Assembly (NCBI GenBank): GCA_018902385.1
Contig: JABSSW010000019.1
Location: forward strand, 496,001 to 560,000
Direction: 5' to 3'
Source: Physcia stellaris
Lineage: Eukaryota > Ascomycota > Lecanoromycetes > Caliciales > Physciaceae
DNA length: 64,000 nucleotides
The notes under the pieces were generated by a model that had not been told where the DNA came from, made no database searches, and saw only the letters and a list, made by a program, of their open reading frames with translations. How positions within the stretch are numbered: the stretch's first letter is position 1; each line of letters opens with the position of its first letter. Made by a program: the position numbers and the translations under genes. Below are positions 1-64,000 of this stretch, in pieces.

Positions 1-1322
1 CAACCACTCGATAGCGTCGGCGTATCGCATCCGTTTGAACGGTCGTTCGGGCTTTTGGAATTTAGGGTTGAGGGAGGCGATTAGGGCTGCGGTGGGTGGA
101 TGGGCGAGGACAACGTCGATGACTGAACACATTACCAGCTCCAAATGGTCGAGTAGATCGTCAAAGGTGATGAAGTCGAGCTCGGCTTCTATGTGCGTGT
201 ATTCTGAAAGATGGCGGCGTGTGAGCGACTTTTCTGCGCGGAAGGACGGCGCAACGCAGAAAACGTTGCCGAGCGAGGGGAGACAGGTTTCCAAGTACAG
301 TTGGGAGGACTGGGTGAGGTAGGCTTTCTCGCCGTAGTAGTTGAACTCGAACAGAGTGGCACCACCTTCCACTTGCGTTTGAACCATGCAGGGTGGAGTG
401 ACTTCGAGGCAGGATGGTGTGATGATGTGTTCGTAAGTTTGGCGGAAGCCGCGAAGGACCGCAGCTCGGACTTTCATGACGGAGGAGGAGACCTCACCAC
501 GTAAGACGAGATGACGGTTGTCGAGGAGGGTCTGTTGGTCCGCGTCTGCGGCCACACGGGTAGAGATGGCTTCTTTGTCACCGGCAGCCCGCCCGATGAC
601 TTCGAAGAAGTCGGCATGGAGTTCGCGGTCATCGGGGGCGTGTTGCTTGGGAGGAACCTCCCACATCTCACCCCATACTTCGAGGGATGTCTCCAAGGTA
701 AGAGTCATAGCATCGTATGTCTTGACGAGGTCGCCAGTGAGCACGCATTGAAGAAAGCCGTAGCCATCTTGGAGCGTGATAAAAATAACATCCTTCTGAG
801 ATCGCAGTCGATGTATTCGTCCGTTCACCCGTACCCGCGTGCTGAGTCCATCACTGTAGTCGACATCTTTCGAGCTGTTGCCGCTTCGAAGCTTGATGTA
901 GCTGCCCTTTTCGTCCAGATGAATCTTCAGAGCTTTAGGTAATTTAGGATCTTGTGTGATGTGGATTTCTTTGGCTTTTTCTAGGACCTGCTGCCGCTTC
1001 TCCGCCTCTTCTTTCTCGCGAATGGCTAGCTCATCCCCTTTAGCTACCTTTCTCTTGTGTTGCTCATAAAGTTTGGTCACTTTCTTCAAAGCGGAAGCTG
1101 ATGCAGCCTTATACTCAAGACGCGACTTTTCGTCGCCATCTGCTGGAATTGCACCTGTCTCTGATTTCCGGGTAAAGTATTGGGGATCATGTGTTTGCGC
1201 TGGGGGACGTTGTATGTGGGCGAAGAGGAGTGTTTTGTAGGGGACTGTTCACTGCCGTCGGCTGATGGGTCATCTTTACCAATATCTTCGTCAATATATG
1301 TCTTCTGCGCTTGCGATGCCAT
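1..1322 (-). CDS. Cytosolic asparaginyl-tRNA synthetase (3' end outside window)
   Basis: Class II aminoacyl-tRNA synthetase that charges tRNA-Asn in the cytosol. The minus strand reads without introns from the ATG at 1322 to the window edge. Visible in order are the eukaryotic N-terminal segment (TYIDEDIGKDD), a charged lysine/glutamate-rich linker, the OB-fold anticodon-binding domain (VRVNGRIHRLRSQKD), and the start of the catalytic core with LYLETCLPSLGNVFCVAPSF, RAEKSLTRRHLSEYTHIEAE and RPFKRMRYADAIEWL. Roughly the last quarter, including motif 3, lies beyond base 1. Near 1240-1243 the reading moves to another frame inside a run of four G (C on the coding strand): the family-like text before and after lies in two frames with no room for an intron. 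One missing C or a sequencing/assembly indel would explain this. The gene is divergent from the GT69 gene with 216 bases between starts. Family assignment is secure from similarity to known AsnRS sequences; the frameshift is seen directly, its reality is not established. Confidence 0.9.
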
Positions 1323-1538
1323 GACTATAAAGACTCAATGGGTGTCGCTGTTGTTGTCTCCAGCTTCACAAATTCGTTTGCACTGCGGTCCAAAATCCGT
1401 CATGGAGTCATGTAATATATCACATGCATCACTCTAGTCTGGAATAAATTACGCCAAGGACTTTCAGGGGCTCGAAGTGAAGCACGCGTTTCACGGCACT
1501 GGCGGGAGTCGAGGCAACCTTTTACCCTTCGCAAAAAG

Positions 1539-3128
1539 ATGGCATCGAATCACAACACAGTCGAGCTCCAGAAGCGCTACTCGTCTGAATCGGATGGGCA
1601 ATTTGAGCTTGACGAGAGTGACTTCGAAACCCAAGGTCTTACCAGCAACTCGTACAACCCTCCGCGTTCGCAGTCTCACTTCCAATCCATTATCGATCTA
1701 CTCCCACTGCGCATCACGAAGCTCCTCACTCGTCGAAGACTATGGAGAAAGAGTCGAAGGCGCCCGGGCCGCAGCCTTCTTGGGTGCCCTATCATCCTGG
1801 GACGCCGGACCCGATTAGCCTTCAACAGCGTGACAGGCATCATCATCGTTCTCATCACGCTCACAGCGATATTTCGACCTTCATACACAAATCCCCCAGC
1901 ACATTACGCTAGCTTGAGAAAAAGAATAATAGCAAGTGAGGATTATGGAAGAGGAAACAGCGACAACCAGAAGATTTTCATCGCCGCGAGCATCTACGAT
2001 AAACGAGGTCATCTGGTAAATGGGGCCTGGGGCCGAAGTGTCTTAGAGCTTCTGAATATCCTGGGAAATAGAAACACTTTCCTCAGTATCTACGAAAATG
2101 ACAGTGGTAAGGAAGCTCAAGAAGCGCTCGAAGATTTTGGAAAGAAAGTCCAATGCAACAGTGCACTTGTATATGAGGAGCACATGCCATTAGACAACAT
2201 CCCCAAGGTTACCTTACCTGACGGTTCTAAAAGAACCAAGCGCATAGCTTATTTGGCTGAAGTTCGTAATAAAGCTTTGAAGCCTCTGGAGGATTCTGAC
2301 ATCTCGTATGATAAGGTCCTGTTTCTGAACGATGTCATCTTCGATCCTATCGATGCCGCTCAGTTACTCTTCTCAACAAACGCCAATGATCATGGAAAGA
2401 GCTCTTACCATGCTGCCTGTGCTGTGGATTTCATCAACCCTTTCAAATTTTATGACACTTTCGCTACTCGTGACTTTGAGGGTTACAGCATGGGTGTGCC
2501 TTTCTTTCCCTGGTTTTCGAATGCAGGAAACGGGTTGAGCAGACAGGATGTGCTCGATGGTAAGGATGCTGTGCGAGTGAAGAGCTGCTGGGGCGGTATG
2601 GTGGCTTTTGACGCCAAGTATCTGCAAGCTCCAATACCGCAGTCATCAAACGAGACAGTCGAAGAGAGGAATATTCTCACCTCAGACGAAGAGGTTGAAG
2701 AGGACGAAATAGGAAAAGATCTTCCAGGACCAAAGCAATCGGACTTGAATCAACCCATAAGATTCCGATCGGAACCGGATCTTCACTGGGAGGCCTCTGA
2801 ATGCTGCCTTATTCATGCTGATCTCATCGAAGCGAGTCAGGAAGATACGGGCATTTATCAAAATCCGTTCATTAGAGTAGCCTATGGCTCCTGGACGCTT
2901 TGGTGGCTACGGTTCACTCGTCGCTTCGAGAGGCTGTACACTATACCTCATACCATGATTGACCACCTAGTTGGCCTTCCATGGCCGAACCCTCGCCGAG
3001 AAGTTAACAAAGACGCCATTGATACTGAAGTCGGAGGCTATTGTGGTATCAATACCTTGCAGCTTCTCCGCGAAACTCAAAGAAGCGGAGAGAAGAACTG
3101 GGAGACCGTACAGGTATCTTCTAGGTAA
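1539..3128 (+). CDS. GT69 (CAP59/CMT1-type) alpha-1,3-mannosyltransferase-like protein
   Basis: A 529-residue single-exon protein of the fungal cryptococcal mannosyltransferase/CAP59 family (glycosyltransferase family 69). Members are Golgi type II membrane enzymes thought to add mannose to glycans of the wall or capsule. Here a basic, Ser-rich cytosolic tail (about 1-90) is followed by one hydrophobic anchor (about 93-113, VTGIIIVLITLTAIF) and a lumenal catalytic region from about 145 that opens with the family signature KIFIAASIYDKRGHLVNGAWG-like text and includes VLFLNDVIFDP, the likely DxD-type metal/sugar-nucleotide site region. An acidic insert (about 378-396) sits before the conserved C-terminal block with WTLWWLRFTRRFE and GGYCGINTLQLL. 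The last codons overlap a perfect donor-like GTAAGT at 3124, so an alternative spliced 3' end is possible, but the C-terminus already matches the usual family end. The acceptor sugar cannot be told from sequence. Confidence 0.9.
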   Translation: MASNHNTVELQKRYSSESDGQFELDESDFETQGLTSNSYNPPRSQSHFQSIIDLLPLRITKLLTRRRLWRKSRRRPGRSLLGCPIILGRRTRLAFNSVTGIIIVLITLTAIFRPSYTNPPAHYASLRKRIIASEDYGRGNSDNQKIFIAASIYDKRGHLVNGAWGRSVLELLNILGNRNTFLSIYENDSGKEAQEALEDFGKKVQCNSALVYEEHMPLDNIPKVTLPDGSKRTKRIAYLAEVRNKALKPLEDSDISYDKVLFLNDVIFDPIDAAQLLFSTNANDHGKSSYHAACAVDFINPFKFYDTFATRDFEGYSMGVPFFPWFSNAGNGLSRQDVLDGKDAVRVKSCWGGMVAFDAKYLQAPIPQSSNETVEERNILTSDEEVEEDEIGKDLPGPKQSDLNQPIRFRSEPDLHWEASECCLIHADLIEASQEDTGIYQNPFIRVAYGSWTLWWLRFTRRFERLYTIPHTMIDHLVGLPWPNPRREVNKDAIDTEVGGYCGINTLQLLRETQRSGEKNWETVQVSSR

Positions 3129-5027
3129 GTATCGGAGGAAGAGTCTATTTGTGTTGATTTCCTTGGAGTATGGTGTTGGAAAAGATACCCCTGCTTGCGT
3201 TGTCATTAGCTAGAGGTTTTATGTATCATCAATGTAGACCTAGCTATGACTCTTTTCCTTTCAACATTTATCATCGAACTCCTATTAATTTCTGCTCTCC
3301 ATCTTCAACCTCTGCGGCTATGGCCATCTCATTTGGTCCGTTGCCTTTTGCCTACTCGCTGTACCCTAAGTGAGAGGAATATCGTCATTTTGAACCGCAG
3401 AAGCACATGCTCGCTGATACCGAATTCATCTAAACCTCACAGTGTCCATTGGTAGTCTTGCGCTGGCGTTTTGATCCTTCAAGCCGTGTGCGTATCTGGT
3501 TTAGTCCCTCTGTTACTTGACCCGTCCCGTATGGTTGGTAAATACCCAAAATGGTGGTTAGAACGGAATAGAGTAAGTTGTATTTGCTCTAGATGTATGG
3601 TTGTAGATCATTCATCCTATTGTTGGCTCTTCTTCTAGTATGATAATGGATCTCGAAGCAATTACTGCCGGTAGTGTGATTGCAGAGCTCCCATGATTGA
3701 ACGAGTAGAAGAAAGGAAGATACCTGCTCAGCCACAGTCAGATGTGATCAGGGTAATTCTCTCATCTGTTGGCGAGGATCAGCGCCTGGCCTTCTTTGAG
3801 CATGAACACAACGTTGAGCCTGTCATAGCCCCTCTTTCTTTCGCCTTGCTTTCCAGATGTCCAGGTAAGTATGCATTCGGCCCGTTTGTACGTGCTTCAA
3901 GTCTCTGGCTTGCTCGTAGGTCTCAATGAGAGTTGTAGGCTCATCAGCAATGGAGAGAGTGGTTAGGAGACTGATACTTGCAGAGATGACTCTCACTGCT
4001 CCCCTGACAACTTCATCGAGTAGAATTAGTAACTTTAGGTAGCAGAGCCTCTCTAGGCATCTAGCTGTAGCCCATCTATGGACAGGCGCCTATGTTTCTT
4101 AGGCGAAGCTCAATGTAATATGTTTGGGCACGTGATATTGATATTGACGGGATTTTCCCGCGCTAGCCTGCCTTATTCAAATTGCACAAATGCTTTCAAT
4201 CTCACTTTTCTCCAACGTCACCTAGTCTGAAGCATCATCAAGTAAGTACCAGTGAACTACGACTTACTCTTCGTTGGCAGCACGAGCTCCATCCTCAGCT
4301 ACTTCATGCCCCTTCGAGTTCTCCCTCCCCATCCCCAGTAGGAGTGTCCACTGACTTCGAATTTAGAACGCTGGATTTCGCTTGCCCTCCAAGTCGGCAG
4401 TCCGAGGCTTCGTCGAGTGTGTCCCACTGGACCACCAGTCATTCCAGATTGGCAGCACGAGCTCCGTCTAAGCTCCTTCGTTTCCCTTTCGAGCTATTCC
4501 TTTCAATGCCTGGCGGCTGTGTCTGTTGACGTGCATTTTCTTGGGACACCGAAGGATCTTGCTGACAATCAAGTAAGTACATCCACTGACTCCCATCGTT
4601 GGATCAATGACCGATGCAACTGAGATGCTTCTGGAGCGTCGAGAACACCCCCTTCCACTGCTTAGAGGATGTTGGTTTGGACTGCTGACTTTGCCTTGCT
4701 TAGAGACTCCTCGCTACCTCACCACGGAGTGAGTGCACTGCATTCCTTGACTGTATCCTTGAGCTGCGAGAATGAGCAGTTTCTAGAACACCCAGAGCTA
4801 TCTCTTCTGCCATCTGGTAGATCTCGCCGCTGACTTAGAAGCACATGGGCACATCGATCCACCCGACATATTCCGGTTCATTTGACGATAGAGCAACGTA
4901 AGTACATATGATCCAGCGCTTTCCTTTGATTGGACACGAAATTTATGAGGATTGGCTACACCTGAAACGTCCAGTACTGTCCAATCCATTGTCTGCTTGA
5001 CCCAGGTGCTTACAAGAAATGCTTAGA
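3129..5027 (+). other. Long intergenic/leader stretch with serial splice-donor-like sites
   Basis: No convincing protein-coding gene was found in these 1.9 kb. Strong plus-strand donor-like sequences occur at 3865 (GTAAGTATG), 4242 (GTAAGTACC), 4573 (GTAAGTACATCC) and 4898 (GTAAGTACATAT), before the real first donor of the next gene at 5078 (GTAAGTACATCC). The short open frames here have no recognisable domain. The stretch may hold an intron-containing 5' untranslated leader of the gene starting at 5028, or an unrecognised non-coding transcript. A 17-base exact direct repeat (TTGGCAGCACGAGCTCC) lies at 4274-4290 and 4449-4465. Confidence 0.4.
4274..4465 (+). repeat. Exact 17-base direct repeat pair
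   Basis: TTGGCAGCACGAGCTCC occurs at 4274-4290 and again at 4449-4465, 175 bases apart on the same strand. It lies in the leader-like region and its first seven bases resemble a splice acceptor (TTGGCAG), so it may be a duplicated exon edge. No function is known. Confidence 0.6.
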
Positions 5028-7063
5028 ATGTCTGAGGATCCCTCCAAACGTCCAATTCCCTTTGCTGGTCATTCACAGTAAGTACATCCCATCCACTGCT
5101 TCCCCTTGATTGAGTTCGCTGCCTATGGAAAAGAGCTACTCGACGATTGGACCGAAGTGTGCCTTCCTGAGGCGTGGACACTGACTCTGATCCGTCTAGG
5201 ACATCGGGCTCTAGCACGACGAGAGGCGCTTTGGAACGACAGATGACCGAGGCTATATTGATGAAATGTGCCCCTGCTGAAGGGCATACCCTTAAAGATT
5301 CCATGTGGGCCCCCGTGAGCTGGGCTCCACGCAAAGTGCAAGAAAGAGTTGATCTCCCATCCTGGCTGAAAGAAACTCTAGCACAAGAAACTAAACAGAC
5401 AAATGGAACGAATGAGATTGGAAAGAAGCTAGGCTCTAGTGACCCATCCCATGCCAAAGATGTTCAGGGAAAAGATGTTGTAAGTCCCAGTCTACCACCC
5501 GTCATGCTAGGACATGCACAAGCAAGCCACGAGACATTCAAGTCACCGAGTGATACCAATGCGCGAGTAAGAGGTCTCAGTGAAGTACCCACGCTGGCTG
5601 GATCAGTAGTAGAAGTGTCAACACAGCCCCCGGCAGTTACAGATAGTCCTGAACCGGTCAACTACTCTAAAGGTATTGAGCACATCGTCTCTCCTGATCA
5701 TATTCAAGCTTTCTATACATCTAAAGATAAGGGCTATATGCCGGTTAACTCAGTCCAAGGTAATACAACGGCTAGTAAGTTTGTCGATGATAATGAGGAC
5801 CTTGCTGGAGATCATTCTAACAACAACAAAGATAAGGGAGAAACCTCTGCCCTCTCTACCAGTTTATCCACCCCGACTCAAGTAGCACCGGCTATCAACC
5901 CAGGCAGGCGGGCATCAATGCAGTCTACCCAAAACCAGACAATCAATCAAGGCCGACTGTTTGCCCAGCTAGCTGGGAACAAATATGGCTCTGCCAAATA
6001 CATGGCATCTAGAGTCAAAGCCAAAGCCAATACAGAATTGCAGCCATCTGTCATCAATGAAGAAAAAGAGGCCATGGATCAGACTGCCAGTATTCCCATT
6101 GAAAATCTAGGGATAACAGCTTCAGTTGGGAATGATCGAAACAAAGCCTCAGGCTTGCCAAGCAAGTCATCTGAAGAGAATGCCTCTATCTTGGCCCCTT
6201 CAAATCCTATGGCTCCAGCCAATATGTCCAAACCTGCGGTGGATTCTTGCATCAAACCCCGATCGATCAGTCACAAGAAGAAAATCGAGAGCATACCACT
6301 TTTTTCAAATCTTGGGGACCTCAACTCACTCGGGACACACCAGGTAAGTGCCATCATTATCTTAATCATATATTCATGCTTCTAACATACCAAATAACAG
6401 CTGCCCAGAAGCGCAAAGTCTTCCTCAAAGGCGACCCACCATGGGAATCTACCCCAAAGCCTGACTTTATCGCTTCGCTTGTGTATGGAGGTCCGTTAGA
6501 GCAAATCCACTGTAGTGGTACTTCCGCGGCGGTAACCTTTATCAATGCCGCCGATGCAGAGAATTACTACAACAAAACCCCTAACGGTGTCTTGTATCGC
6601 TCCAACGATAATTTCCAGTACTTCGCCGAAGTAGTGATGGCGGACGATGTAACTCCGGTCAGTGGTATGGTTCAAGAGTACGTCAAAAATGGTTTCACGC
6701 GCTGTGTGCGTGCCATAGGCGTGGATGTTGCAAAATCTCTGGCAGAATTGCACGCTGTCGCGGTCGGCAAATCGAGCGTTCCTCGGAAGCTCGAACGTGT
6801 CGAGGACGACAAGAGCCCCCAAGGCGTAAGCTTCAGTCCTAAAAGCCCCTATGATTCCCTCGCTACCCGCTAACGGACTGCAACGATTGTAGCATCGTGT
6901 CGTCACGTTCAGATTCTGCGATATTCGCCACGCTGTAACGTTTAGGAATGAACTTGTACGGATAATCGAGTGGGAGCAGGTTAACGTCCAGTTCACCTCG
7001 GACCCGTGTGCGGAAGCAACTGGACCTCGTATCGAGATCCGGCCAACGACGAGCATTTTTTGA
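5028..7063 (+). CDS. Fungal protein with C-terminal RRM-like folds (four exons)
   Basis: My model is exons 5028-5077, 5200-6343, 6409-6825 and 6893-7063, giving 593 residues; all junctions keep frame and use GT-AG, and the last intron has a CTAAC branch-like motif. The N-terminus reads MSEDPSKRPIPFAGHSQ. Residues about 17-398 are low-complexity and polar (Ser, Thr, Asn, Lys), probably disordered. Two C-terminal segments look like divergent RNA-recognition folds: about 405-465 (FIASLVYGGPLEQI, then AAVTFINAADAENYY, an RNP1-like strand-helix pattern) and about 480-590 (CVRAIGVDVAKSLAEL, then VTFRFCDIRHAVTFRNEL). I recall similar uncharacterised proteins in Pezizomycotina but know no gene name; a role in RNA binding is inferred from fold alone. 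The exon/intron model is by eye. The start ATG at 5028 was chosen because it gives a phase-2 first exon that splices cleanly to the long second exon. Confidence 0.72.
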
Positions 7064-7716
7064 GGCTGGGGACTGGTGATGGTGCCTTGACGGCAAGTTT
7101 ACGGAAAGGAAAACTCATAGAGAGAACAAGTGAGCTTTAGCATCGATAGCATGGTAGAGCAGAGCATAGCATAGCATAGCATAGCATAACTTTTGGGCCT
7201 TTCTCAGCAAGTAGAAATTGCAGTTATGCTCATTTCAACCTCCCCTTAGGAAACATTGATTATCCGTCTTGGACGAAAGAACAGAGTCTAGCCGGCCTCC
7301 AGTTGGAGGCAGTAATAACGTCTAGCTATTTCATTAAAGGGAGCCCGCGTACCCGATTTTAGGAAGTGATCGATTCGACTCGTCGTGCTTGATGTTGAGT
7401 ATGTTACAAGTATCATTTATTCATTAGTGATATCATGAAATCTATCCTTTGCCAGATTTGCTGATGAGATACTGGCCACCCGACTCTGAGGACGGGATAA
7501 TTCCACTTGCTCTGGGATACCGAGACCTTTGCAGGTAACCTACTCTCATCAATGCCTTTCCTGAGATGGGGAAAGTGCTGCTGGAAGCGGAATCTGTTCG
7601 CTTGATTGGTCAGTCCTGGATTCTAGCATTTATGGATCCCAATTCGGACTATCACTGTACGATGAGGATCTTCACGGTCACATGTTCGTTCCTGAAGCAG
7701 ATATCTGGGGTATCGT
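7064..7716. other. Convergent intergenic region
   Basis: Lies between the stop of the RRM-like gene and the stop of KRR1, which point toward each other, so it holds both 3' ends. Apart from the AGCAT microsatellite at about 7163-7188 I see no gene, RNA or clear terminator motif. Confidence 0.6.
7163..7188 (+). repeat. (AGCAT)n microsatellite
   Basis: About five perfect copies of a five-base unit (AGCAT) in the 3' flank of the RRM-like gene, preceded by an imperfect copy. A simple slippage repeat with no evident role. Confidence 0.9.
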
Positions 7717-8757
<1,041 letters not shown>

Positions 8758-10367
8758 AACTACTAGCTGTTATGTAGAGACAGCTCCAGATACTCAGGCC
8801 TCAAACACTACTATACGTAGCAGATTACTGTAGGCTTGAGGCTTGATCTGATTACGCAGTATCTAAAGTAAGCGAGTTACTAGTACGGTTACTGATTAGG
8901 GCTGGGTCCCGTGACTCGTGGCGGACGCACGTTTCCGCCTCCGCCAAGATCTAAGCGGAAGCTTGCTTTGGGCGGCGGCAGCGGAGCCCGCAAGCTTTGC
9001 TGACCTATCGGATTCCTTCCCTTGCTTGTGATGTAGTATGGAACGCTTTGATCTCTCTCGATGCCCGATGGCCACCCTCCGACCTCGCCTTCCTCCTGCT
9101 TACTCGGCCTTGTTTTCAAGCCAAGTCGGCCCTTTTCCCAGCGCCCCAGTCTTTTCGGAACCAGATGACCCGATCGTTGTCACGTTGCTGCCGCTGTCAA
9201 AGGATGCGGTTTGGCCGAAACTACTGCAAGTTTGTCAGGTATCACACATTAGCATGCTTGGTCGGCTAGCGAGAACAGAATGAGGTATCAATTGACGAGA
9301 TGAGGATATCTGGTTGTTTGGTGCTGTTGGGCTAGTAGACGGCGAGCTGTTCCTCGAGTAGGGACCATATTCTCATTGTACTTTCTCTCCCATTCTAGTA
9401 TAGCAATTTCGAGTCTTTCTCTTCGCTCACGCCAATAATTCCAATGAAAAGCCGAACGAGGAAAGATCCTTGATCAGCAAGATCCATGAGCTTATTAATT
9501 TAGCCTGTCGTGGCCCGAACCTTGAACACTCTGATTAGATTGTCGCTACCAAAGTCTCGGGTCGCCCTTGTGCCCTTTTGCCTGCCTATCTCGACGTCCA
9601 ACCATGGACCCCAATCATCTATCTGCAGTTTCGACCGCTCCCCCTTTCATTTTTCTTTCCATCTATGTAACTTTGGCAATCGTACTTCTGTCTATAGCCA
9701 CCATCCCGGCTTGTCGACCCTTTTGATCCATTCAGACCCAACAGCTCTAGGCGATTATTTCCAAACCAATGCTAAATTTTGCCTCTGCATTGTCTGTTGT
9801 TATCCTAGGCTTATTCACGAATACACAGTGGATGCGCAACGGTCATGACTGGTCCCTGTCGAGGGAGAGACTAAAGCAAGCTAATTTCAGCACGTCAGAA
9901 AGGACATACCATCCGGTAAAAATCCAACAGACTCACGGCTATACGACTGTCAGTTGACAAAGCAGTGGGGAATATTGCGAATGCGTTGCTTTGGCATGAT
10001 GGCTTACAGACCTCACTCGCATCGACCAACAGCGCCAAGTGCAGTGCGCTGAAAGCGCGGGCGGTGCGTGCGGTGCGAGCTCGACTTTGACAAAGGACGG
10101 TACATAGTATGCGGTCATGACTTGAGGGGGGTTGTCCATATTTCTACCAAAGAGTATACCTACAGCGACTAAGTCCAAGCAACACAGACTGGTCATCAGA
10201 ATTCAAAAGCCAAATATAAGGTGCTGACTTATCCAGCCATCTACCTCTTGAGCCCCGGCAACTATGGTCTTATACGTACTAATCGTTATGACATTCCTGA
10301 TAGCTCCCAATCACGGAGCTTCAGTATTTCCTGCGCCTTCCTCCCCCATAGACTCTTACTGGTGGAA
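8758..10367. other. Intergenic region with no supported gene
   Basis: Contains the KRR1 promoter at its left and the 3' flank of the methyltransferase at its right. There are short open frames on the plus strand (one is listed separately) but no recognisable domain, tRNA or repeat. The block at about 8890-9000 is GC-rich and Pro/Arg-coding by chance in several frames. Confidence 0.5.
9769..9957 (+). CDS. Possible small ORF with hydrophobic N-terminus
   Basis: A 62-codon open frame starting MLNFASALSVVILGLFTNT, which would make a short signal peptide or membrane anchor, followed by a polar 40-residue tail. No family is recognised, there are no neighbouring exons I can support, and a frame of this length occurs easily by chance. 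It is kept only as a candidate small secreted protein; an equally short hydrophobic frame begins at 9604. Confidence 0.15.
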   Translation: MLNFASALSVVILGLFTNTQWMRNGHDWSLSRERLKQANFSTSERTYHPVKIQQTHGYTTVS

Positions 10368-12091
10368 TCAACTAGCTTTCCTGCCTATGCAGACGTAGCT
10401 TTTGTCCAATTAGATGCAACAGCTTCATGCGAGGATAATCATTTACAAGGACTTACAGCGGAAAATATGCCTTGAGCGCAGGGTTGGTGGCGTCGACGCG
10501 TGCCCGAGCTACAAGGTTGTTGACCGCATCGATCGACATCCCCAATTGTTTTGTAAGGGGAAGTATGGCCAGAGTCCTCAAAGCCTGCTCGATATTTGGT
10601 CTATTCGCATTACCAATCCTGCGTTGTCTTTGATCTGCCAATGAACCTCAGCTTTGGACAGAGAAAGGAATGTCAGGACGAGAAAAGTGCAGGTGAAGGG
10701 ACAACCACTTGTCACAAGTCAAGAATCAAGAGCAATGAGGGCTCACCGGTGGGCCATCCACAAAGAGGAAGCTGCAACATTCGAAATTCGATATCCACGA
10801 AGCCAGCGGCGACCATTAGTTCGCGCAAGCGTGTGGGTGCACGAGGTTCCTTGATCCCTTCGAGAGACCTGATGTAGTTATTGCTCCACTGTCGAAGTGC
10901 ATGGCTATCGGTAAGTGATCCGTTGTCTGATTGACATTGGTAGTATATCTATGGATTCAATCAAGTTAGTAGTCATCATTCCCTTTGGATATCTTCCATA
11001 GAGGCCTTAGCTTCAGCAACCTATGATTCAGGTAATGCGATGGCAAGGTTACTTCGGTTAATTGCCTCAACGAGGGACCGATGGGCTATGAGAGTCCTAC
11101 CTCAACCATTTGGGCCCATCCTCCGGGTTTCAAAACTCTTGTTTCAATATCAGTAAGTGGAGCTTTCGCCGAAAGATAATACCTTGGACAGCAGAACACA
11201 AGTCTTCTTCGTCTTACTTTTTGATATCCCTTAAATACATTGGCCATCTTGCTCGGTTGATGCCACCCCCTACCAGCCTGGAATGGACAACATCGAAAGA
11301 ATTTGGCTCAAAGGTAAATGGACGATTGATGTCATCGAGCTATATTCCACAAGTCAGCATGGCTCAGATTCCCTATACCAAGTAGAAGACGATCTTATAA
11401 TTTTAGCTCTCAGCTAACCACACCTGAAACCTTAGAAGTTTTGATAACAAGAACCTGGCTTGTCCGGTCGGTATATATTGATGTGAAGGTACACTCTGGA
11501 ATCCGAACCCTCACTGGCCGACGGAGAGGTATTAGGAAAGTACGAAATCCCTTTACGTACCTGGGGCCAGAAGTTTTCTGGAGTGTCGTCAGGTTTCATA
11601 TGTGGAGAGATGTCGACACCGATTACCTGAGGAAGTTCCAAGAGTTGTTAGCGTCAGCATACATTGCAGGATACTGGGCACGTACGGTGCAGTCTGGATA
11701 ACTCTCGGCTACCGCCATCGCCCACGAAGCCGCCCCATACCCACAGTCCAATACATTCTTCACAGTCGTCACGGGAGGGAAGATTAGTCGTTGATCGAAG
11801 ACAATGTCCAAAACTCCATGCTGGGCTTCTACTCGATCGGCTTCTTCCTGTGCCTAAGTGAGCACGGTGTTACAATATCAGTGCTAGCATGGTAATGCAT
11901 CGAACCTCATCGACCGGGACCAGGTGGATATCATGGTCGACAGAGTATTTCTGGTACTGCCTCCCATGAATTGTCACAGTCTCGAAATACACTCTATTCA
12001 CGGCGGTTGTGCCTGCTTGTGGGTTGCTGAATGCAGCATGAGCATACTGATATGCACTCGCATGCTAGCTCGCTCTGGTGCAAGACTCACG
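10368..12091 (-). CDS. SAM-dependent class I methyltransferase (UbiE/LaeA-like), many exons
   Basis: I read a methyltransferase whose exons, in coding order, are a 5' exon ending at 12091 (start unresolved), 12046-11906, 11853-11686, 11626-11561, 11339-11218, 11137-11101, 10948-10747, 10634-10457 and 10398-10368. All junctions keep phase. Visible are GRQYQKYSVDHDIHLVPVDE, the SAM-binding motif I (VLDCGYGAASWAMAVAE), the acidic motif (VIGVDISPHM), NFWPQ then LDDINRPFTFEPNSFDVVHS, GGGINRARWP, VLKPGGWAQMVE and a C-terminus ending NPALKAYFPLYVCIGRKAS. The part from 12046 codes about 314 residues. This is the layout of fungal UMTA/LaeA-type methyltransferases, often linked to secondary metabolism; the substrate is unknown. 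The 5' exon (GVGFLGGYG, then a 44-base intron) is less certain, and no in-frame ATG was settled. The gene appears intact, unlike its decayed upstream neighbour. One donor is the unusual GTTCGA. Confidence 0.78.
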
Positions 12092-12480
12092 CCATAACCA
12101 CCAAGGAATCCAACTCCTAGCGTCAATAGCTTTCTGTGAGACAATAGTCTCGGGTATTTTATTTTGAACAGAATAGGTTCAAGGCAGGAATTGAGATTGA
12201 CTGTCAAAGATTGAAAGTTTAAGCCCGTAAGGGACTGGTCGATGCTTCGTTATAAAGAGTCTCATGGAGAATTGCTGGCGACGCCAGTCATAAACGATTA
12301 GCATCACGATCTTCGCAAGGCCCTTTGACTGTTTGGGATGGAAGGACTTGAGTGACTCCAGGGATGTTTCAATGCTAAGATGCTCCAACATCAGATCACT
12401 ACTTGAATGAGCAACATCATGGATAGTTTGAAAACACTTCCGCTGAGACAGCACACAAATCTGGTGTGCACGTACTCGTG
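12092..12480 (-). other. 5' flank of the methyltransferase gene
   Basis: Probably holds the true start codon and promoter of the methyltransferase. An open minus-strand frame extends upstream of 12091 to about 12230 without an ATG, so the start may use a further small exon. No domain is recognised in the additional open frame at 12179-12454. Confidence 0.35.
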
Positions 12481-14675
12481 CGGTAGAGAGCTAGTCCGCG
12501 CTTGACCATGCTGTGGCAAGCTTGCAGGATTACTATCTAGCCTCGAACGTGTCTTTGGCCAACCCGGGACGGTTCAATGTCACGCATGGCTGCCAGAACG
12601 AAAAGATCATCACGCTCTTCAATACGAACTCCAGTCAATACTGATCCCGATTGGACTGTTGTATCGATGTGACAAGGGAGGAGGTTCTTATTAGAGCATC
12701 CTACCGCATCCGGATCTTCACGGAGAAAATTGGGCCCTCTAACGCAGCCAGAGTGCTGACGCGCAAATATTATTCTACAAGATGCTTTGCTTGCCTAGCG
12801 TCTGCATTGCAGCAGTAGCGAAAGGCCCAAAAAAGACGATTCTCTGGCGGATTGGTACCATGCCAGCGAATGAGGCTAGGCAAAGATTTCAGGACGCTGC
12901 CCAACTCCATTTGCAGACATGGGAGTTCTTCCACTAGGCTTAATTGATGTTTCCTGGAAAGAGGGAGCCTCTTGTAGACTTACCTAAGAGTACACGCTGG
13001 TTGGGTTGTTGATGCAACATGACGATCATTGGAATTCTTCGTACCCGGATATGGGGTACCCGAGACCGTGGCGTTGGATTCGATCAATTGCAATCGCATT
13101 GTCACCTGTTTCTCGCACTCTCCCACCTGCGGATGTTCTGCATCAGATACTGCTATGGCTCAGGCAATCGAGTTGAGATATTCTTCATTTCAATCATCTT
13201 GGGGTCTGGTATGCGAGCTGATTAGCATTCAATGGAGAGATGTGAGGAAGGCAGGGATGATACATGACTAACCAGCTCAATGTCGATAGGCAGACCTACG
13301 TTCGCGTTGAATCGTTCCAGAGCTTGGGAAGCCTATCATTGTCGGTATAGAGAACGTGCCTCCCCAGTGTCTCCATTTATAGTTGAGACATATTCAGGGA
13401 TACCACGCAGTTCAACCCCATCGAATCGTCTCCACTTACCAACATACCCTTGCTATGCTTCGCAGCCACTGCAGTCAATTTTCCGAGATGCAGCAACACT
13501 GGAGCGAGGAATCTAAATCCCTGACTAGCCTGCGTATCCAGAAACCCGAGCCCGGCACATTTTTTCCGCGTCAAAAAAAACCGCTCAGTCGATCACAAAT
13601 TCACGAACGGCACGTTCTCTTTCTTCCCCGGTCGATCAGTACGCCTTATGTAGACCACGGAGGTCTGCACCAATGAGTACAAGCCTGGTGGACAGGGAGC
13701 ACTCGTGGTGCCTGGGATGCTCTGCTCATGCAGTTCGAGGTTGTCGCCTTGGATTGGCTCAAGGTAACGCCACGGTTACACTGCAGCTGTTGCAAAATGA
13801 TCTACAGATATTCCCACCACGAAGAGGTCACCCTATATTGTCCTCTACCGAGATCTTTGAGTGTCCTCCAAACTCTTTACCATCGAGGAACAATTGCTTG
13901 ATGTTGTCAGGCAGCCAGGGCAGCATCGACATCGCTGAGACACATTGTGAGAACTCACCTTGCTCACCAATGGCTGTATCTCGGCAAGGTCCCAAGAACC
14001 ATGTTCTTCGGGTCGTGGATCTTATCAAGGGTAAACAATCGGATACACGTCCAATCAACTATACATGGAGGACTAAAAGGCTTTCGACGCTCAGCATTAT
14101 TAGGGGCGGTCAGATCAGATTGGAGCGAGCCGATACCCTTCTCGATACGTTCTGACATATGATTTGAAGAGAAGAAACACCCACCTGTATCGCCTCGATA
14201 CGTATCTACTTTAGAATTCTACACTCGCGATCTCATCAACCCTATATATCAGCGCGATACGTATCGCTCAACACCCAGAGGCGATCACATCTGTATCGAG
14301 CACATCTAGCGTATCGAGCAGTGTATCGAGTGGTGTATCGAGGAGCGTATCGGCTGGATACACTCTGATCTGACCGCCCCTGTTATGCTCTCTACTTATC
14401 GCCCGCACTTTAGTGGCTACTACTATCGGCATGGCCTTAGATACGCGATTTGTGATGTCAGCTACAAGCCTGCAAGCAAATCTAGCGAGGTCCGGACAGC
14501 TCGGTGCTTCCTCTGGTCTCCCGATACCGCAAGAAAAGATCATACATACAAGCGGCAGAGCATGATTAAGAGTTTCGTGGTCAACTAGCACTCGGAGTCT
14601 CGACGGTACGCTGTAGTCCTGGGTGCTAGGAAGCCTTCTCATGCTACAGACCAGTTTTTCTTCAACCCTCGGCAT
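12480..14675 (-). pseudogene. Unidentified minus-strand gene remnant split by a MITE
   Basis: Minus-strand segments with coding-like text are scattered here: 14675-14390 (VLVDHETLNHALPLV, ARFACRLVADITNRVSKA), 14096-13985 (AERRKPFSPPCIVDW, FTLDKIHDPKNMVLGTLP), 13930-13830 (MLPWLPDNIKQLFLDGKEFG), 13660-13560 (VLIGADLRGLHKAY, FFDAEKMCRA), 13450-13340 (KWRRFDGVELRGIPEYV) and 13320-13270 (ALERFNANVGLPIDIEL). I cannot name the family. The reading is interrupted by in-frame stops that introns do not fully explain, and by a 282-bp MITE inserted in an exon-like segment, so it is probably a decayed gene or two adjacent ones. The right-hand part from about 13.3 kb down to 12.5 kb is not resolved into exons. 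Adjacency to an intact methyltransferase could mean a former secondary-metabolism locus, but this is only inference. Confidence 0.4.
14101..14382. mobile_element. 282-bp MITE with about 50-bp imperfect inverted ends and TTAT duplication
   Basis: The ends are inverted copies: AGGGGCGGTCAGATCAGA at 14102 and its reverse complement ending at 14381, with similarity continuing inward for about 50 bases (CCGATAC, TCGATAC). TTAT lies immediately outside on both sides (14097-14100 and 14383-14386), a likely target duplication. There is no coding capacity. The interior is rich in GTATCGAG and in the palindrome CGATACGTATCG, and can fold back extensively. It looks like a miniature inverted-repeat element mobilised by some DNA transposase; a 3-4 bp TTA-type duplication would fit the PIF/Harbinger group, but I cannot assign the family. 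Confidence 0.8.
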
Positions 14676-14887
14676 AGGATCAAAGGATAGACACAGTTAT
14701 ATGAGCGAAGAGGTGTTGGAGGTCTATTGATAGTCAATGAGTAGGAATACAGGTAGGTCATAGCTTTTATTAGGTATACACAGCATGATCACTTCTAAGA
14801 GTCAATCTACTGCCAAGGCAGAGGCCAAGCCTTGCTCACTCTATTATGATTGCTAAGTAAGTCTATGCATGTTGGTTGGTTCTTAAT

Positions 14888-15548
14888 CTAAGAGTCTATC
14901 CAGATGTCTGGTGCATAAGCCTCAGTCAGACGTTCATCATGCCCGTACCTATGCCCCAATTAGCGTCTCATTGCGACACTCATACGTTAATGAGAATAAT
15001 CAATCAGGACTGTCCACTCACAGCTCTTGCCACTTCGCAAATCCTCCGTCCAGCACATATACTTCTTGACCACTATTCTTCTGTTCACGCCGTACATTGG
15101 GCTCAGCATCCTTCAGCACCGCAGCTTCACGCTCCTTGGCAGGCTCTCCTTCAATGCCGACATATTCCACTACATCTCTTGTCACACCTCCGTCATCCGC
15201 CTGCCCGCCCTGTACGCTTTGCCTATTTACCGCTTCCTTTGGGACAGCATTGCCGTGACGTTCTCTCTCTCTCAAATACCTCAGCGCAGCGCTCGGCCCT
15301 CGCTGCTGACTCAAGGCGCAGTGGAACACAACGATATCCTTATCGGCAAGCTTGCGAATGAGCTCCGGTATCCGATAATCCAATGAAGAAGACGGAACGT
15401 GAGTGGAGCCGGCAATGTGGCCACCTATATGATCGCCATCACGAACATCAATGATGGCAAGGCTAGGAGTTGAAATTGGCGAGAGAAGGAGGGTGGAGAG
15501 CTTCTCGCGAGATATGCGGCCGAGTGTTGGCAGAGAGTATAAGGACAT
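14888..15548 (-). CDS. Rhodanese-fold CDC25-like phosphatase/arsenate reductase (YCH1/Ibp1 type)
   Basis: Two exons, 15548-15022 and 14948-14888, joined by a 73-base intron (GTGAGT...ATAG), give 195 residues. It is a single rhodanese domain: AIIDVRDGDHIGGHIAGSTH (about 31-50) is the conserved first half, VVFHCALSQQRGPSAA (about 73-88) carries the catalytic Cys77 and the CX5R loop of CDC25/YCH1-type phosphatases, and VYVLDGGFAKWQELYG closes the fold. The second exon supplies HDERLTEAYAPDIW, the usual family tail, which confirms the splice. Relatives are yeast Ych1, fission yeast Ibp1 and the Acr2 arsenate reductase; the sequence alone does not tell whether phosphoprotein or arsenate is the substrate. 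A Lys/Glu-rich insertion of about 50 residues separates the catalytic loop from the last strand. It is divergent from NOG1. Confidence 0.92.
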
Positions 15549-15891
15549 AGTGGAGAGTAGCAGGAAGGAAGTTTTGAAAGGACGGCACGACGGTGTGAAA
15601 GAGTGAATTGATAAAGAGAAAGCAGGAGTACCTTGATCACCACGTCACCACTGTAGCCTCACTTTACTGTTACATAGAACAACAATTACTTGCAGCTGCA
15701 GCAGCGATAAAGATTGTGGACTCCCAAATTGAAGAGGGCAATTTTTCGCGGGTCGGGAAAACCTGCCGTCCGAGATGAATCCCACAAAATTTCCGAGGCT
15801 CTCTAAGACGCACACTGAATGGTTCCATTGCTGCGCGCATGAATCCCTTTGATCTCTGGTGCTGACCTTAACCCATAAATCAACTGTCGTC
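15549..15891. promoter_or_regulatory. Divergent promoter region, YCH1-like / NOG1
   Basis: The 343 bases between two outward-pointing start codons must hold both promoters. I see no clear TATA box or known fungal factor site; a CAACTGTCGTC stretch runs up to the NOG1 ATG. Confidence 0.6.
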
Positions 15892-18005
15892 ATGAAGACG
15901 ACATGGAAAGAGATTGCGCCAGTGCCGACAACCCAAGAGTTCCTTGACATTGTGCTTAGTAGAACCCAGCGACGCCTTCCTACCCAAATCCGGTCAGGCT
16001 TCAAGATCAGCAGGATAAGAGGTTCGAGATCAAGAAGGGTGTTACGAGAATAGTAGCTGATAAGCTACAGCATTCTATACTCGCAAGGTCAAATATACTC
16101 AAGAGACTTTCACCGAGAAGCTCTCCGCTATCCTCGAAGGCTTTCCCCGCTTGCAAGACATACATCCCTTCCGTAAGTCTGCATAGCAGTTTCGCAGACC
16201 TGGCCATAGCTGACTGGGCACTTGAACAGACAAGGACTTGCTCAATACTCTCTACGATGCAGACCACTTCCGCATAGCTTTAGGGCAACTCTCCACCGCC
16301 AAGCATCTCATAGAAACGGTTTCTCGTGACTATGTTAGGCTCCTAAAATACGCACAATCACTGTTCCAATGCAAACAACTGAAAAGAGCGGCCCTTGGCC
16401 GTATGGCGACAATATGTCGACGGCTCAAAGACTCTCTGGTATACCTAGAGCAAGTGCGTCAACATCTGGGGCGCCTACCTTCGATCGACCCAAACACTCG
16501 AACTCTACTCATCTGCGGATATCCAAATGTCGGTAAGTCGAGTTTCCTCAAGAGTGTGACGAGGGCGGATGTTGATGTACAGCCTTACGCTTTCACAACG
16601 AAAAGTCTGTTTGTGGGGCATTTCGACTACAAGTACCTTCGTTTTCAGGCCATAGACACTCCTGGAATACTCGACCATCCGCTAGAGGAAATGAATACTA
16701 TTGAAATGCAGTCTATCACGGCAATTGCTCATTTGCGCTCCGCTATTCTCTATTTCATGGATCTGTCAGAGCAGTGCGGGTACTCCGTTCAGGCACAAAT
16801 CCAGCTCTTCCAGAGTATTAAACCTTTGTTTGCCAACAAGCTTGTTTTTGTGGTCATTAACAAGATCGACATCATGCGCCCTGAAGATCTCGATGTGGAG
16901 ACGAAAGCAATGCTGGATGGCATCCTCAAGTCTGGAGATGTCGAGCTTCTGCAATTGTCATGTACGACCACGGAAGGTGTCACGGAAGTGAAAAATGCAG
17001 CTTGCGAGCGTCTCATTGCAGATCGTGTCGCTCAAAAGCTGAAGGCAGGTACCAATAGCAGTGGTACTGTTGGCGGCCGGTTAGGGGACGTTCTCACCCG
17101 TATCCACGTCGCTCAGCCACTAGGCGGCATTGTTCGTGAGCCTTACATCCCAGAGGCGATCAAAGCACTCAAGAAGTTCAACAAAGAGGATCCGAACCGC
17201 CGACGTCTAGCACGAGAAATCGAAGAGGAAAATGGCGGTGCTGGCGTCTTCAATGTAGATCTGAAACAAGATTATTTGCTCGAAGACGAGGACTGGAAGC
17301 ACGACCGTGTTCCCGAACTTCTCAACGGCAAGAATGTGTACGACTTCATAGACCCAGACATTGAATCTAAGCTTGCCGCCTTGGAAGAGGAAGAAGAGAA
17401 ATTAGAAGCAAACGGCTACTATGACTCGGACGAAAGCGTAGAAGACGCCGATGAAGCAGACATTCGTTTGAAAGCCAATCTCATTCGTCAAAAACGAGAC
17501 GAGATTATGACAGAAGCGAAAATGAAAAAGTCTCTCAAGAATCGCGCTATGATACCCCGAACCGCCAAAGCAAAGAAGCTTTCGGCCATGGAGGATCATC
17601 TAGACAAGCTTGGTTTTGACACCGCTGCCGTCTCAGCGCGCGCTCGCGCGCAATCCAGAGGGAGAAGTGCTGCTAGGGGTACAATCAGTACAGAGGACAT
17701 GATGGATCTGGATACACCGATGAGTGAGAACGCACTGCGAACGAAGAGTAGGGCGAGAAGTCAAAGTAACAGGAGGGAGGATGGTGTAACGGATCTCACG
17801 GCAAGGAGTAAAGCTGAGAGGCTTTCCAAATTGGGGCAGAAGAAGATGAACAGGATGGCGAGGCAGGGTGAGGCGGATAGGCATACTACAGCTGCTAAGC
17901 CGAAACATTTGGTCAGTTTTTGTTCCTTACTCGTTGTTGAAAGCATGCTGACAGTGCTTCTAGTTCTCCGGTAAGCGTGGTATGGGTAAGACCCAGAGAC
18001 GCTGA
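15892..18005 (+). CDS. NOG1: NOG1 nucleolar GTPase, 60S ribosome biogenesis
   Basis: OBG-type GTPase that joins pre-60S particles in the nucleolus and leaves in the cytoplasm. Four exons, 15892-16021, 16071-16172, 16230-17911 and 17964-18005, give 651 residues (yeast 647), with all junctions in frame. Exon 1 reads [19 protein letters not shown] like yeast Nog1; exon 2 has [13 protein letters not shown]; exon 3 has [20 protein letters not shown], then G1 GYPNVGKS (about 174-181), [11 protein letters not shown] as switch I, DTPG (about 220-223), and NKID (about 288-291). The conserved HVAQP and [20 protein letters not shown] blocks and a basic, Arg/Ser-rich tail follow, and the last exon encodes [13 protein letters not shown]. 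Intron 1 (49 bases) uses the unusual donor GTTCGA. The start was chosen by alignment to the yeast N-terminus. Identification is secure. Confidence 0.97.
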
Positions 18006-18339
18006 GCTGGTACTATTGTTTGTTGTTCGGTTTCAAATGAGGCACATGGAGACACTATTTTTCCTAGCTGGCAATGTCATCGGACCTGCTGGGCCTGGAT
18101 GTAGGTGAACAAAGTTAATTTAATCACGGTTATTCTAGTCAGGGTGTGTACAATAGAAAGCAGCTACGTCTAATAGACATGGTGAGATTCAGCTTTGCTT
18201 GCTCGTGGTATCAAATCATTCCGAGTGTTGCAGCAAAGGCCCGTCCGCTACACTCTACAAAGACTTTTCTAGATGACTCCTTATATTAGCGCTATGTCCT
18301 CCAACTATTTCCATTCTAGACCGAACCCTCATGCGCTAC
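18006..18339. other. Convergent intergenic region NOG1 / URA5
   Basis: Holds the 3' ends of two facing genes. No gene, RNA or repeat seen. Confidence 0.6.
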
Positions 18340-19065
18340 TCAGTCCTTCGCCAACCACTCCGCTCTGTACCCCTCCAACCTCCGCAAATCCTCCTCATCT
18401 CCCTTCCTCCTCAACAATCCCACCAAATCATCCAACGTAACAATACTCAGCACCGGAACCCCGTACTTTCTCCTGACTTCCCCAATCGCACTCCCCCGAT
18501 CCCCGTCCTCTTTACTCGGCATCCTCTCCATTCGATCCAACGCCACAATCACCCCAACGAGTATACCCCCTTCAGCTTGAATGATACTAATCGCCTCCCT
18601 CATCGCCGTCCCCGCCGTAATCACATCATCGATAACCATGACCCTCTTACCCTTGAGCGGAGCACCAACGATAGAGCCCGCTTCCCCATGCGTTTTCGCT
18701 TCTTTGCGGTTGTAAGCGTAGGAGAGATTGGCGAAGCGGGAGGGAGAGATGGATGCCAATTTCTCAACGGTGGAGCAGGCGAGGGGAATTCCCTTGTAGG
18801 CGGGGCCAAAGAGGATGTCGATTTCGAGGGATGGGTTGGAGGAGGAGGACGAAGAAGACAGGAAGTCGATGATGGAGTAGGCGTAGGCGGTGGAGATGGA
18901 GCTCAGGAGGGAGCCGGTGTGGAAGAGACCGGCATTGAAGAAGTAGGGGCTGACTCGACCGCTTTTTAGGGTGAAGGTGCCGAATTGGAGGACGTTGGCC
19001 GAGAGGCAGGATTGGAGGAAGTCGTTCTTGTAGTTGGGGATCGGGGGATGGTCCGAGGAGGCCAT
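18340..19065 (-). CDS. URA5: Orotate phosphoribosyltransferase
   Basis: Converts orotate and PRPP to orotidine monophosphate in de novo pyrimidine synthesis, in the cytosol. One exon, 241 residues. Starts MASSDHPPIPNYKNDFLQSC and has FGTFTLKSGRVSPYFFNAG (about 28-46), the orotate-binding strand typical of fungal OPRTases, FGPAYKGIPLA (about 87-97), the flexible catalytic-loop segment YAYNRKEAKTHGEAGSIVGA (about 116-135), and the PRPP-binding motif VMVIDDVITAGTA (about 142-154). A run of eight or nine serines (about 70-78) sits between the first helix and the core and is a small species-specific insertion. Length and motif order match the family, so the gene looks intact. It is divergent from the CHIP-like gene. 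Confidence 0.97.
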   Translation of the reverse strand: MASSDHPPIPNYKNDFLQSCLSANVLQFGTFTLKSGRVSPYFFNAGLFHTGSLLSSISTAYAYSIIDFLSSSSSSSNPSLEIDILFGPAYKGIPLACSTVEKLASISPSRFANLSYAYNRKEAKTHGEAGSIVGAPLKGKRVMVIDDVITAGTAMREAISIIQAEGGILVGVIVALDRMERMPSKEDGDRGSAIGEVRRKYGVPVLSIVTLDDLVGLLRRKGDEEDLRRLEGYRAEWLAKD

Positions 19066-19681
19066 TGTGTTGATTATAGTGTCTGTATGTGGCTCATGAT
19101 TTTCCAGAGCCTCGCGTATGTGGGAAACTTATGAAATTTTGGCTGAGCGTCCAAATCAGGATGTATGTTTCATCAATATGTGTAGTCAAGTCCGGGTATC
19201 TGTTGAGCGAGCTCTTGAGTCATACTGCAGGCCACACGGGTTCGTGGTTGTATGACGGAAATCGTTTGATATATACTACCAACGCTCTCTCCTAAAATTT
19301 CCATCTCGTCGCATCGTGAAGTCGATTTTACTGTGCGTAGTATGTCTTCGTGGGGTGTGGGGTAATTTGTGGGCTCGGCAAATCATTCCGCCGGTACGTG
19401 TGGGGTCTGCTTCACGGTCTCACGGTTTCACCTGCTGCTTTGTATCTCGTCGCTTTGCCACGTCTTGCTGACAAAGGAAAAGAAACTTCTGGCATCTATG
19501 AATACTGGCATCCAGTCCAGCAATCATTATGGCTTCTTGTCAATTGCGCTTCATGGGCACTGACCTGACGCAACCATCAGCTCTCTCTGGTATGCAATGA
19601 GTGGTAGCTTGACAGAGTCGTCTGCGTTGTGCTCAAATACTTTTATTGGGCCCTTGAGATTGTCCTCATTGCGGGCCGACG
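19066..19681. promoter_or_regulatory. Divergent promoter region, URA5 / CHIP-like
   Basis: These 616 bases separate two outward-facing start codons. No additional gene is supported; small open frames here lack any recognisable feature. No specific regulatory motif was identified. Confidence 0.5.
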
Positions 19682-20605
19682 ATGAGTTTCACAAATGTGG
19701 ATGCAACTAAAGCCAAGGCGAACCTACTCAAGGAAGATGGTAATAAGTGAGGCTACTGCGCATGACCTTGGAGCCTCAGCTTACATCTGCGCAGGTGCTT
19801 CCAGAACGGCGACTGGCAAGGGGCGGAGGAGCTGTATAGCAAAGCCATTCAGAAAGATTCCACCAATGCAAAGTTCTTCACCAATCGAGCCATGACCCGC
19901 CTCAAGTTGGAGGCTTGGGATGGTTGCATCGATGATTGTCTCAGATCCATTGATTTGGAGAAGAGCAACATGAAAGGCTACTACTACCTTGCACAGGCAC
20001 AGCTTGCGCTACATCACCCCAATGAGGCCTACCATTCTGCTTTGACAGCTTACGAAGAATGCATCAAGACCAGCAATACGAGTGCAGGCAGTGTGTCCTC
20101 ACTTGTACTCCAGGCGAAGAAGGAGAAGTGGGAGGCGAAAGAGAAGGATCGGATACGGCGGCGCAGTGATCTCTTGGCACAGCTCGAAGATGGCTTGGGA
20201 CGGGTTGCTGCCTACGAAAAGCGCACGATCAATGCTCAAATTAAGAAAGGGGAAACCTCCCAGACCGAGGGCGAGGAGGAGATGAAGGAAGTGGAAGACT
20301 CGACAAGGAGGAAGATTGAAGAGTTGCAGAGTATCTTTGCTATATCAGATCCAGAGAACCTCCAGAGGAGAGAAGTCCCAGATTACCTCATTGATGGCAT
20401 TTCCTTTGCCATCATGCACGATCCAGTCGTCACCAAAACAGGACAGTCATATGACAGGTCTACACTGATAGAACACCTTCGTCGATCTCCTACCGATCCA
20501 TTGACGCGTGAGCCTCTACGCATTGAGGAATGTCGACCTAATCTGGCATTGAAGGCAGCGTGTGAGAAATACCTTGAAGAGAATGGCTGGGCCGTCGATT
20601 GGTAA
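19682..20605 (+). CDS. CHIP/STUB1-type co-chaperone E3 ubiquitin ligase (TPR + U-box)
   Basis: Two exons, 19682-19746 and 19795-20605, around a 48-base intron (GTGAGG...GCAG), give 291 residues (human CHIP is 303). In animals this protein binds the EEVD tails of Hsp70 and Hsp90 through TPRs and ubiquitinates their clients. Here the TPR region covers about 1-125, with GNKCFQNGDWQGAEELYSKA, NAKFFTNRAMTRLKLEAWDG and MKGYYYLAQAQLALHHPNEA matching the three repeats. A charged helical linker (about 130-205) would form the coiled hairpin used for dimerisation, and a U-box follows at about 215-285 (VPDYLIDGISFAIMHDPVVT, then GQSYDRSTLIEHL and DPLTREPL). The splice restores the first TPR exactly. It is the last gene before the repeat-rich half. 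Confidence 0.94.
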
Positions 20606-21780
20606 CCATTTCCACATACGAAGCGACGATCACAACAGTATGCGCGGCGTTGAAGAACATAGTGGACTCATATTCGAATTGCACATATACCCGATGTAGC
20701 TAGAAGTTTACTGGGCAATTGGGAATTACTCATGACCTATTGTCGCATTCGTGTCTGCACACACATGGACCCCTATTATTCCCTCTCCGTCAAAGGCGCT
20801 ACGCCACTACAAAGCAGTCTCAGGTTCTTAGGATTTTGAGCTTCTAGCTTATCACGTGGCAGCTGGTTCTGGGCGTCACTGAAATCCAACTTTTCCCTCG
20901 CAATCTTCCGGATACACCAAGCGAGGTACGCTGTCGGCATCTGAGGAGTCGGACCATCGCCGAGATCACAGTGCCCTCCAGCTTCTCACAGGCTTATCTA
21001 GGCATTCCAATGCCCTCTTCAGGCATGCTCGCTTGCTTCCTGGACAGACGAGAGATACTGGATGGGCAACTGGTGCAAACAGGCCATGCAAATCACGCGA
21101 TTGCAATCAGAAATCAAGGCAAGTCAAGGCGAATGCCACCCGAGCTGAAGCACGATTAGCACAGGAGTGCGTTAACCCCGTCTTGGAAATAAGACCTCAG
21201 AAGCCATGGCACGACAGTCATGCATGTGGTACATTGATGAAGACCCCCAAAGCGTCTCGTAAGGTTATTCCACAGAGTATGGGGTGGTATTGTCGCTTGA
21301 TGGATCAAGTAGCAGGTCGAGCTTCGAGGAGACCGAGGCGGTTGTGACGATACCGAGGCATAAAGTCCCTCGCGATTATCGATGACGATAGTAATAGAGC
21401 TCAGCTAAGGAAGTCAGCCACAGCATTTCAAACCCATCTGACCAATAGTCAACGAATGTGGCTACGAGGCTGTGTTTCGCTCTTGACTTCACCGCAGTGT
21501 GACATGAGAGGATCTTGACAATCACAACTCGTTCGCGGTCGGCGTAGGCTGGCTAGTCGTTACGTCTGTCGATGAATGCATTGCTGATAATGTGAAGGTA
21601 AATTGTGGGACTCAACATAACAACCAGTGACTGAGTAAAGATACTACTGAAGAGGTTCCACATCAGTGATATCGAGAAGGGCTAAGGGTTGAAAATTACG
21701 GTACGAGGTACCGGTTAGTTAATTGCATCATACCTCGGCTTGCATCTTCCCGCGCCCGCGCGAAAACCTGAAATGCAACT
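20606..21780. other. Gene-free transition before the repeat half
   Basis: Normal base composition with no supported gene; short plus-strand frames at 20971-21347 have no recognisable content. A GGTACGAGGTACC palindrome lies at about 21699-21711 and a GC-rich patch (CGCGCCCGCGCG) at about 21753, just before base composition collapses. Confidence 0.5.
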
Positions 21781-21859
21781 TTTTTTTTTATCTCTGCATG
21801 CCAAATCGATAAAATCGATCTTTTCGATCTCAATAATTCACACATTCTTCTGAATTGCT

Positions 21860-22930
21860 CGTAAGTCGTTCAAATCAATGCTTCAACACGTTTTAACGAT
21901 TAGACATCGTGATCGTTTCGATCGCAATTTTTTTCGTTGTTGCAAATCTCATCGTCGTGAACAATGTTTTTTTTTTCAACGAAATTTGCAAAAATCGCAT
22001 TGAATATTATATTCATCGAAGTTTGTTTATCGAAACTATACGAAACATCGAAAAATGTGAAATTTTCGTTGTCAAAAAAATTCGACGAAATTTGAAAAAA
22101 TACGATCAACATATCGCTTTTCATGAACGTTTTAATTCAAAATTTTTAATCGACGCTTTCGTGATCAAAAAATTGAAAAATTATTTTTTGAATCGATCGT
22201 GAAAGATATTTGAATGAAATGATAATATATTTGTTCGATGACAAAACATTGTGTATAACGAATTCATTGTTTCGAAAATTTTAAAACATTATGATATCAA
22301 CAGAAAAAAATTTCAACGAATCGTTTTGAAACGTTTTCAAATATATCGCAACGAATACATGTTATTTTTGATGTCATTAAAAAACGATCAATTATGTTTT
22401 TAGACGAAATCGCGAATAATGAACATATTTTACATCGCAAAAATGAATAATTTGTTTATGAAATCATTTTTCGAATCATTCGATTTGTTAAACGTTCGAA
22501 ACGATTTAATTTATTTTTCGTGTACATCAAAAACGATATATTCATTTATCACATCGTTCAGAACGATTTTAATCAAATTTTGTTTGAATAATTTTTAAAA
22601 CAGAAAATTCTTTTTCGTTGTAATTCATTTTCAAAATTTCGATCGATTTTAATAATGAATAATGTTTCAATACATTATTATCGTGACGTTCGAAATTTGT
22701 GCGCGAAACACGATGTTCGAATTTTCTATTTTTTTTTTTACTTTTCAAATTTCAATTTTATTGAAAAATTTTTTTCGATGTTCAAAATTCATTTGAAACG
22801 TTATTATAACGACGTTTTTGTGAACGAAAATCAATTCGAAACAATATTTCGTCAAACGATTGAAACATGCAATAATTCGAAAACGATTAAAAATCATTTT
22901 TCGCATGCAAATATTACGATTCATTAAATT
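21860..22930 (+). mobile_element. Tc1/mariner-type DNA transposon relic
   Basis: A degraded DDE transposase can be followed on the plus strand. The middle has a FLDEIANNEHILHRK segment (about 22398-22450), which fits the first catalytic Asp region, and the end (22655-22927) has MNNVSIHYYRDVRNL followed by FYFSNFNFIEKFFSMFK, clear equivalents of the second acidic block and of the YSPDFNPIE-type block with the catalytic Glu. The second Asp position reads Asn. The upstream helix-turn-helix part is in more than one frame and several stops interrupt the reading. Terminal inverted repeats were not found, so the ends are approximate. Base use already shows the CpC/CpT-poor signature of the whole repeat half. 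Confidence 0.7.
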
Positions 22931-24032
22931 GAAAATATCGATGAAAAAAAAATCATTTAAAATGACGAATAAATTTATTTTTTTGTACAAAACACGAATT
23001 TCGAATTTTTGCATGCGAATTGAATGCAATGAATAAATTCTATAGAACACAATCTATAAAAAAATATTCATTAAATTCGCTTGACGCGAGTGATCGATCG
23101 AGAAGAATTTTGATCAATTTTGCGTTCGTATTTTTTAAAGTCGATAAATTCAATCAATATTTAATTCACGTTCTCAATGCGATAAATCATCAAATTTTTT
23201 TCGTTCAATCATCAAAATTCATTTTGAGTGCGAGAATTCGTACAGTTGTTTCGCATCTTGCACATCAATCAGCAATCACATATGATTTTCACTTATCTAG
23301 TCGAAATTGTAAAGCAAAAAAAGCGCAATTCAACGTTGCAAAAATAACGAAAATCGATTCATTATCGCAATAATTTTGTGATTTGAAAAATTATGTTACA
23401 ATCAAATTTGTGTTCGTTTCGCAATGTTTCGTTTTTGAAAATTCAATTCTCAACAATGTTTGCAATGTTTCAATACGATTTCGATCATAACTCAATGCGA
23501 CAACGATGAATTTTCGATATTGTTGATTATTTGAATAATGTTCATTCTGTGTTTCAAAACGAGTTTTCGATTGTATGTTTTATTTATTGAATGCAAATGT
23601 TATTAAGATGCGAAATCGATGAGATCGCAAATCGAGTGCGAAATCATTTCGCAATTTTATCAAATCTGATTTTAATTCTAAAAATTCTCGACAAAGTTTT
23701 TTTTAAAAAAACTTTCGAACCTACTTGTGTATTAAATAAATTAAAATCAATGAAATGTTCGCAAAAAAACAAAGCAATTTGAATGCAAAATCATGTAATT
23801 ATTTCGATGTTTTTCATGTCGTATAACGTTTTTGATTTCAAGTCGAAAATCACGAATTCGAGATTTTTGAATCAGAATATGTTTTCGATTTTCGATTTTA
23901 TCTGCATAAAAACGTAAAAAATTCAAATCAATTTTGATGTAAAACAACGTTTATTTCTCTTTTATTTCTCGCTCGCAATTAGTTTTTTTATTCATTTTTT
24001 TACTTCAAATCAAAAAGCACGAATTCGAAATT
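22931..24032. other. AT-rich mutated repeat sequence of unknown origin
   Basis: Strongly CpC/CpT-depleted sequence with one 117-codon open frame (23020-23373) that has no recognisable domain. It formed the landing site of element A, so it is older than A. It may be flank of the mariner relic or part of another repeat. Confidence 0.4.
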
Positions 24033-24424
24033 TGTAATACGTTCGCGCTATCGAACAACTAATTCATGCGTTAGTTCTGAGTACGCGTCTGCGTAACGCA
24101 AATGCTTGACATTAGTAATGAAAATAATTCAGATGTAACATAGTTATAAGCGCACGTTTAATAGAAACGTCATGAATTGATGTCATAATCATGACGTTAA
24201 TCAAAACGTCATAGCTATTACGTCAAATACGAATATAAATAAATTGTTCATTTTTTTTCTCGTTGAGTTTCAACGATTAATTTTACATTTACAGTACTCA
24301 TACGATGCTGATAGTTAATAATTGAAATTTATTAAATTTCACGTCTTTCAATAGCTCGATGCGCTATCGTAGAGTTAATACATTATTGAAATTTGCTTTA
24401 CGTCAGCGCGTTTAAGTTTTTACA
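24033..24424 (+). repeat. Left LTR of element A
   Basis: Starts TGTAATACGTTCG and ends TTTTTACA; pairs with 37717-38110. The AAATT duplication lies just outside. Confidence 0.92.
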
Positions 24425-24474
24425 GTTTTAATCGTTTCATTTTTCGAAGGGAAAGGTTCGAGATTTATTAGCAT

Positions 24475-25553
24475 TATGACTGAATCAAATATCAACATTT
24501 CAAATTTTAGAATAAAAATCTTGATGATGTTTCAAATATTTCAAATAATTTTATTTTTTCGAATTGAAACGACGTGAATCAAACTCAGCAAAACATTTTT
24601 ATTATCGACAATGCGACGACGCAAAACATTTTGAAACAAATGACAATTGCTTTTCGAAAATTTAACGATGAAATCGTTTAATTGCGAATTCAAACTCGAG
24701 CAAATCAAAATGCAACGCAATTCGCTATCGCATCGCAAGCGCAATCAGTATCAATTGTATTTATCGTTTATTTCAAAAAACGAAAATTCAAAAAACAGTT
24801 TTTTTACAAAAACGAAAGTGAAAATGAACATATTCGTTGATTTCGCGAAATCGAATTCGAATTTCTGACGTGTTTTAATTATTTTATGAATGATCGATCG
24901 AAAATTTTTTGATGCATGTCATCGTTGCGAGAAAATTTTCAATTTCAATGATTCAATCGCATCGACAACGATAAAAATTTGAAAAATATTTTTTACGATT
25001 ATTATAAGTTTTTTTTTTTGAATTTGATAGCAAATTCAATGAATCGTCGATTCGTCGTTTACGAAAATTGAAAACGAATTCGTCAACGTGCGAATCAAAA
25101 AATGTCTAATTTCAAAAATGAACTCGAGAAGTACGAGATTCATTTGTCGTTTTTTGATGAAATTCATTCGATCAATTTTTTTTTTTGTAAATTATTGTCA
25201 TCGTTGAAAAAAAAATTGTTAAATATCGAAAAAATATCGATGAATAAAAAAAATTTGTTTGCGAAAATCGTCATGTTGAAAAAAATTTTCGAACGCGAAC
25301 GACGAACAAATTCGCGTATTCAAAATAATCAAAACATTTTCAAACAGAAAAAAAATAAAAACAAAATTAAAAAACAATTTCAACAACAAAGTCAACAACA
25401 AAATCAATCGCAAAATCGTTTCAATTAAAACATTTTTCACGATTTTGAACGCAATACGCATGCGAAAAACAAGCGAAAACGTAATGAAAATGATCAAAAT
25501 ACAAAATCAACGTGTTATCGATGTCATCGCAAAAATTACTATGTTTTCGATTG
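24475..25553 (+). pseudogene. gag remnant of element A
   Basis: Charged capsid-like segment ending in a Gln/Asn-rich stretch and a CCHC zinc-knuckle remnant near 25510-25552. Fossil, broken. Confidence 0.6.
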
Positions 25554-25559
25554 TAAAAT

Positions 25560-28288
25560 TGATGTAAATGAATCGAATAATCAACATATCATCGTTGTCG
25601 TTAACGTCACATTTGAGTTAAAAAAAGATCAAGTTTCGCGAACGTTTCGCAAACGAAACAAAAAAAATCAATAAAAATTCGAAATTCTATCGTGATTCAA
25701 AATTGAATCAAATTTTTGAAAAATGAGCGATTTGTTCGCGCGTTCGTGAATTTTGAAATCAAAATCAATTTTATCAATCAAATTTTTGTCATTCAGTGAA
25801 AAATGCAATCGATAAACGAAATCATTTTATCGTTATCGAATTTTTTGAATGAACAAAATCGTTATTGTCATGAAACGCATGAACTCATTTACAACATAAT
25901 AGATTCGTGAAATCAGCATCGTCAATGCAAAATTTTGTTTTATGCAATTGACTATACTGAATCGAATTTTATTTTGAATATGTTTATGTTGATTGTCGAA
26001 AACATATTAGTGAATTCGACGAAAAGCAATTGACGTTTCAAAATCAAATTCAAGAAATTTCAGATTGATACGTTTAGACAATTTGTTAAGAATTTAAAAA
26101 ATCACGAACAGATATTCGCGTTGATGTGTGCAGAAATCGAAAAACAATCGAAAAAGCAGAAATTTAAAATTACGAAAATGTCAGAACAGCTAAAGAATTT
26201 AAAAAATCAATTTGACGATATTAAAACAAATATTTTATTCGAATTAAATAGAAATGATCATGTTATTGATTTGAAAAAACGAGAAATCGTCGTTCATGTC
26301 GCTGTATAATTTATCACAAAATGAATTAACGAAGTTTCGACGTTACATTGAAAATGTTTTGATCAAAAAATGAATTAAACATTTAATTTTTTCGTTGACG
26401 CGTCGATACTTTTTGTATCGAAAAAAATAAAAATTTTCGTTTTTGTGTGAATTATCGAAATTTGAATGCGATGATTATCAAAAATCGTCATTCATTATTT
26501 TTAATCACAGAGACTTTGAATCGCTTTAGTGATGTCAAGAAGTTCATCAAAATCGATTTGAAAAATGTTTATCATCGAATTCGCATCAAGCAGAACGACG
26601 AGTGAAAAACGACGTTTCGCACGCGATATGAGCATTTTGAATATCAAATCATGTTTTTTGAATTAATCAATGTTTCAACAATTTTTCAAATTTATATCAA
26701 TAAGGTTTTGCGAAAACTTGTCGACGTCATTTGTGTGATCTATTTGAACGATATTTTGATATATAGCAACGATTCAACGCAATATTGACGACATATGCGT
26801 TTTGTGTTCAAGCGATTGAAACAGTACGAACTGTATGTCAATTTAAAAAAATGCGAATTTGTCATCGATCAAATCGAATTTTTAAATTTCATTGTGTTCA
26901 TTGAGAATGTACAAATGAATTCAGAAAAAATTCGAATCATTGAGAAATGATCGCAATTTAAAAACTATCGCGAATTACAAATGTTTTTAAATTTCGTCAA
27001 TTATTATGATCGTTTTATTCATGATTATTCAAAGTTGATTGCATCATTTATTGATTTGTTGAAAAACAATAAACAAAACAAAAAATTTGAATTTTTTGTT
27101 TGAAAGAAAAAGTCGAAATTGACGTTTCGTCGATTGCGCGATATTTTTACATCGATTTTCATTTTTCATCATTATGATTCAATCAAAAAAATCAAAATGA
27201 AAATCGATGTTTCGAGTTTCGAAATTTCAAATATTTTTAGTCAATTTGATGAGCAAAATCATTGACGTTCGATCGCGTTTTGATCGCGAAAAATGATATC
27301 GACAAAAATGAATTACGAAATTCATGATCAGAAATTACTAATTATAATTATGATTTTTCAACAATGACGACATTATTTCGAGAACGTTGCGCACGCGATT
27401 GAAATGTGATTTGATCACAATAATTTAAAAAAATTTATGAAACAAAAGAAATTTAATTCAAAACAGATCAAATGAATTTTTAAATTAGTTGTTTATGATT
27501 TCGAAATTTTTCATCGTGCAAACAAAATCAATTCGACAAATGAGTCATCGAAACGTTCAAATTACGAAAAAACGTCGTCATTCAATATCAAGTTTCTGTT
27601 CATATTGCAAAATAAATTTGCGTTATCGTCAAAAAAACGAATCGATTTTGAAAATCAAAGTTTTGCTTCGAATATCGCAACAAATATTCAACTATTCAAA
27701 AACAATGCGCGTGCGAAAAACAAACGCGAAATGTTAAAAAATTTAAATTCACTGTTTCAATTGATTGATGTACAGATTGTCATTTTCAAAAAAAAAAAAA
27801 TACGAGATTTATTTGAGAAACTCTATAAGAAATCGCAAAAATCGATGAAATTTTTGATTAAAAAATTTCAAACTATCGACAAAACGATTAAAAAATTTGT
27901 CGAGAAAAGCAAAAAAGTCATTTCGTCGTCGACGCAACAAATTTTATTGAAAAATGAATTTCGAAAGTTTTTAGATTCAAAAATCGTTTTTATGTATTTG
28001 AAAATGCAACAAAAAAAAAAAATTCATAAACAAAAATCACGATGATTCATTGACAAAGCATTTTGATGTTGATAAAATTATGAATTTAATTCAACGAAAA
28101 TTTTATTGATTCGTTTGCGCGAAACAAGTTCGTTCATATGTCAAGACTTGCGACATATGTCAACGTATCAAAGTTCATCGACATAAGTCTTATGAGAAAC
28201 TCAAATCTTTATTTGTTTCGAATATTTTTGAAAGAAAATCATCATGAACTTTATCATCGATTTGCTTTTTAGCAAACGTCGCGATGTC
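25560..28288 (+). pseudogene. pol remnant of element A, left part
   Basis: Protease region, gypsy reverse transcriptase (IDLKNVYHRIRIKQ and VICVIYLNDILIYS near 26551-26769), RNase H and the integrase zinc-binding segment (CDICQRIKVHRHKSYEKL near 28152-28205) in the usual Ty3/gypsy order. Fossil with many breaks; element B interrupts it at the right. Confidence 0.8.
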
Positions 28289-28525
28289 TGTTACGAGCAT
28301 GTCTGACAGATAGATTTGACAAATAGATAAACGATATGATAGATGATTGAGCAAATAAATTTAAATCGAATTATGTTCTAATTTCTTGACGAGATTAGCG
28401 TGATTTGAAATTTGACGTTCGCACACTGTTTACAATTTCATCATTTTGTACATATTTGTTTTTGCAAACTTATTGTTTTCGTCTAGTTAATCAATAATAC
28501 GTTTATTCAAACACGACTCATGATA
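28289..28525 (+). repeat. Left LTR of element B
   Basis: 237 bases, pairs with 34764-35000 and with the split LTR of B2. The ATGTC duplication lies outside. Confidence 0.92.
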
Positions 28526-28739
28526 TTACAATAAATTTTCAATTTTTATCGTTCGTCGAAATACGCGAACGTTCAAAAATAAAATTTCAAATCGATCAAA
28601 CTCTTTTGACGAAACAAACGACGAAAAATTCTGTTAATCAGACAAACGACGAAAAATTTTTTTGACGAAACAACGACGAAATCTTCGACGATAAAAGACG
28701 AAAATTGACTCGATTAATTTTTTTTTTTTTTATCATTTT

Positions 28740-30135
28740 CAATTTTTCATTCTCAGTTATGATTCGAAATCATCACGAAACAATTTTTTCAAATTTTTTA
28801 TTTCGATGAAACAACGTTTCAAAACGTTACGTCGTCAACGTGAATCGTATGTTGCATAAAATTAACGACAATTTTTTTGACGAAAATTTCGCTAATCAAT
28901 TCAAACGTCGTCGATTTGTGTCAACGATCGATTTCATAAAAGTGAAAAATGAAAAAATCATTCATTTTTGAATATCGTCATCATCGATCAGTTGAAATGA
29001 TGAGTCAATCATAAAATCGTCGATTTTTTAAAAAATTTGATCGATTACGCATCGATCGTGACAATTATTTGAACGTTTTGATTCAATATTAGAATTTGTA
29101 CAATATTGTCAACGTCGATCGTGACGAGTTGATCAATACGAATGTCGAACTAAATGAAATTCGTCGAAAATTGAATGTTTTGAAAAACGAATACGAAAAA
29201 CAACGTGATTTATTTTTAATCAAACAAAAAAATTACATTTTTTGAAAAAATCACGACGTTTTGTTGATCAAAACTCGCGATCGTGCACGAAACTTTGACG
29301 TCGACGATGAAAAAAACGACGATGAAATCAACGTAATTAATTTTTTCAAAAGAACAAACGACGTTTCAAAACACATTCAGATTTTCTTAAATTCATCGAT
29401 GAAATAGAATTCGCATGACGTGTTTGAAAAACAAAAATACACGATAAAATGACGATCAACGTTGATTATTACGACACGAATATAATCGCAATCATTATTG
29501 TGATTGATTGAATTGAAAATGATGTCGATGATCACATACAATCGATTCGTGATATTGATATGAATCATTTCAAAATTTGACATATGATGTTGAAATTTTT
29601 GAACATTATTTACGAAAATTTTGATTTCAAACGCAATATGCGTAATCAATTTCGAAAGCATTGATCATGAATATTCAAAATTTTCAATTTTTTTATTTCA
29701 TTTTTTTCGTTTTAACAATTCAATTGATTATAACGAAAGTCATCAAAATCGAAAAATTGATGAACAAAATTTTTTAAATTTGAAAAAAACGATGAATGTA
29801 TATTCACGTGAATTCATCACGTTCGATGAAATTCGAATCATTTTGCAACAAATATACAATCGACAATCGAATTTTCGAAAAAAAAAATCGCGACACGTCA
29901 ACAACGTTCTGAATTGTTTCAATTCAAATCAATTTTTGTCGTCTCGATTTCGATGTTCTTTACGAAATTTGTCATTTCGAAATTTTTTTTTTTTCGTGAA
30001 ATTTACAAATTTTTCATTTTTATTTCAACGTTGAAATCAAGATTCGTGATTCGATGATCGACAAACTAATCGTCACGAACAAATGTTTCACATGTGACGA
30101 ATTGAGTCACGTTTGAAAAGAATGTTCAAACGATC
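28740..30135 (+). pseudogene. gag remnant of element B
   Basis: Capsid-like region closing with a CX2CX4HX4C zinc-knuckle remnant near 30084-30125. The same region recurs in B2 at 62571-63960. Fossil, broken. Confidence 0.65.
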
Positions 30136-30280
30136 ACAAACATCAAAAACGTCATTGACACAAAATGTAAATATCGTACATGAATTTAGTCGTCGAGTCG
30201 AATGATTTTGATTCGAAAAACTAACAATTCACATCAAAAACGCGATTGATGAATGTTTAAAAATTTTTTTATTCACAACG

Positions 30281-33200
30281 ATGATTTGTTTGATTTTTTT
30301 CATCAAGCGATTTTTAGTCATCAATTGTACGTTATCATTCAACGATAATAAACATAAACTAGAAACTTTAATAGACATTGATGCAATTGATTATGCATTC
30401 ATTGATAAAGAAATCGCGCAATTTGTATGCAACATGTTGAACATGAAATTCGTATTTTTATTGAAATCGAAATCATTGATTGAATTCGACGATCGTCAAA
30501 TTTCATCAATAATTCATGTCATATATTTTAAATTAACGATAGAATTGCATTTCGAGTTGATCGCTTTTCTGTTAATCATCGATTTGAATAATCATTCGAT
30601 AATTTTAAAAAAATCGTGAATGAACAAACATGAAATCATATTGAACATGATTTACGATAAATTGATTTTCAAATCGTTTAAATGCAATCATCATGACAAT
30701 ATATTCAGTCAAACTGTTCAAATTCGACGTTTGAAAATTTTCAAATCAAATCGTCGATAAGATGTATTTAACTGACGTCGTGATATTCTATTATCGCAAA
30801 AAAACGATTCGAAGCATATAACGATGATGAAATCTCGATATATCATTTTTGTCTCGTTTCAAAGTCAAACTTTTGTTTTTTACAGTTGAGAATGAAGTCA
30901 AATGTATTCGATTCGAAATGTTTCGAATGTTCAATTCATTCGAACGTCGATGACGATGACGAGTCGTCAATCATCGAATCAAAAAATTCAGAAATTGATA
31001 TCACAGCAATTACGAAAACGACATTCATCAAAAAAAAAATTTGAAAAGACAACGCAACAAACGTTGAAAAATCAAAAAACAACAATTCGAAATTTTTTCA
31101 TTTTCGAAACTGAACTCAAACGATTCAATGAATATCGCGATGATTGATGCAATTTTTTTTTGTTTGTTTGTTGATTTCAAAAATCGAAAACAAAAAATGC
31201 AATGTTTTTTCATTACAATCAATCAAATCGATTTCGCGTTCAAAACATTGCGAGCAAATTTTGAATCGTTGAAAATTGCTGTCATGATCAAAAAATTTTG
31301 AAACATGAACAAATCAAATCGATTTTTGAACGTATAATGAAAAAAATATTCAAATATTTCAAACATTTGTCAAAAATATTCGATTTTCAGAAAACAATTG
31401 AATTGTCGTCGTATCGATTTTACGATCACAAAATCGAGTTTTTAAACGATAACAGTTCATTGTTTCGAAGCAGAATATATTCTTTGTTCGAACTCAAATT
31501 TCAAAAACTCAAAAAATATTTGAAAAATAATTTTCAAAAGAATTTTATTGTATTCAATCAGATTGCATACGTTTCGTTCGTTTTATTTGCAATCAAATCG
31601 AACGATCAATTACGTTTGTGTGTGAATTATCGACGATTTAATCACATCACGAAACGCAATCGATATTTCATTTTTTTAATCGAAAAGATTTTAGTCAAAA
31701 TGCAAAATTGCAAATATTTGATCAAACTGAATATTATATCGATTTTCAACAAGCTTCGAATGAGTGAAAAAAATGAAAAATTCATCACGTTCGTTATTTT
31801 CATGAAATCATACAAATATCGAATGTTATTTTTCGAATTGATCAACGAATTCGCGAGTTGACAACATTACATGAACGATTTGCTATTCAATTTTTTGAAC
31901 GATTTCTGTCAAGTCTATTTAAATGATATTTTCATTTACAGCAAATTCAAAAAAAGCACATCGTTCACGTGCGTAAAATATTGAAAAAACTCAAAAAAAT
32001 CGAATTACAAATGAATATTGAGAAATGCGAATTCTTCAAAAAAAAAAAATGACATTTTTGAACGTTATACTATCGATGAATGATTTTCGCATGAATTCGA
32101 AAAAAATAAAAATCATTGTCAATTGAAAACGCTTTACAAATCTGAAAAAAATGCAAATTTTCGTGAATTTCGTCAATTTTTACAGACGATTCATTCGTAA
32201 TTTTTCGAAAAAGACTCGAATTTTCATTCGAATGATCAAAAAGCTCGTAAATTTCGAATAAATTGTTGAAATCGAAAAAGTTTTCAATCTTTTCAAAAAA
32301 CGATGACGAAAATTTTCATATTACGACATTACGATCGAATCAAACAAGATCATTTTGAAAATTGATTTTTTGATTACGTCAATGCGAAAATGTTATTTCA
32401 ATACGACGACGAAGAAATTCTGCATTTTGTTGTTTTTATAATCGCAACATGATTTCAATCGAATGCAATTACGAGATTTACGACAAAAAGTTGTTGATCA
32501 TTATTCGTTGTTTAAAACATTGACGTTTTGAGTTTGAAAACATTGAAAAATCGATCAAAATTTTCATCGATCACAAGAATTTAGAAATTTTCATGACGTC
32601 AAAAAACTAATTTTTCGTCAGACTCGTTGAGCAGAAATTTTCTCGAAATTCAATATTGTCATTCAATTTCAATTCGAAACTTAAAACGTTAAAACAAATG
32701 TTTTGATTCGTATGTTTGATTCACGATCAAAAAACGATATTGACGAGCGACATCAATATCGAAAACAAATATTGTTTATTTCGAAACGACTCGAAATTCA
32801 CGCGATGAAATTTGACGAATTTATTTACGAACGAATTTTGATTGTCAACAAAATTGACGATGATTGCACGATTTATCGTGAAATCATCGAGCAAAATCTC
32901 ATTTCAATGAATGAAATCGATTTACGAAATTGCAATGAAAAAAACGAAACTTTATATCGAAATAATCGATTTTGAATGTTTGTCGATGTTTTTTTATTCG
33001 TTGATTTTTTCAGAGAAATTCACGAATTTTCGATTTCGAAACATTCAAATTTCAATCGTATAAAAAATTTTATACGTCGCGATTATTATTGATTCAACAT
33101 GCGCAAATTCGTTCGTCGATACGTACGTAATTGTCATGAATGTCAACGTACGAAAATTTTCAAAAATCGAAAAAATGATTTATTCATTTTTTTGATCATT

Positions 33201-34310
33201 TTTTTGCAACGTTGAATCGATATATTCATGAATTTCATCATCGAGTTGCTCGACGTTCACGATCATAACGTCATTTGCACGATAATTGACAAATTTAGCA
33301 AAAAACGTCATTACGTGTTTTGCATCGTCGACGACGAAAATACAAACGCGAAAATCACAATCAAAATATTTATCAATTACGTATTTCGTACGCATGAGTT
33401 ATTTTTCTTTATAACGTCAAATCGAGAATTTCAATTCATATCGTTCGTTTGACAAACATTTTGCAAAATTCTCGACATCAAATGTAAATTTTTCATCGTT
33501 TTTCATTCAAAAATCGATGAACAAATCGAAAAAATCAATCAAAATATCGAAAAACAATTGCGACAGTATTGCAATTACATGCAAAACGATTGAAACGTTT
33601 GATTGTTTATGATCGAATTTGCAAACAACAACGCGATATTTGCAACAACAAAATTGTCATCATTTTTCATCAATAAAAATTTTCATTTTCGTATGAACTT
33701 TTCATCAAATTTTATCTCGTATGTTACAACGAGAAAACGATTTTTGATCGTCAAAACAAAAAATATCATCGACACAATGCAAAATATTTTCAATTACGTA
33801 CGAAATCATGCAAAAATGATTCAAAAACGTATGACAATTCAAATCAACAAACATCGAAAAATCGTGAAATACGTCGAAAAAAATTTCGTTTTTTTGAATC
33901 GACGAAACATCAAAACGATCAAATCATTTGACAAATTTGATGACAAAAAATTAAAATCGTACAAAATGTTAAAACGTATGAACAATTTTTATCGATTCGA
34001 ATTATCAAAAATCATGCGAATTTACGATGTGTTTCATTGTTGATTTTTTCGCAAAAATTTTCGTGATTTTTTCGAAAATCAAATTAACGAATTTTTCGAT
34101 TTCGTCATAGTCAACGAGAATTTCGAATGAAAAATGAACGATATTTTGAAATTTCGATATCATTACAATCGTTTTCAATATCGTGTCAATTGATCGAATT
34201 GATTTCATGATCGAACGTGATATTATGTCGATAACGAAAAATTCGATAATGTTCGCGACGTGATGAACGATTTTCATCGTATTCATTTCACGACGACAAA
34301 TTCAAAATCG
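30281..34310 (+). pseudogene. pol remnant of element B
   Basis: Retropepsin region (LETLIDIDAIDYAFID), reverse transcriptase (about 31560-31960), RNase H, integrase zinc-binding and core (FIIELLDVHDHNVICTIIDK near 33229) and a C-terminal chromodomain-like segment. The order is that of gypsy chromoviruses. Fossil with many breaks. Confidence 0.8.
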
Positions 34311-34763
34311 TTCAAAACGTTGATTTCAATATTTCAAATCGTCGTCAGCGAATTCGATTTTTCAGCGAATCGTCGTCGTTTTCGAAAAAAATCGTCATGT
34401 TAACATTAATCGAAATTATTTTCGATTAACATTTGACGTCACGAATTCAATTTTCATTCATTTGTTTTTGATTTCACGATTTTTATTCAACAATTCAATT
34501 TTTATTATTTTTTCGATGTTATTTACAGTCAAAATTTACATCGCATGAAAAACTGAATCGTGTCAAAAACATTTTCAAAAATTGTCGTCAAATTTTATCG
34601 AACGTTGAAATGACAATAAAATACTAAAAAATGAAAAATGATGATCGTGAAATTTCAGAATTTTGCAATCATACAATTTGATCAACAAAATTTTCAACAA
34701 CATTTTTCAATTTCAAAACAACAACGAATCGTCGAAACGACGCTCGCGAAAAGAAAAAAATAA

Positions 34764-35000
34764 TGTTACGAACATGTTTGACAAATAAATCTGACAAATA
34801 GATAAATGATATGATAAATGATTGAGCAAATAAATTTAAATCGAATTATGTTTTAATTTTTTGACAAAATTAACGTGATTTGAAATTTGACGTTCGCACA
34901 TTGTTTACAATTTCATCATTTTGTACATATTTGTTTTTGCAGATTTATTGTTTTCGTCTAATTAGTCAATAATACGTTTATTCAAGCACGACTCATGATA
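34764..35000 (+). repeat. Right LTR of element B
   Basis: 237 bases, same orientation as the left LTR; followed by the ATGTC duplication and the continuation of element A. Confidence 0.92.
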
Positions 35001-35005
35001 ATGTC

Positions 35006-35780
35006 GTCTATGATTCGATTTTAATGATAATAAATCGATGTATCAAAACGATCAAATACATTTCGATTACGATCAAAATCGATGTCGTTGCGTTGACGAA
35101 AATCTTTTATAAAAAAATTGTTTTACGATTTGACGTTTCGAATGATATAATAAGTGACAGAAATTTTGTTTTCACGAATGTTTTTGATTTTCGATGTGTT
35201 ATCACGCACGCGCATTAAGCGACGATTAAACATTGTTTTTTATTTTCAAACGAATGATTTAATCGAACGTCAAAATTAGATTTTTGAAACGTATTTGCGT
35301 ACATTATCGTCGACGCGAAACAAACGAAATGAACAAACATGTTTTCAATGATTGAATTTGTCTATAATAATGCTTTATTCATTTTTTACAAATGCTTCGT
35401 TTTTTTTTATTTAATGTATAATTATCATTCAGAAATTCATTATGTGATCGAGAACGATTTCAAAGAAAAAAAAAATATTCATTGCAAAAAATAGAATAAA
35501 GCATTTGCATGAAATAAAAAAAACGTTGATAAAACGTTTTGAATTCGTTGTCGCAACGCAAACGAAATATTACAATCAAAATCATGAATCAAAAAAGTTC
35601 AATGTGAATGATTTAATAATGTTCAATATCAAGAATTTTAAGCAGCGACGTTTTAGCAAAAAAATGTCGCACAAATTTGTTGAATTTTTTCGTATGAAAA
35701 ATAAGATCGACGCAAGACGTATCGTTTTACTTTATTCAATATTTATCGCATTCATAATACTTTTCATATCTCGTTATTGA
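35006..35780 (+). pseudogene. pol remnant of element A, right part (integrase)
   Basis: Integrase-core text (INRCIKTIKYISITIK) resumes directly after element B, and the integrase C-terminal part follows at 35505-35780 (TKYYNQNHESKKFNVNDLIM). Fossil, broken. Confidence 0.75.
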
Positions 35781-37716
35781 AAAATTATCATCATAAAGAA
35801 AACGATAAACATGCGAAACAATTTATGCAAATTTCAAAAACTTCATTGATGATGAAAAACAGTGAAAAATTGAAAAGATTCTTGATAAAATGAATGACAA
35901 AAAAAGTATTTGATACAAAATCAAATGATTTGATTGAAATTCGAAATATAATCAATGATTACATGAAAATAAATTCAAAAATGTTTCAAATTTGATAAAA
36001 AAATACAATGAACGTGCGTCGCGCAAGCGCAAACGACGTCATTGATCAATTCAAAATTATTTATTTTGTTTCAATGTCAGCAATGATTTGATTTTTTCGT
36101 TCTATCGTTTAAAGCGATAAAAACGATGAAATCGTTTAACATCAACATATGATCACGAACAAAAAAAAATAAACAAACGTCAAACGTCAAACAAAGAAAA
36201 TTTATGAACAGAAAAAAAATCGCTTATTCATCGCATATTCATTTTGAATCGAAATCAAAATCGTTCGAAACGAACGAGTCGAAACTCAACGAATTCGAAA
36301 AATTCGAAATGTTCGAAAAATTCGTTTCATCGAAATTCATTTCGTTGATCGAAGTCGCAAAAAAAATTTTTTTCGAAATTTTCGATTTTTGAATCATCAT
36401 TTTTTGAACGAGAATTTTGTATTCAATCAATGCAAAAATGAAAATAAAAAATGTTTCGTTTGTTTATCGTCAATTGCGCATTTTTTTTCATCAGAAAATT
36501 CATCAACTTTTCATTTTTTTTTTTTCAATTTTTCATTTTTTTCGTCAATTTCATTTTTTTCGTTTTTTTTTTTTCTCAATTTCATTCAACAAATCAAACG
36601 ATTTGTTTTTTCGTTTTCGTCAATCGTTCGTCAAATTGATTCGTCAAAATCGTGACACGATTGATCGTTAATTGTGCGCGATTTGCGATAATCGAAATGT
36701 ATTCATGATTGCGACGTCATTGTTTCAAATTAACAATCGCATTTTTTTTTCGTTTTTCGATGCGAACGAAAATAAATTGATCGCGACGTTCGATTTTTGC
36801 GAATTCGCGCACGATTTTTCATCTGTTTTCGAAATCGTTTTGAGAATTGTGATTTGTTAACGTCGTCGCATCGCTTGCGCAAACAAATACATATCGAATG
36901 ACAAAAATTGAAATCGTGATGTTGAAAACGATATTTTTCGCAAATTTTCAAAACATCGCGAACGCACGCATGACGATCAAAACACGTTATATATACGAAA
37001 TTTTCGCAAATTATGACATGTTAATTTGTTGTTGTTGTTTGCGTTCGTGACGCGTGCGTTTCAAAATATTTACGTCGATTTTTTTTGAGAATCGATCATA
37101 GTTTGAAAGTAAATAGATTGTCGTATTGATGATTATATACATAAATAAACGTTGCGCAAACGTTGAAAAGTATTTTACGCGAAAAAAATTGTGATAAAAA
37201 AAATAAAAAAAAAAAAAAAAATGCGAGCAAAAAAAATTATTGATAAACAATATCGTGAAATTATCGACACGTTGTTTTCGCAATCGACGAAATTTCATGT
37301 TTATCAACAAAAAGATTCGCGTCGACGTTTCGATGAAATTGAATTTGAATTTCGTCATTCAAATTTTGATATTGACATTTCGATTTTCGATTTTGAAACA
37401 TTATCATTCAAGATTTGCATTGAAAACATGCTTTACGAAAATTACATTGAAAATTCTTTTTTTTTTGAACAAAAATTTGAAAGATTTTTAACGAGCTTTT
37501 GAACAAGCGATACATGAACGCAATGTGATATCGCACATGATATTTCTTGAAAATTTCTTTTTTTTCGTTTGTCTTCGGAATTTTGAAAGTTTTTTGATAC
37601 GAACTTCAATGAATTTTTTGAAACTTTACAGTCAAGACATTTACATGTTGTTTTTATCTATTGCATTGATATTGTTTTTATGCATTGAAGATCAACGCAC
37701 TGAGAAAAAAAACAAC
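35781..37716 (+). other. 3' region of element A without recognised function
   Basis: About 1.9 kb between the integrase remnant and the right LTR. Open stretches at 36204-36392 and 37191-37502 are Glu/Phe/Lys-rich and match no family I know. It may be a long 3' untranslated part or a lost additional reading frame. Confidence 0.5.
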
Positions 37717-38110
37717 TGTAATACGTTCGCGTTATCGAACAGTTAATTTATGCGTTAATTTTGAGTACGCGTTTGCGTAACGCAAATGTTTGACATTAAT
37801 AATGAAAATAATTCAAATGTCATAGTTATAAACGCACGTTTAATAAAGACGTCATGAATTGATGTCATAATCATGACGTTAATCAAAACGTCATAGCTAT
37901 TACGTCAGATACGAGTATAGATAAACTGTTCACTTTTTTTTTTTCGTTGAATTTCAACGATTAGTTTTACATTTACAATATTCATACGATCATTTGATAA
38001 TTAATAATTGAAATCTATTAAATTTCACGTCTTTCAATAACTCGATGCGCTATCGTAAAACTAATACATTATTGAAATCTGCTTTACGTCAACGCGTTTA
38101 GATTTTTACA
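37717..38110 (+). repeat. Right LTR of element A
   Basis: Pairs with 24033-24424; the differences are mainly C/T before T and, on the other strand, G/A after A. Confidence 0.92.
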
Positions 38111-38335
38111 AAATTTTTGAATCGATGTATGTTTCGATTTTTCGTAAATTCGATCAAATATCGTGTTTTAGAATTTTGCGATCAAAAACAATGCATTCAG
38201 ATTTTTTTTTTTCATTTTGTTTTTTTATCGCATGTTTTTTGCTTTTGATGTTGTTGTATTCGTTCAAAAAAATTTAATTTTTTTTTGTAAACGTGTTTCA
38301 AGATTTTTGAATATGTTCAAATCGATCGTTTTTGA

Positions 38336-38429
38336 TGTTACGAACATGTCTGACAAATAAATTTGACAAATAAATAAACGATATGATAAATGATTGAACA
38401 AATAAATCTGAATCGAATTATGTTTTAAT
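38336..38429 (+). repeat. First part of the split left LTR of B2
   Basis: Matches the first 94 bases of the B LTR and ends with TTAAT, the target duplication of element C. Confidence 0.88.
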
Positions 38430-38746
38430 TGTAAAACTCGTACTAGAAATAATATAATTTAATGAATTATTGACATCAAAAATGTATAATTTGAAATGTA
38501 ATATATTGATTTATTAATCGTTACAAAACAAATTACGTTTTGCAATTGTTTTTTATTCACATTTTATTTATTTAATCGTATGAATTCGATCGATTTCGAT
38601 TGACAATATGAATTTGTTGAATTTATCGTTGATCGAATTGTAAAATAATTGAAATTAATTTTTTCGAAATCATTCGAATTTCGATAATCGAATTGTTTGA
38701 CGAAATGCGAATCGCATTTTCGAAAATTTGAATTTTTATTTTTACA
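38430..38746 (-). repeat. Left LTR of element C
   Basis: 317 bases, TG...CA ends, pairs with 61903-62222. Because the element reads on the minus strand, this is its downstream LTR. Confidence 0.92.
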
Positions 38747-39249
38747 TACGTTTTTTTAAGCATCGAAATTTTTGAAATCAACATGTTAACAAAAATTTTG
38801 ACGTATTTTGTTTGTTTTGACGTGTTTTGTTTGTTTTGATTTTGTATTGATTTGAAAAATCATTATGATCGTGATTTTCGCATTTCGAAATATTTTTGTT
38901 CGAATTCAATAATCAATTTGCGTTAAAAATTTGAAAAAACATTTTTTTGAATGATTCAAAAAAAACATAATTTGATGAATCAATTGTTTGTTGTTTTTAT
39001 GATCGAATGTTTGATTTCGTATAATTCACAATTTTCGATATAATGATTGACAATTGATTTGTTGACAAAAAATTTTGAATTCGAACATTTTTTCATTTTT
39101 TTCATTTTTTTATTTCGAATATCAACATCGATATCATGAAAAAAAAATGTGTAAACGCGATAAACGTTCATTAATCGCGATCGCATTGATATTCAAATTT
39201 CGAAATTTTTTTTTATTTTATTTCACATTTTTATTCAACGATTTATCGT

Positions 39250-42133
39250 TCGATCAAATCGAACAACAATTTTTGAAAATGTTTTTGACACGATTCAGTT
39301 TTTCATGCGTCGTAAATTTTAAACAATAAATAACACACAAAATTTTTGAAAACGAAAATGTGTTAATATGCAATAAATATTTCAATTCATTTTTTTCGTG
39401 ATTTTCGATGATTTGTTTTTTTATTGACATCAAATTTTTTTGAATTTTCGTTGTGAAATTGTCGCAAAGTTTTTCGAAAATGTTTGACAAACGATGCAAA
39501 TTTTCAAATCGCGTTTTCATAATTTTTTCATTTTACGAAATAATAAAAATCGAATTCGTTGTAAAATTTGTTTGAAATTTCATTTGTTTTGAAAATTTTG
39601 TTGTTTTTGATGATTTCGATTTCATAAAATTTTTTCGTGATTTTCATTTTCATGTTTTCGTCGAATTCAATATTTTCAATTTGATAAAAAAATTCAAAAA
39701 ATGTGACGTATGCGCGTTTTTTTCTTTTTAAAATTAAATTTTTCAAAAAAAAAACGTGAAAAACGTCGTGAATGCGTCAACGTTTGAATAAATTTAAACG
39801 ATAAATTTGATTTTTTATAATTTTTAAAATTTGAAATGATTCAAAAAATTTTCATTTTAATTTTTTGTTTCGTTTAATTTTGATGTTTTTATCGTTCAAA
39901 TTCACGTAATTTTCGACGTTGTATGACATTGATTTCGTGCGTTCGTTTTTATACATCGTTTGTTGTTGTTGTGTCACGAATAAATTGTTTTTCAATATTC
40001 GAAATAATTCAATTAAATGTTCAACGTGTTTTTTTGCGAATTTGAATTTAATTTTTTTGTTTCATGTTTTTTCGAAAAACATGCGAAATGAATATTCAAA
40101 CATAATTTCGAACGAAAAAATGTTTGTAAATGCATGTTTGTTGTTGTTGTAAACGAACTCGATCATGAACAACAATTTTATTCAATCATTTTGTTCGAAA
40201 TTGACGAAAACACGAAAAAATTGTTTTATAACGTTGTTCATTCGCTCGATTTGTTCATCGATTTGAAAATGAAAAACGATTGACAATTTACGTTTGATTT
40301 TCAAAACGTAACACAATACATCGTTGTATTTGAACGTGAAAATGAAATTTTTGTCGATAACGATTGACGAAAAAAAATCGTGAAATCGAATGATTTCGCG
40401 AAATAAAATTTCGATCAAATTTTTTGCGAAAATCGTTTTAATTATTGATATGTAATGAATCATTTTCGTTAAACGATTCACAATCATTAAAATCGAATCG
40501 TAAATCGTTTCATTTCATGTTTTATTTGAAAAAAATTCTGTCACGAAATTCATGAAAAAATCAATTCATTTAAATTCAAAAATCGAAAAAAAAAAATTCG
40601 TCGTATGATTTGTGTCGTGCAATTTTATTTCGTTTGTAAACGACGCATGTTTCACAATGTTTTTAATTTGTTGTCGCATTTCAAAAATTTCGATAAAATT
40701 TTGATTCGATCAATAATATTTTCGACGTATCAATTTTAACGTTCGTTCGATGTCGAAATGATCAACGAACGAATTATCGTGATATACACGAATAACGTTT
40801 TCACGCAAATTTTTTGAAATGTAAACGACATCGTCGTAATACAAAAATTCATTTTTATGTTGTCAATTGTTTGTTTTTGTTTTCGAAATAATTAATTTTC
40901 GACATATTTCAAAAACGAATTGATTTTTAACGATCAAATCACGAACGAAATTCAACAATGAAAATGTTAATTCGTCGTTATATGTCGTTTTTTTCGTAAA
41001 ACAATTTGTATTCGAATTTTATGCATTGCGCATTCAAATACAATCGTTGATTTTAACACAAAAATTTTTCATTTTATGAATGTCACGTTTGATTTTTGTT
41101 CAATCGAATGTTTCGAATTTTTTGAATTTTTTGAATCGAATGTTTTCGAAACAACGTTGATTGAAATTCGATTTCGTTTTGAATTTTTTGAATCAAATGT
41201 TTTCGAAACAACGTTGATTGATTCGATTGTTAAATCATTTAAATGCGATCGACGTTTCATGTTATGTATCGCATTCATGAATCGTTTCATGACATACATC
41301 GCATTCATGATTTTGATCGCATTTATTCGCATTTTTTCGAAATGTTTCGAATTTGCGATTAATGATTTTTGCAATTGTTTCAAAATTTGACGATTGTTTT
41401 CGACGTTTTTTTCAATAATCATCATGTGATCAAATCGTTTGAAAATTTGTCAACAAAAATTTTTGTTATCGAGACGATAATCGATTAAAAAATTATATCG
41501 ATTCAATTTTTGAATTCATCGAATTTGACGTGACGACAATTTAATTGTGATTATAAATTGTTTCAAATTGCGATAATCAATAAAAACAAAAATTTGTTTT
41601 TTTGCGTTTTCGAAATAATGTTTTCATTGTTTGAACGAAATCACAATAATCAACAATTTTTTGTTATGAATTTCGTAATGATATTCGATCGAAATCAATT
41701 TGCGCGAAAAATACGCAACAAAATGTCAATGATTTTCGTCGTTTTGTTGACATAAAATGATTTCAAAAATTTTGTCGAATGCGTCGATTTCGATTCGAAT
41801 AACACGTTCGAAATCGAAATAACGTAAAATTGATGTTTCGATAAATGTTTTGCGAAATTGTTTGAAAATTTTCAATGTTTCGTTGATCAAAAAAATGTGA
41901 ATATTCGATAATTTGTTGCGATTTCGATTTTGATTTCGTTTGCGTTTATGAATATTTTTTCGAAATTTTTGTGATTTTTTAACATAACGATCAGAAATTG
42001 ACAATTTTATTGAAATGTTTGATGAATCGTCGATAAAAATTAGCGATATCGAAAAATTGCATGATGTCGAAAACGTTACGAAATATTGATCATTGTTGAA
42101 TAATTTCGATTTTTTTTTGTTTTGCATTTTCAT
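39250..42133 (-). pseudogene. pol remnant of element C: RNase H and integrase
   Basis: RNase H text (ILRYFDFERVIRIEIDAFDK near 41760-41830), an integrase zinc part, then integrase core (MIVNRLTKMIHYISI near 40440-40487, ending near 40182) and a tail to about 39250. A segment of about 60 bases is tandemly repeated near 41100-41220. Fossil, broken. Confidence 0.78.
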
Positions 42134-42173
42134 TTTTTGAAAAAAACGACGAATTCAAAAAAATTTATTTCGT

Positions 42174-42539
42174 TGTAACGATTCAAATCAGAATCGAGTA
42201 AACGACTTGCAACGATTCAAATCAGAAACGAATAAACGATTTTCAAATTTTGATTCAAATTTTAATGAATAGATTTCGACATATGCGTCGAATGACATAA
42301 TCAAAAAAGTTTCACAAACACTAATTTCGAAAACTGTGAAAATCACGAATAAATCATTTATTAGCGATATGCGATAGCCGTTGAAAATCTCGATAGAAAA
42401 TCGTCGAGTACATAATAAATCACGAATTCTGCTCTTGATGAAGCAGCGATTCGTCTGAATAACAAACACGTTGAATTGTAATTTTAATTTTAATCAATTG
42501 ATGTATACAAATCAATCTTTCAAAAAAAGAAATTTTACA
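42174..42539 (+). repeat. Left LTR of element D
   Basis: 366 bases; begins with two near-copies of a 27-base motif containing ACGATTCAAATCAGA. Pairs with 49051-49416. Confidence 0.92.
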
Positions 42540-43552
42540 TTCGAATCGCTATTATAATCATCACGATTTGCATTTCTCGATTGAAATTGATATACAATCC
42601 ATTTCGTACGAGTTACGATCAAAAATTTCAAATCATATGAAGTTTGCGATCGTTGCGCAGCAATTAACAATCACATTTCGTTTTGAAAATTTCACGAAAA
42701 ACATCATCGAAAATTCAATTCTATTCGCATTCAAAAATTTGCGAAATCTTCATCGTCAATTTTTTTTTTCATTGCATGTCAATGCGTGAAACAATAATAC
42801 GATGTCTGATTTAAAAAAGTGTTTCTGACACGATTCAGCTTTTCTACATCAATCCGAAATAAGTCTCGTAAAGCGCACGAAATGATCACATCACGAACTC
42901 GAAATTTCTACGAAATTCGAAATCAAATATCGCAACAAGCGAAAAAATTTCAATCAACATATCAAAAATCTCAGTATCAATCAATATCATCGAACGAGCA
43001 AATTAAAAGAACGAGATTATTTTTCTAGTTTGAATCGTCTAGAACTCATCGAATTCAATATCAATACTCAACAAAGAGACAAAGAATGCTTTTAGCAAAA
43101 AACTATAACATTTCTAATGCAATTTCATCACATTCAGAATTTACGACATTGATTTGCAATTTAACAAATGATTTGAAAATTTGTGACAAATCGACAACAT
43201 ATGTCGTCACTTTCAACGTCATCAACACATTCAAAATCGAATGTCGTTGCTCGAAAACGTTTTACATTTTGAGCGAACTCGATTTTTGCGTTGAAATTCG
43301 AAAAAGCGATTATCAAATCATTGTCAAGAAGATACAAATCAGCAATCAATTGAAACGCAAATGCGATCGCAATCACGATGCTTGACGACATAATAACGTC
43401 ATATCAAGTTCTCGCGAAACTAAATCGTCGAAAATCGAAAACGAGACAAACAAAATCAAGATATCGATACAACGCGAAAGATAAATTAAAAATTCGAAAA
43501 TAACACGACTCGAAAAAACGTGTTAAAAATCACATCAATACAATATGTGCGA

Positions 43553-43668
43553 GTATTCTTTAATGAGTCTGCTACAATGACGTATTTTCTAGTGAGTTTG
43601 TTACAATGACGTATTCTTTAGTGAGTCTGTTACAACGATGTATCTTTAATGAATTTGTTACAATGATC
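43553..43668 (+). repeat. Tandem repeat, 29 bp x 4
   Basis: Four consecutive copies of a unit beginning GTATTCTTTA and ending TACAATGAC, each 29 bases, with small differences. Non-coding; lies in the D interior. Confidence 0.85.
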
Positions 43669-46119
43669 GTATTTCATACAGATAACACGACTTCGAAGAA
43701 GCGTGTTTGTTGATCAAAAAGAAAAACACATATTCGTCAAATCAAGAAGAAAAGCATTTAATCAATCAAGAAAAATCGATTTTTGCAGAAAATATCGATC
43801 ATTTCATTATATTAATTGATTTGATTTTTCGACAGAGCGTTGTCATAGTTGAAAAGTTCGAATTTGCGTTTTTTGCATCGATGTATGCTCGTCATTTGCA
43901 ATCTTCGTCATTTCTCGTTTTTTTCATTCGATTGACATATTTTTTGAATTTGTCAAAGTCAAATTGTATGAACAGAAAGTCAATGAAATCGTCACGTTGA
44001 ATGAAACATTTGAAACACTCACGAAACGTCAATGATGCTCAACGCAATAAAAACTAATCATTTCGAAACGCAAATTCACTACTATATTTTCTATTGTTTA
44101 CAACGAAAACTGCTCGCGTAACGTTCGATGCAACATCGAATTGCTTCAAAGTCGATTTATTTTCAATTCGAAGAACAGCGCGTTTTAAATTTCATTGTTC
44201 TGAAAAGAATTTTTTCACAAAATTTTTGTCGTTATGATGAAATCGATCGTGAACGCTCAATATAACAGACAACTGACGCACGCAACGAGAAATGAATGTC
44301 TATTGCAAACAAAATGTTCAAATTTCGAAATGTCGATGATCATGCAAAACACGACTCGTTATATTTTCGTGTCAATGAACGAAGAAACGATCGAGATTCG
44401 AACGTGTATTTCAATTAACAAACAATCGATTTGTTCGATGACGTTGTCAAAACAGATGCGATTTAAAATAATGTGAATGTTTCGTTGCGAAATGCACAGA
44501 ACACGATTTTGAAAGAAAAACGCATGTGCTATTGAGACGTGCGATCATCAAAATCACAATATCGAATATTTGAAGTACGATTTTACTTTTTAGTCGTTCG
44601 TTGACGATTCAATATTACTAGTCGACGAGACTCGAATCGAATAGAACGAGCAATCAAATCTCGTCGTTGTCGTTGTCGTCGTCGTCGCGTGCAAAAATCA
44701 ACGCAAAAAGACGATATTTCGAATCTGTTACAGTCAATTCAGTCAAACGTTGTTTTTGATTTGATCAACGCGATCATTTCACGTAAAGAGACGTCGAATG
44801 CGAACTTGAACAAACAATTCAATGAGAACAGCTTGAGTCGTTCAGATCAATTCGTCACATGTATTTGACAGTTGAATCTCATTGTTTTTGCGAAAATCAA
44901 AAAAATCAATGTATTACGTTTCAAATCATCAACAATTCACGCGCAAAAAAGTTATCACGACGTTGAACGAATTGATCAATCATTTGAAACACGAGCTTTT
45001 ACAATTGATCGTGCTCGATGAATCAATGATATTCAATCGATTGTTGTATGAATCGTTGAATTTCGAAAAAACAAAGAGACAAAAAATCGAAAATCACAAT
45101 ATTCGAAAATTTTCGATGTTTCGAAATCATGAAAATATCATCAAAATATTGTCGTTTTTTTTTTTTAATTCTATTTTTTTGTCGATTGAATTTAGAAATC
45201 GCTGTTTCAAATCGAACAATGACTCAAGTTTTTGAAGAAACGAACGATCTCGCAAAAAAAGTGAAAAAACATACGATTCGTAATTGTTGATCTAGTTGCG
45301 AAAAACATTGACAAAATTATTTGAAAAATTTCAACACGAAATTTTTGTTTTCATTTCAATAAATCACGAAATCGTCATCGCATCGAATGCAATGAAATCG
45401 TCGTCATTTTAAATTATCGTCATCGCATCAAATGCGACGAATTCGAAATTGTGCGTTACAATTGTCGCATGAATATCAAAAGTATAATAATTCAAAAAGA
45501 CGAGAATGTTTGCAGAAAATCGTCATATTTCGCATCATTTTTCTAAAATCTCACAATAGCGAAATATTGTGAGAATCATGCTCATCGTAGCATGTAGTTT
45601 TGAGTAGATTGAAATCTCTATCACTGCGAGCTAGCAGCAAAATCATGTCAATGACATGAAATTTCAAATAATACGCGAACGTTCAGAATTTTCTGAAACT
45701 ATATGTCAACAGCGAATCAATCAAGCGAGTTGATTGACGTGCACTAAATAGAAATTGAACGATCAAAATTTTTTGAAATTTATGTCAATAGTGAATCAAC
45801 AAAATAGTTGATTGACGTGTACTAATGATTGACGAAACATACGTATTTGAACGCTTCAAAAAAATCGCAATACGTCATGATTTCAAAATAGATTTACGAC
45901 GAGAAGATTAATTTCTCGTCGATTTGATTTCTAAATGCTTTCAAACTCTTTGATTGTCACGCTTCGAAAGAGACTAATTATCTTCTACGAAGATGACGAG
46001 CACTGAAAAAGCAAACGATTGTAAATATTTTAATATTGCAACGTTGTCACAAAAATTTGCTGACAGAACGTCTAGATCGTTTCGATTATTTCGATGAAAG
46101 TTGTCGACGTGACAGATCA

Positions 46120-46340
46120 AGAGCACGATATGTTGATTAACATGTTTCGAACACGTAATGTTTGATTGACATGCTCGCAAAACAAAAATATCATGTTTGT
46201 TGACATGTTCAAATGCAAACAAAATGTTTGTCGACATGTTTCAACGACAAGAAACACGATATGTTTGTTGACATGTTCACAACGATATGTTTGATAGCAT
46301 GATTATCACGAACACGATATGTTCGCTCGTATGTTTGACT
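46120..46340 (+). repeat. Degenerate repeats of a GATATGTTTGTTGACATGTT motif
   Basis: About seven or eight irregular copies of a motif containing TGTTTGTTGACATGTT, itself partly palindromic (ACATGT), with further copies near 46850-46960. Spacing varies between about 20 and 45 bases. Found only in element D. Confidence 0.7.
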
Positions 46341-48305
46341 AAATATATCAAAAATTGTGCAATTGCAAACATTGCAATGCACTCAAACAAATTCTACGAA
46401 AAATTTCATTTCATTCTTCTGTATTGCAATATCATTAAATTAATTGTACGATGATTGCAATAAAACTATCACGAAATTTGAATCAATGTAAAACATTCAG
46501 AATTTAAATCAACAAGACACAATAAATCGAATTTCGATAAAACTATATCAAACAATTCGATCATCGAAGTTCGATGAATCAAAAAAACGATCAATCTGAT
46601 CACGTCATCATCAAATCTTCGATTGAACTCAACAAGTTTTTATTTTCGAATAGATTTTGAAGTGTGTGTACGATTGAACAAGTTGACGAGTTATATAAGC
46701 AAAAATCTGAAAAATAATTAATTTTGCAATTATTGATTTATTCATAACATTGTTTTTGCTATACATTTTTGATGTCACATTTCTCGCGTCTTACAGTCAA
46801 CATCATGATTTACACATCGAATGAGATTTGATTCATGCTTCAAAACACGATATGTTTATTGTCATGCTCAAGCAACAAAAACACAATATGTTTCGATGAC
46901 ATAATCATATAACAAAGTCACGATGTTCGATTGACAAACGCGATATGTTCGTTGACATGTTCGAAAATATAAACATTAAAATCAATCGAGAACAATGCTC
47001 GATACGAAACAGTTTCGCTTATTCAACAAAACTCGATGCATGTTTCAAAAAATGCAATTTTTGACGATTTCGCATCAAATCATGATGCGAACAAAATTTG
47101 ACTCGATCAAAATCTATTTCGATAAAATTTTCGTTTTTCAGAACTGACTTCGAGTCTGCGTGAGATAAACGACAATATTCATCAAAATGAATGCGTTTCA
47201 GTCGACGATTTTCGTCTGAAAACAATTGTGTTGAAAAACGCTCGTCGTCTTTCAGAAATCGTATTGCGACGAGTAAAAAACGTTAAAATCGATATGATGT
47301 TTGAATGTAAAATCGTCATATGTATTGTGAGTCAAAGATTCGTCAAGCAGTCTGTTGTCGTCGTCTACGAGTCATGAATGAAACGAGTAACGTATTGTTG
47401 ATTGTATGATTGCTAACGCGATTCATAATCATCAAATACGTCGTGAATAGTCAACGATCGTATTGTCGATGTGTTTAATGACTACGTCGATGTCGAACAG
47501 ATTTCTCGCTGATCAGATGTAACAATCGTGTATAACATATTTTCGCTCTTTGTTAAAAAGAAGCAATTCAAAAAAAAAAAAAGTCAACTATTCAACTATT
47601 TTTGCTACAATTCGTCAAAAAAACGTATTCAATTTTTAATGATTTGAACGATAATTCAAATTTTTGAATCGAACTGACTATCATGTCGATTTGACTATAG
47701 AATTTGCACTATCTAATAAAGCTATGAGATCTGTACGATCTTCATTGACGAGTCAAATACGTAAAACTGTTGCAGAATTAACTGCTGATCTTGAAATTCG
47801 AAACAAACAAAATTTTCAATACGTTTGAATGATCGAACAGTCTACATATTCATCGAACTATAATCACGATCGAATGTTGAAACTTCACGAAGAAATGCCT
47901 TGTCAATTTCACAATGAAAATCAAGCAAATTGTCGTCAGATGATTCAACATCGAGATCGAAACATTACTTTCAGATCGAAAATCAGATCGCCTTCAGCAG
48001 AATTCAGTGACAAGTATCGAAACTGAATATCATATTGACGAATTTTCTTATCAAGTCATAAATTGTCGAAATATTCATCGCAATTGAAATTAACGTGTTC
48101 GCAATCAACGTCGTCGTCAAAATAAATCAATTTCAAATTACAATATTTTGATCAAGTTTCGATCAAATGTTTGCAAACAAAAATTCAACAAATGCATTGC
48201 ACGAATCATCGAATCAACACATGATCGCGAAAATGTTTTCGTCATTTCAAATTTTTATTGAAAACATTTATTTATCTTTTTATTTTTTTATTGTTTCAGC
48301 AAATC

Positions 48306-48482
48306 GCGCATTTTTTTGTTCTGTTTTTCATCGAATTTTTCAGATTTTAACGAGACGCAAACAGAAAGCAAAAATTTCTTTTCGAATATTTGCAAAATTT
48401 CGCAAAGCATTTCATATCGATCATGCATTTTTTTGTTTTGTTTTTCATTGAATTTTTCAAATTTTAACGAAACATCGACAAA
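48306..48482 (+). repeat. Direct duplication inside D
   Basis: A segment of about 60 bases beginning GCATTTTTTTGTTCTGTTTT recurs about 120 bases downstream with a few C/T and A/G changes. Confidence 0.65.
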
Positions 48483-49050
48483 AAACGAAAAATCATTTAT
48501 TCTATTTAGCTATCGACGAAGCAAATTGTCAAAACTTCGATTATTTTTTTATTGATCGTCGTCGTCGTCGTCGTCGCGAAATGAATTAGTTTCAATTCGA
48601 AAATGATTTTCAATATATAAAACATTTTCAAATTTTCATATTTTTTTTTTCATCGTCATTTTCGAGACGACTTTCGAGAGCAAATTTCTTGAAAATGTCA
48701 CAAAACGATGATGTCATCAGCGAATGATGTTTGAAAATGACGATTTTCAAAATCGATCGTTGATTTGTGAACGTCAAACATGTTGCATGTTTCAATTATG
48801 ATTTTATTTATCGTCGTCGTTGCGAAATGAACTAAATTCGATTCGACAGTGATTTCGCTTTTCAATATTATATAAATCATTTCACATTTGCTTTTTTTTC
48901 TTTTTTCTTCTCATCGTTTTGTTTTTCAATGCAATCTCGACATCTGAAACATGATTCACGTGAAGACAAACTATGAGAGACGAACTCGATGTCATGAAAA
49001 ACGAAAAATTTTTAGATTTCATGAAATTTCGATCTCGTTGAAAAAAATAG

Positions 49051-49416
49051 TGTAACGATTCAAATCAGAGTCGAGTAAACGATTTGCAACGATTCAAATC
49101 AAAAACGAATAAACGATTTTCAAATTTTGACTCAAATTTTAGTGAGCAGACTTCGATATATGCGTCGAATGATGTAATCAAAAAAATTTCACAGACTTTA
49201 GTTTCGAAAACTGTGAAAATCACGAATAAATTTTTTATTAGCGATATGCGATAGCCGTTGAAAATCTCGATAGAAAATCGTCGAGTACATAATAAATCAC
49301 GAATTCTGCTCTTGATGAAGCAACGATTCGTCTGAATAATAAGCATGTTGAATTGTAGTTCTAATTCTAATCAATTGATGTTTGCAAATCAGTTTTTCAA
49401 AAGAAAAAAATTTACA
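49051..49416 (+). repeat. Right LTR of element D
   Basis: 366 bases, equal in length to the left copy; followed by TTCGT. Confidence 0.92.
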
Positions 49417-49499
49417 TTCGTCAACGAATCATTTGCATTTTTCAAAAACAATGTATAGTTTATTTTTTTAAAACGATCAAAAATTCATTTGATATCGTC

Positions 49500-50272
49500 G
49501 ATATAAATTTCGACGTTCATCGAATAAATTACTATATTATTCAAATATACGATGACGTTAATATCGAAACGAATCGTTAAAATTCTATTAATGAAATTTT
49601 GAAACGTCGTCGAAACGTTAATGAAATTGAAAAAAAATACGTTATATTCGAAATGATCATATCGAATACGAAAAATCGTTTTTCATTCGTTTTCATGTTT
49701 GATACGCAATCGATGATAAACAACAATCAAATCAATGTTGATATATTTGACGATTTTGTTGAGTTTATTTAAATTTTCATCGATTAACGATAAAGAATAT
49801 CTATTTTTTATCGTGAAAACATTAAGATTTTTGTAGTTCACGCATAATCGTAAATTATCGTTTTTTTGACGAACAAAATGAACGTTTCTGCAAAAAATTG
49901 TGAAAATCGAATGAAATCGTTAATTAAATGTTTCTCGATGTAAGCACGTAATACTCGAAACTCATTTTCGAATAAAAAATAAATTGATTCATGCGACGAT
50001 TTTTTGCTTTTTTTTAAATCAATAACATGATCGTTTGAATCATGATTCGATAATTCGTAAATTTTATTTTCGCTATCGAGTTCTTCATACGCTTTCAAGA
50101 TATCGAGAAAAGTGATTTTGACATCGAATTTTTCTTTCATTTCAATCAAAACAAACTTTATTTGAACTCGTTTTGAAATATGCATTTCATGTATGTCGAA
50201 TTGTTTGTCAATATATATTCGTACGAACATGAAATACGTTTCGATTTCGTTATCGATGACGTTTATAATCAA
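49500..50272 (-). pseudogene. pol remnant of element C: reverse transcriptase
   Basis: Minus-strand text runs from HVIDLKKSKKSSHESIYFL through FENEFRVLRAYIEKHLINDF to the reverse-transcriptase palm (VIVYLNNIVIYS, about 49530). Gypsy type. Fossil, broken; D cuts in just downstream. Confidence 0.78.
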
Positions 50273-50299
50273 TTATTTTGATTCGATGTTTTCGATACG

Positions 50300-50475
50300 T
50301 GCTAGAAATAGTCAGTTACTAAAAATCGATATCAATGAATGTAAGTCGATTGAATTGCTAACTAAAATAGAAATTTTCTTAAGTACAGCTAGTCAGTTTA
50401 GCGCGAACTAGCAATCATTAAACAACTATTTAGCGCGAGCTAGCAATCATCAAACAACTATCTGTGCTCGTATCG
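50300..50475 (-). repeat. Left LTR of element E
   Basis: 176 bases, pairs with 60037-60212; short for a gypsy LTR. It is the downstream LTR for the minus-strand element. Confidence 0.88.
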
Positions 50476-50809
50476 ACATTTCGCAACGAGAAAAAGCTCA
50501 ACGCTCACGCTGATTTCATGTTCACTTTGTTTGTGTTTCATATTCAGCGTTTTAACTTTTCGTGATCATTTTGTTAACGATGTATAAATTTCAGCGTCAG
50601 CGCTTTGCTCATTCATATTTTGCTCAATATTTCTTGAAAGCATCATGTTCGATGTTAATGTTCGATCGAAAGCGCTTTTCGCGAACGACGACGTAACAAA
50701 CGTTTAAAAAATTGCGTTCAACATTTTTGATCGTTGAATCGATATGTTGAATTATCAATTTGACTAAGTCAGAACGTTTGTTGATCAATGTGATTTTCAT
50801 TTTCGTTTT

Positions 50810-52644
50810 TTAATTTCGACAAATTCGATACGTTTCGATAAGCTCGTCGATTGCGACTTTTTCAACAACAAACATCGTACATTCATCGAAATTTGTTAAA
50901 ATGATTTCGATGCGCTGAAATAATTCAAAGATTTGATTGTCGAATTTTCGTGCGAAATTCAAAAAAATTTCGACGTTTTTTAATTTTTCGTTGAACAAAA
51001 AATCATGATATCGAAATTTGCTCAACTGAATATCAATGAACAATTCGTCGCTGTTTTCATTTTTTTTCGATTTGAACGTTTTGTTGAAATCAATTTTGAT
51101 GTTTTTGTCAATTGTTTTGTCAATTGTTTTGCTTTCGCTATTTTGTTTCTTTTTCGATTTGAGCGTTTTGATGAAATCAATTTTGATGTTTTTGTCAATT
51201 GTCTTGTCAATGTCGATTGATTTCATGCTTTTTTCGAATATTATTTTTTTGTTGATTTGCGCGTTATCAACGTTCTCGTCGTTGTCAAATTTTTCTGATT
51301 TTTTTTGTTGATAGCGAAATTTTTCTTTATTTGAATTTCGTTTTTCACGATTTCGTCATTCATCAAATCGCGAATCAATAAATGAATTTGCTTGCGTCGT
51401 TTGAATGCATTGACACGTTTCGTAATTCGTTTTTTTTTGAATTTTGTCGATTTTGTTCGTCGATATTGAATTTTCATCATCGACGTCGTTTTTGTTAACG
51501 ACGATTGAAAATATCGATTTTGTTTTGTTGTTATTGACGATCGAAAATGTTTGTTTTGTTTTGTTGTTATTGACGATAACAAAAACAATATTGAAATTTG
51601 CAAAATTAATTGCGTCGAAATCGAACGTGTTATCAAAATTTATGATTAATGCATCGTTGAATTTCGCAACGATAAAATCGTTGTTATTTTGCATTGCAAT
51701 TGACAATTTTGTCATGATATCACGTTGATTTTTCGACAAATTATCATATGTCATTTCGTTTTCATTTTTTCACAAAATATATGAATCGTTGTTTTGAATA
51801 AACGTTTGACGATAATATCACATTTTTGTTTCGTTATTGTATTTGACGATTTTTTTTTATGCGAACGATTATCGTGAATTTTTTTTTTGTTAACAAAATC
51901 GATCGAAAAACGTTGTTTTTTGATTTTGTTAAAAATGTCGTATTTGTTTTTCACGATTCAAAAAAATCGTCGAAAAGTATTATTATTTTTTTTGACAAAA
52001 CATTCAGTCAAATTGAATTTTCATTGAATGAATGAACGCACATTATAAAGATCGTATTCGAAAAATGTTTGATATACAAATCGATCGTGAAACATTTTTG
52101 CAATTTCGAAAACGATTGACGCGTTTCAATTAAGATTAATTAAAAGATGCATTTGACGATGTTGAAAACTGAATGTAATCATATTTGAATAACGATAAAT
52201 CAGTTTTAGCGACGAACAAAACGAAAATAAAAAATAAAAATGATAATTCGAAATGAAAATTCAAAATGAAAATTCAAAATGAAAATTCGCGATATTCGAT
52301 TAACGACGCGACAATGTCTATTAAGCGAAACGCTAAAATATTGAGCGAGATTGTTTAGTAATATCTAAATCACGAAAATGATAAAATTTACTCGTCGACG
52401 AAATCAACGTACGCATTTATTCAAAATGCGTTAATTTTTTGAGTCGATTTCTTTTGCGTTTTTGTTGATTTTCGACGACAATTTTGCTGAATTTATTTCG
52501 TTTGCGTTTTGAATTTTCGAAGTCGATGATATAAAGTCGATAACGCGAATCGTGTTTGAAATTGATGTAATTGATTGAAAATTGATTTTCTCGTAATTTT
52601 TCATCAAAATCATGAAATTCGTTAGAATTGATAATGATTTTCAT
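50810..52644 (-). pseudogene. 3' coding-like extension of element E
   Basis: After the integrase, minus-strand text continues with Lys/Asn/Asp-rich segments. At about 51060-51200 a unit of about 87 bases is duplicated (KTIDKNIKIDF occurs twice), and at about 51500-51590 a shorter unit recurs (VNNNKTK twice). No known domain. It may be the decayed tail of the integrase protein or a separate extra gene. Fossil, broken. Confidence 0.5.
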
Positions 52645-52899
52645 TCATCAAATTCAAATTCATAATCTAATCATTTTATCAGATATTTCACTATTTTGAT
52701 TTTGTCGTATTTTCGATTTTTTTCTTTTTCATCAACTTTTCTATCTCGTAAAATTTTTTTCAAAAGATGTTAAATGTGTTTTTCATTTCGACGACGTCGA
52801 AATGATTCGAACGAAATCGATTATAGAAATCGACGTCTTTTGACGTCGATTTCAATTGCATAATGAATATGACTGAATGAATTTGTCATTTGAACGACA

Positions 52900-54224
52900 A
52901 ATTCAATTCGTAAACAAATTTTTCTATTTTGCGTTTTATCAAAAACGATTCGATTTTTTGATTAAACAGTTTAGCATTGATTTGAAACGAAAAAAATATT
53001 CGTGATGTAAACGAAAATACGCTTTATTTTCGAAATTAAATTTCAAATGTTGATGACGTTTGTTATAGAAAATTTTAATTTTTGTTGTCGCGAAAACGAT
53101 GATTTCGTCAGTTTTTTCTGAAAAACAAAGCGATTTTTTCGAATTTCGATTTAGCGATTGAGATAGTCGTGTTTGACGATTGTCGTAAAACAAATGACAC
53201 GACTATCGCGATCATAATTTTTTGAATTGAAAATCGATAACGATTTGATTGAGAAATTTTTCGATGATTGCATACATTGTTGTTCAAATTGAATTGCAAA
53301 GTTGACAACGCGCTCATTCAATTCATATTGAAATTGACGATAATAAAAAATCGAAACGCAATTTTCATTGTTTGATTTGTACGTTTCGATTGATCGTTCG
53401 TTTGTGAATGATAAATCGTGTTCATGAGTAAACTAATGTTTAAACGTTTGAACATGATTCGTCAAAAATCGAAACAGAATTTTCGATTTCGATCGAAAAT
53501 GATTTTTGCTGAAATATTTTAATTTGTCAACAACAATCGATCGATCAAAGCGTTTGTTCATTCGTCGATTGATCATGTGCTTTTTTTGAATCAATAATGT
53601 TTTTCGAATGAATTTGTCAATAACGAACATGAGACAATCGAATTCGTGATTTTGTTTAAATAGAGTCAATACAAAATCAATCGATATTGTATGATAAAAC
53701 ATGTTGAAAATATTTATCGATGTTAGCTTTTCATAGAGTTTATGTCGTTTAGTTTGATTCAACTGACACGAAAAGCAATGACGAATGTAATTGATTAATC
53801 GTCTGAAAAATCGTCGTACGTAAACGATTTTTAGTCGATCGTAAATTCGATGATGATCGACATGAAAATTGTCGTCATATGCTAGTTTGAACACGTCGTG
53901 TATACTATTTTTCGATATGCATAGTTTAGATTGATCGTTCTTTACATAGTAAATAAAATCGTCGATAAATTGAAAATCGATTTCAGAAATCAAATATACT
54001 GAATTCGAAAATGATTTTTTATTTGATATCGTGATTTTATTCGACGACGAAACGAACGCTGTAAACGACACAAAAATGACGATTTTTGTAATTTCGTTTT
54101 CGCTAGAAAATGTCGACGTGAAAATGATCGTGAATGATTTCGCATTTGACATTTTTTCGATAATCGTCGATTTTTTGTTTGATAATCGATTTTTAGCGTC
54201 GTCGTTGACGAGACGTTTCAGCAA
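52900..54224 (-). pseudogene. Integrase remnant of element E
   Basis: Zinc-binding part (HVDHHRIYDRL and CFSCQLNQTKRHKLYEKL near 53730-53850), core (TISIDFVLTLF near 53680) and C-terminal part (NFENKAYFRLHHEYFF near 53000). Fossil, broken. Confidence 0.78.
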
Positions 54225-54298
54225 ATCGAGAATGATTTTTCAACTAACGTTTTTGATATTCGATGATGAGTTTTTGCGAAAATTCGATGACATCTCGA

Positions 54299-56814
54299 TT
54301 AGCGTAATTCGTATCGAGTTCTCATTGAAATCTGATTCATCGATGTGAGAATGATAATTTTCAAATCAAAACTATCGATTTTTGTATTTGAATTGAAATG
54401 ACGTACGATTGAAAATCGATTTAAAACGTTTGATACGATATTAGACTTTTCGACTTTATGAAAAACTCGAAGTCGAAATTGAAAAAAATAGATGTTGATT
54501 TTTATTAATTTGAAATTCAATTTATTCACATTGCTGAATGTCAATTTAGTTTGATTGACAATAATCGAATTTGCGACGTGATCGATGTAAATGACAATTG
54601 AATGTTGATTGCTCATGATCATCAAACGAAATTTACGAACAAATCATATTAGTGATGTCATTTTCAATTTCGTCGATCAGTAACGAGATTTTGCTGACGA
54701 TAATATCTTGTTTAAAAACATAATGAGTTCGACGTTCGTTCGTTTGAGCGAATTGTTGATAACAATCATTTTTTGTTCGTCTTTAAATTTAACGTGATAA
54801 ATCATAATGTCAAAATCGCGTTTTTGTTGACGTTCACGTCGATATACAGAATTTTAATTTTGTCGAAATGAATTAGAAACGTTGATCGACTAAAACGTTC
54901 TGTAGTTGATTAAAGACGTCTATTTCGATTCACGACGAGTCATCGATTGAAATACGTCGATTATGTTGTTGACGAAATCGTTTTTGTTAAATGCATGACG
55001 TAACAAACGAGTTTTACGTTTCTGTAATGACAAAATTTTTTGAACATAATATAATACGTATTGACGCAATCATTCGATTTTGTTTAAATAAATTTTCAGT
55101 TGTTTGAAAGTTTGAGAAAAAATTAAAACGAAAATAATTTCAAATTTATTCGTTGCGATAGTCAATTTTAAACTATCGATTCGCTGATTTAACAATGATA
55201 TGATCGAATAATCAAAAAAAATTTTGTTAATTTTGAGAATTATGTTCATGCGCTTGAAAAAAGCGAAAATTTGATTCAAATGTCGTAAATGTTTTTTTAA
55301 CGAGTTCGAAAATATTATTATGTCGTTTACATACGTTTTAGCAAAATGTCGATATTTTCGTAAAATCGAATCGATTTGTCGCTGAACGTAAACAAAAAAT
55401 TGCGATAATTCATGACAATTACGTTTTATTGTTCGTTGTTTCGATGATTGATCATTGTCAATTTGTGTTTATTCATTATTCGTATTAATCATTGATGAAA
55501 GAAATCGACACAATTCATCATCGATATGTACGAACAGTCGATAATTGTTGACAAAATGTCGAATTGTAACGACATAAAATAAACGTCGAACATGAAAATT
55601 TTATTTAAATCGCGAATATTTATTACAACGCGATTTTTGCGTTGTTCGTTGACAATACGTCATATTACGAAAATTGAATAATCATACGAAATAAATTGAC
55701 TAATTCACGTCATTTTGTTTTTTTTATGTAATCGATCGAACTTTTTGTCGACTACTTTCTTATTTTTCGAATTGAATGAATACATTTTGTTGATTTTCGA
55801 CTTAACGTCAAATAGAATAGATATAGACATTCATTGTTTTTCGAGCACATTGATCGTGTCGTCGATGTCACGTCAAATTTCAAAATAGATTTTCGCTATC
55901 GTGAAAAGTCGATTGTAAACAAACGAATCGTCAAAAACGATGATCTCGTTTGACATGACGATTTTCAACGAAATAGATAACACAATAGTTTCGAATATCG
56001 ATACATCAAATATTGAACTAGCTGACGAATTGATTTGCATAAAGATGATAGTCGAAAAAATGTTAAACGTAATAAAATCAGCGAAAACGTCGATTAGACT
56101 CATCATGATCACATTACGTAACGTTTTCGTTCAGTTACGTGACGAGACGATTGTTAAATGTCGATCGTCAAAAGAAACATGATAACAATTTTTTTTTCGA
56201 AATCGCGTAGCATGTCAATTTTGCATGCTTTAACAAAATTATTGATTTATTGATAGCGTTTCGTATTTGTACGACGACGAAATGAAAGCATCGATAATGT
56301 GATTGAAAAAATCATTTTCGAATTCTAATTGTTGAAAATTTTGCTTAGATTCGAAGTTGTAATTTCTATTTGTTGACAGATTTTGATCGCGTATTTTGAC
56401 AAATACAATTAAACAAATATGCGACGATATAGTGATTTTGTTAGCGAATTTTATTGTTCGCACAATGCGTTGATTTTTGAAAATCAATTTCATGAAAACT
56501 GTCAAATTGCTACAAACGAAAAAGATGATAATACGTTTGTTCATGTCAAATATTATTTGTTCGAATTTTAGAATATCGACATCGAACAAAGCGTGAGTTT
56601 TCAAATCATTCACTAAATGAATTTCACGACGAAAATGAGTTATAATTGATGATTGATTTGATAGCGTATCGACAACGTAAAAATTCAATTCTGTATATTT
56701 TGAGTTGTCATGTAATTTGTCGTCGATGTCATGTATTCGAATTGATTGTTTTGTTTTGTGAATTGTGAAATCGAATTTAATTTTCAATAAATATTTTTTG
56801 TCAATCAAAAACAT
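54299..56814 (-). pseudogene. Protease, reverse transcriptase and RNase H remnants of element E
   Basis: Protease region 56239-56814 (REIHLVNDLKTHALFDVDIL), reverse-transcriptase thumb/connection text at 55070-55279 and RNase H at 54299-54625 (HSIVIYIDHVANSIIVNQTK), in gypsy order. Fossil, broken. Confidence 0.78.
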
Positions 56815-58211
56815 AATACAGTCGATATTCGCGCAAATTTGACTAATTTGTCATTCAAACTGTGATTGATTTTTAATTTAACATAGTGTCATTTACGAAA
56901 ATTGAAATCGACGTCGAAAATAATGATAATTGTAAATTCGACGATCGATAGTATTTTGTCATCGATTGAGTGTTTGTGAAAAGCGTTCATTGATTCAATA
57001 GTCGACAAATTATTGACACGTTTTTGCGATAGATACGAACGTGACGATGTAATTTGTTGTTAAAATAAAAATCGATTTTGCACATTCGACACGTGTAATC
57101 AAAAAAATTACGTGATTAACGTTTGATTCGTCAACGTCAAATGAAAGTTTCGACGCGTTCATAGTCATCGAATCGTAATGAAAAACTGAATCGTTCAAAA
57201 AAACAGACTCAAATTGATTTTGATTTTTCTCGATGACAACAAAACGTTTCGCGACAATGTGTCAAACGAAAATAATATCGTTTATTGTTTTGTCGTCATA
57301 ATAAACGTTTTTATCGTTGACGTCAACGTCGTCGACGTTGACGCTATGATACACTGATTGAAACGAGCGAGCGTTGACGTTAAAAAATACAAATGATCGA
57401 CGATTCGAATTTGACGCGTTTTTTTTTTGTTGATTTCGTTGATTTTGATTCGAAAATCAACGATCAATTGTTTGCGTGTTGAAAAAATTGACAAAATCGA
57501 TTGCTGTTGCTGTACGTTTGAGAATCGATTTGTTGATTGCTGTTGTTGCATGTAAACACGATTTTGATTTCAAATTTGAGCATAATTTTGCGAAACATAA
57601 TTGTTTTGCGATACGAAATTCGAAAATTGAGCAAAAATGAAAATTGATTGAATGTCAAATCGAAAATAATCGTTTTAAATATATTTATCAACAACATTGT
57701 CGTCATATTCGACATTTGATTGATCGCGATCGCGATAGTTTATTTTCGACATGTCACATTGTAATTGTTTATTTTCACGTTGCTCGCGAGTGTTTTTATT
57801 TTTGACATTGATTTTTCGTCGATCAATTTGTTCGAAAAATTGTTTGTTAATCAATTTTCATCATGAATGTTTTCGATCATTCAAATTTCGTAAAAAATCA
57901 TTCAATTTGATGTCATTGATAGATTTATTGACGTGTAATTGAAAGTCAACGTCGAATTCGTTTCAAATTTGTAATAATTGATTGAATATTGACAATTCAG
58001 TTGATTTGTTTAATCGAATTATTTTTTGCGCGTATTTTTTAGATTCACGTTCATGTTGTGCATTCGTCATATTGTATGATTTTTTGACGAGTTTTTTCAT
58101 GATTTTAATTGACGATTTTCGAAATTTCTTTATTAAATATTTTTTTCATTGATTTAGATCTTGATTTAGTAACAAAAAATTTTTTTTCATGTTTGTAAAA
58201 AGTGACGTATA

Positions 58212-59042
58212 TCAGTTCAAAGCGTCATTTTTTAAACATTGAAAAAGATTGCGACGTACGATGTTTTCGTTTTTGATAACAACGAAATTTTTTATTTTAG
58301 TCATGAACAAATGAACGTCACGAAAAACGATATTTTCGTTAGTAGATTTCATAATCGCATCGATAATTACAAATTTGTCGTCATGAAACGAATCGAAAAA
58401 ATCAAGATGTTTTGATTGAAATTGATTATTGTTATTGTCATCATTGTCATTTTCAAATGAGTCGAATGAATCAAATAATTCAATTGATTTTTGTTGATTT
58501 CGTTGATTGATTTGTTGCATTTTTTGACGTATTTTTGTTTTAATATTTTCGATAGTTTGAATAACGACGACATTAACGACAATCGTGATAGTTGTTTGAA
58601 AAGTTGAATTCATGACGACAATTATTGAGTTAGATTTTATGAACTGATCGTATATGACTTTCTCGACTGACGTTTCGCGTGTAATAGTCGAATTGCTATC
58701 GATAAACAAATTGTTGTTGATTTGTTGATTATCGATAGTAAAACGATTGTTTGAATCGATAATAAATGAGTAATTTGAAACACGAGAAATTTTAACGTGA
58801 ACTTGATTTCGTTCGATTACGAAAATATCGTTTTCGTATCGAAATCGATTTTTTATACGTGAAACGATAATTTGAAATACAGTTGTTTTACGATTCGAAA
58901 TGATTGAAATATCATTAAATGTCGAATTGTCGTCAAATGTTTCGATTTTTTGTTTAGATTGAAAACTTTGATAAACAAATGTTTGTTTGTACTTTTCGAT
59001 TTTTTTAAAGAATCGTGAAGCGATCGTTTTAAAAATAAGCAA
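58212..59042 (-). pseudogene. gag-like remnant of element E
   Basis: A 276-codon open stretch on the minus strand, Asn/Ile/Asp-rich, upstream of the protease region. The position fits gag; no zinc knuckle was seen. Fossil. Confidence 0.5.
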
Positions 59043-60036
59043 TGTTGATAATTTACTTTGACGAATATTCTAGAAATTCGATTGACGCTATTCTGATTTT
59101 TCGAATTGTTGACGATTTTGTTGATCGAAAATTGATGTTTACAAAAATTATCACTGTCTGAATGATTTTTTTTTTGATAAAGTTTTTGTCAACGAATGAT
59201 TTGCTAGTTCAAACTCATGAAAATGTCACGCAATGACGACGATTTTTTTGTTCATCGATTGAGTTGAAATACGCGAAATCGAAATATCAAACGAAATCAA
59301 TTTGATTGTCTAATTAAAAATGTTTGTCATGTAATGACAAACTGATATACTACAATGATTTGTCAGTTAGAACAAATATTGCGTCAAGCGATGACAACAA
59401 AATGCAATGAAATGAACGTAACAAAAATAGATAAACAAAATGAGCGAGAAACTGTCTGAAACAATGACGAAATTTCTCGAAAAAACAAACGCTTAAAAGA
59501 AACAAACGTTAAAATAAAAATATTCGAACGACAAATTCGTTTGACGTGATTCGTCATCTAACAAATTCGAAAAGAATTGACAAAATGAAAAATCGTAAAT
59601 TAAATAGAAATCGATTGTTGATTTGAAAACGAAATTGTTGATGTAAAATTGTTTGAATTGAAATTTGCGAAAGATTTTTGAGAAACAGTTTTGTTGTTTA
59701 AATTGTTTTGTAAAGTCGATACGACGAAAATTTTTTTTGTTTCAAACTTTTCGACAACGAAATATTGAAATTGATAAACGCGCACGTTATGATTCGAACG
59801 TTTTGTCAATTCATTCGATTGTGAATGACGTGTCGAATTCATGAATAAATTGATTTTTCACGACAATTAAATCGACGATTTAAAATTGACAATTGACAAT
59901 GATTTGTCAAATTGATGAAATTGTTGAAACAATGCGTTTGACTGTTGACAAACTCGATTTGATTAAAACGACGTATTCGATCGACAATCAATGATGTCAA
60001 ATACGTAATACAAATCGAATTTATGATGTTATCATT

Positions 60037-60212
60037 TGTTGAAAATAGTCAATTACTAAAAATCGATATCAATGAGTGTAAGTCGATTGAATTGCTAACT
60101 AAAGTAGAAATTTTCTTAAATACAGTTAGTCAATTTAACGCGAGCTAGCAATCATCAAACAATTATCTAGCGCGAATTAACAATCATCAAGCAATTATCT
60201 GTGTTCGTATCA
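60037..60212 (-). repeat. Right LTR of element E
   Basis: 176 bases, pairs with 50300-50475. Confidence 0.88.
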
Positions 60213-60217
60213 ACACG

Positions 60218-61902
60218 ACATGTGATAAAAATGAAATGTTTTTTTTTGCAACGTCAAATTTTGATATTGTCGTCGTTTCAATTCATTTTGATTTTCGAAA
60301 ATTGTATTCAAAACATGTTTAACGTTAAATTTCAATTCAAATTCACGATCAGAAACGATTTTTCGAAAAAACGATTAATTTTTTTGACGTTTGACATTTC
60401 GAATTGTACGAAATAAACGTTATACGTTTTCAAACGATGATTGTCAATTGTTATGTATCACAGTTTAAAATTTCAAAACGACGAAAATTCAGTTTTTTCG
60501 CATAGACATGATTTATCAAATTAATTTTCGTTTTTGTATCGAATATTGTTTTCGATTCGTTTCAAATTTTGTTTTCGTTTTGTATGTTAATTTTGATTTT
60601 GACGCATTTACGAATCACGAATTTTTTAAATTTTTTGCGTCGTTTTTTTTTTTTTTGTTAACATGATTTTTGTTCATGTTTGAAAAAAACGACGTATCGA
60701 AATCGAAATTCGAAATTTTTTTTTTTTTTAACGATTTGAACGAAAATCATCAAATCGATTAATTTTTTGATTGTTCAAAAATTTGATCAACGAAAATGAT
60801 TTTGTTTTTTTTGTTTATGCAAATTTCGATTTGATGATTTGATTTGTCACAATTTATACAATTATTTTTGTTTTGAATTTTTTTGAATTCGTTGACGAAT
60901 CAACGATACATTGAAATATTTTTCGATTTGACTGATTCGTGATTCGAATTAATTTTGTTAATATTTTTTATTTTTTTATTTTTGAATTTCGCAATTTTGA
61001 ATTTTTCATTTTCGTTTTCGAAATTGTCAATATCGAACGAAATTTTACGTTTTTTGAAATTTTTGAATTTTTTTCAAAGTTTGAACGTTTTTTATACGTT
61101 TAAATCGTTCAAACAATTTCGTTTTTGTGAAATTTTTTTTTTTAAAAACATGCAACGAAATTTCAAACGTAATTCGTCACGAAAATCGTTGAATTTCATT
61201 GTTTTCGTGAATTTGAATTCGAATTTCAATTCAGCAAACATATTTATTCGTTCGACATTGTAATTTTTAATCGATTGATTGTGATTTTGTTTGTGTTTGC
61301 GATATTTTTTCAAAAAAATTTGTTACAACGTGATTGCTCGTTCGATGTCGTTTTTCAAAAAATTTTGAATTCGTTTCAAATGTATTGTTTGTTTGAATGA
61401 AAATCGATTTTTGCGTTTCAAAATTTGTTCGCATTGCTATTTGATTTAAAATAAATATCAACGTATGCGATTTTGATTAAATTCGAAAATTGAATTATAT
61501 GATTCACGTTGTTTTGCGTGAATTGATTTTTCATTTGTTTGCAATATTTTTTTCATTTTTTGTAATTTTTTTTTCATATTGATTCGATGTCGTTTCGATA
61601 ATTTTCATGACGAAAAATTTTCAAACAAAATCAAAAACAAAAATAGATGAAATAAAAACAAATGAAATAAAAATTACAAATTTCGAACGTTCAATATTTC
61701 GAGTTTGCAATTTGATTTTTTTTTATAATTTTTTTCGATTTGTTGTTTGTAATAAATCAATCAAAAAAATACGTCAACATTTTCGACAAATTCAAAAAAC
61801 AAATCATTATCAGAATTCGACATGATGTATGCGAAACAACAAAATTGTATTTTGTTAAATATACACGAGTGACATCATTTTGAAATATGATAACGATTAA
61901 AA
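60218..61902 (-). pseudogene. gag-side remnant of element C
   Basis: Between element E and the right LTR of C. Minus-strand open stretches at 61092-61461 are charged and gag-like, but no diagnostic motif was found. Fossil, broken. Confidence 0.4.
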
Positions 61903-62222
61903 TGTAAAACTCGTATTAAAAATAGTATAGTCTAATGAATTATTGACATCAAAAATGTATAATTTGAAATGTAATATATTGATTTATTAATCGTTACAAA
62001 ACAAATTACGTTTTGCAATTGTTTTTTATTCACATTTTATTTATTCAATCGTACGAATTCGATCGATTTCGACTGACAATATGAATTTGTTGAATTTATC
62101 GTTGATCGAATTGTAAAATGATTGAAATTGATTTTTTTCGAAATCATTCGAATTTCGATAATCGAATTGTTTGACGAGATGCGAATCGCATTTTCGAAAA
62201 TTTTGAATTTTTATTTTTTACA
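61903..62222 (-). repeat. Right LTR of element C
   Basis: 320 bases with TG...CA ends; followed by TTAAT and the rest of the B2 LTR. Confidence 0.92.
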
Positions 62223-62370
62223 TTAATTTTTTGACAAAATTAACGTGATTTGAAATTTGACGCTCGCACATTGTTTGCAATTTCATCATTTTGTACATAT
62301 TTGTTTTTGCAAATTTATTGTTTTCGTTTAACTAATCAATATTACGTTTATTCAAACACGATTCATGATA
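62223..62370 (+). repeat. Second part of the split left LTR of B2
   Basis: Matches the remaining part of the B LTR and ends with the same ATTCATGATA-type terminus; the B2 internal region begins directly after it. Confidence 0.88.
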
Positions 62371-64000
62371 TTACAATAAATTTTCAATTTTTATCGCTCG
62401 TCGAAATACGCGAACGTTCAAAAATAAAATTTCAAATCGATCAAATTTTTTTGACGAAACAAACGACGAAAAATTCTGTTGATCAAACAAATGATTTAAA
62501 AATTTTTTTGACGAAACAACGACGAAATCTTCGACGATAAAAAACGAAAATTGACTCGATTAATTTTTTTTTTTTTTTATCATTTTCAATTTTTCATTTT
62601 CAATTATGATTCGAAATCATCACGAAACAATTTTTTCGAATTTTTTATTTCGATGAAACAACGTTTCAAAACGTTACGCGTCAACGTGAATCGTATGTTG
62701 CATAAAATTAACGACAATTTTTTTGACGAAATTTTCGTTGATCAATTCAAACGTCGTCGATTTGTATCAACGATCGATTTCATAAAAATAAAAAATGAAA
62801 AAATCATTTATTTTTGAATATCGTCATCATCGATCAATTGAAATGATGAATCAATCATAAAATCGTCGATTTTTTAAAAATTTGATCGATTAAACATCGA
62901 TCGCGATAATTATTTGAACGTTTTAATTCAATATCAAAATTTGTACAATATTGTCAACGTCGATCGTGACGAATTGATCAATACGAATGTCGAATTAAAT
63001 AAAATTCGTCGAAAATTGAATATTTTGAAAAGCGAATACGAAAAACAACGTGATTTATTTTTGATTAAACAAAAAAATTATATTTTTTGAAAAAAATCAC
63101 GACGTTTTGTTGATCAAAACTCGCGATCGTGCACGAAATTTCGACATCGATGATAAAAAACGACGATAAAATCAACGTAATTAATTTTTTTCAAAAAAAC
63201 AAACGACGTTTCAAAACACATTCAAATTTTTTTAAATTCATCGATGAAATAGAATTCATTTGACGTGTTTAAAAAACAAAAATACACGATAAAATGACGA
63301 TCAACGTTGATTATTACGACACGAACATGATCGTAATCACTATTGTAATTGATTGAATTGAAAATAATATCGATAATCACATACAATCGATTCGTGATAT
63401 TGATATGAATTATTTCAAAATTTGACATATAATGTTGAAATTTTTTGAACATTATTTACAAAAATTTTGATTTCAAACGCAATATGCGTAATCAATTTCG
63501 AACATTGATCATGAATATTCAAAATTTTCAATTTTTTTATTTCATTTTTTTGTTTTAGCAATTCAATTGATTATAACGAAATCATCAAAATCGAAAAATT
63601 GATAACAAAATTTTTGAAATTTGAAAAAACGATGAATGTATATTCACGTGAATTTATCACGTTCGATGAAATTCGAATCATTTTGCAATAAATATACAAT
63701 CGACAATCGAATTTTCAAAAAAAAAAAAATCGCGACACGTCAACAACGTTTTGAATTGTTTCAATTCAAATCAATTTTTATCGTTTCGATTTCGATGTTT
63801 TTACGAAATTTGTCATTTCGACTTTTTTCGTGAAATTTACAATTCATTTACATTTCAACGTTGAAATCAAAATTCGTGATTCGATGATTGACAAATTGAT
63901 CGTCACGAACAAATGTTTCACATGTGACGAATTGAATCACGTTTGAAAAAAATGTTCGAACGATCACAAACATCAAAAACGTCATTGACACAAAATGCAA
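62371..64000 (+). pseudogene. gag remnant of B2, continuing beyond the window
   Basis: Closely matches element B 28526-30170, including the zinc-knuckle remnant near 63905-63950. Fossil, broken. Confidence 0.7.

Follow-up and report, generated by a model that had tools for sequence, protein, structure and literature searches.

RIP is usually measured with indices built on CpA-to-TpA change. In Neurospora crassa, the target order of RIP is CpA > CpT > CpG > CpC, and in Trichoderma reesei CpA and CpG are hit about equally before CpT, with CpC last (PMC5496416). CpT is the predominant RIP signature in Magnaporthe oryzae and in one strain of Botrytis cinerea (PMC4352252). In the repeats of Stagonospora nodorum, CpC was depleted beside CpA and CpG, and TpA was the sole product that rose (PMC2621366). 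In Monilinia, CpC-to-TpT double changes were reported beside classical CpA changes (PMC8959702). For Rhizoctonia solani AG8, a table of SNPs gives CpC as the commonest CpN with one per 214 bp, the values for CpG, CpA, and CpT being 370, 422, and 491; the text of the same paper describes AG8 as CpG-biased, with SNPs spread over genes and repeats alike (PMC4014442). A k-mer study of 1,239 fungal genomes, in which CpA was not presupposed, concluded that a preference for CpA is common to RIP-like defences. The 130 species in which it found recent activity came from four classes and included no lecanoromycetes, and Physcia is not named in the main text (PMC12543289). A RIP that takes CpC first and spares CpA was not found in searches of an open-access library, as far as the texts of these sources go; the AG8 table, the S. 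nodorum repeats, and the Monilinia double changes came near to a precedent.

The window analysed here is a stretch of 64,000 nucleotides from the genome of Physcia stellaris. It was divided by a sharp boundary at about 21,800. The gene-bearing half, positions 1 to 21,800, was unaffected and had normal dinucleotides. The repeat block, positions 21,801 to 64,000, had CpC at about 1% and CpT at about 30% of expectation on both strands, with CpA and CpG undepleted, and the final CC/GG ahead of the block was at 21,801. Counted over 21,900-64,000, CC occurred 7 times and GG 5 times (o/e 0.01 each), CT 575 times (o/e 0.27), and AG 761 times (o/e 0.35). In the same interval CA (2582, o/e 1.25) and TG (2683, o/e 1.21) were not depleted, CG reached 2647 (o/e 3.15), TA was depleted (o/e 0.42), TC had an o/e of 1.45, and AA and TT were plentiful. 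The 12 observed CC and GG compared with at least 1,577, and 1,686 on average, in 200 mononucleotide shuffles of this interval. The o/e values over 1-21,700 were ordinary (CC 0.93, CT 1.11, CA 1.11, and CG 0.84). These counts confirmed what the preliminary description had noticed by eye, that CC, CT, GG, and AG were rare in the repeat half and ordinary in the gene half. The check in 1-kb tiles that it proposed gave the same picture. In all 42 repeat tiles the o/e of CpC was under 0.2 and that of CpT under that of CpA, and in 0 of the 21 gene tiles was CpC under 0.2. Depletion of CpA equal to or greater than that of CpT or CpC, which it had named as contrary to its claim, was absent (1.25 for CpA versus 0.27 and 0.01). 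It was confirmed that the loss of CpC and CpT with CpA and CpG spared is real and strong and extends beyond the window.

RIP indices were calculated for the repeat block. The product index was 0.42, the substrate index 1.31, and the composite index -0.89, where the cut-offs of the RIPper tool are 1.1, 0.75, and 0. None of the 83 windows scored was positive, as foreseen by the claim that indices built on CpA and TpG would overlook the region. We called the process RIP-like and not canonical RIP because only 3-9% of CpA was changed and no index window was positive. A genome in which extreme repeat mutation scores as RIP-free shows how surveys relying on such indices can overlook a lineage.

Six repeat pairs inside the window were compared. 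Changed and conserved sites were 129:45 for CpT, 41:358 for CpA, and 16:387 for CpG, where 10 transitions whose 3' neighbour was ambiguous are omitted and the bases at 28,379-28,525, in which two pairs overlap, are counted twice; transversions numbered 23. In this tabulation by 3' neighbour, which had been suggested for the LTR pairs, the transitions were not evenly spread. Changes at CpT, CpA, and CpG numbered 32, 2, and 0 in the pair 24,033-24,447 and 37,717-38,137, and 16, 0, and 2 in the pair 28,289-28,525 and 34,764-35,000. They numbered 7, 3, and 1 for 38,424-38,756 with 61,897-62,232, 20, 4, and 1 for 42,174-42,543 with 49,051-49,420, and 16, 1, and 1 for 50,306-50,478 with 60,043-60,215. 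The pair 24,033-24,447 and 37,717-38,137 agreed with what is claimed for element A, that its LTRs differ at CpT rather than CpA. The odds ratio was 49 from these five pairs, with the long pair left out. This 1.8-kb pair (28,379-30,170 and 62,224-64,000) was counter-evidence, in that 31 CpA changes stood beside 38 CpT changes. Per site, the values were 31/229 for CpA versus 38/43 for CpT, and 11/237 for CpG. Counting itself, the repeat at 28,379-30,170 had at least 44 matches across the genome, with 40 of 396 candidates scored.

Polarised comparisons with unmutated copies of the same genome were made for two Gypsy families. In 12 mutated copies, a subset taken from the top of the match lists, CpC was changed at 79-98% of sites, CpT at 44-86%, CpA at 3-9%, and CpG at 2-8%. 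For family 1, nine copies from the best ten of at least 39 other matches (39 of 244 candidates scored) were compared with the unmutated copy L025. The eight mutated ones gave 79-97% for CpC, 44-81% for CpT, 3-9% for CpA, and 2-8% for CpG. The sole other unmutated copy among the nine gave 4.2, 4.2, 3.3, and 2.9%, respectively. The 5' base had a small effect, the values in this family split by 5' base being 87-92% for CpC and 62-74% for CpT. In the case of family 2, four of 19 other matches gave 96-98% for CpC, 76-86% for CpT, 3-6% for CpA, and 3-4% for CpG. These comparisons supported the earlier claim of a C-to-T process with CpC/CpT specificity. Two of the mutated copies lie in the window. 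The Gypsy-type copy at 25,679-27,555 on the plus strand, whose unmutated relative is L043, had 233/242 CpC, 199/252 CpT, 9/242 CpA, and 9/213 CpG changed to T. The copy of the other family at 29,578-33,580, with unmutated relatives L025 and L031, had 519/564, 392/490, 49/521, and 43/525 changed, respectively. It is on the minus strand, which is that of its match to L025, whose reading frames lie on the L025 minus strand.

Survival of the dinucleotides gave the order of change. Six later family-1 copies kept 0-1.1% of CC and 16-25% of CT, and the copy at 29,578-33,580 kept 0 of 563 CC. CpC was hit first, because the two early family-1 copies kept 4.7-13% of CC but 51-55% of CT. The substrate rule and this order held in both Gypsy families, the changes were placed in AT-rich repeat-bearing blocks, and their speed was above background. 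The change at CpA and CpG exceeded the unmutated background in some copies, which is counter-evidence to a strict CpY rule. It was 9.4% for CpA and 8.2% for CpG in the window copy at 29,578-33,580, where all changes were commoner.

The only sense-to-stop change open to CpY-only C-to-T is TGG to TGA. In-frame stops in 150 scored RVT_1 matches were 250 TGA, 33 TAA, and 3 TAG; the TAA and TAG stops require changes other than CpY C-to-T. Stops that arise only at tryptophan codons imply an altered way of disabling a transposon.

Twenty sampled stretches of the genome were cut into 80 tiles, and 10 of these had the signature, 4 of the 10 adjoining the window. It was also carried by the DDE_1 DNA-transposon loci L048 and L049, and a third DDE_1 locus, L050, with two TGA stops, had a weak signature at most. 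A four-rate model with grid-best hazards of 5 for CpC, 1.5 for CpT, 0.1 for CpA, and 0 for CpG fitted all 16 dinucleotides with an rms of 0.003, versus 0.053 beforehand; Neurospora-ordered rates gave at least 0.043 and did not fit. In copy L032, CpY was mutated on one strand and hardly on the other over about 500 bases. Such strand-wise tracts are a hint from this single copy, which may be an assembly mosaic. CpT changes on one strand were only weakly correlated between neighbours, with coefficients on both sides of zero (-0.07 to 0.12). The CpC > CpT order, the near-background CpA and CpG, the other sites in the genome, the DNA transposons, and the hint of strand tracts were additions to the preliminary description.

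An inspection of the genome for RID and DIM-2 type methyltransferases, as had been advised, found a RID orthologue with its motifs (P0121, contig C5), a second RID-like gene (L001, RID2) on contig C6, and a DIM-2-like gene. In an alignment of 20 rows, Physcia RID departed in at least three columns from a residue common to at least 13 of 15 others, with no clear cause among them. Physcia RID looks ordinary in its motifs, so that a new specificity would not be predicted from its sequence. The RID tree used 87 rows out of 157 domains (the named rows, the RID2-list rows, every third other RID row, and a few chosen ones). The tree, in which the root was placed at the midpoint and long branches meet, separated the two lists and put the proteins of Aspergillus and Talaromyces with RID2. 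By BLAST, however, the Aspergillus protein was closer to Physcia RID, at 49% over 307 aa, than to L001, at 36% over 389 aa. The EET motif occurred in 38 of 39 RID2-list rows, but 10 of the 118 rows of the RID list had it as well. L001 is diverged, and its named close relative is in Heterodermia. A search with APOBEC_N gave no match in Physcia, and 14 control genomes were equally silent.

Several other sources of the pattern were considered. CpG methylation decay was rejected at a CpG o/e of 3.15 with only 2-8% changed. UV dipyrimidine mutagenesis depletes TpC, and it was rejected with TC not depleted at 1.45. AID/APOBEC enzymes read the 5' neighbour of the target C; deamination of this type was rejected with a 5' base that mattered little and a 3' base that decided. 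Editing of cDNA, limited to retroelements and one strand, was rejected with both strands hit in the copies compared and L048 and L049 affected. That ordinary CpA-type RIP or CpG decay had been misread is hardly credible, with TpA depleted (0.42), CpA and CpG retained, and nothing found in its favour. An assembly or base-calling artefact would fit the scattered indels between two near-identical copies, which resemble long-read errors, and Nanopore and Illumina data were combined in the published assembly (PMC7513301). However, normal CC was seen in the genes of that assembly and in three transposon copies without mutation, and the change was C-to-T on both strands and dependent on the 3' base, with AA and TT plentiful, so that an artefact is highly improbable.

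Other readings concern how the 3' base is chosen. A dedicated non-RID cytosine deaminase with a 3'-pyrimidine requirement, acting on single-stranded tracts, would suit the one-strand tract of L032. It is unlikely, as AID/APOBEC enzymes read the 5' side and RID-family genes are encoded in the same genome. Repair might instead set the context, if C were deaminated everywhere and T:G were mended at CpA and CpG and left at CpC and CpT. This would likewise yield CpY-only loss on both strands, and the copy comparisons in the two Gypsy families do not separate enzyme choice from repair choice. However, repair would have to be nearly complete at CpA and CpG and to fail almost wholly at CpC, and CpG change stayed at 2-8% even in copies nearly without CC; we regard it as quite unlikely. 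Slow decay, in which methylated CpY is deaminated spontaneously over evolutionary time with no active mutator, is very unlikely. DNA methyltransferase genes are encoded, and timing cannot be read from sequence alone. Yet in family-2 copies that had 85-92% of CpY changed, transversions affected only about 0.4-0.6% of sites by our own arithmetic, and the early family-1 copies had 31 and 33 transversions versus 43 between two unmutated copies without CpY excess. The change was episodic and far above background speed.

The probable explanation suggested by these results is a RIP-like process, putatively run by a RID-family enzyme, that is directed at repeats and changes C to T only before a pyrimidine. 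Such a defence would turn C to T on both strands of repeats where the 3' base is a pyrimidine. CpC would be changed fast and CpT about two to three times more slowly by our own arithmetic, and CpA and CpG would change at a rate equal or close to background. The defence would act in strong episodes on retrotransposon and DNA-transposon copies, and adjacent genes would be spared. We infer that the actor is a RID-type methyltransferase, for which intact candidates exist; the RID orthologue or L001, as a C5-methyltransferase, would read the 3' pyrimidine and bring about deamination. By analogy with Neurospora, the timing would be the sexual cycle. More tentatively, and with some doubt, the actor might be a distinct mutator rather than ordinary RID, for example L001 or a non-methyltransferase deaminase, that reads the 3' pyrimidine over long tracts of a single strand at a time; the code of targets for repeat-directed mutation would then have been rewritten in the lichen lineage.

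Compared with known systems, the Physcia process resembled AID/APOBEC editing in a C-to-T change with a neighbour-base rule and in putative strand-wise tracts. It differed in that the 5' base is read there, whereas in Physcia CCA becomes TCA and DNA transposons are hit too. The RIP-like CpG/TpCpG mutation of basidiomycetes and that of AG8 are also C-to-T with a flanking-base rule; in the AG8 account CpA and CpG are hit too, whereas Physcia spares both and leaves genes untouched. M. oryzae, B. cinerea, and T. reesei likewise show species-specific departures from pure CpA. However, CpA is targeted in them and the cited accounts name no CpC signature, whereas Physcia spares CpA and CpC is its best target. 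Hallmarks of RIP were found in the C-to-T change on both strands of repeated DNA, in spared genes and apparently spared single-copy DNA, with normal gene dinucleotides and a sharp edge (about 21.80 kb), and in a RID homologue (P0121, plus L001); preference for CpA, a rise of TpA, and positive indices were absent, CpA being 3-9% changed. The process was like the RID-dependent RIP of N. crassa in its C-to-T changes on both strands of transposon copies, its sharp edge to genes, its encoded RID and DIM-2 homologues, and its intermediate and fully mutated copies. It was unlike it in the order CpC > CpT >> CpA, CpG and in TpA that is low and not high. The worst Neurospora target, CpC, is the best Physcia target, and the two fungi form a natural specificity pair that could help to locate the part of a RID-family enzyme by which the base 3' of the target is recognised.

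Dinucleotide counts divided the window into two parts, with the boundary of the mutated block at about 21,800. Over the 42 kb at 21,900-64,000, only 7 CC and 5 GG were left, whereas the minimum for CC+GG in 200 shuffles of this part was 1,577. The ratios to expectation were 0.27 for CT and 0.35 for AG, with 1.25 for CA, 1.21 for TG and 3.15 for CG. Dinucleotide frequencies at 1-21,700 were ordinary, and the signature was present in 42/42 of the 1-kb tiles of the repeat part and 0/21 of the gene part. In the repeat part, NCC and CCN trinucleotides were at 0.1-0.4% of their genic frequency independent of the third base, TCA and TCG were raised 1.7 to 2.0-fold and CTA was lowered, which indicated that the C lost from CC was the first. 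Within the window, repeat pairs differed mainly at CpT (129/174 sites), compared to 41/399 CpA sites and 16/403 CpG sites. The loss of CpC and CpT with CpA and CpG spared, noticed in the preliminary description, was thus confirmed by counts, tiles, shuffles and repeat pairs. The G+C content of 2-kb tiles was 23-33%. Inverted, diverged repeat pairs (68-74% identity) lay inside the mutated block at 26252-26702/49586-50036 and 27225-27386/41605-41767. The gene half encoded a CAP59-type mannosyltransferase homologue (1539-3128) and a NOG1 GTPase (16238-17974).

Since the window repeat pairs carry no polarity, direction was determined by comparison with unmutated copies from this genome. The first Gypsy family (RVT_1, RNase H, integrase) had 39 other matches among those scored, and nine of the best-scoring were compared with the unmutated copy L025. 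The other unmutated copy (L031) was 4.5% different from L025, with C-to-T changes at 4.2% of CpC, 4.2% of CpT, 3.3% of CpA and 2.9% of CpG. In two early copies, the changes reached 79-87% of CpC and 44-48% of CpT, with 3-4% of CpA and 2% of CpG. Six later copies, including the window copy at 29,578-33,580, showed 90-97%, 73-81%, 5-9% and 2-8%, respectively; 0-1.1% of CC and 16-25% of CT survived. For the second Gypsy family, with L043 as the unmutated reference, four of 19 other matches were compared, including the window copy at 25,679-27,555. They gave a similar result, with changes at 96-98% of CpC, 76-86% of CpT, 3-6% of CpA and 3-4% of CpG, and transversions calculated at about 0.4-0.6% of sites. 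Judged from these aligned copies, the target order is CpC > CpT >> CpA, CpG.

The early copies carried 31 and 33 transversions, compared to 43 between the two unmutated copies, which showed no excess of C-to-T change before a pyrimidine (CpY) despite those 43. Since the early copies had few transversions but high CpY change, the process is episodic and far faster than background. The unmutated copies L025, L031 and L043 coexisted with many mutated ones, so some copies escaped or are recent.

In the early copy L032 (C95:24580-28563), the first 500 bases had 4% of CpY changed on one strand, compared to 77% on the other, and a second strand-biased tract was located at about 2,000-2,300. L032 was nearly identical to the mutated copy L033 (C51:4246-8230) over long mutated blocks, but their strand-specific tracts differed. 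Their flanks matched at 94-97%. The two may be haplotypes, gene-conversion products or an assembly mosaic. The tracts hinted that the process acts on one strand at a time.

A forward model was started from unmutated transposon composition, with hazards chosen as the best of a grid (CpC 5, CpT 1.5, CpA 0.1, CpG 0). The rms difference to the 16 observed dinucleotide frequencies was 0.0031 after modelling, compared to 0.0533 before, and the model G+C was 0.277 against 0.283 observed. Neurospora-order rates, with values from general knowledge, gave an rms of at least 0.043 at all scales tried. Under the genetic code, C-to-T change at CpY alone yields stops solely via TGG to TGA. Among 150 scored RVT_1 matches of 527 candidates, 140 had stops, with TGA as the sole type in 112; the totals were 250 TGA, 33 TAA and 3 TAG, the latter two requiring other changes. 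TGA stops were also found in 9 of 10 DDE_1 DNA-transposon matches. Of four DDE_1 loci examined, L048 and L049 were mutated (CpC 0-0.08, CpG 2.2-4.1), L047 was normal and L050 was weakly affected at most.

Across the genome of P. stellaris, a lecanoromycete lichen fungus, 20 stretches of 10 kb (80 tiles) were sampled with a threshold of CpC <0.3, and the signature was found in 10 tiles, four of them adjoining the window. The assembly analysed (43.97 Mb, 147 contigs) was not quite identical to the published Nanopore/Illumina hybrid, which is described as having 184 scaffolds, a total of 46.57 Mb and a G+C content of 43.3% (PMC7513301). The 5S rRNA gave eight matches in eight places on six contigs, with the lowest score at C14:433396-433503.

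The preliminary description had also proposed a search for RID and DIM-2 type methyltransferases. PF00145 gave three genes with four matches: a RID orthologue, a second RID-like gene and a DIM-2-like gene. The RID orthologue (P0121, contig C5) had PPCQFFS, EQT and later motifs all in place and matched P. stellaris protein G7Y79_00005g016670 (99% identity, 99% query coverage). The second RID-like gene (L001, G000:C6:790057-794028) had diverged motifs, PPCQSFS and EET. Among its 74 matches, mostly without names, Heterodermia was the sole named relative at 60% identity or more, and Teloschistales names, frequent in the RID and DIM-2 lists, were absent. The best PDB match of the DIM-2-like protein (L002, G000:C3:338823-342998) was by far 9bap (E 4e-180), which we take to be Neurospora DIM-2. 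Pfam BAH (PF01426) was absent from L002 and its three nearest relatives and present in many more distant ones. The mutation signature was absent from all three loci. The three proteins are candidates, and sequence does not single out any of them as the maker of the CpY changes.

These results supported the earlier reading, in which C-to-T changes are directed at repeats by a RIP-like process specific for a 3' pyrimidine. The process works like RIP; its enzyme and timing we infer. CpA targeting, a hallmark of RIP, was tested and not found, and the process was therefore not filed as canonical RIP. In published accounts, the order is CpA>CpT>CpG>CpC in N. crassa, and CpA and CpG come first and CpC last in T. 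reesei (PMC5496416). For M. oryzae and Botrytis, CpT signatures are described alongside CpA (PMC4352252), and in the alignments of one survey the dominant form is CpT (PMC7882544). The open-access literature searched yielded no account of repeat mutation that favours CpC and spares CpA. Near-precedents were an R. solani AG8 SNP table with CpC as the commonest type, where the text speaks of CpG (PMC4014442), S. nodorum with CpC among several depleted dinucleotides (PMC2621366), and CpC-to-TpT double changes in Monilinia (PMC8959702). Published indices for the lichen fungus Endocarpon are of the ordinary CpA type (1.47 and 0.70; PMC3897900), and a repeat G+C peak at about 16% is given for Cladonia (PMC12542154). 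The Cladonia peak is below the 23-33% of the P. stellaris tiles; a process unable to touch CpA and CpG would be expected to leave a G+C floor near 25%.
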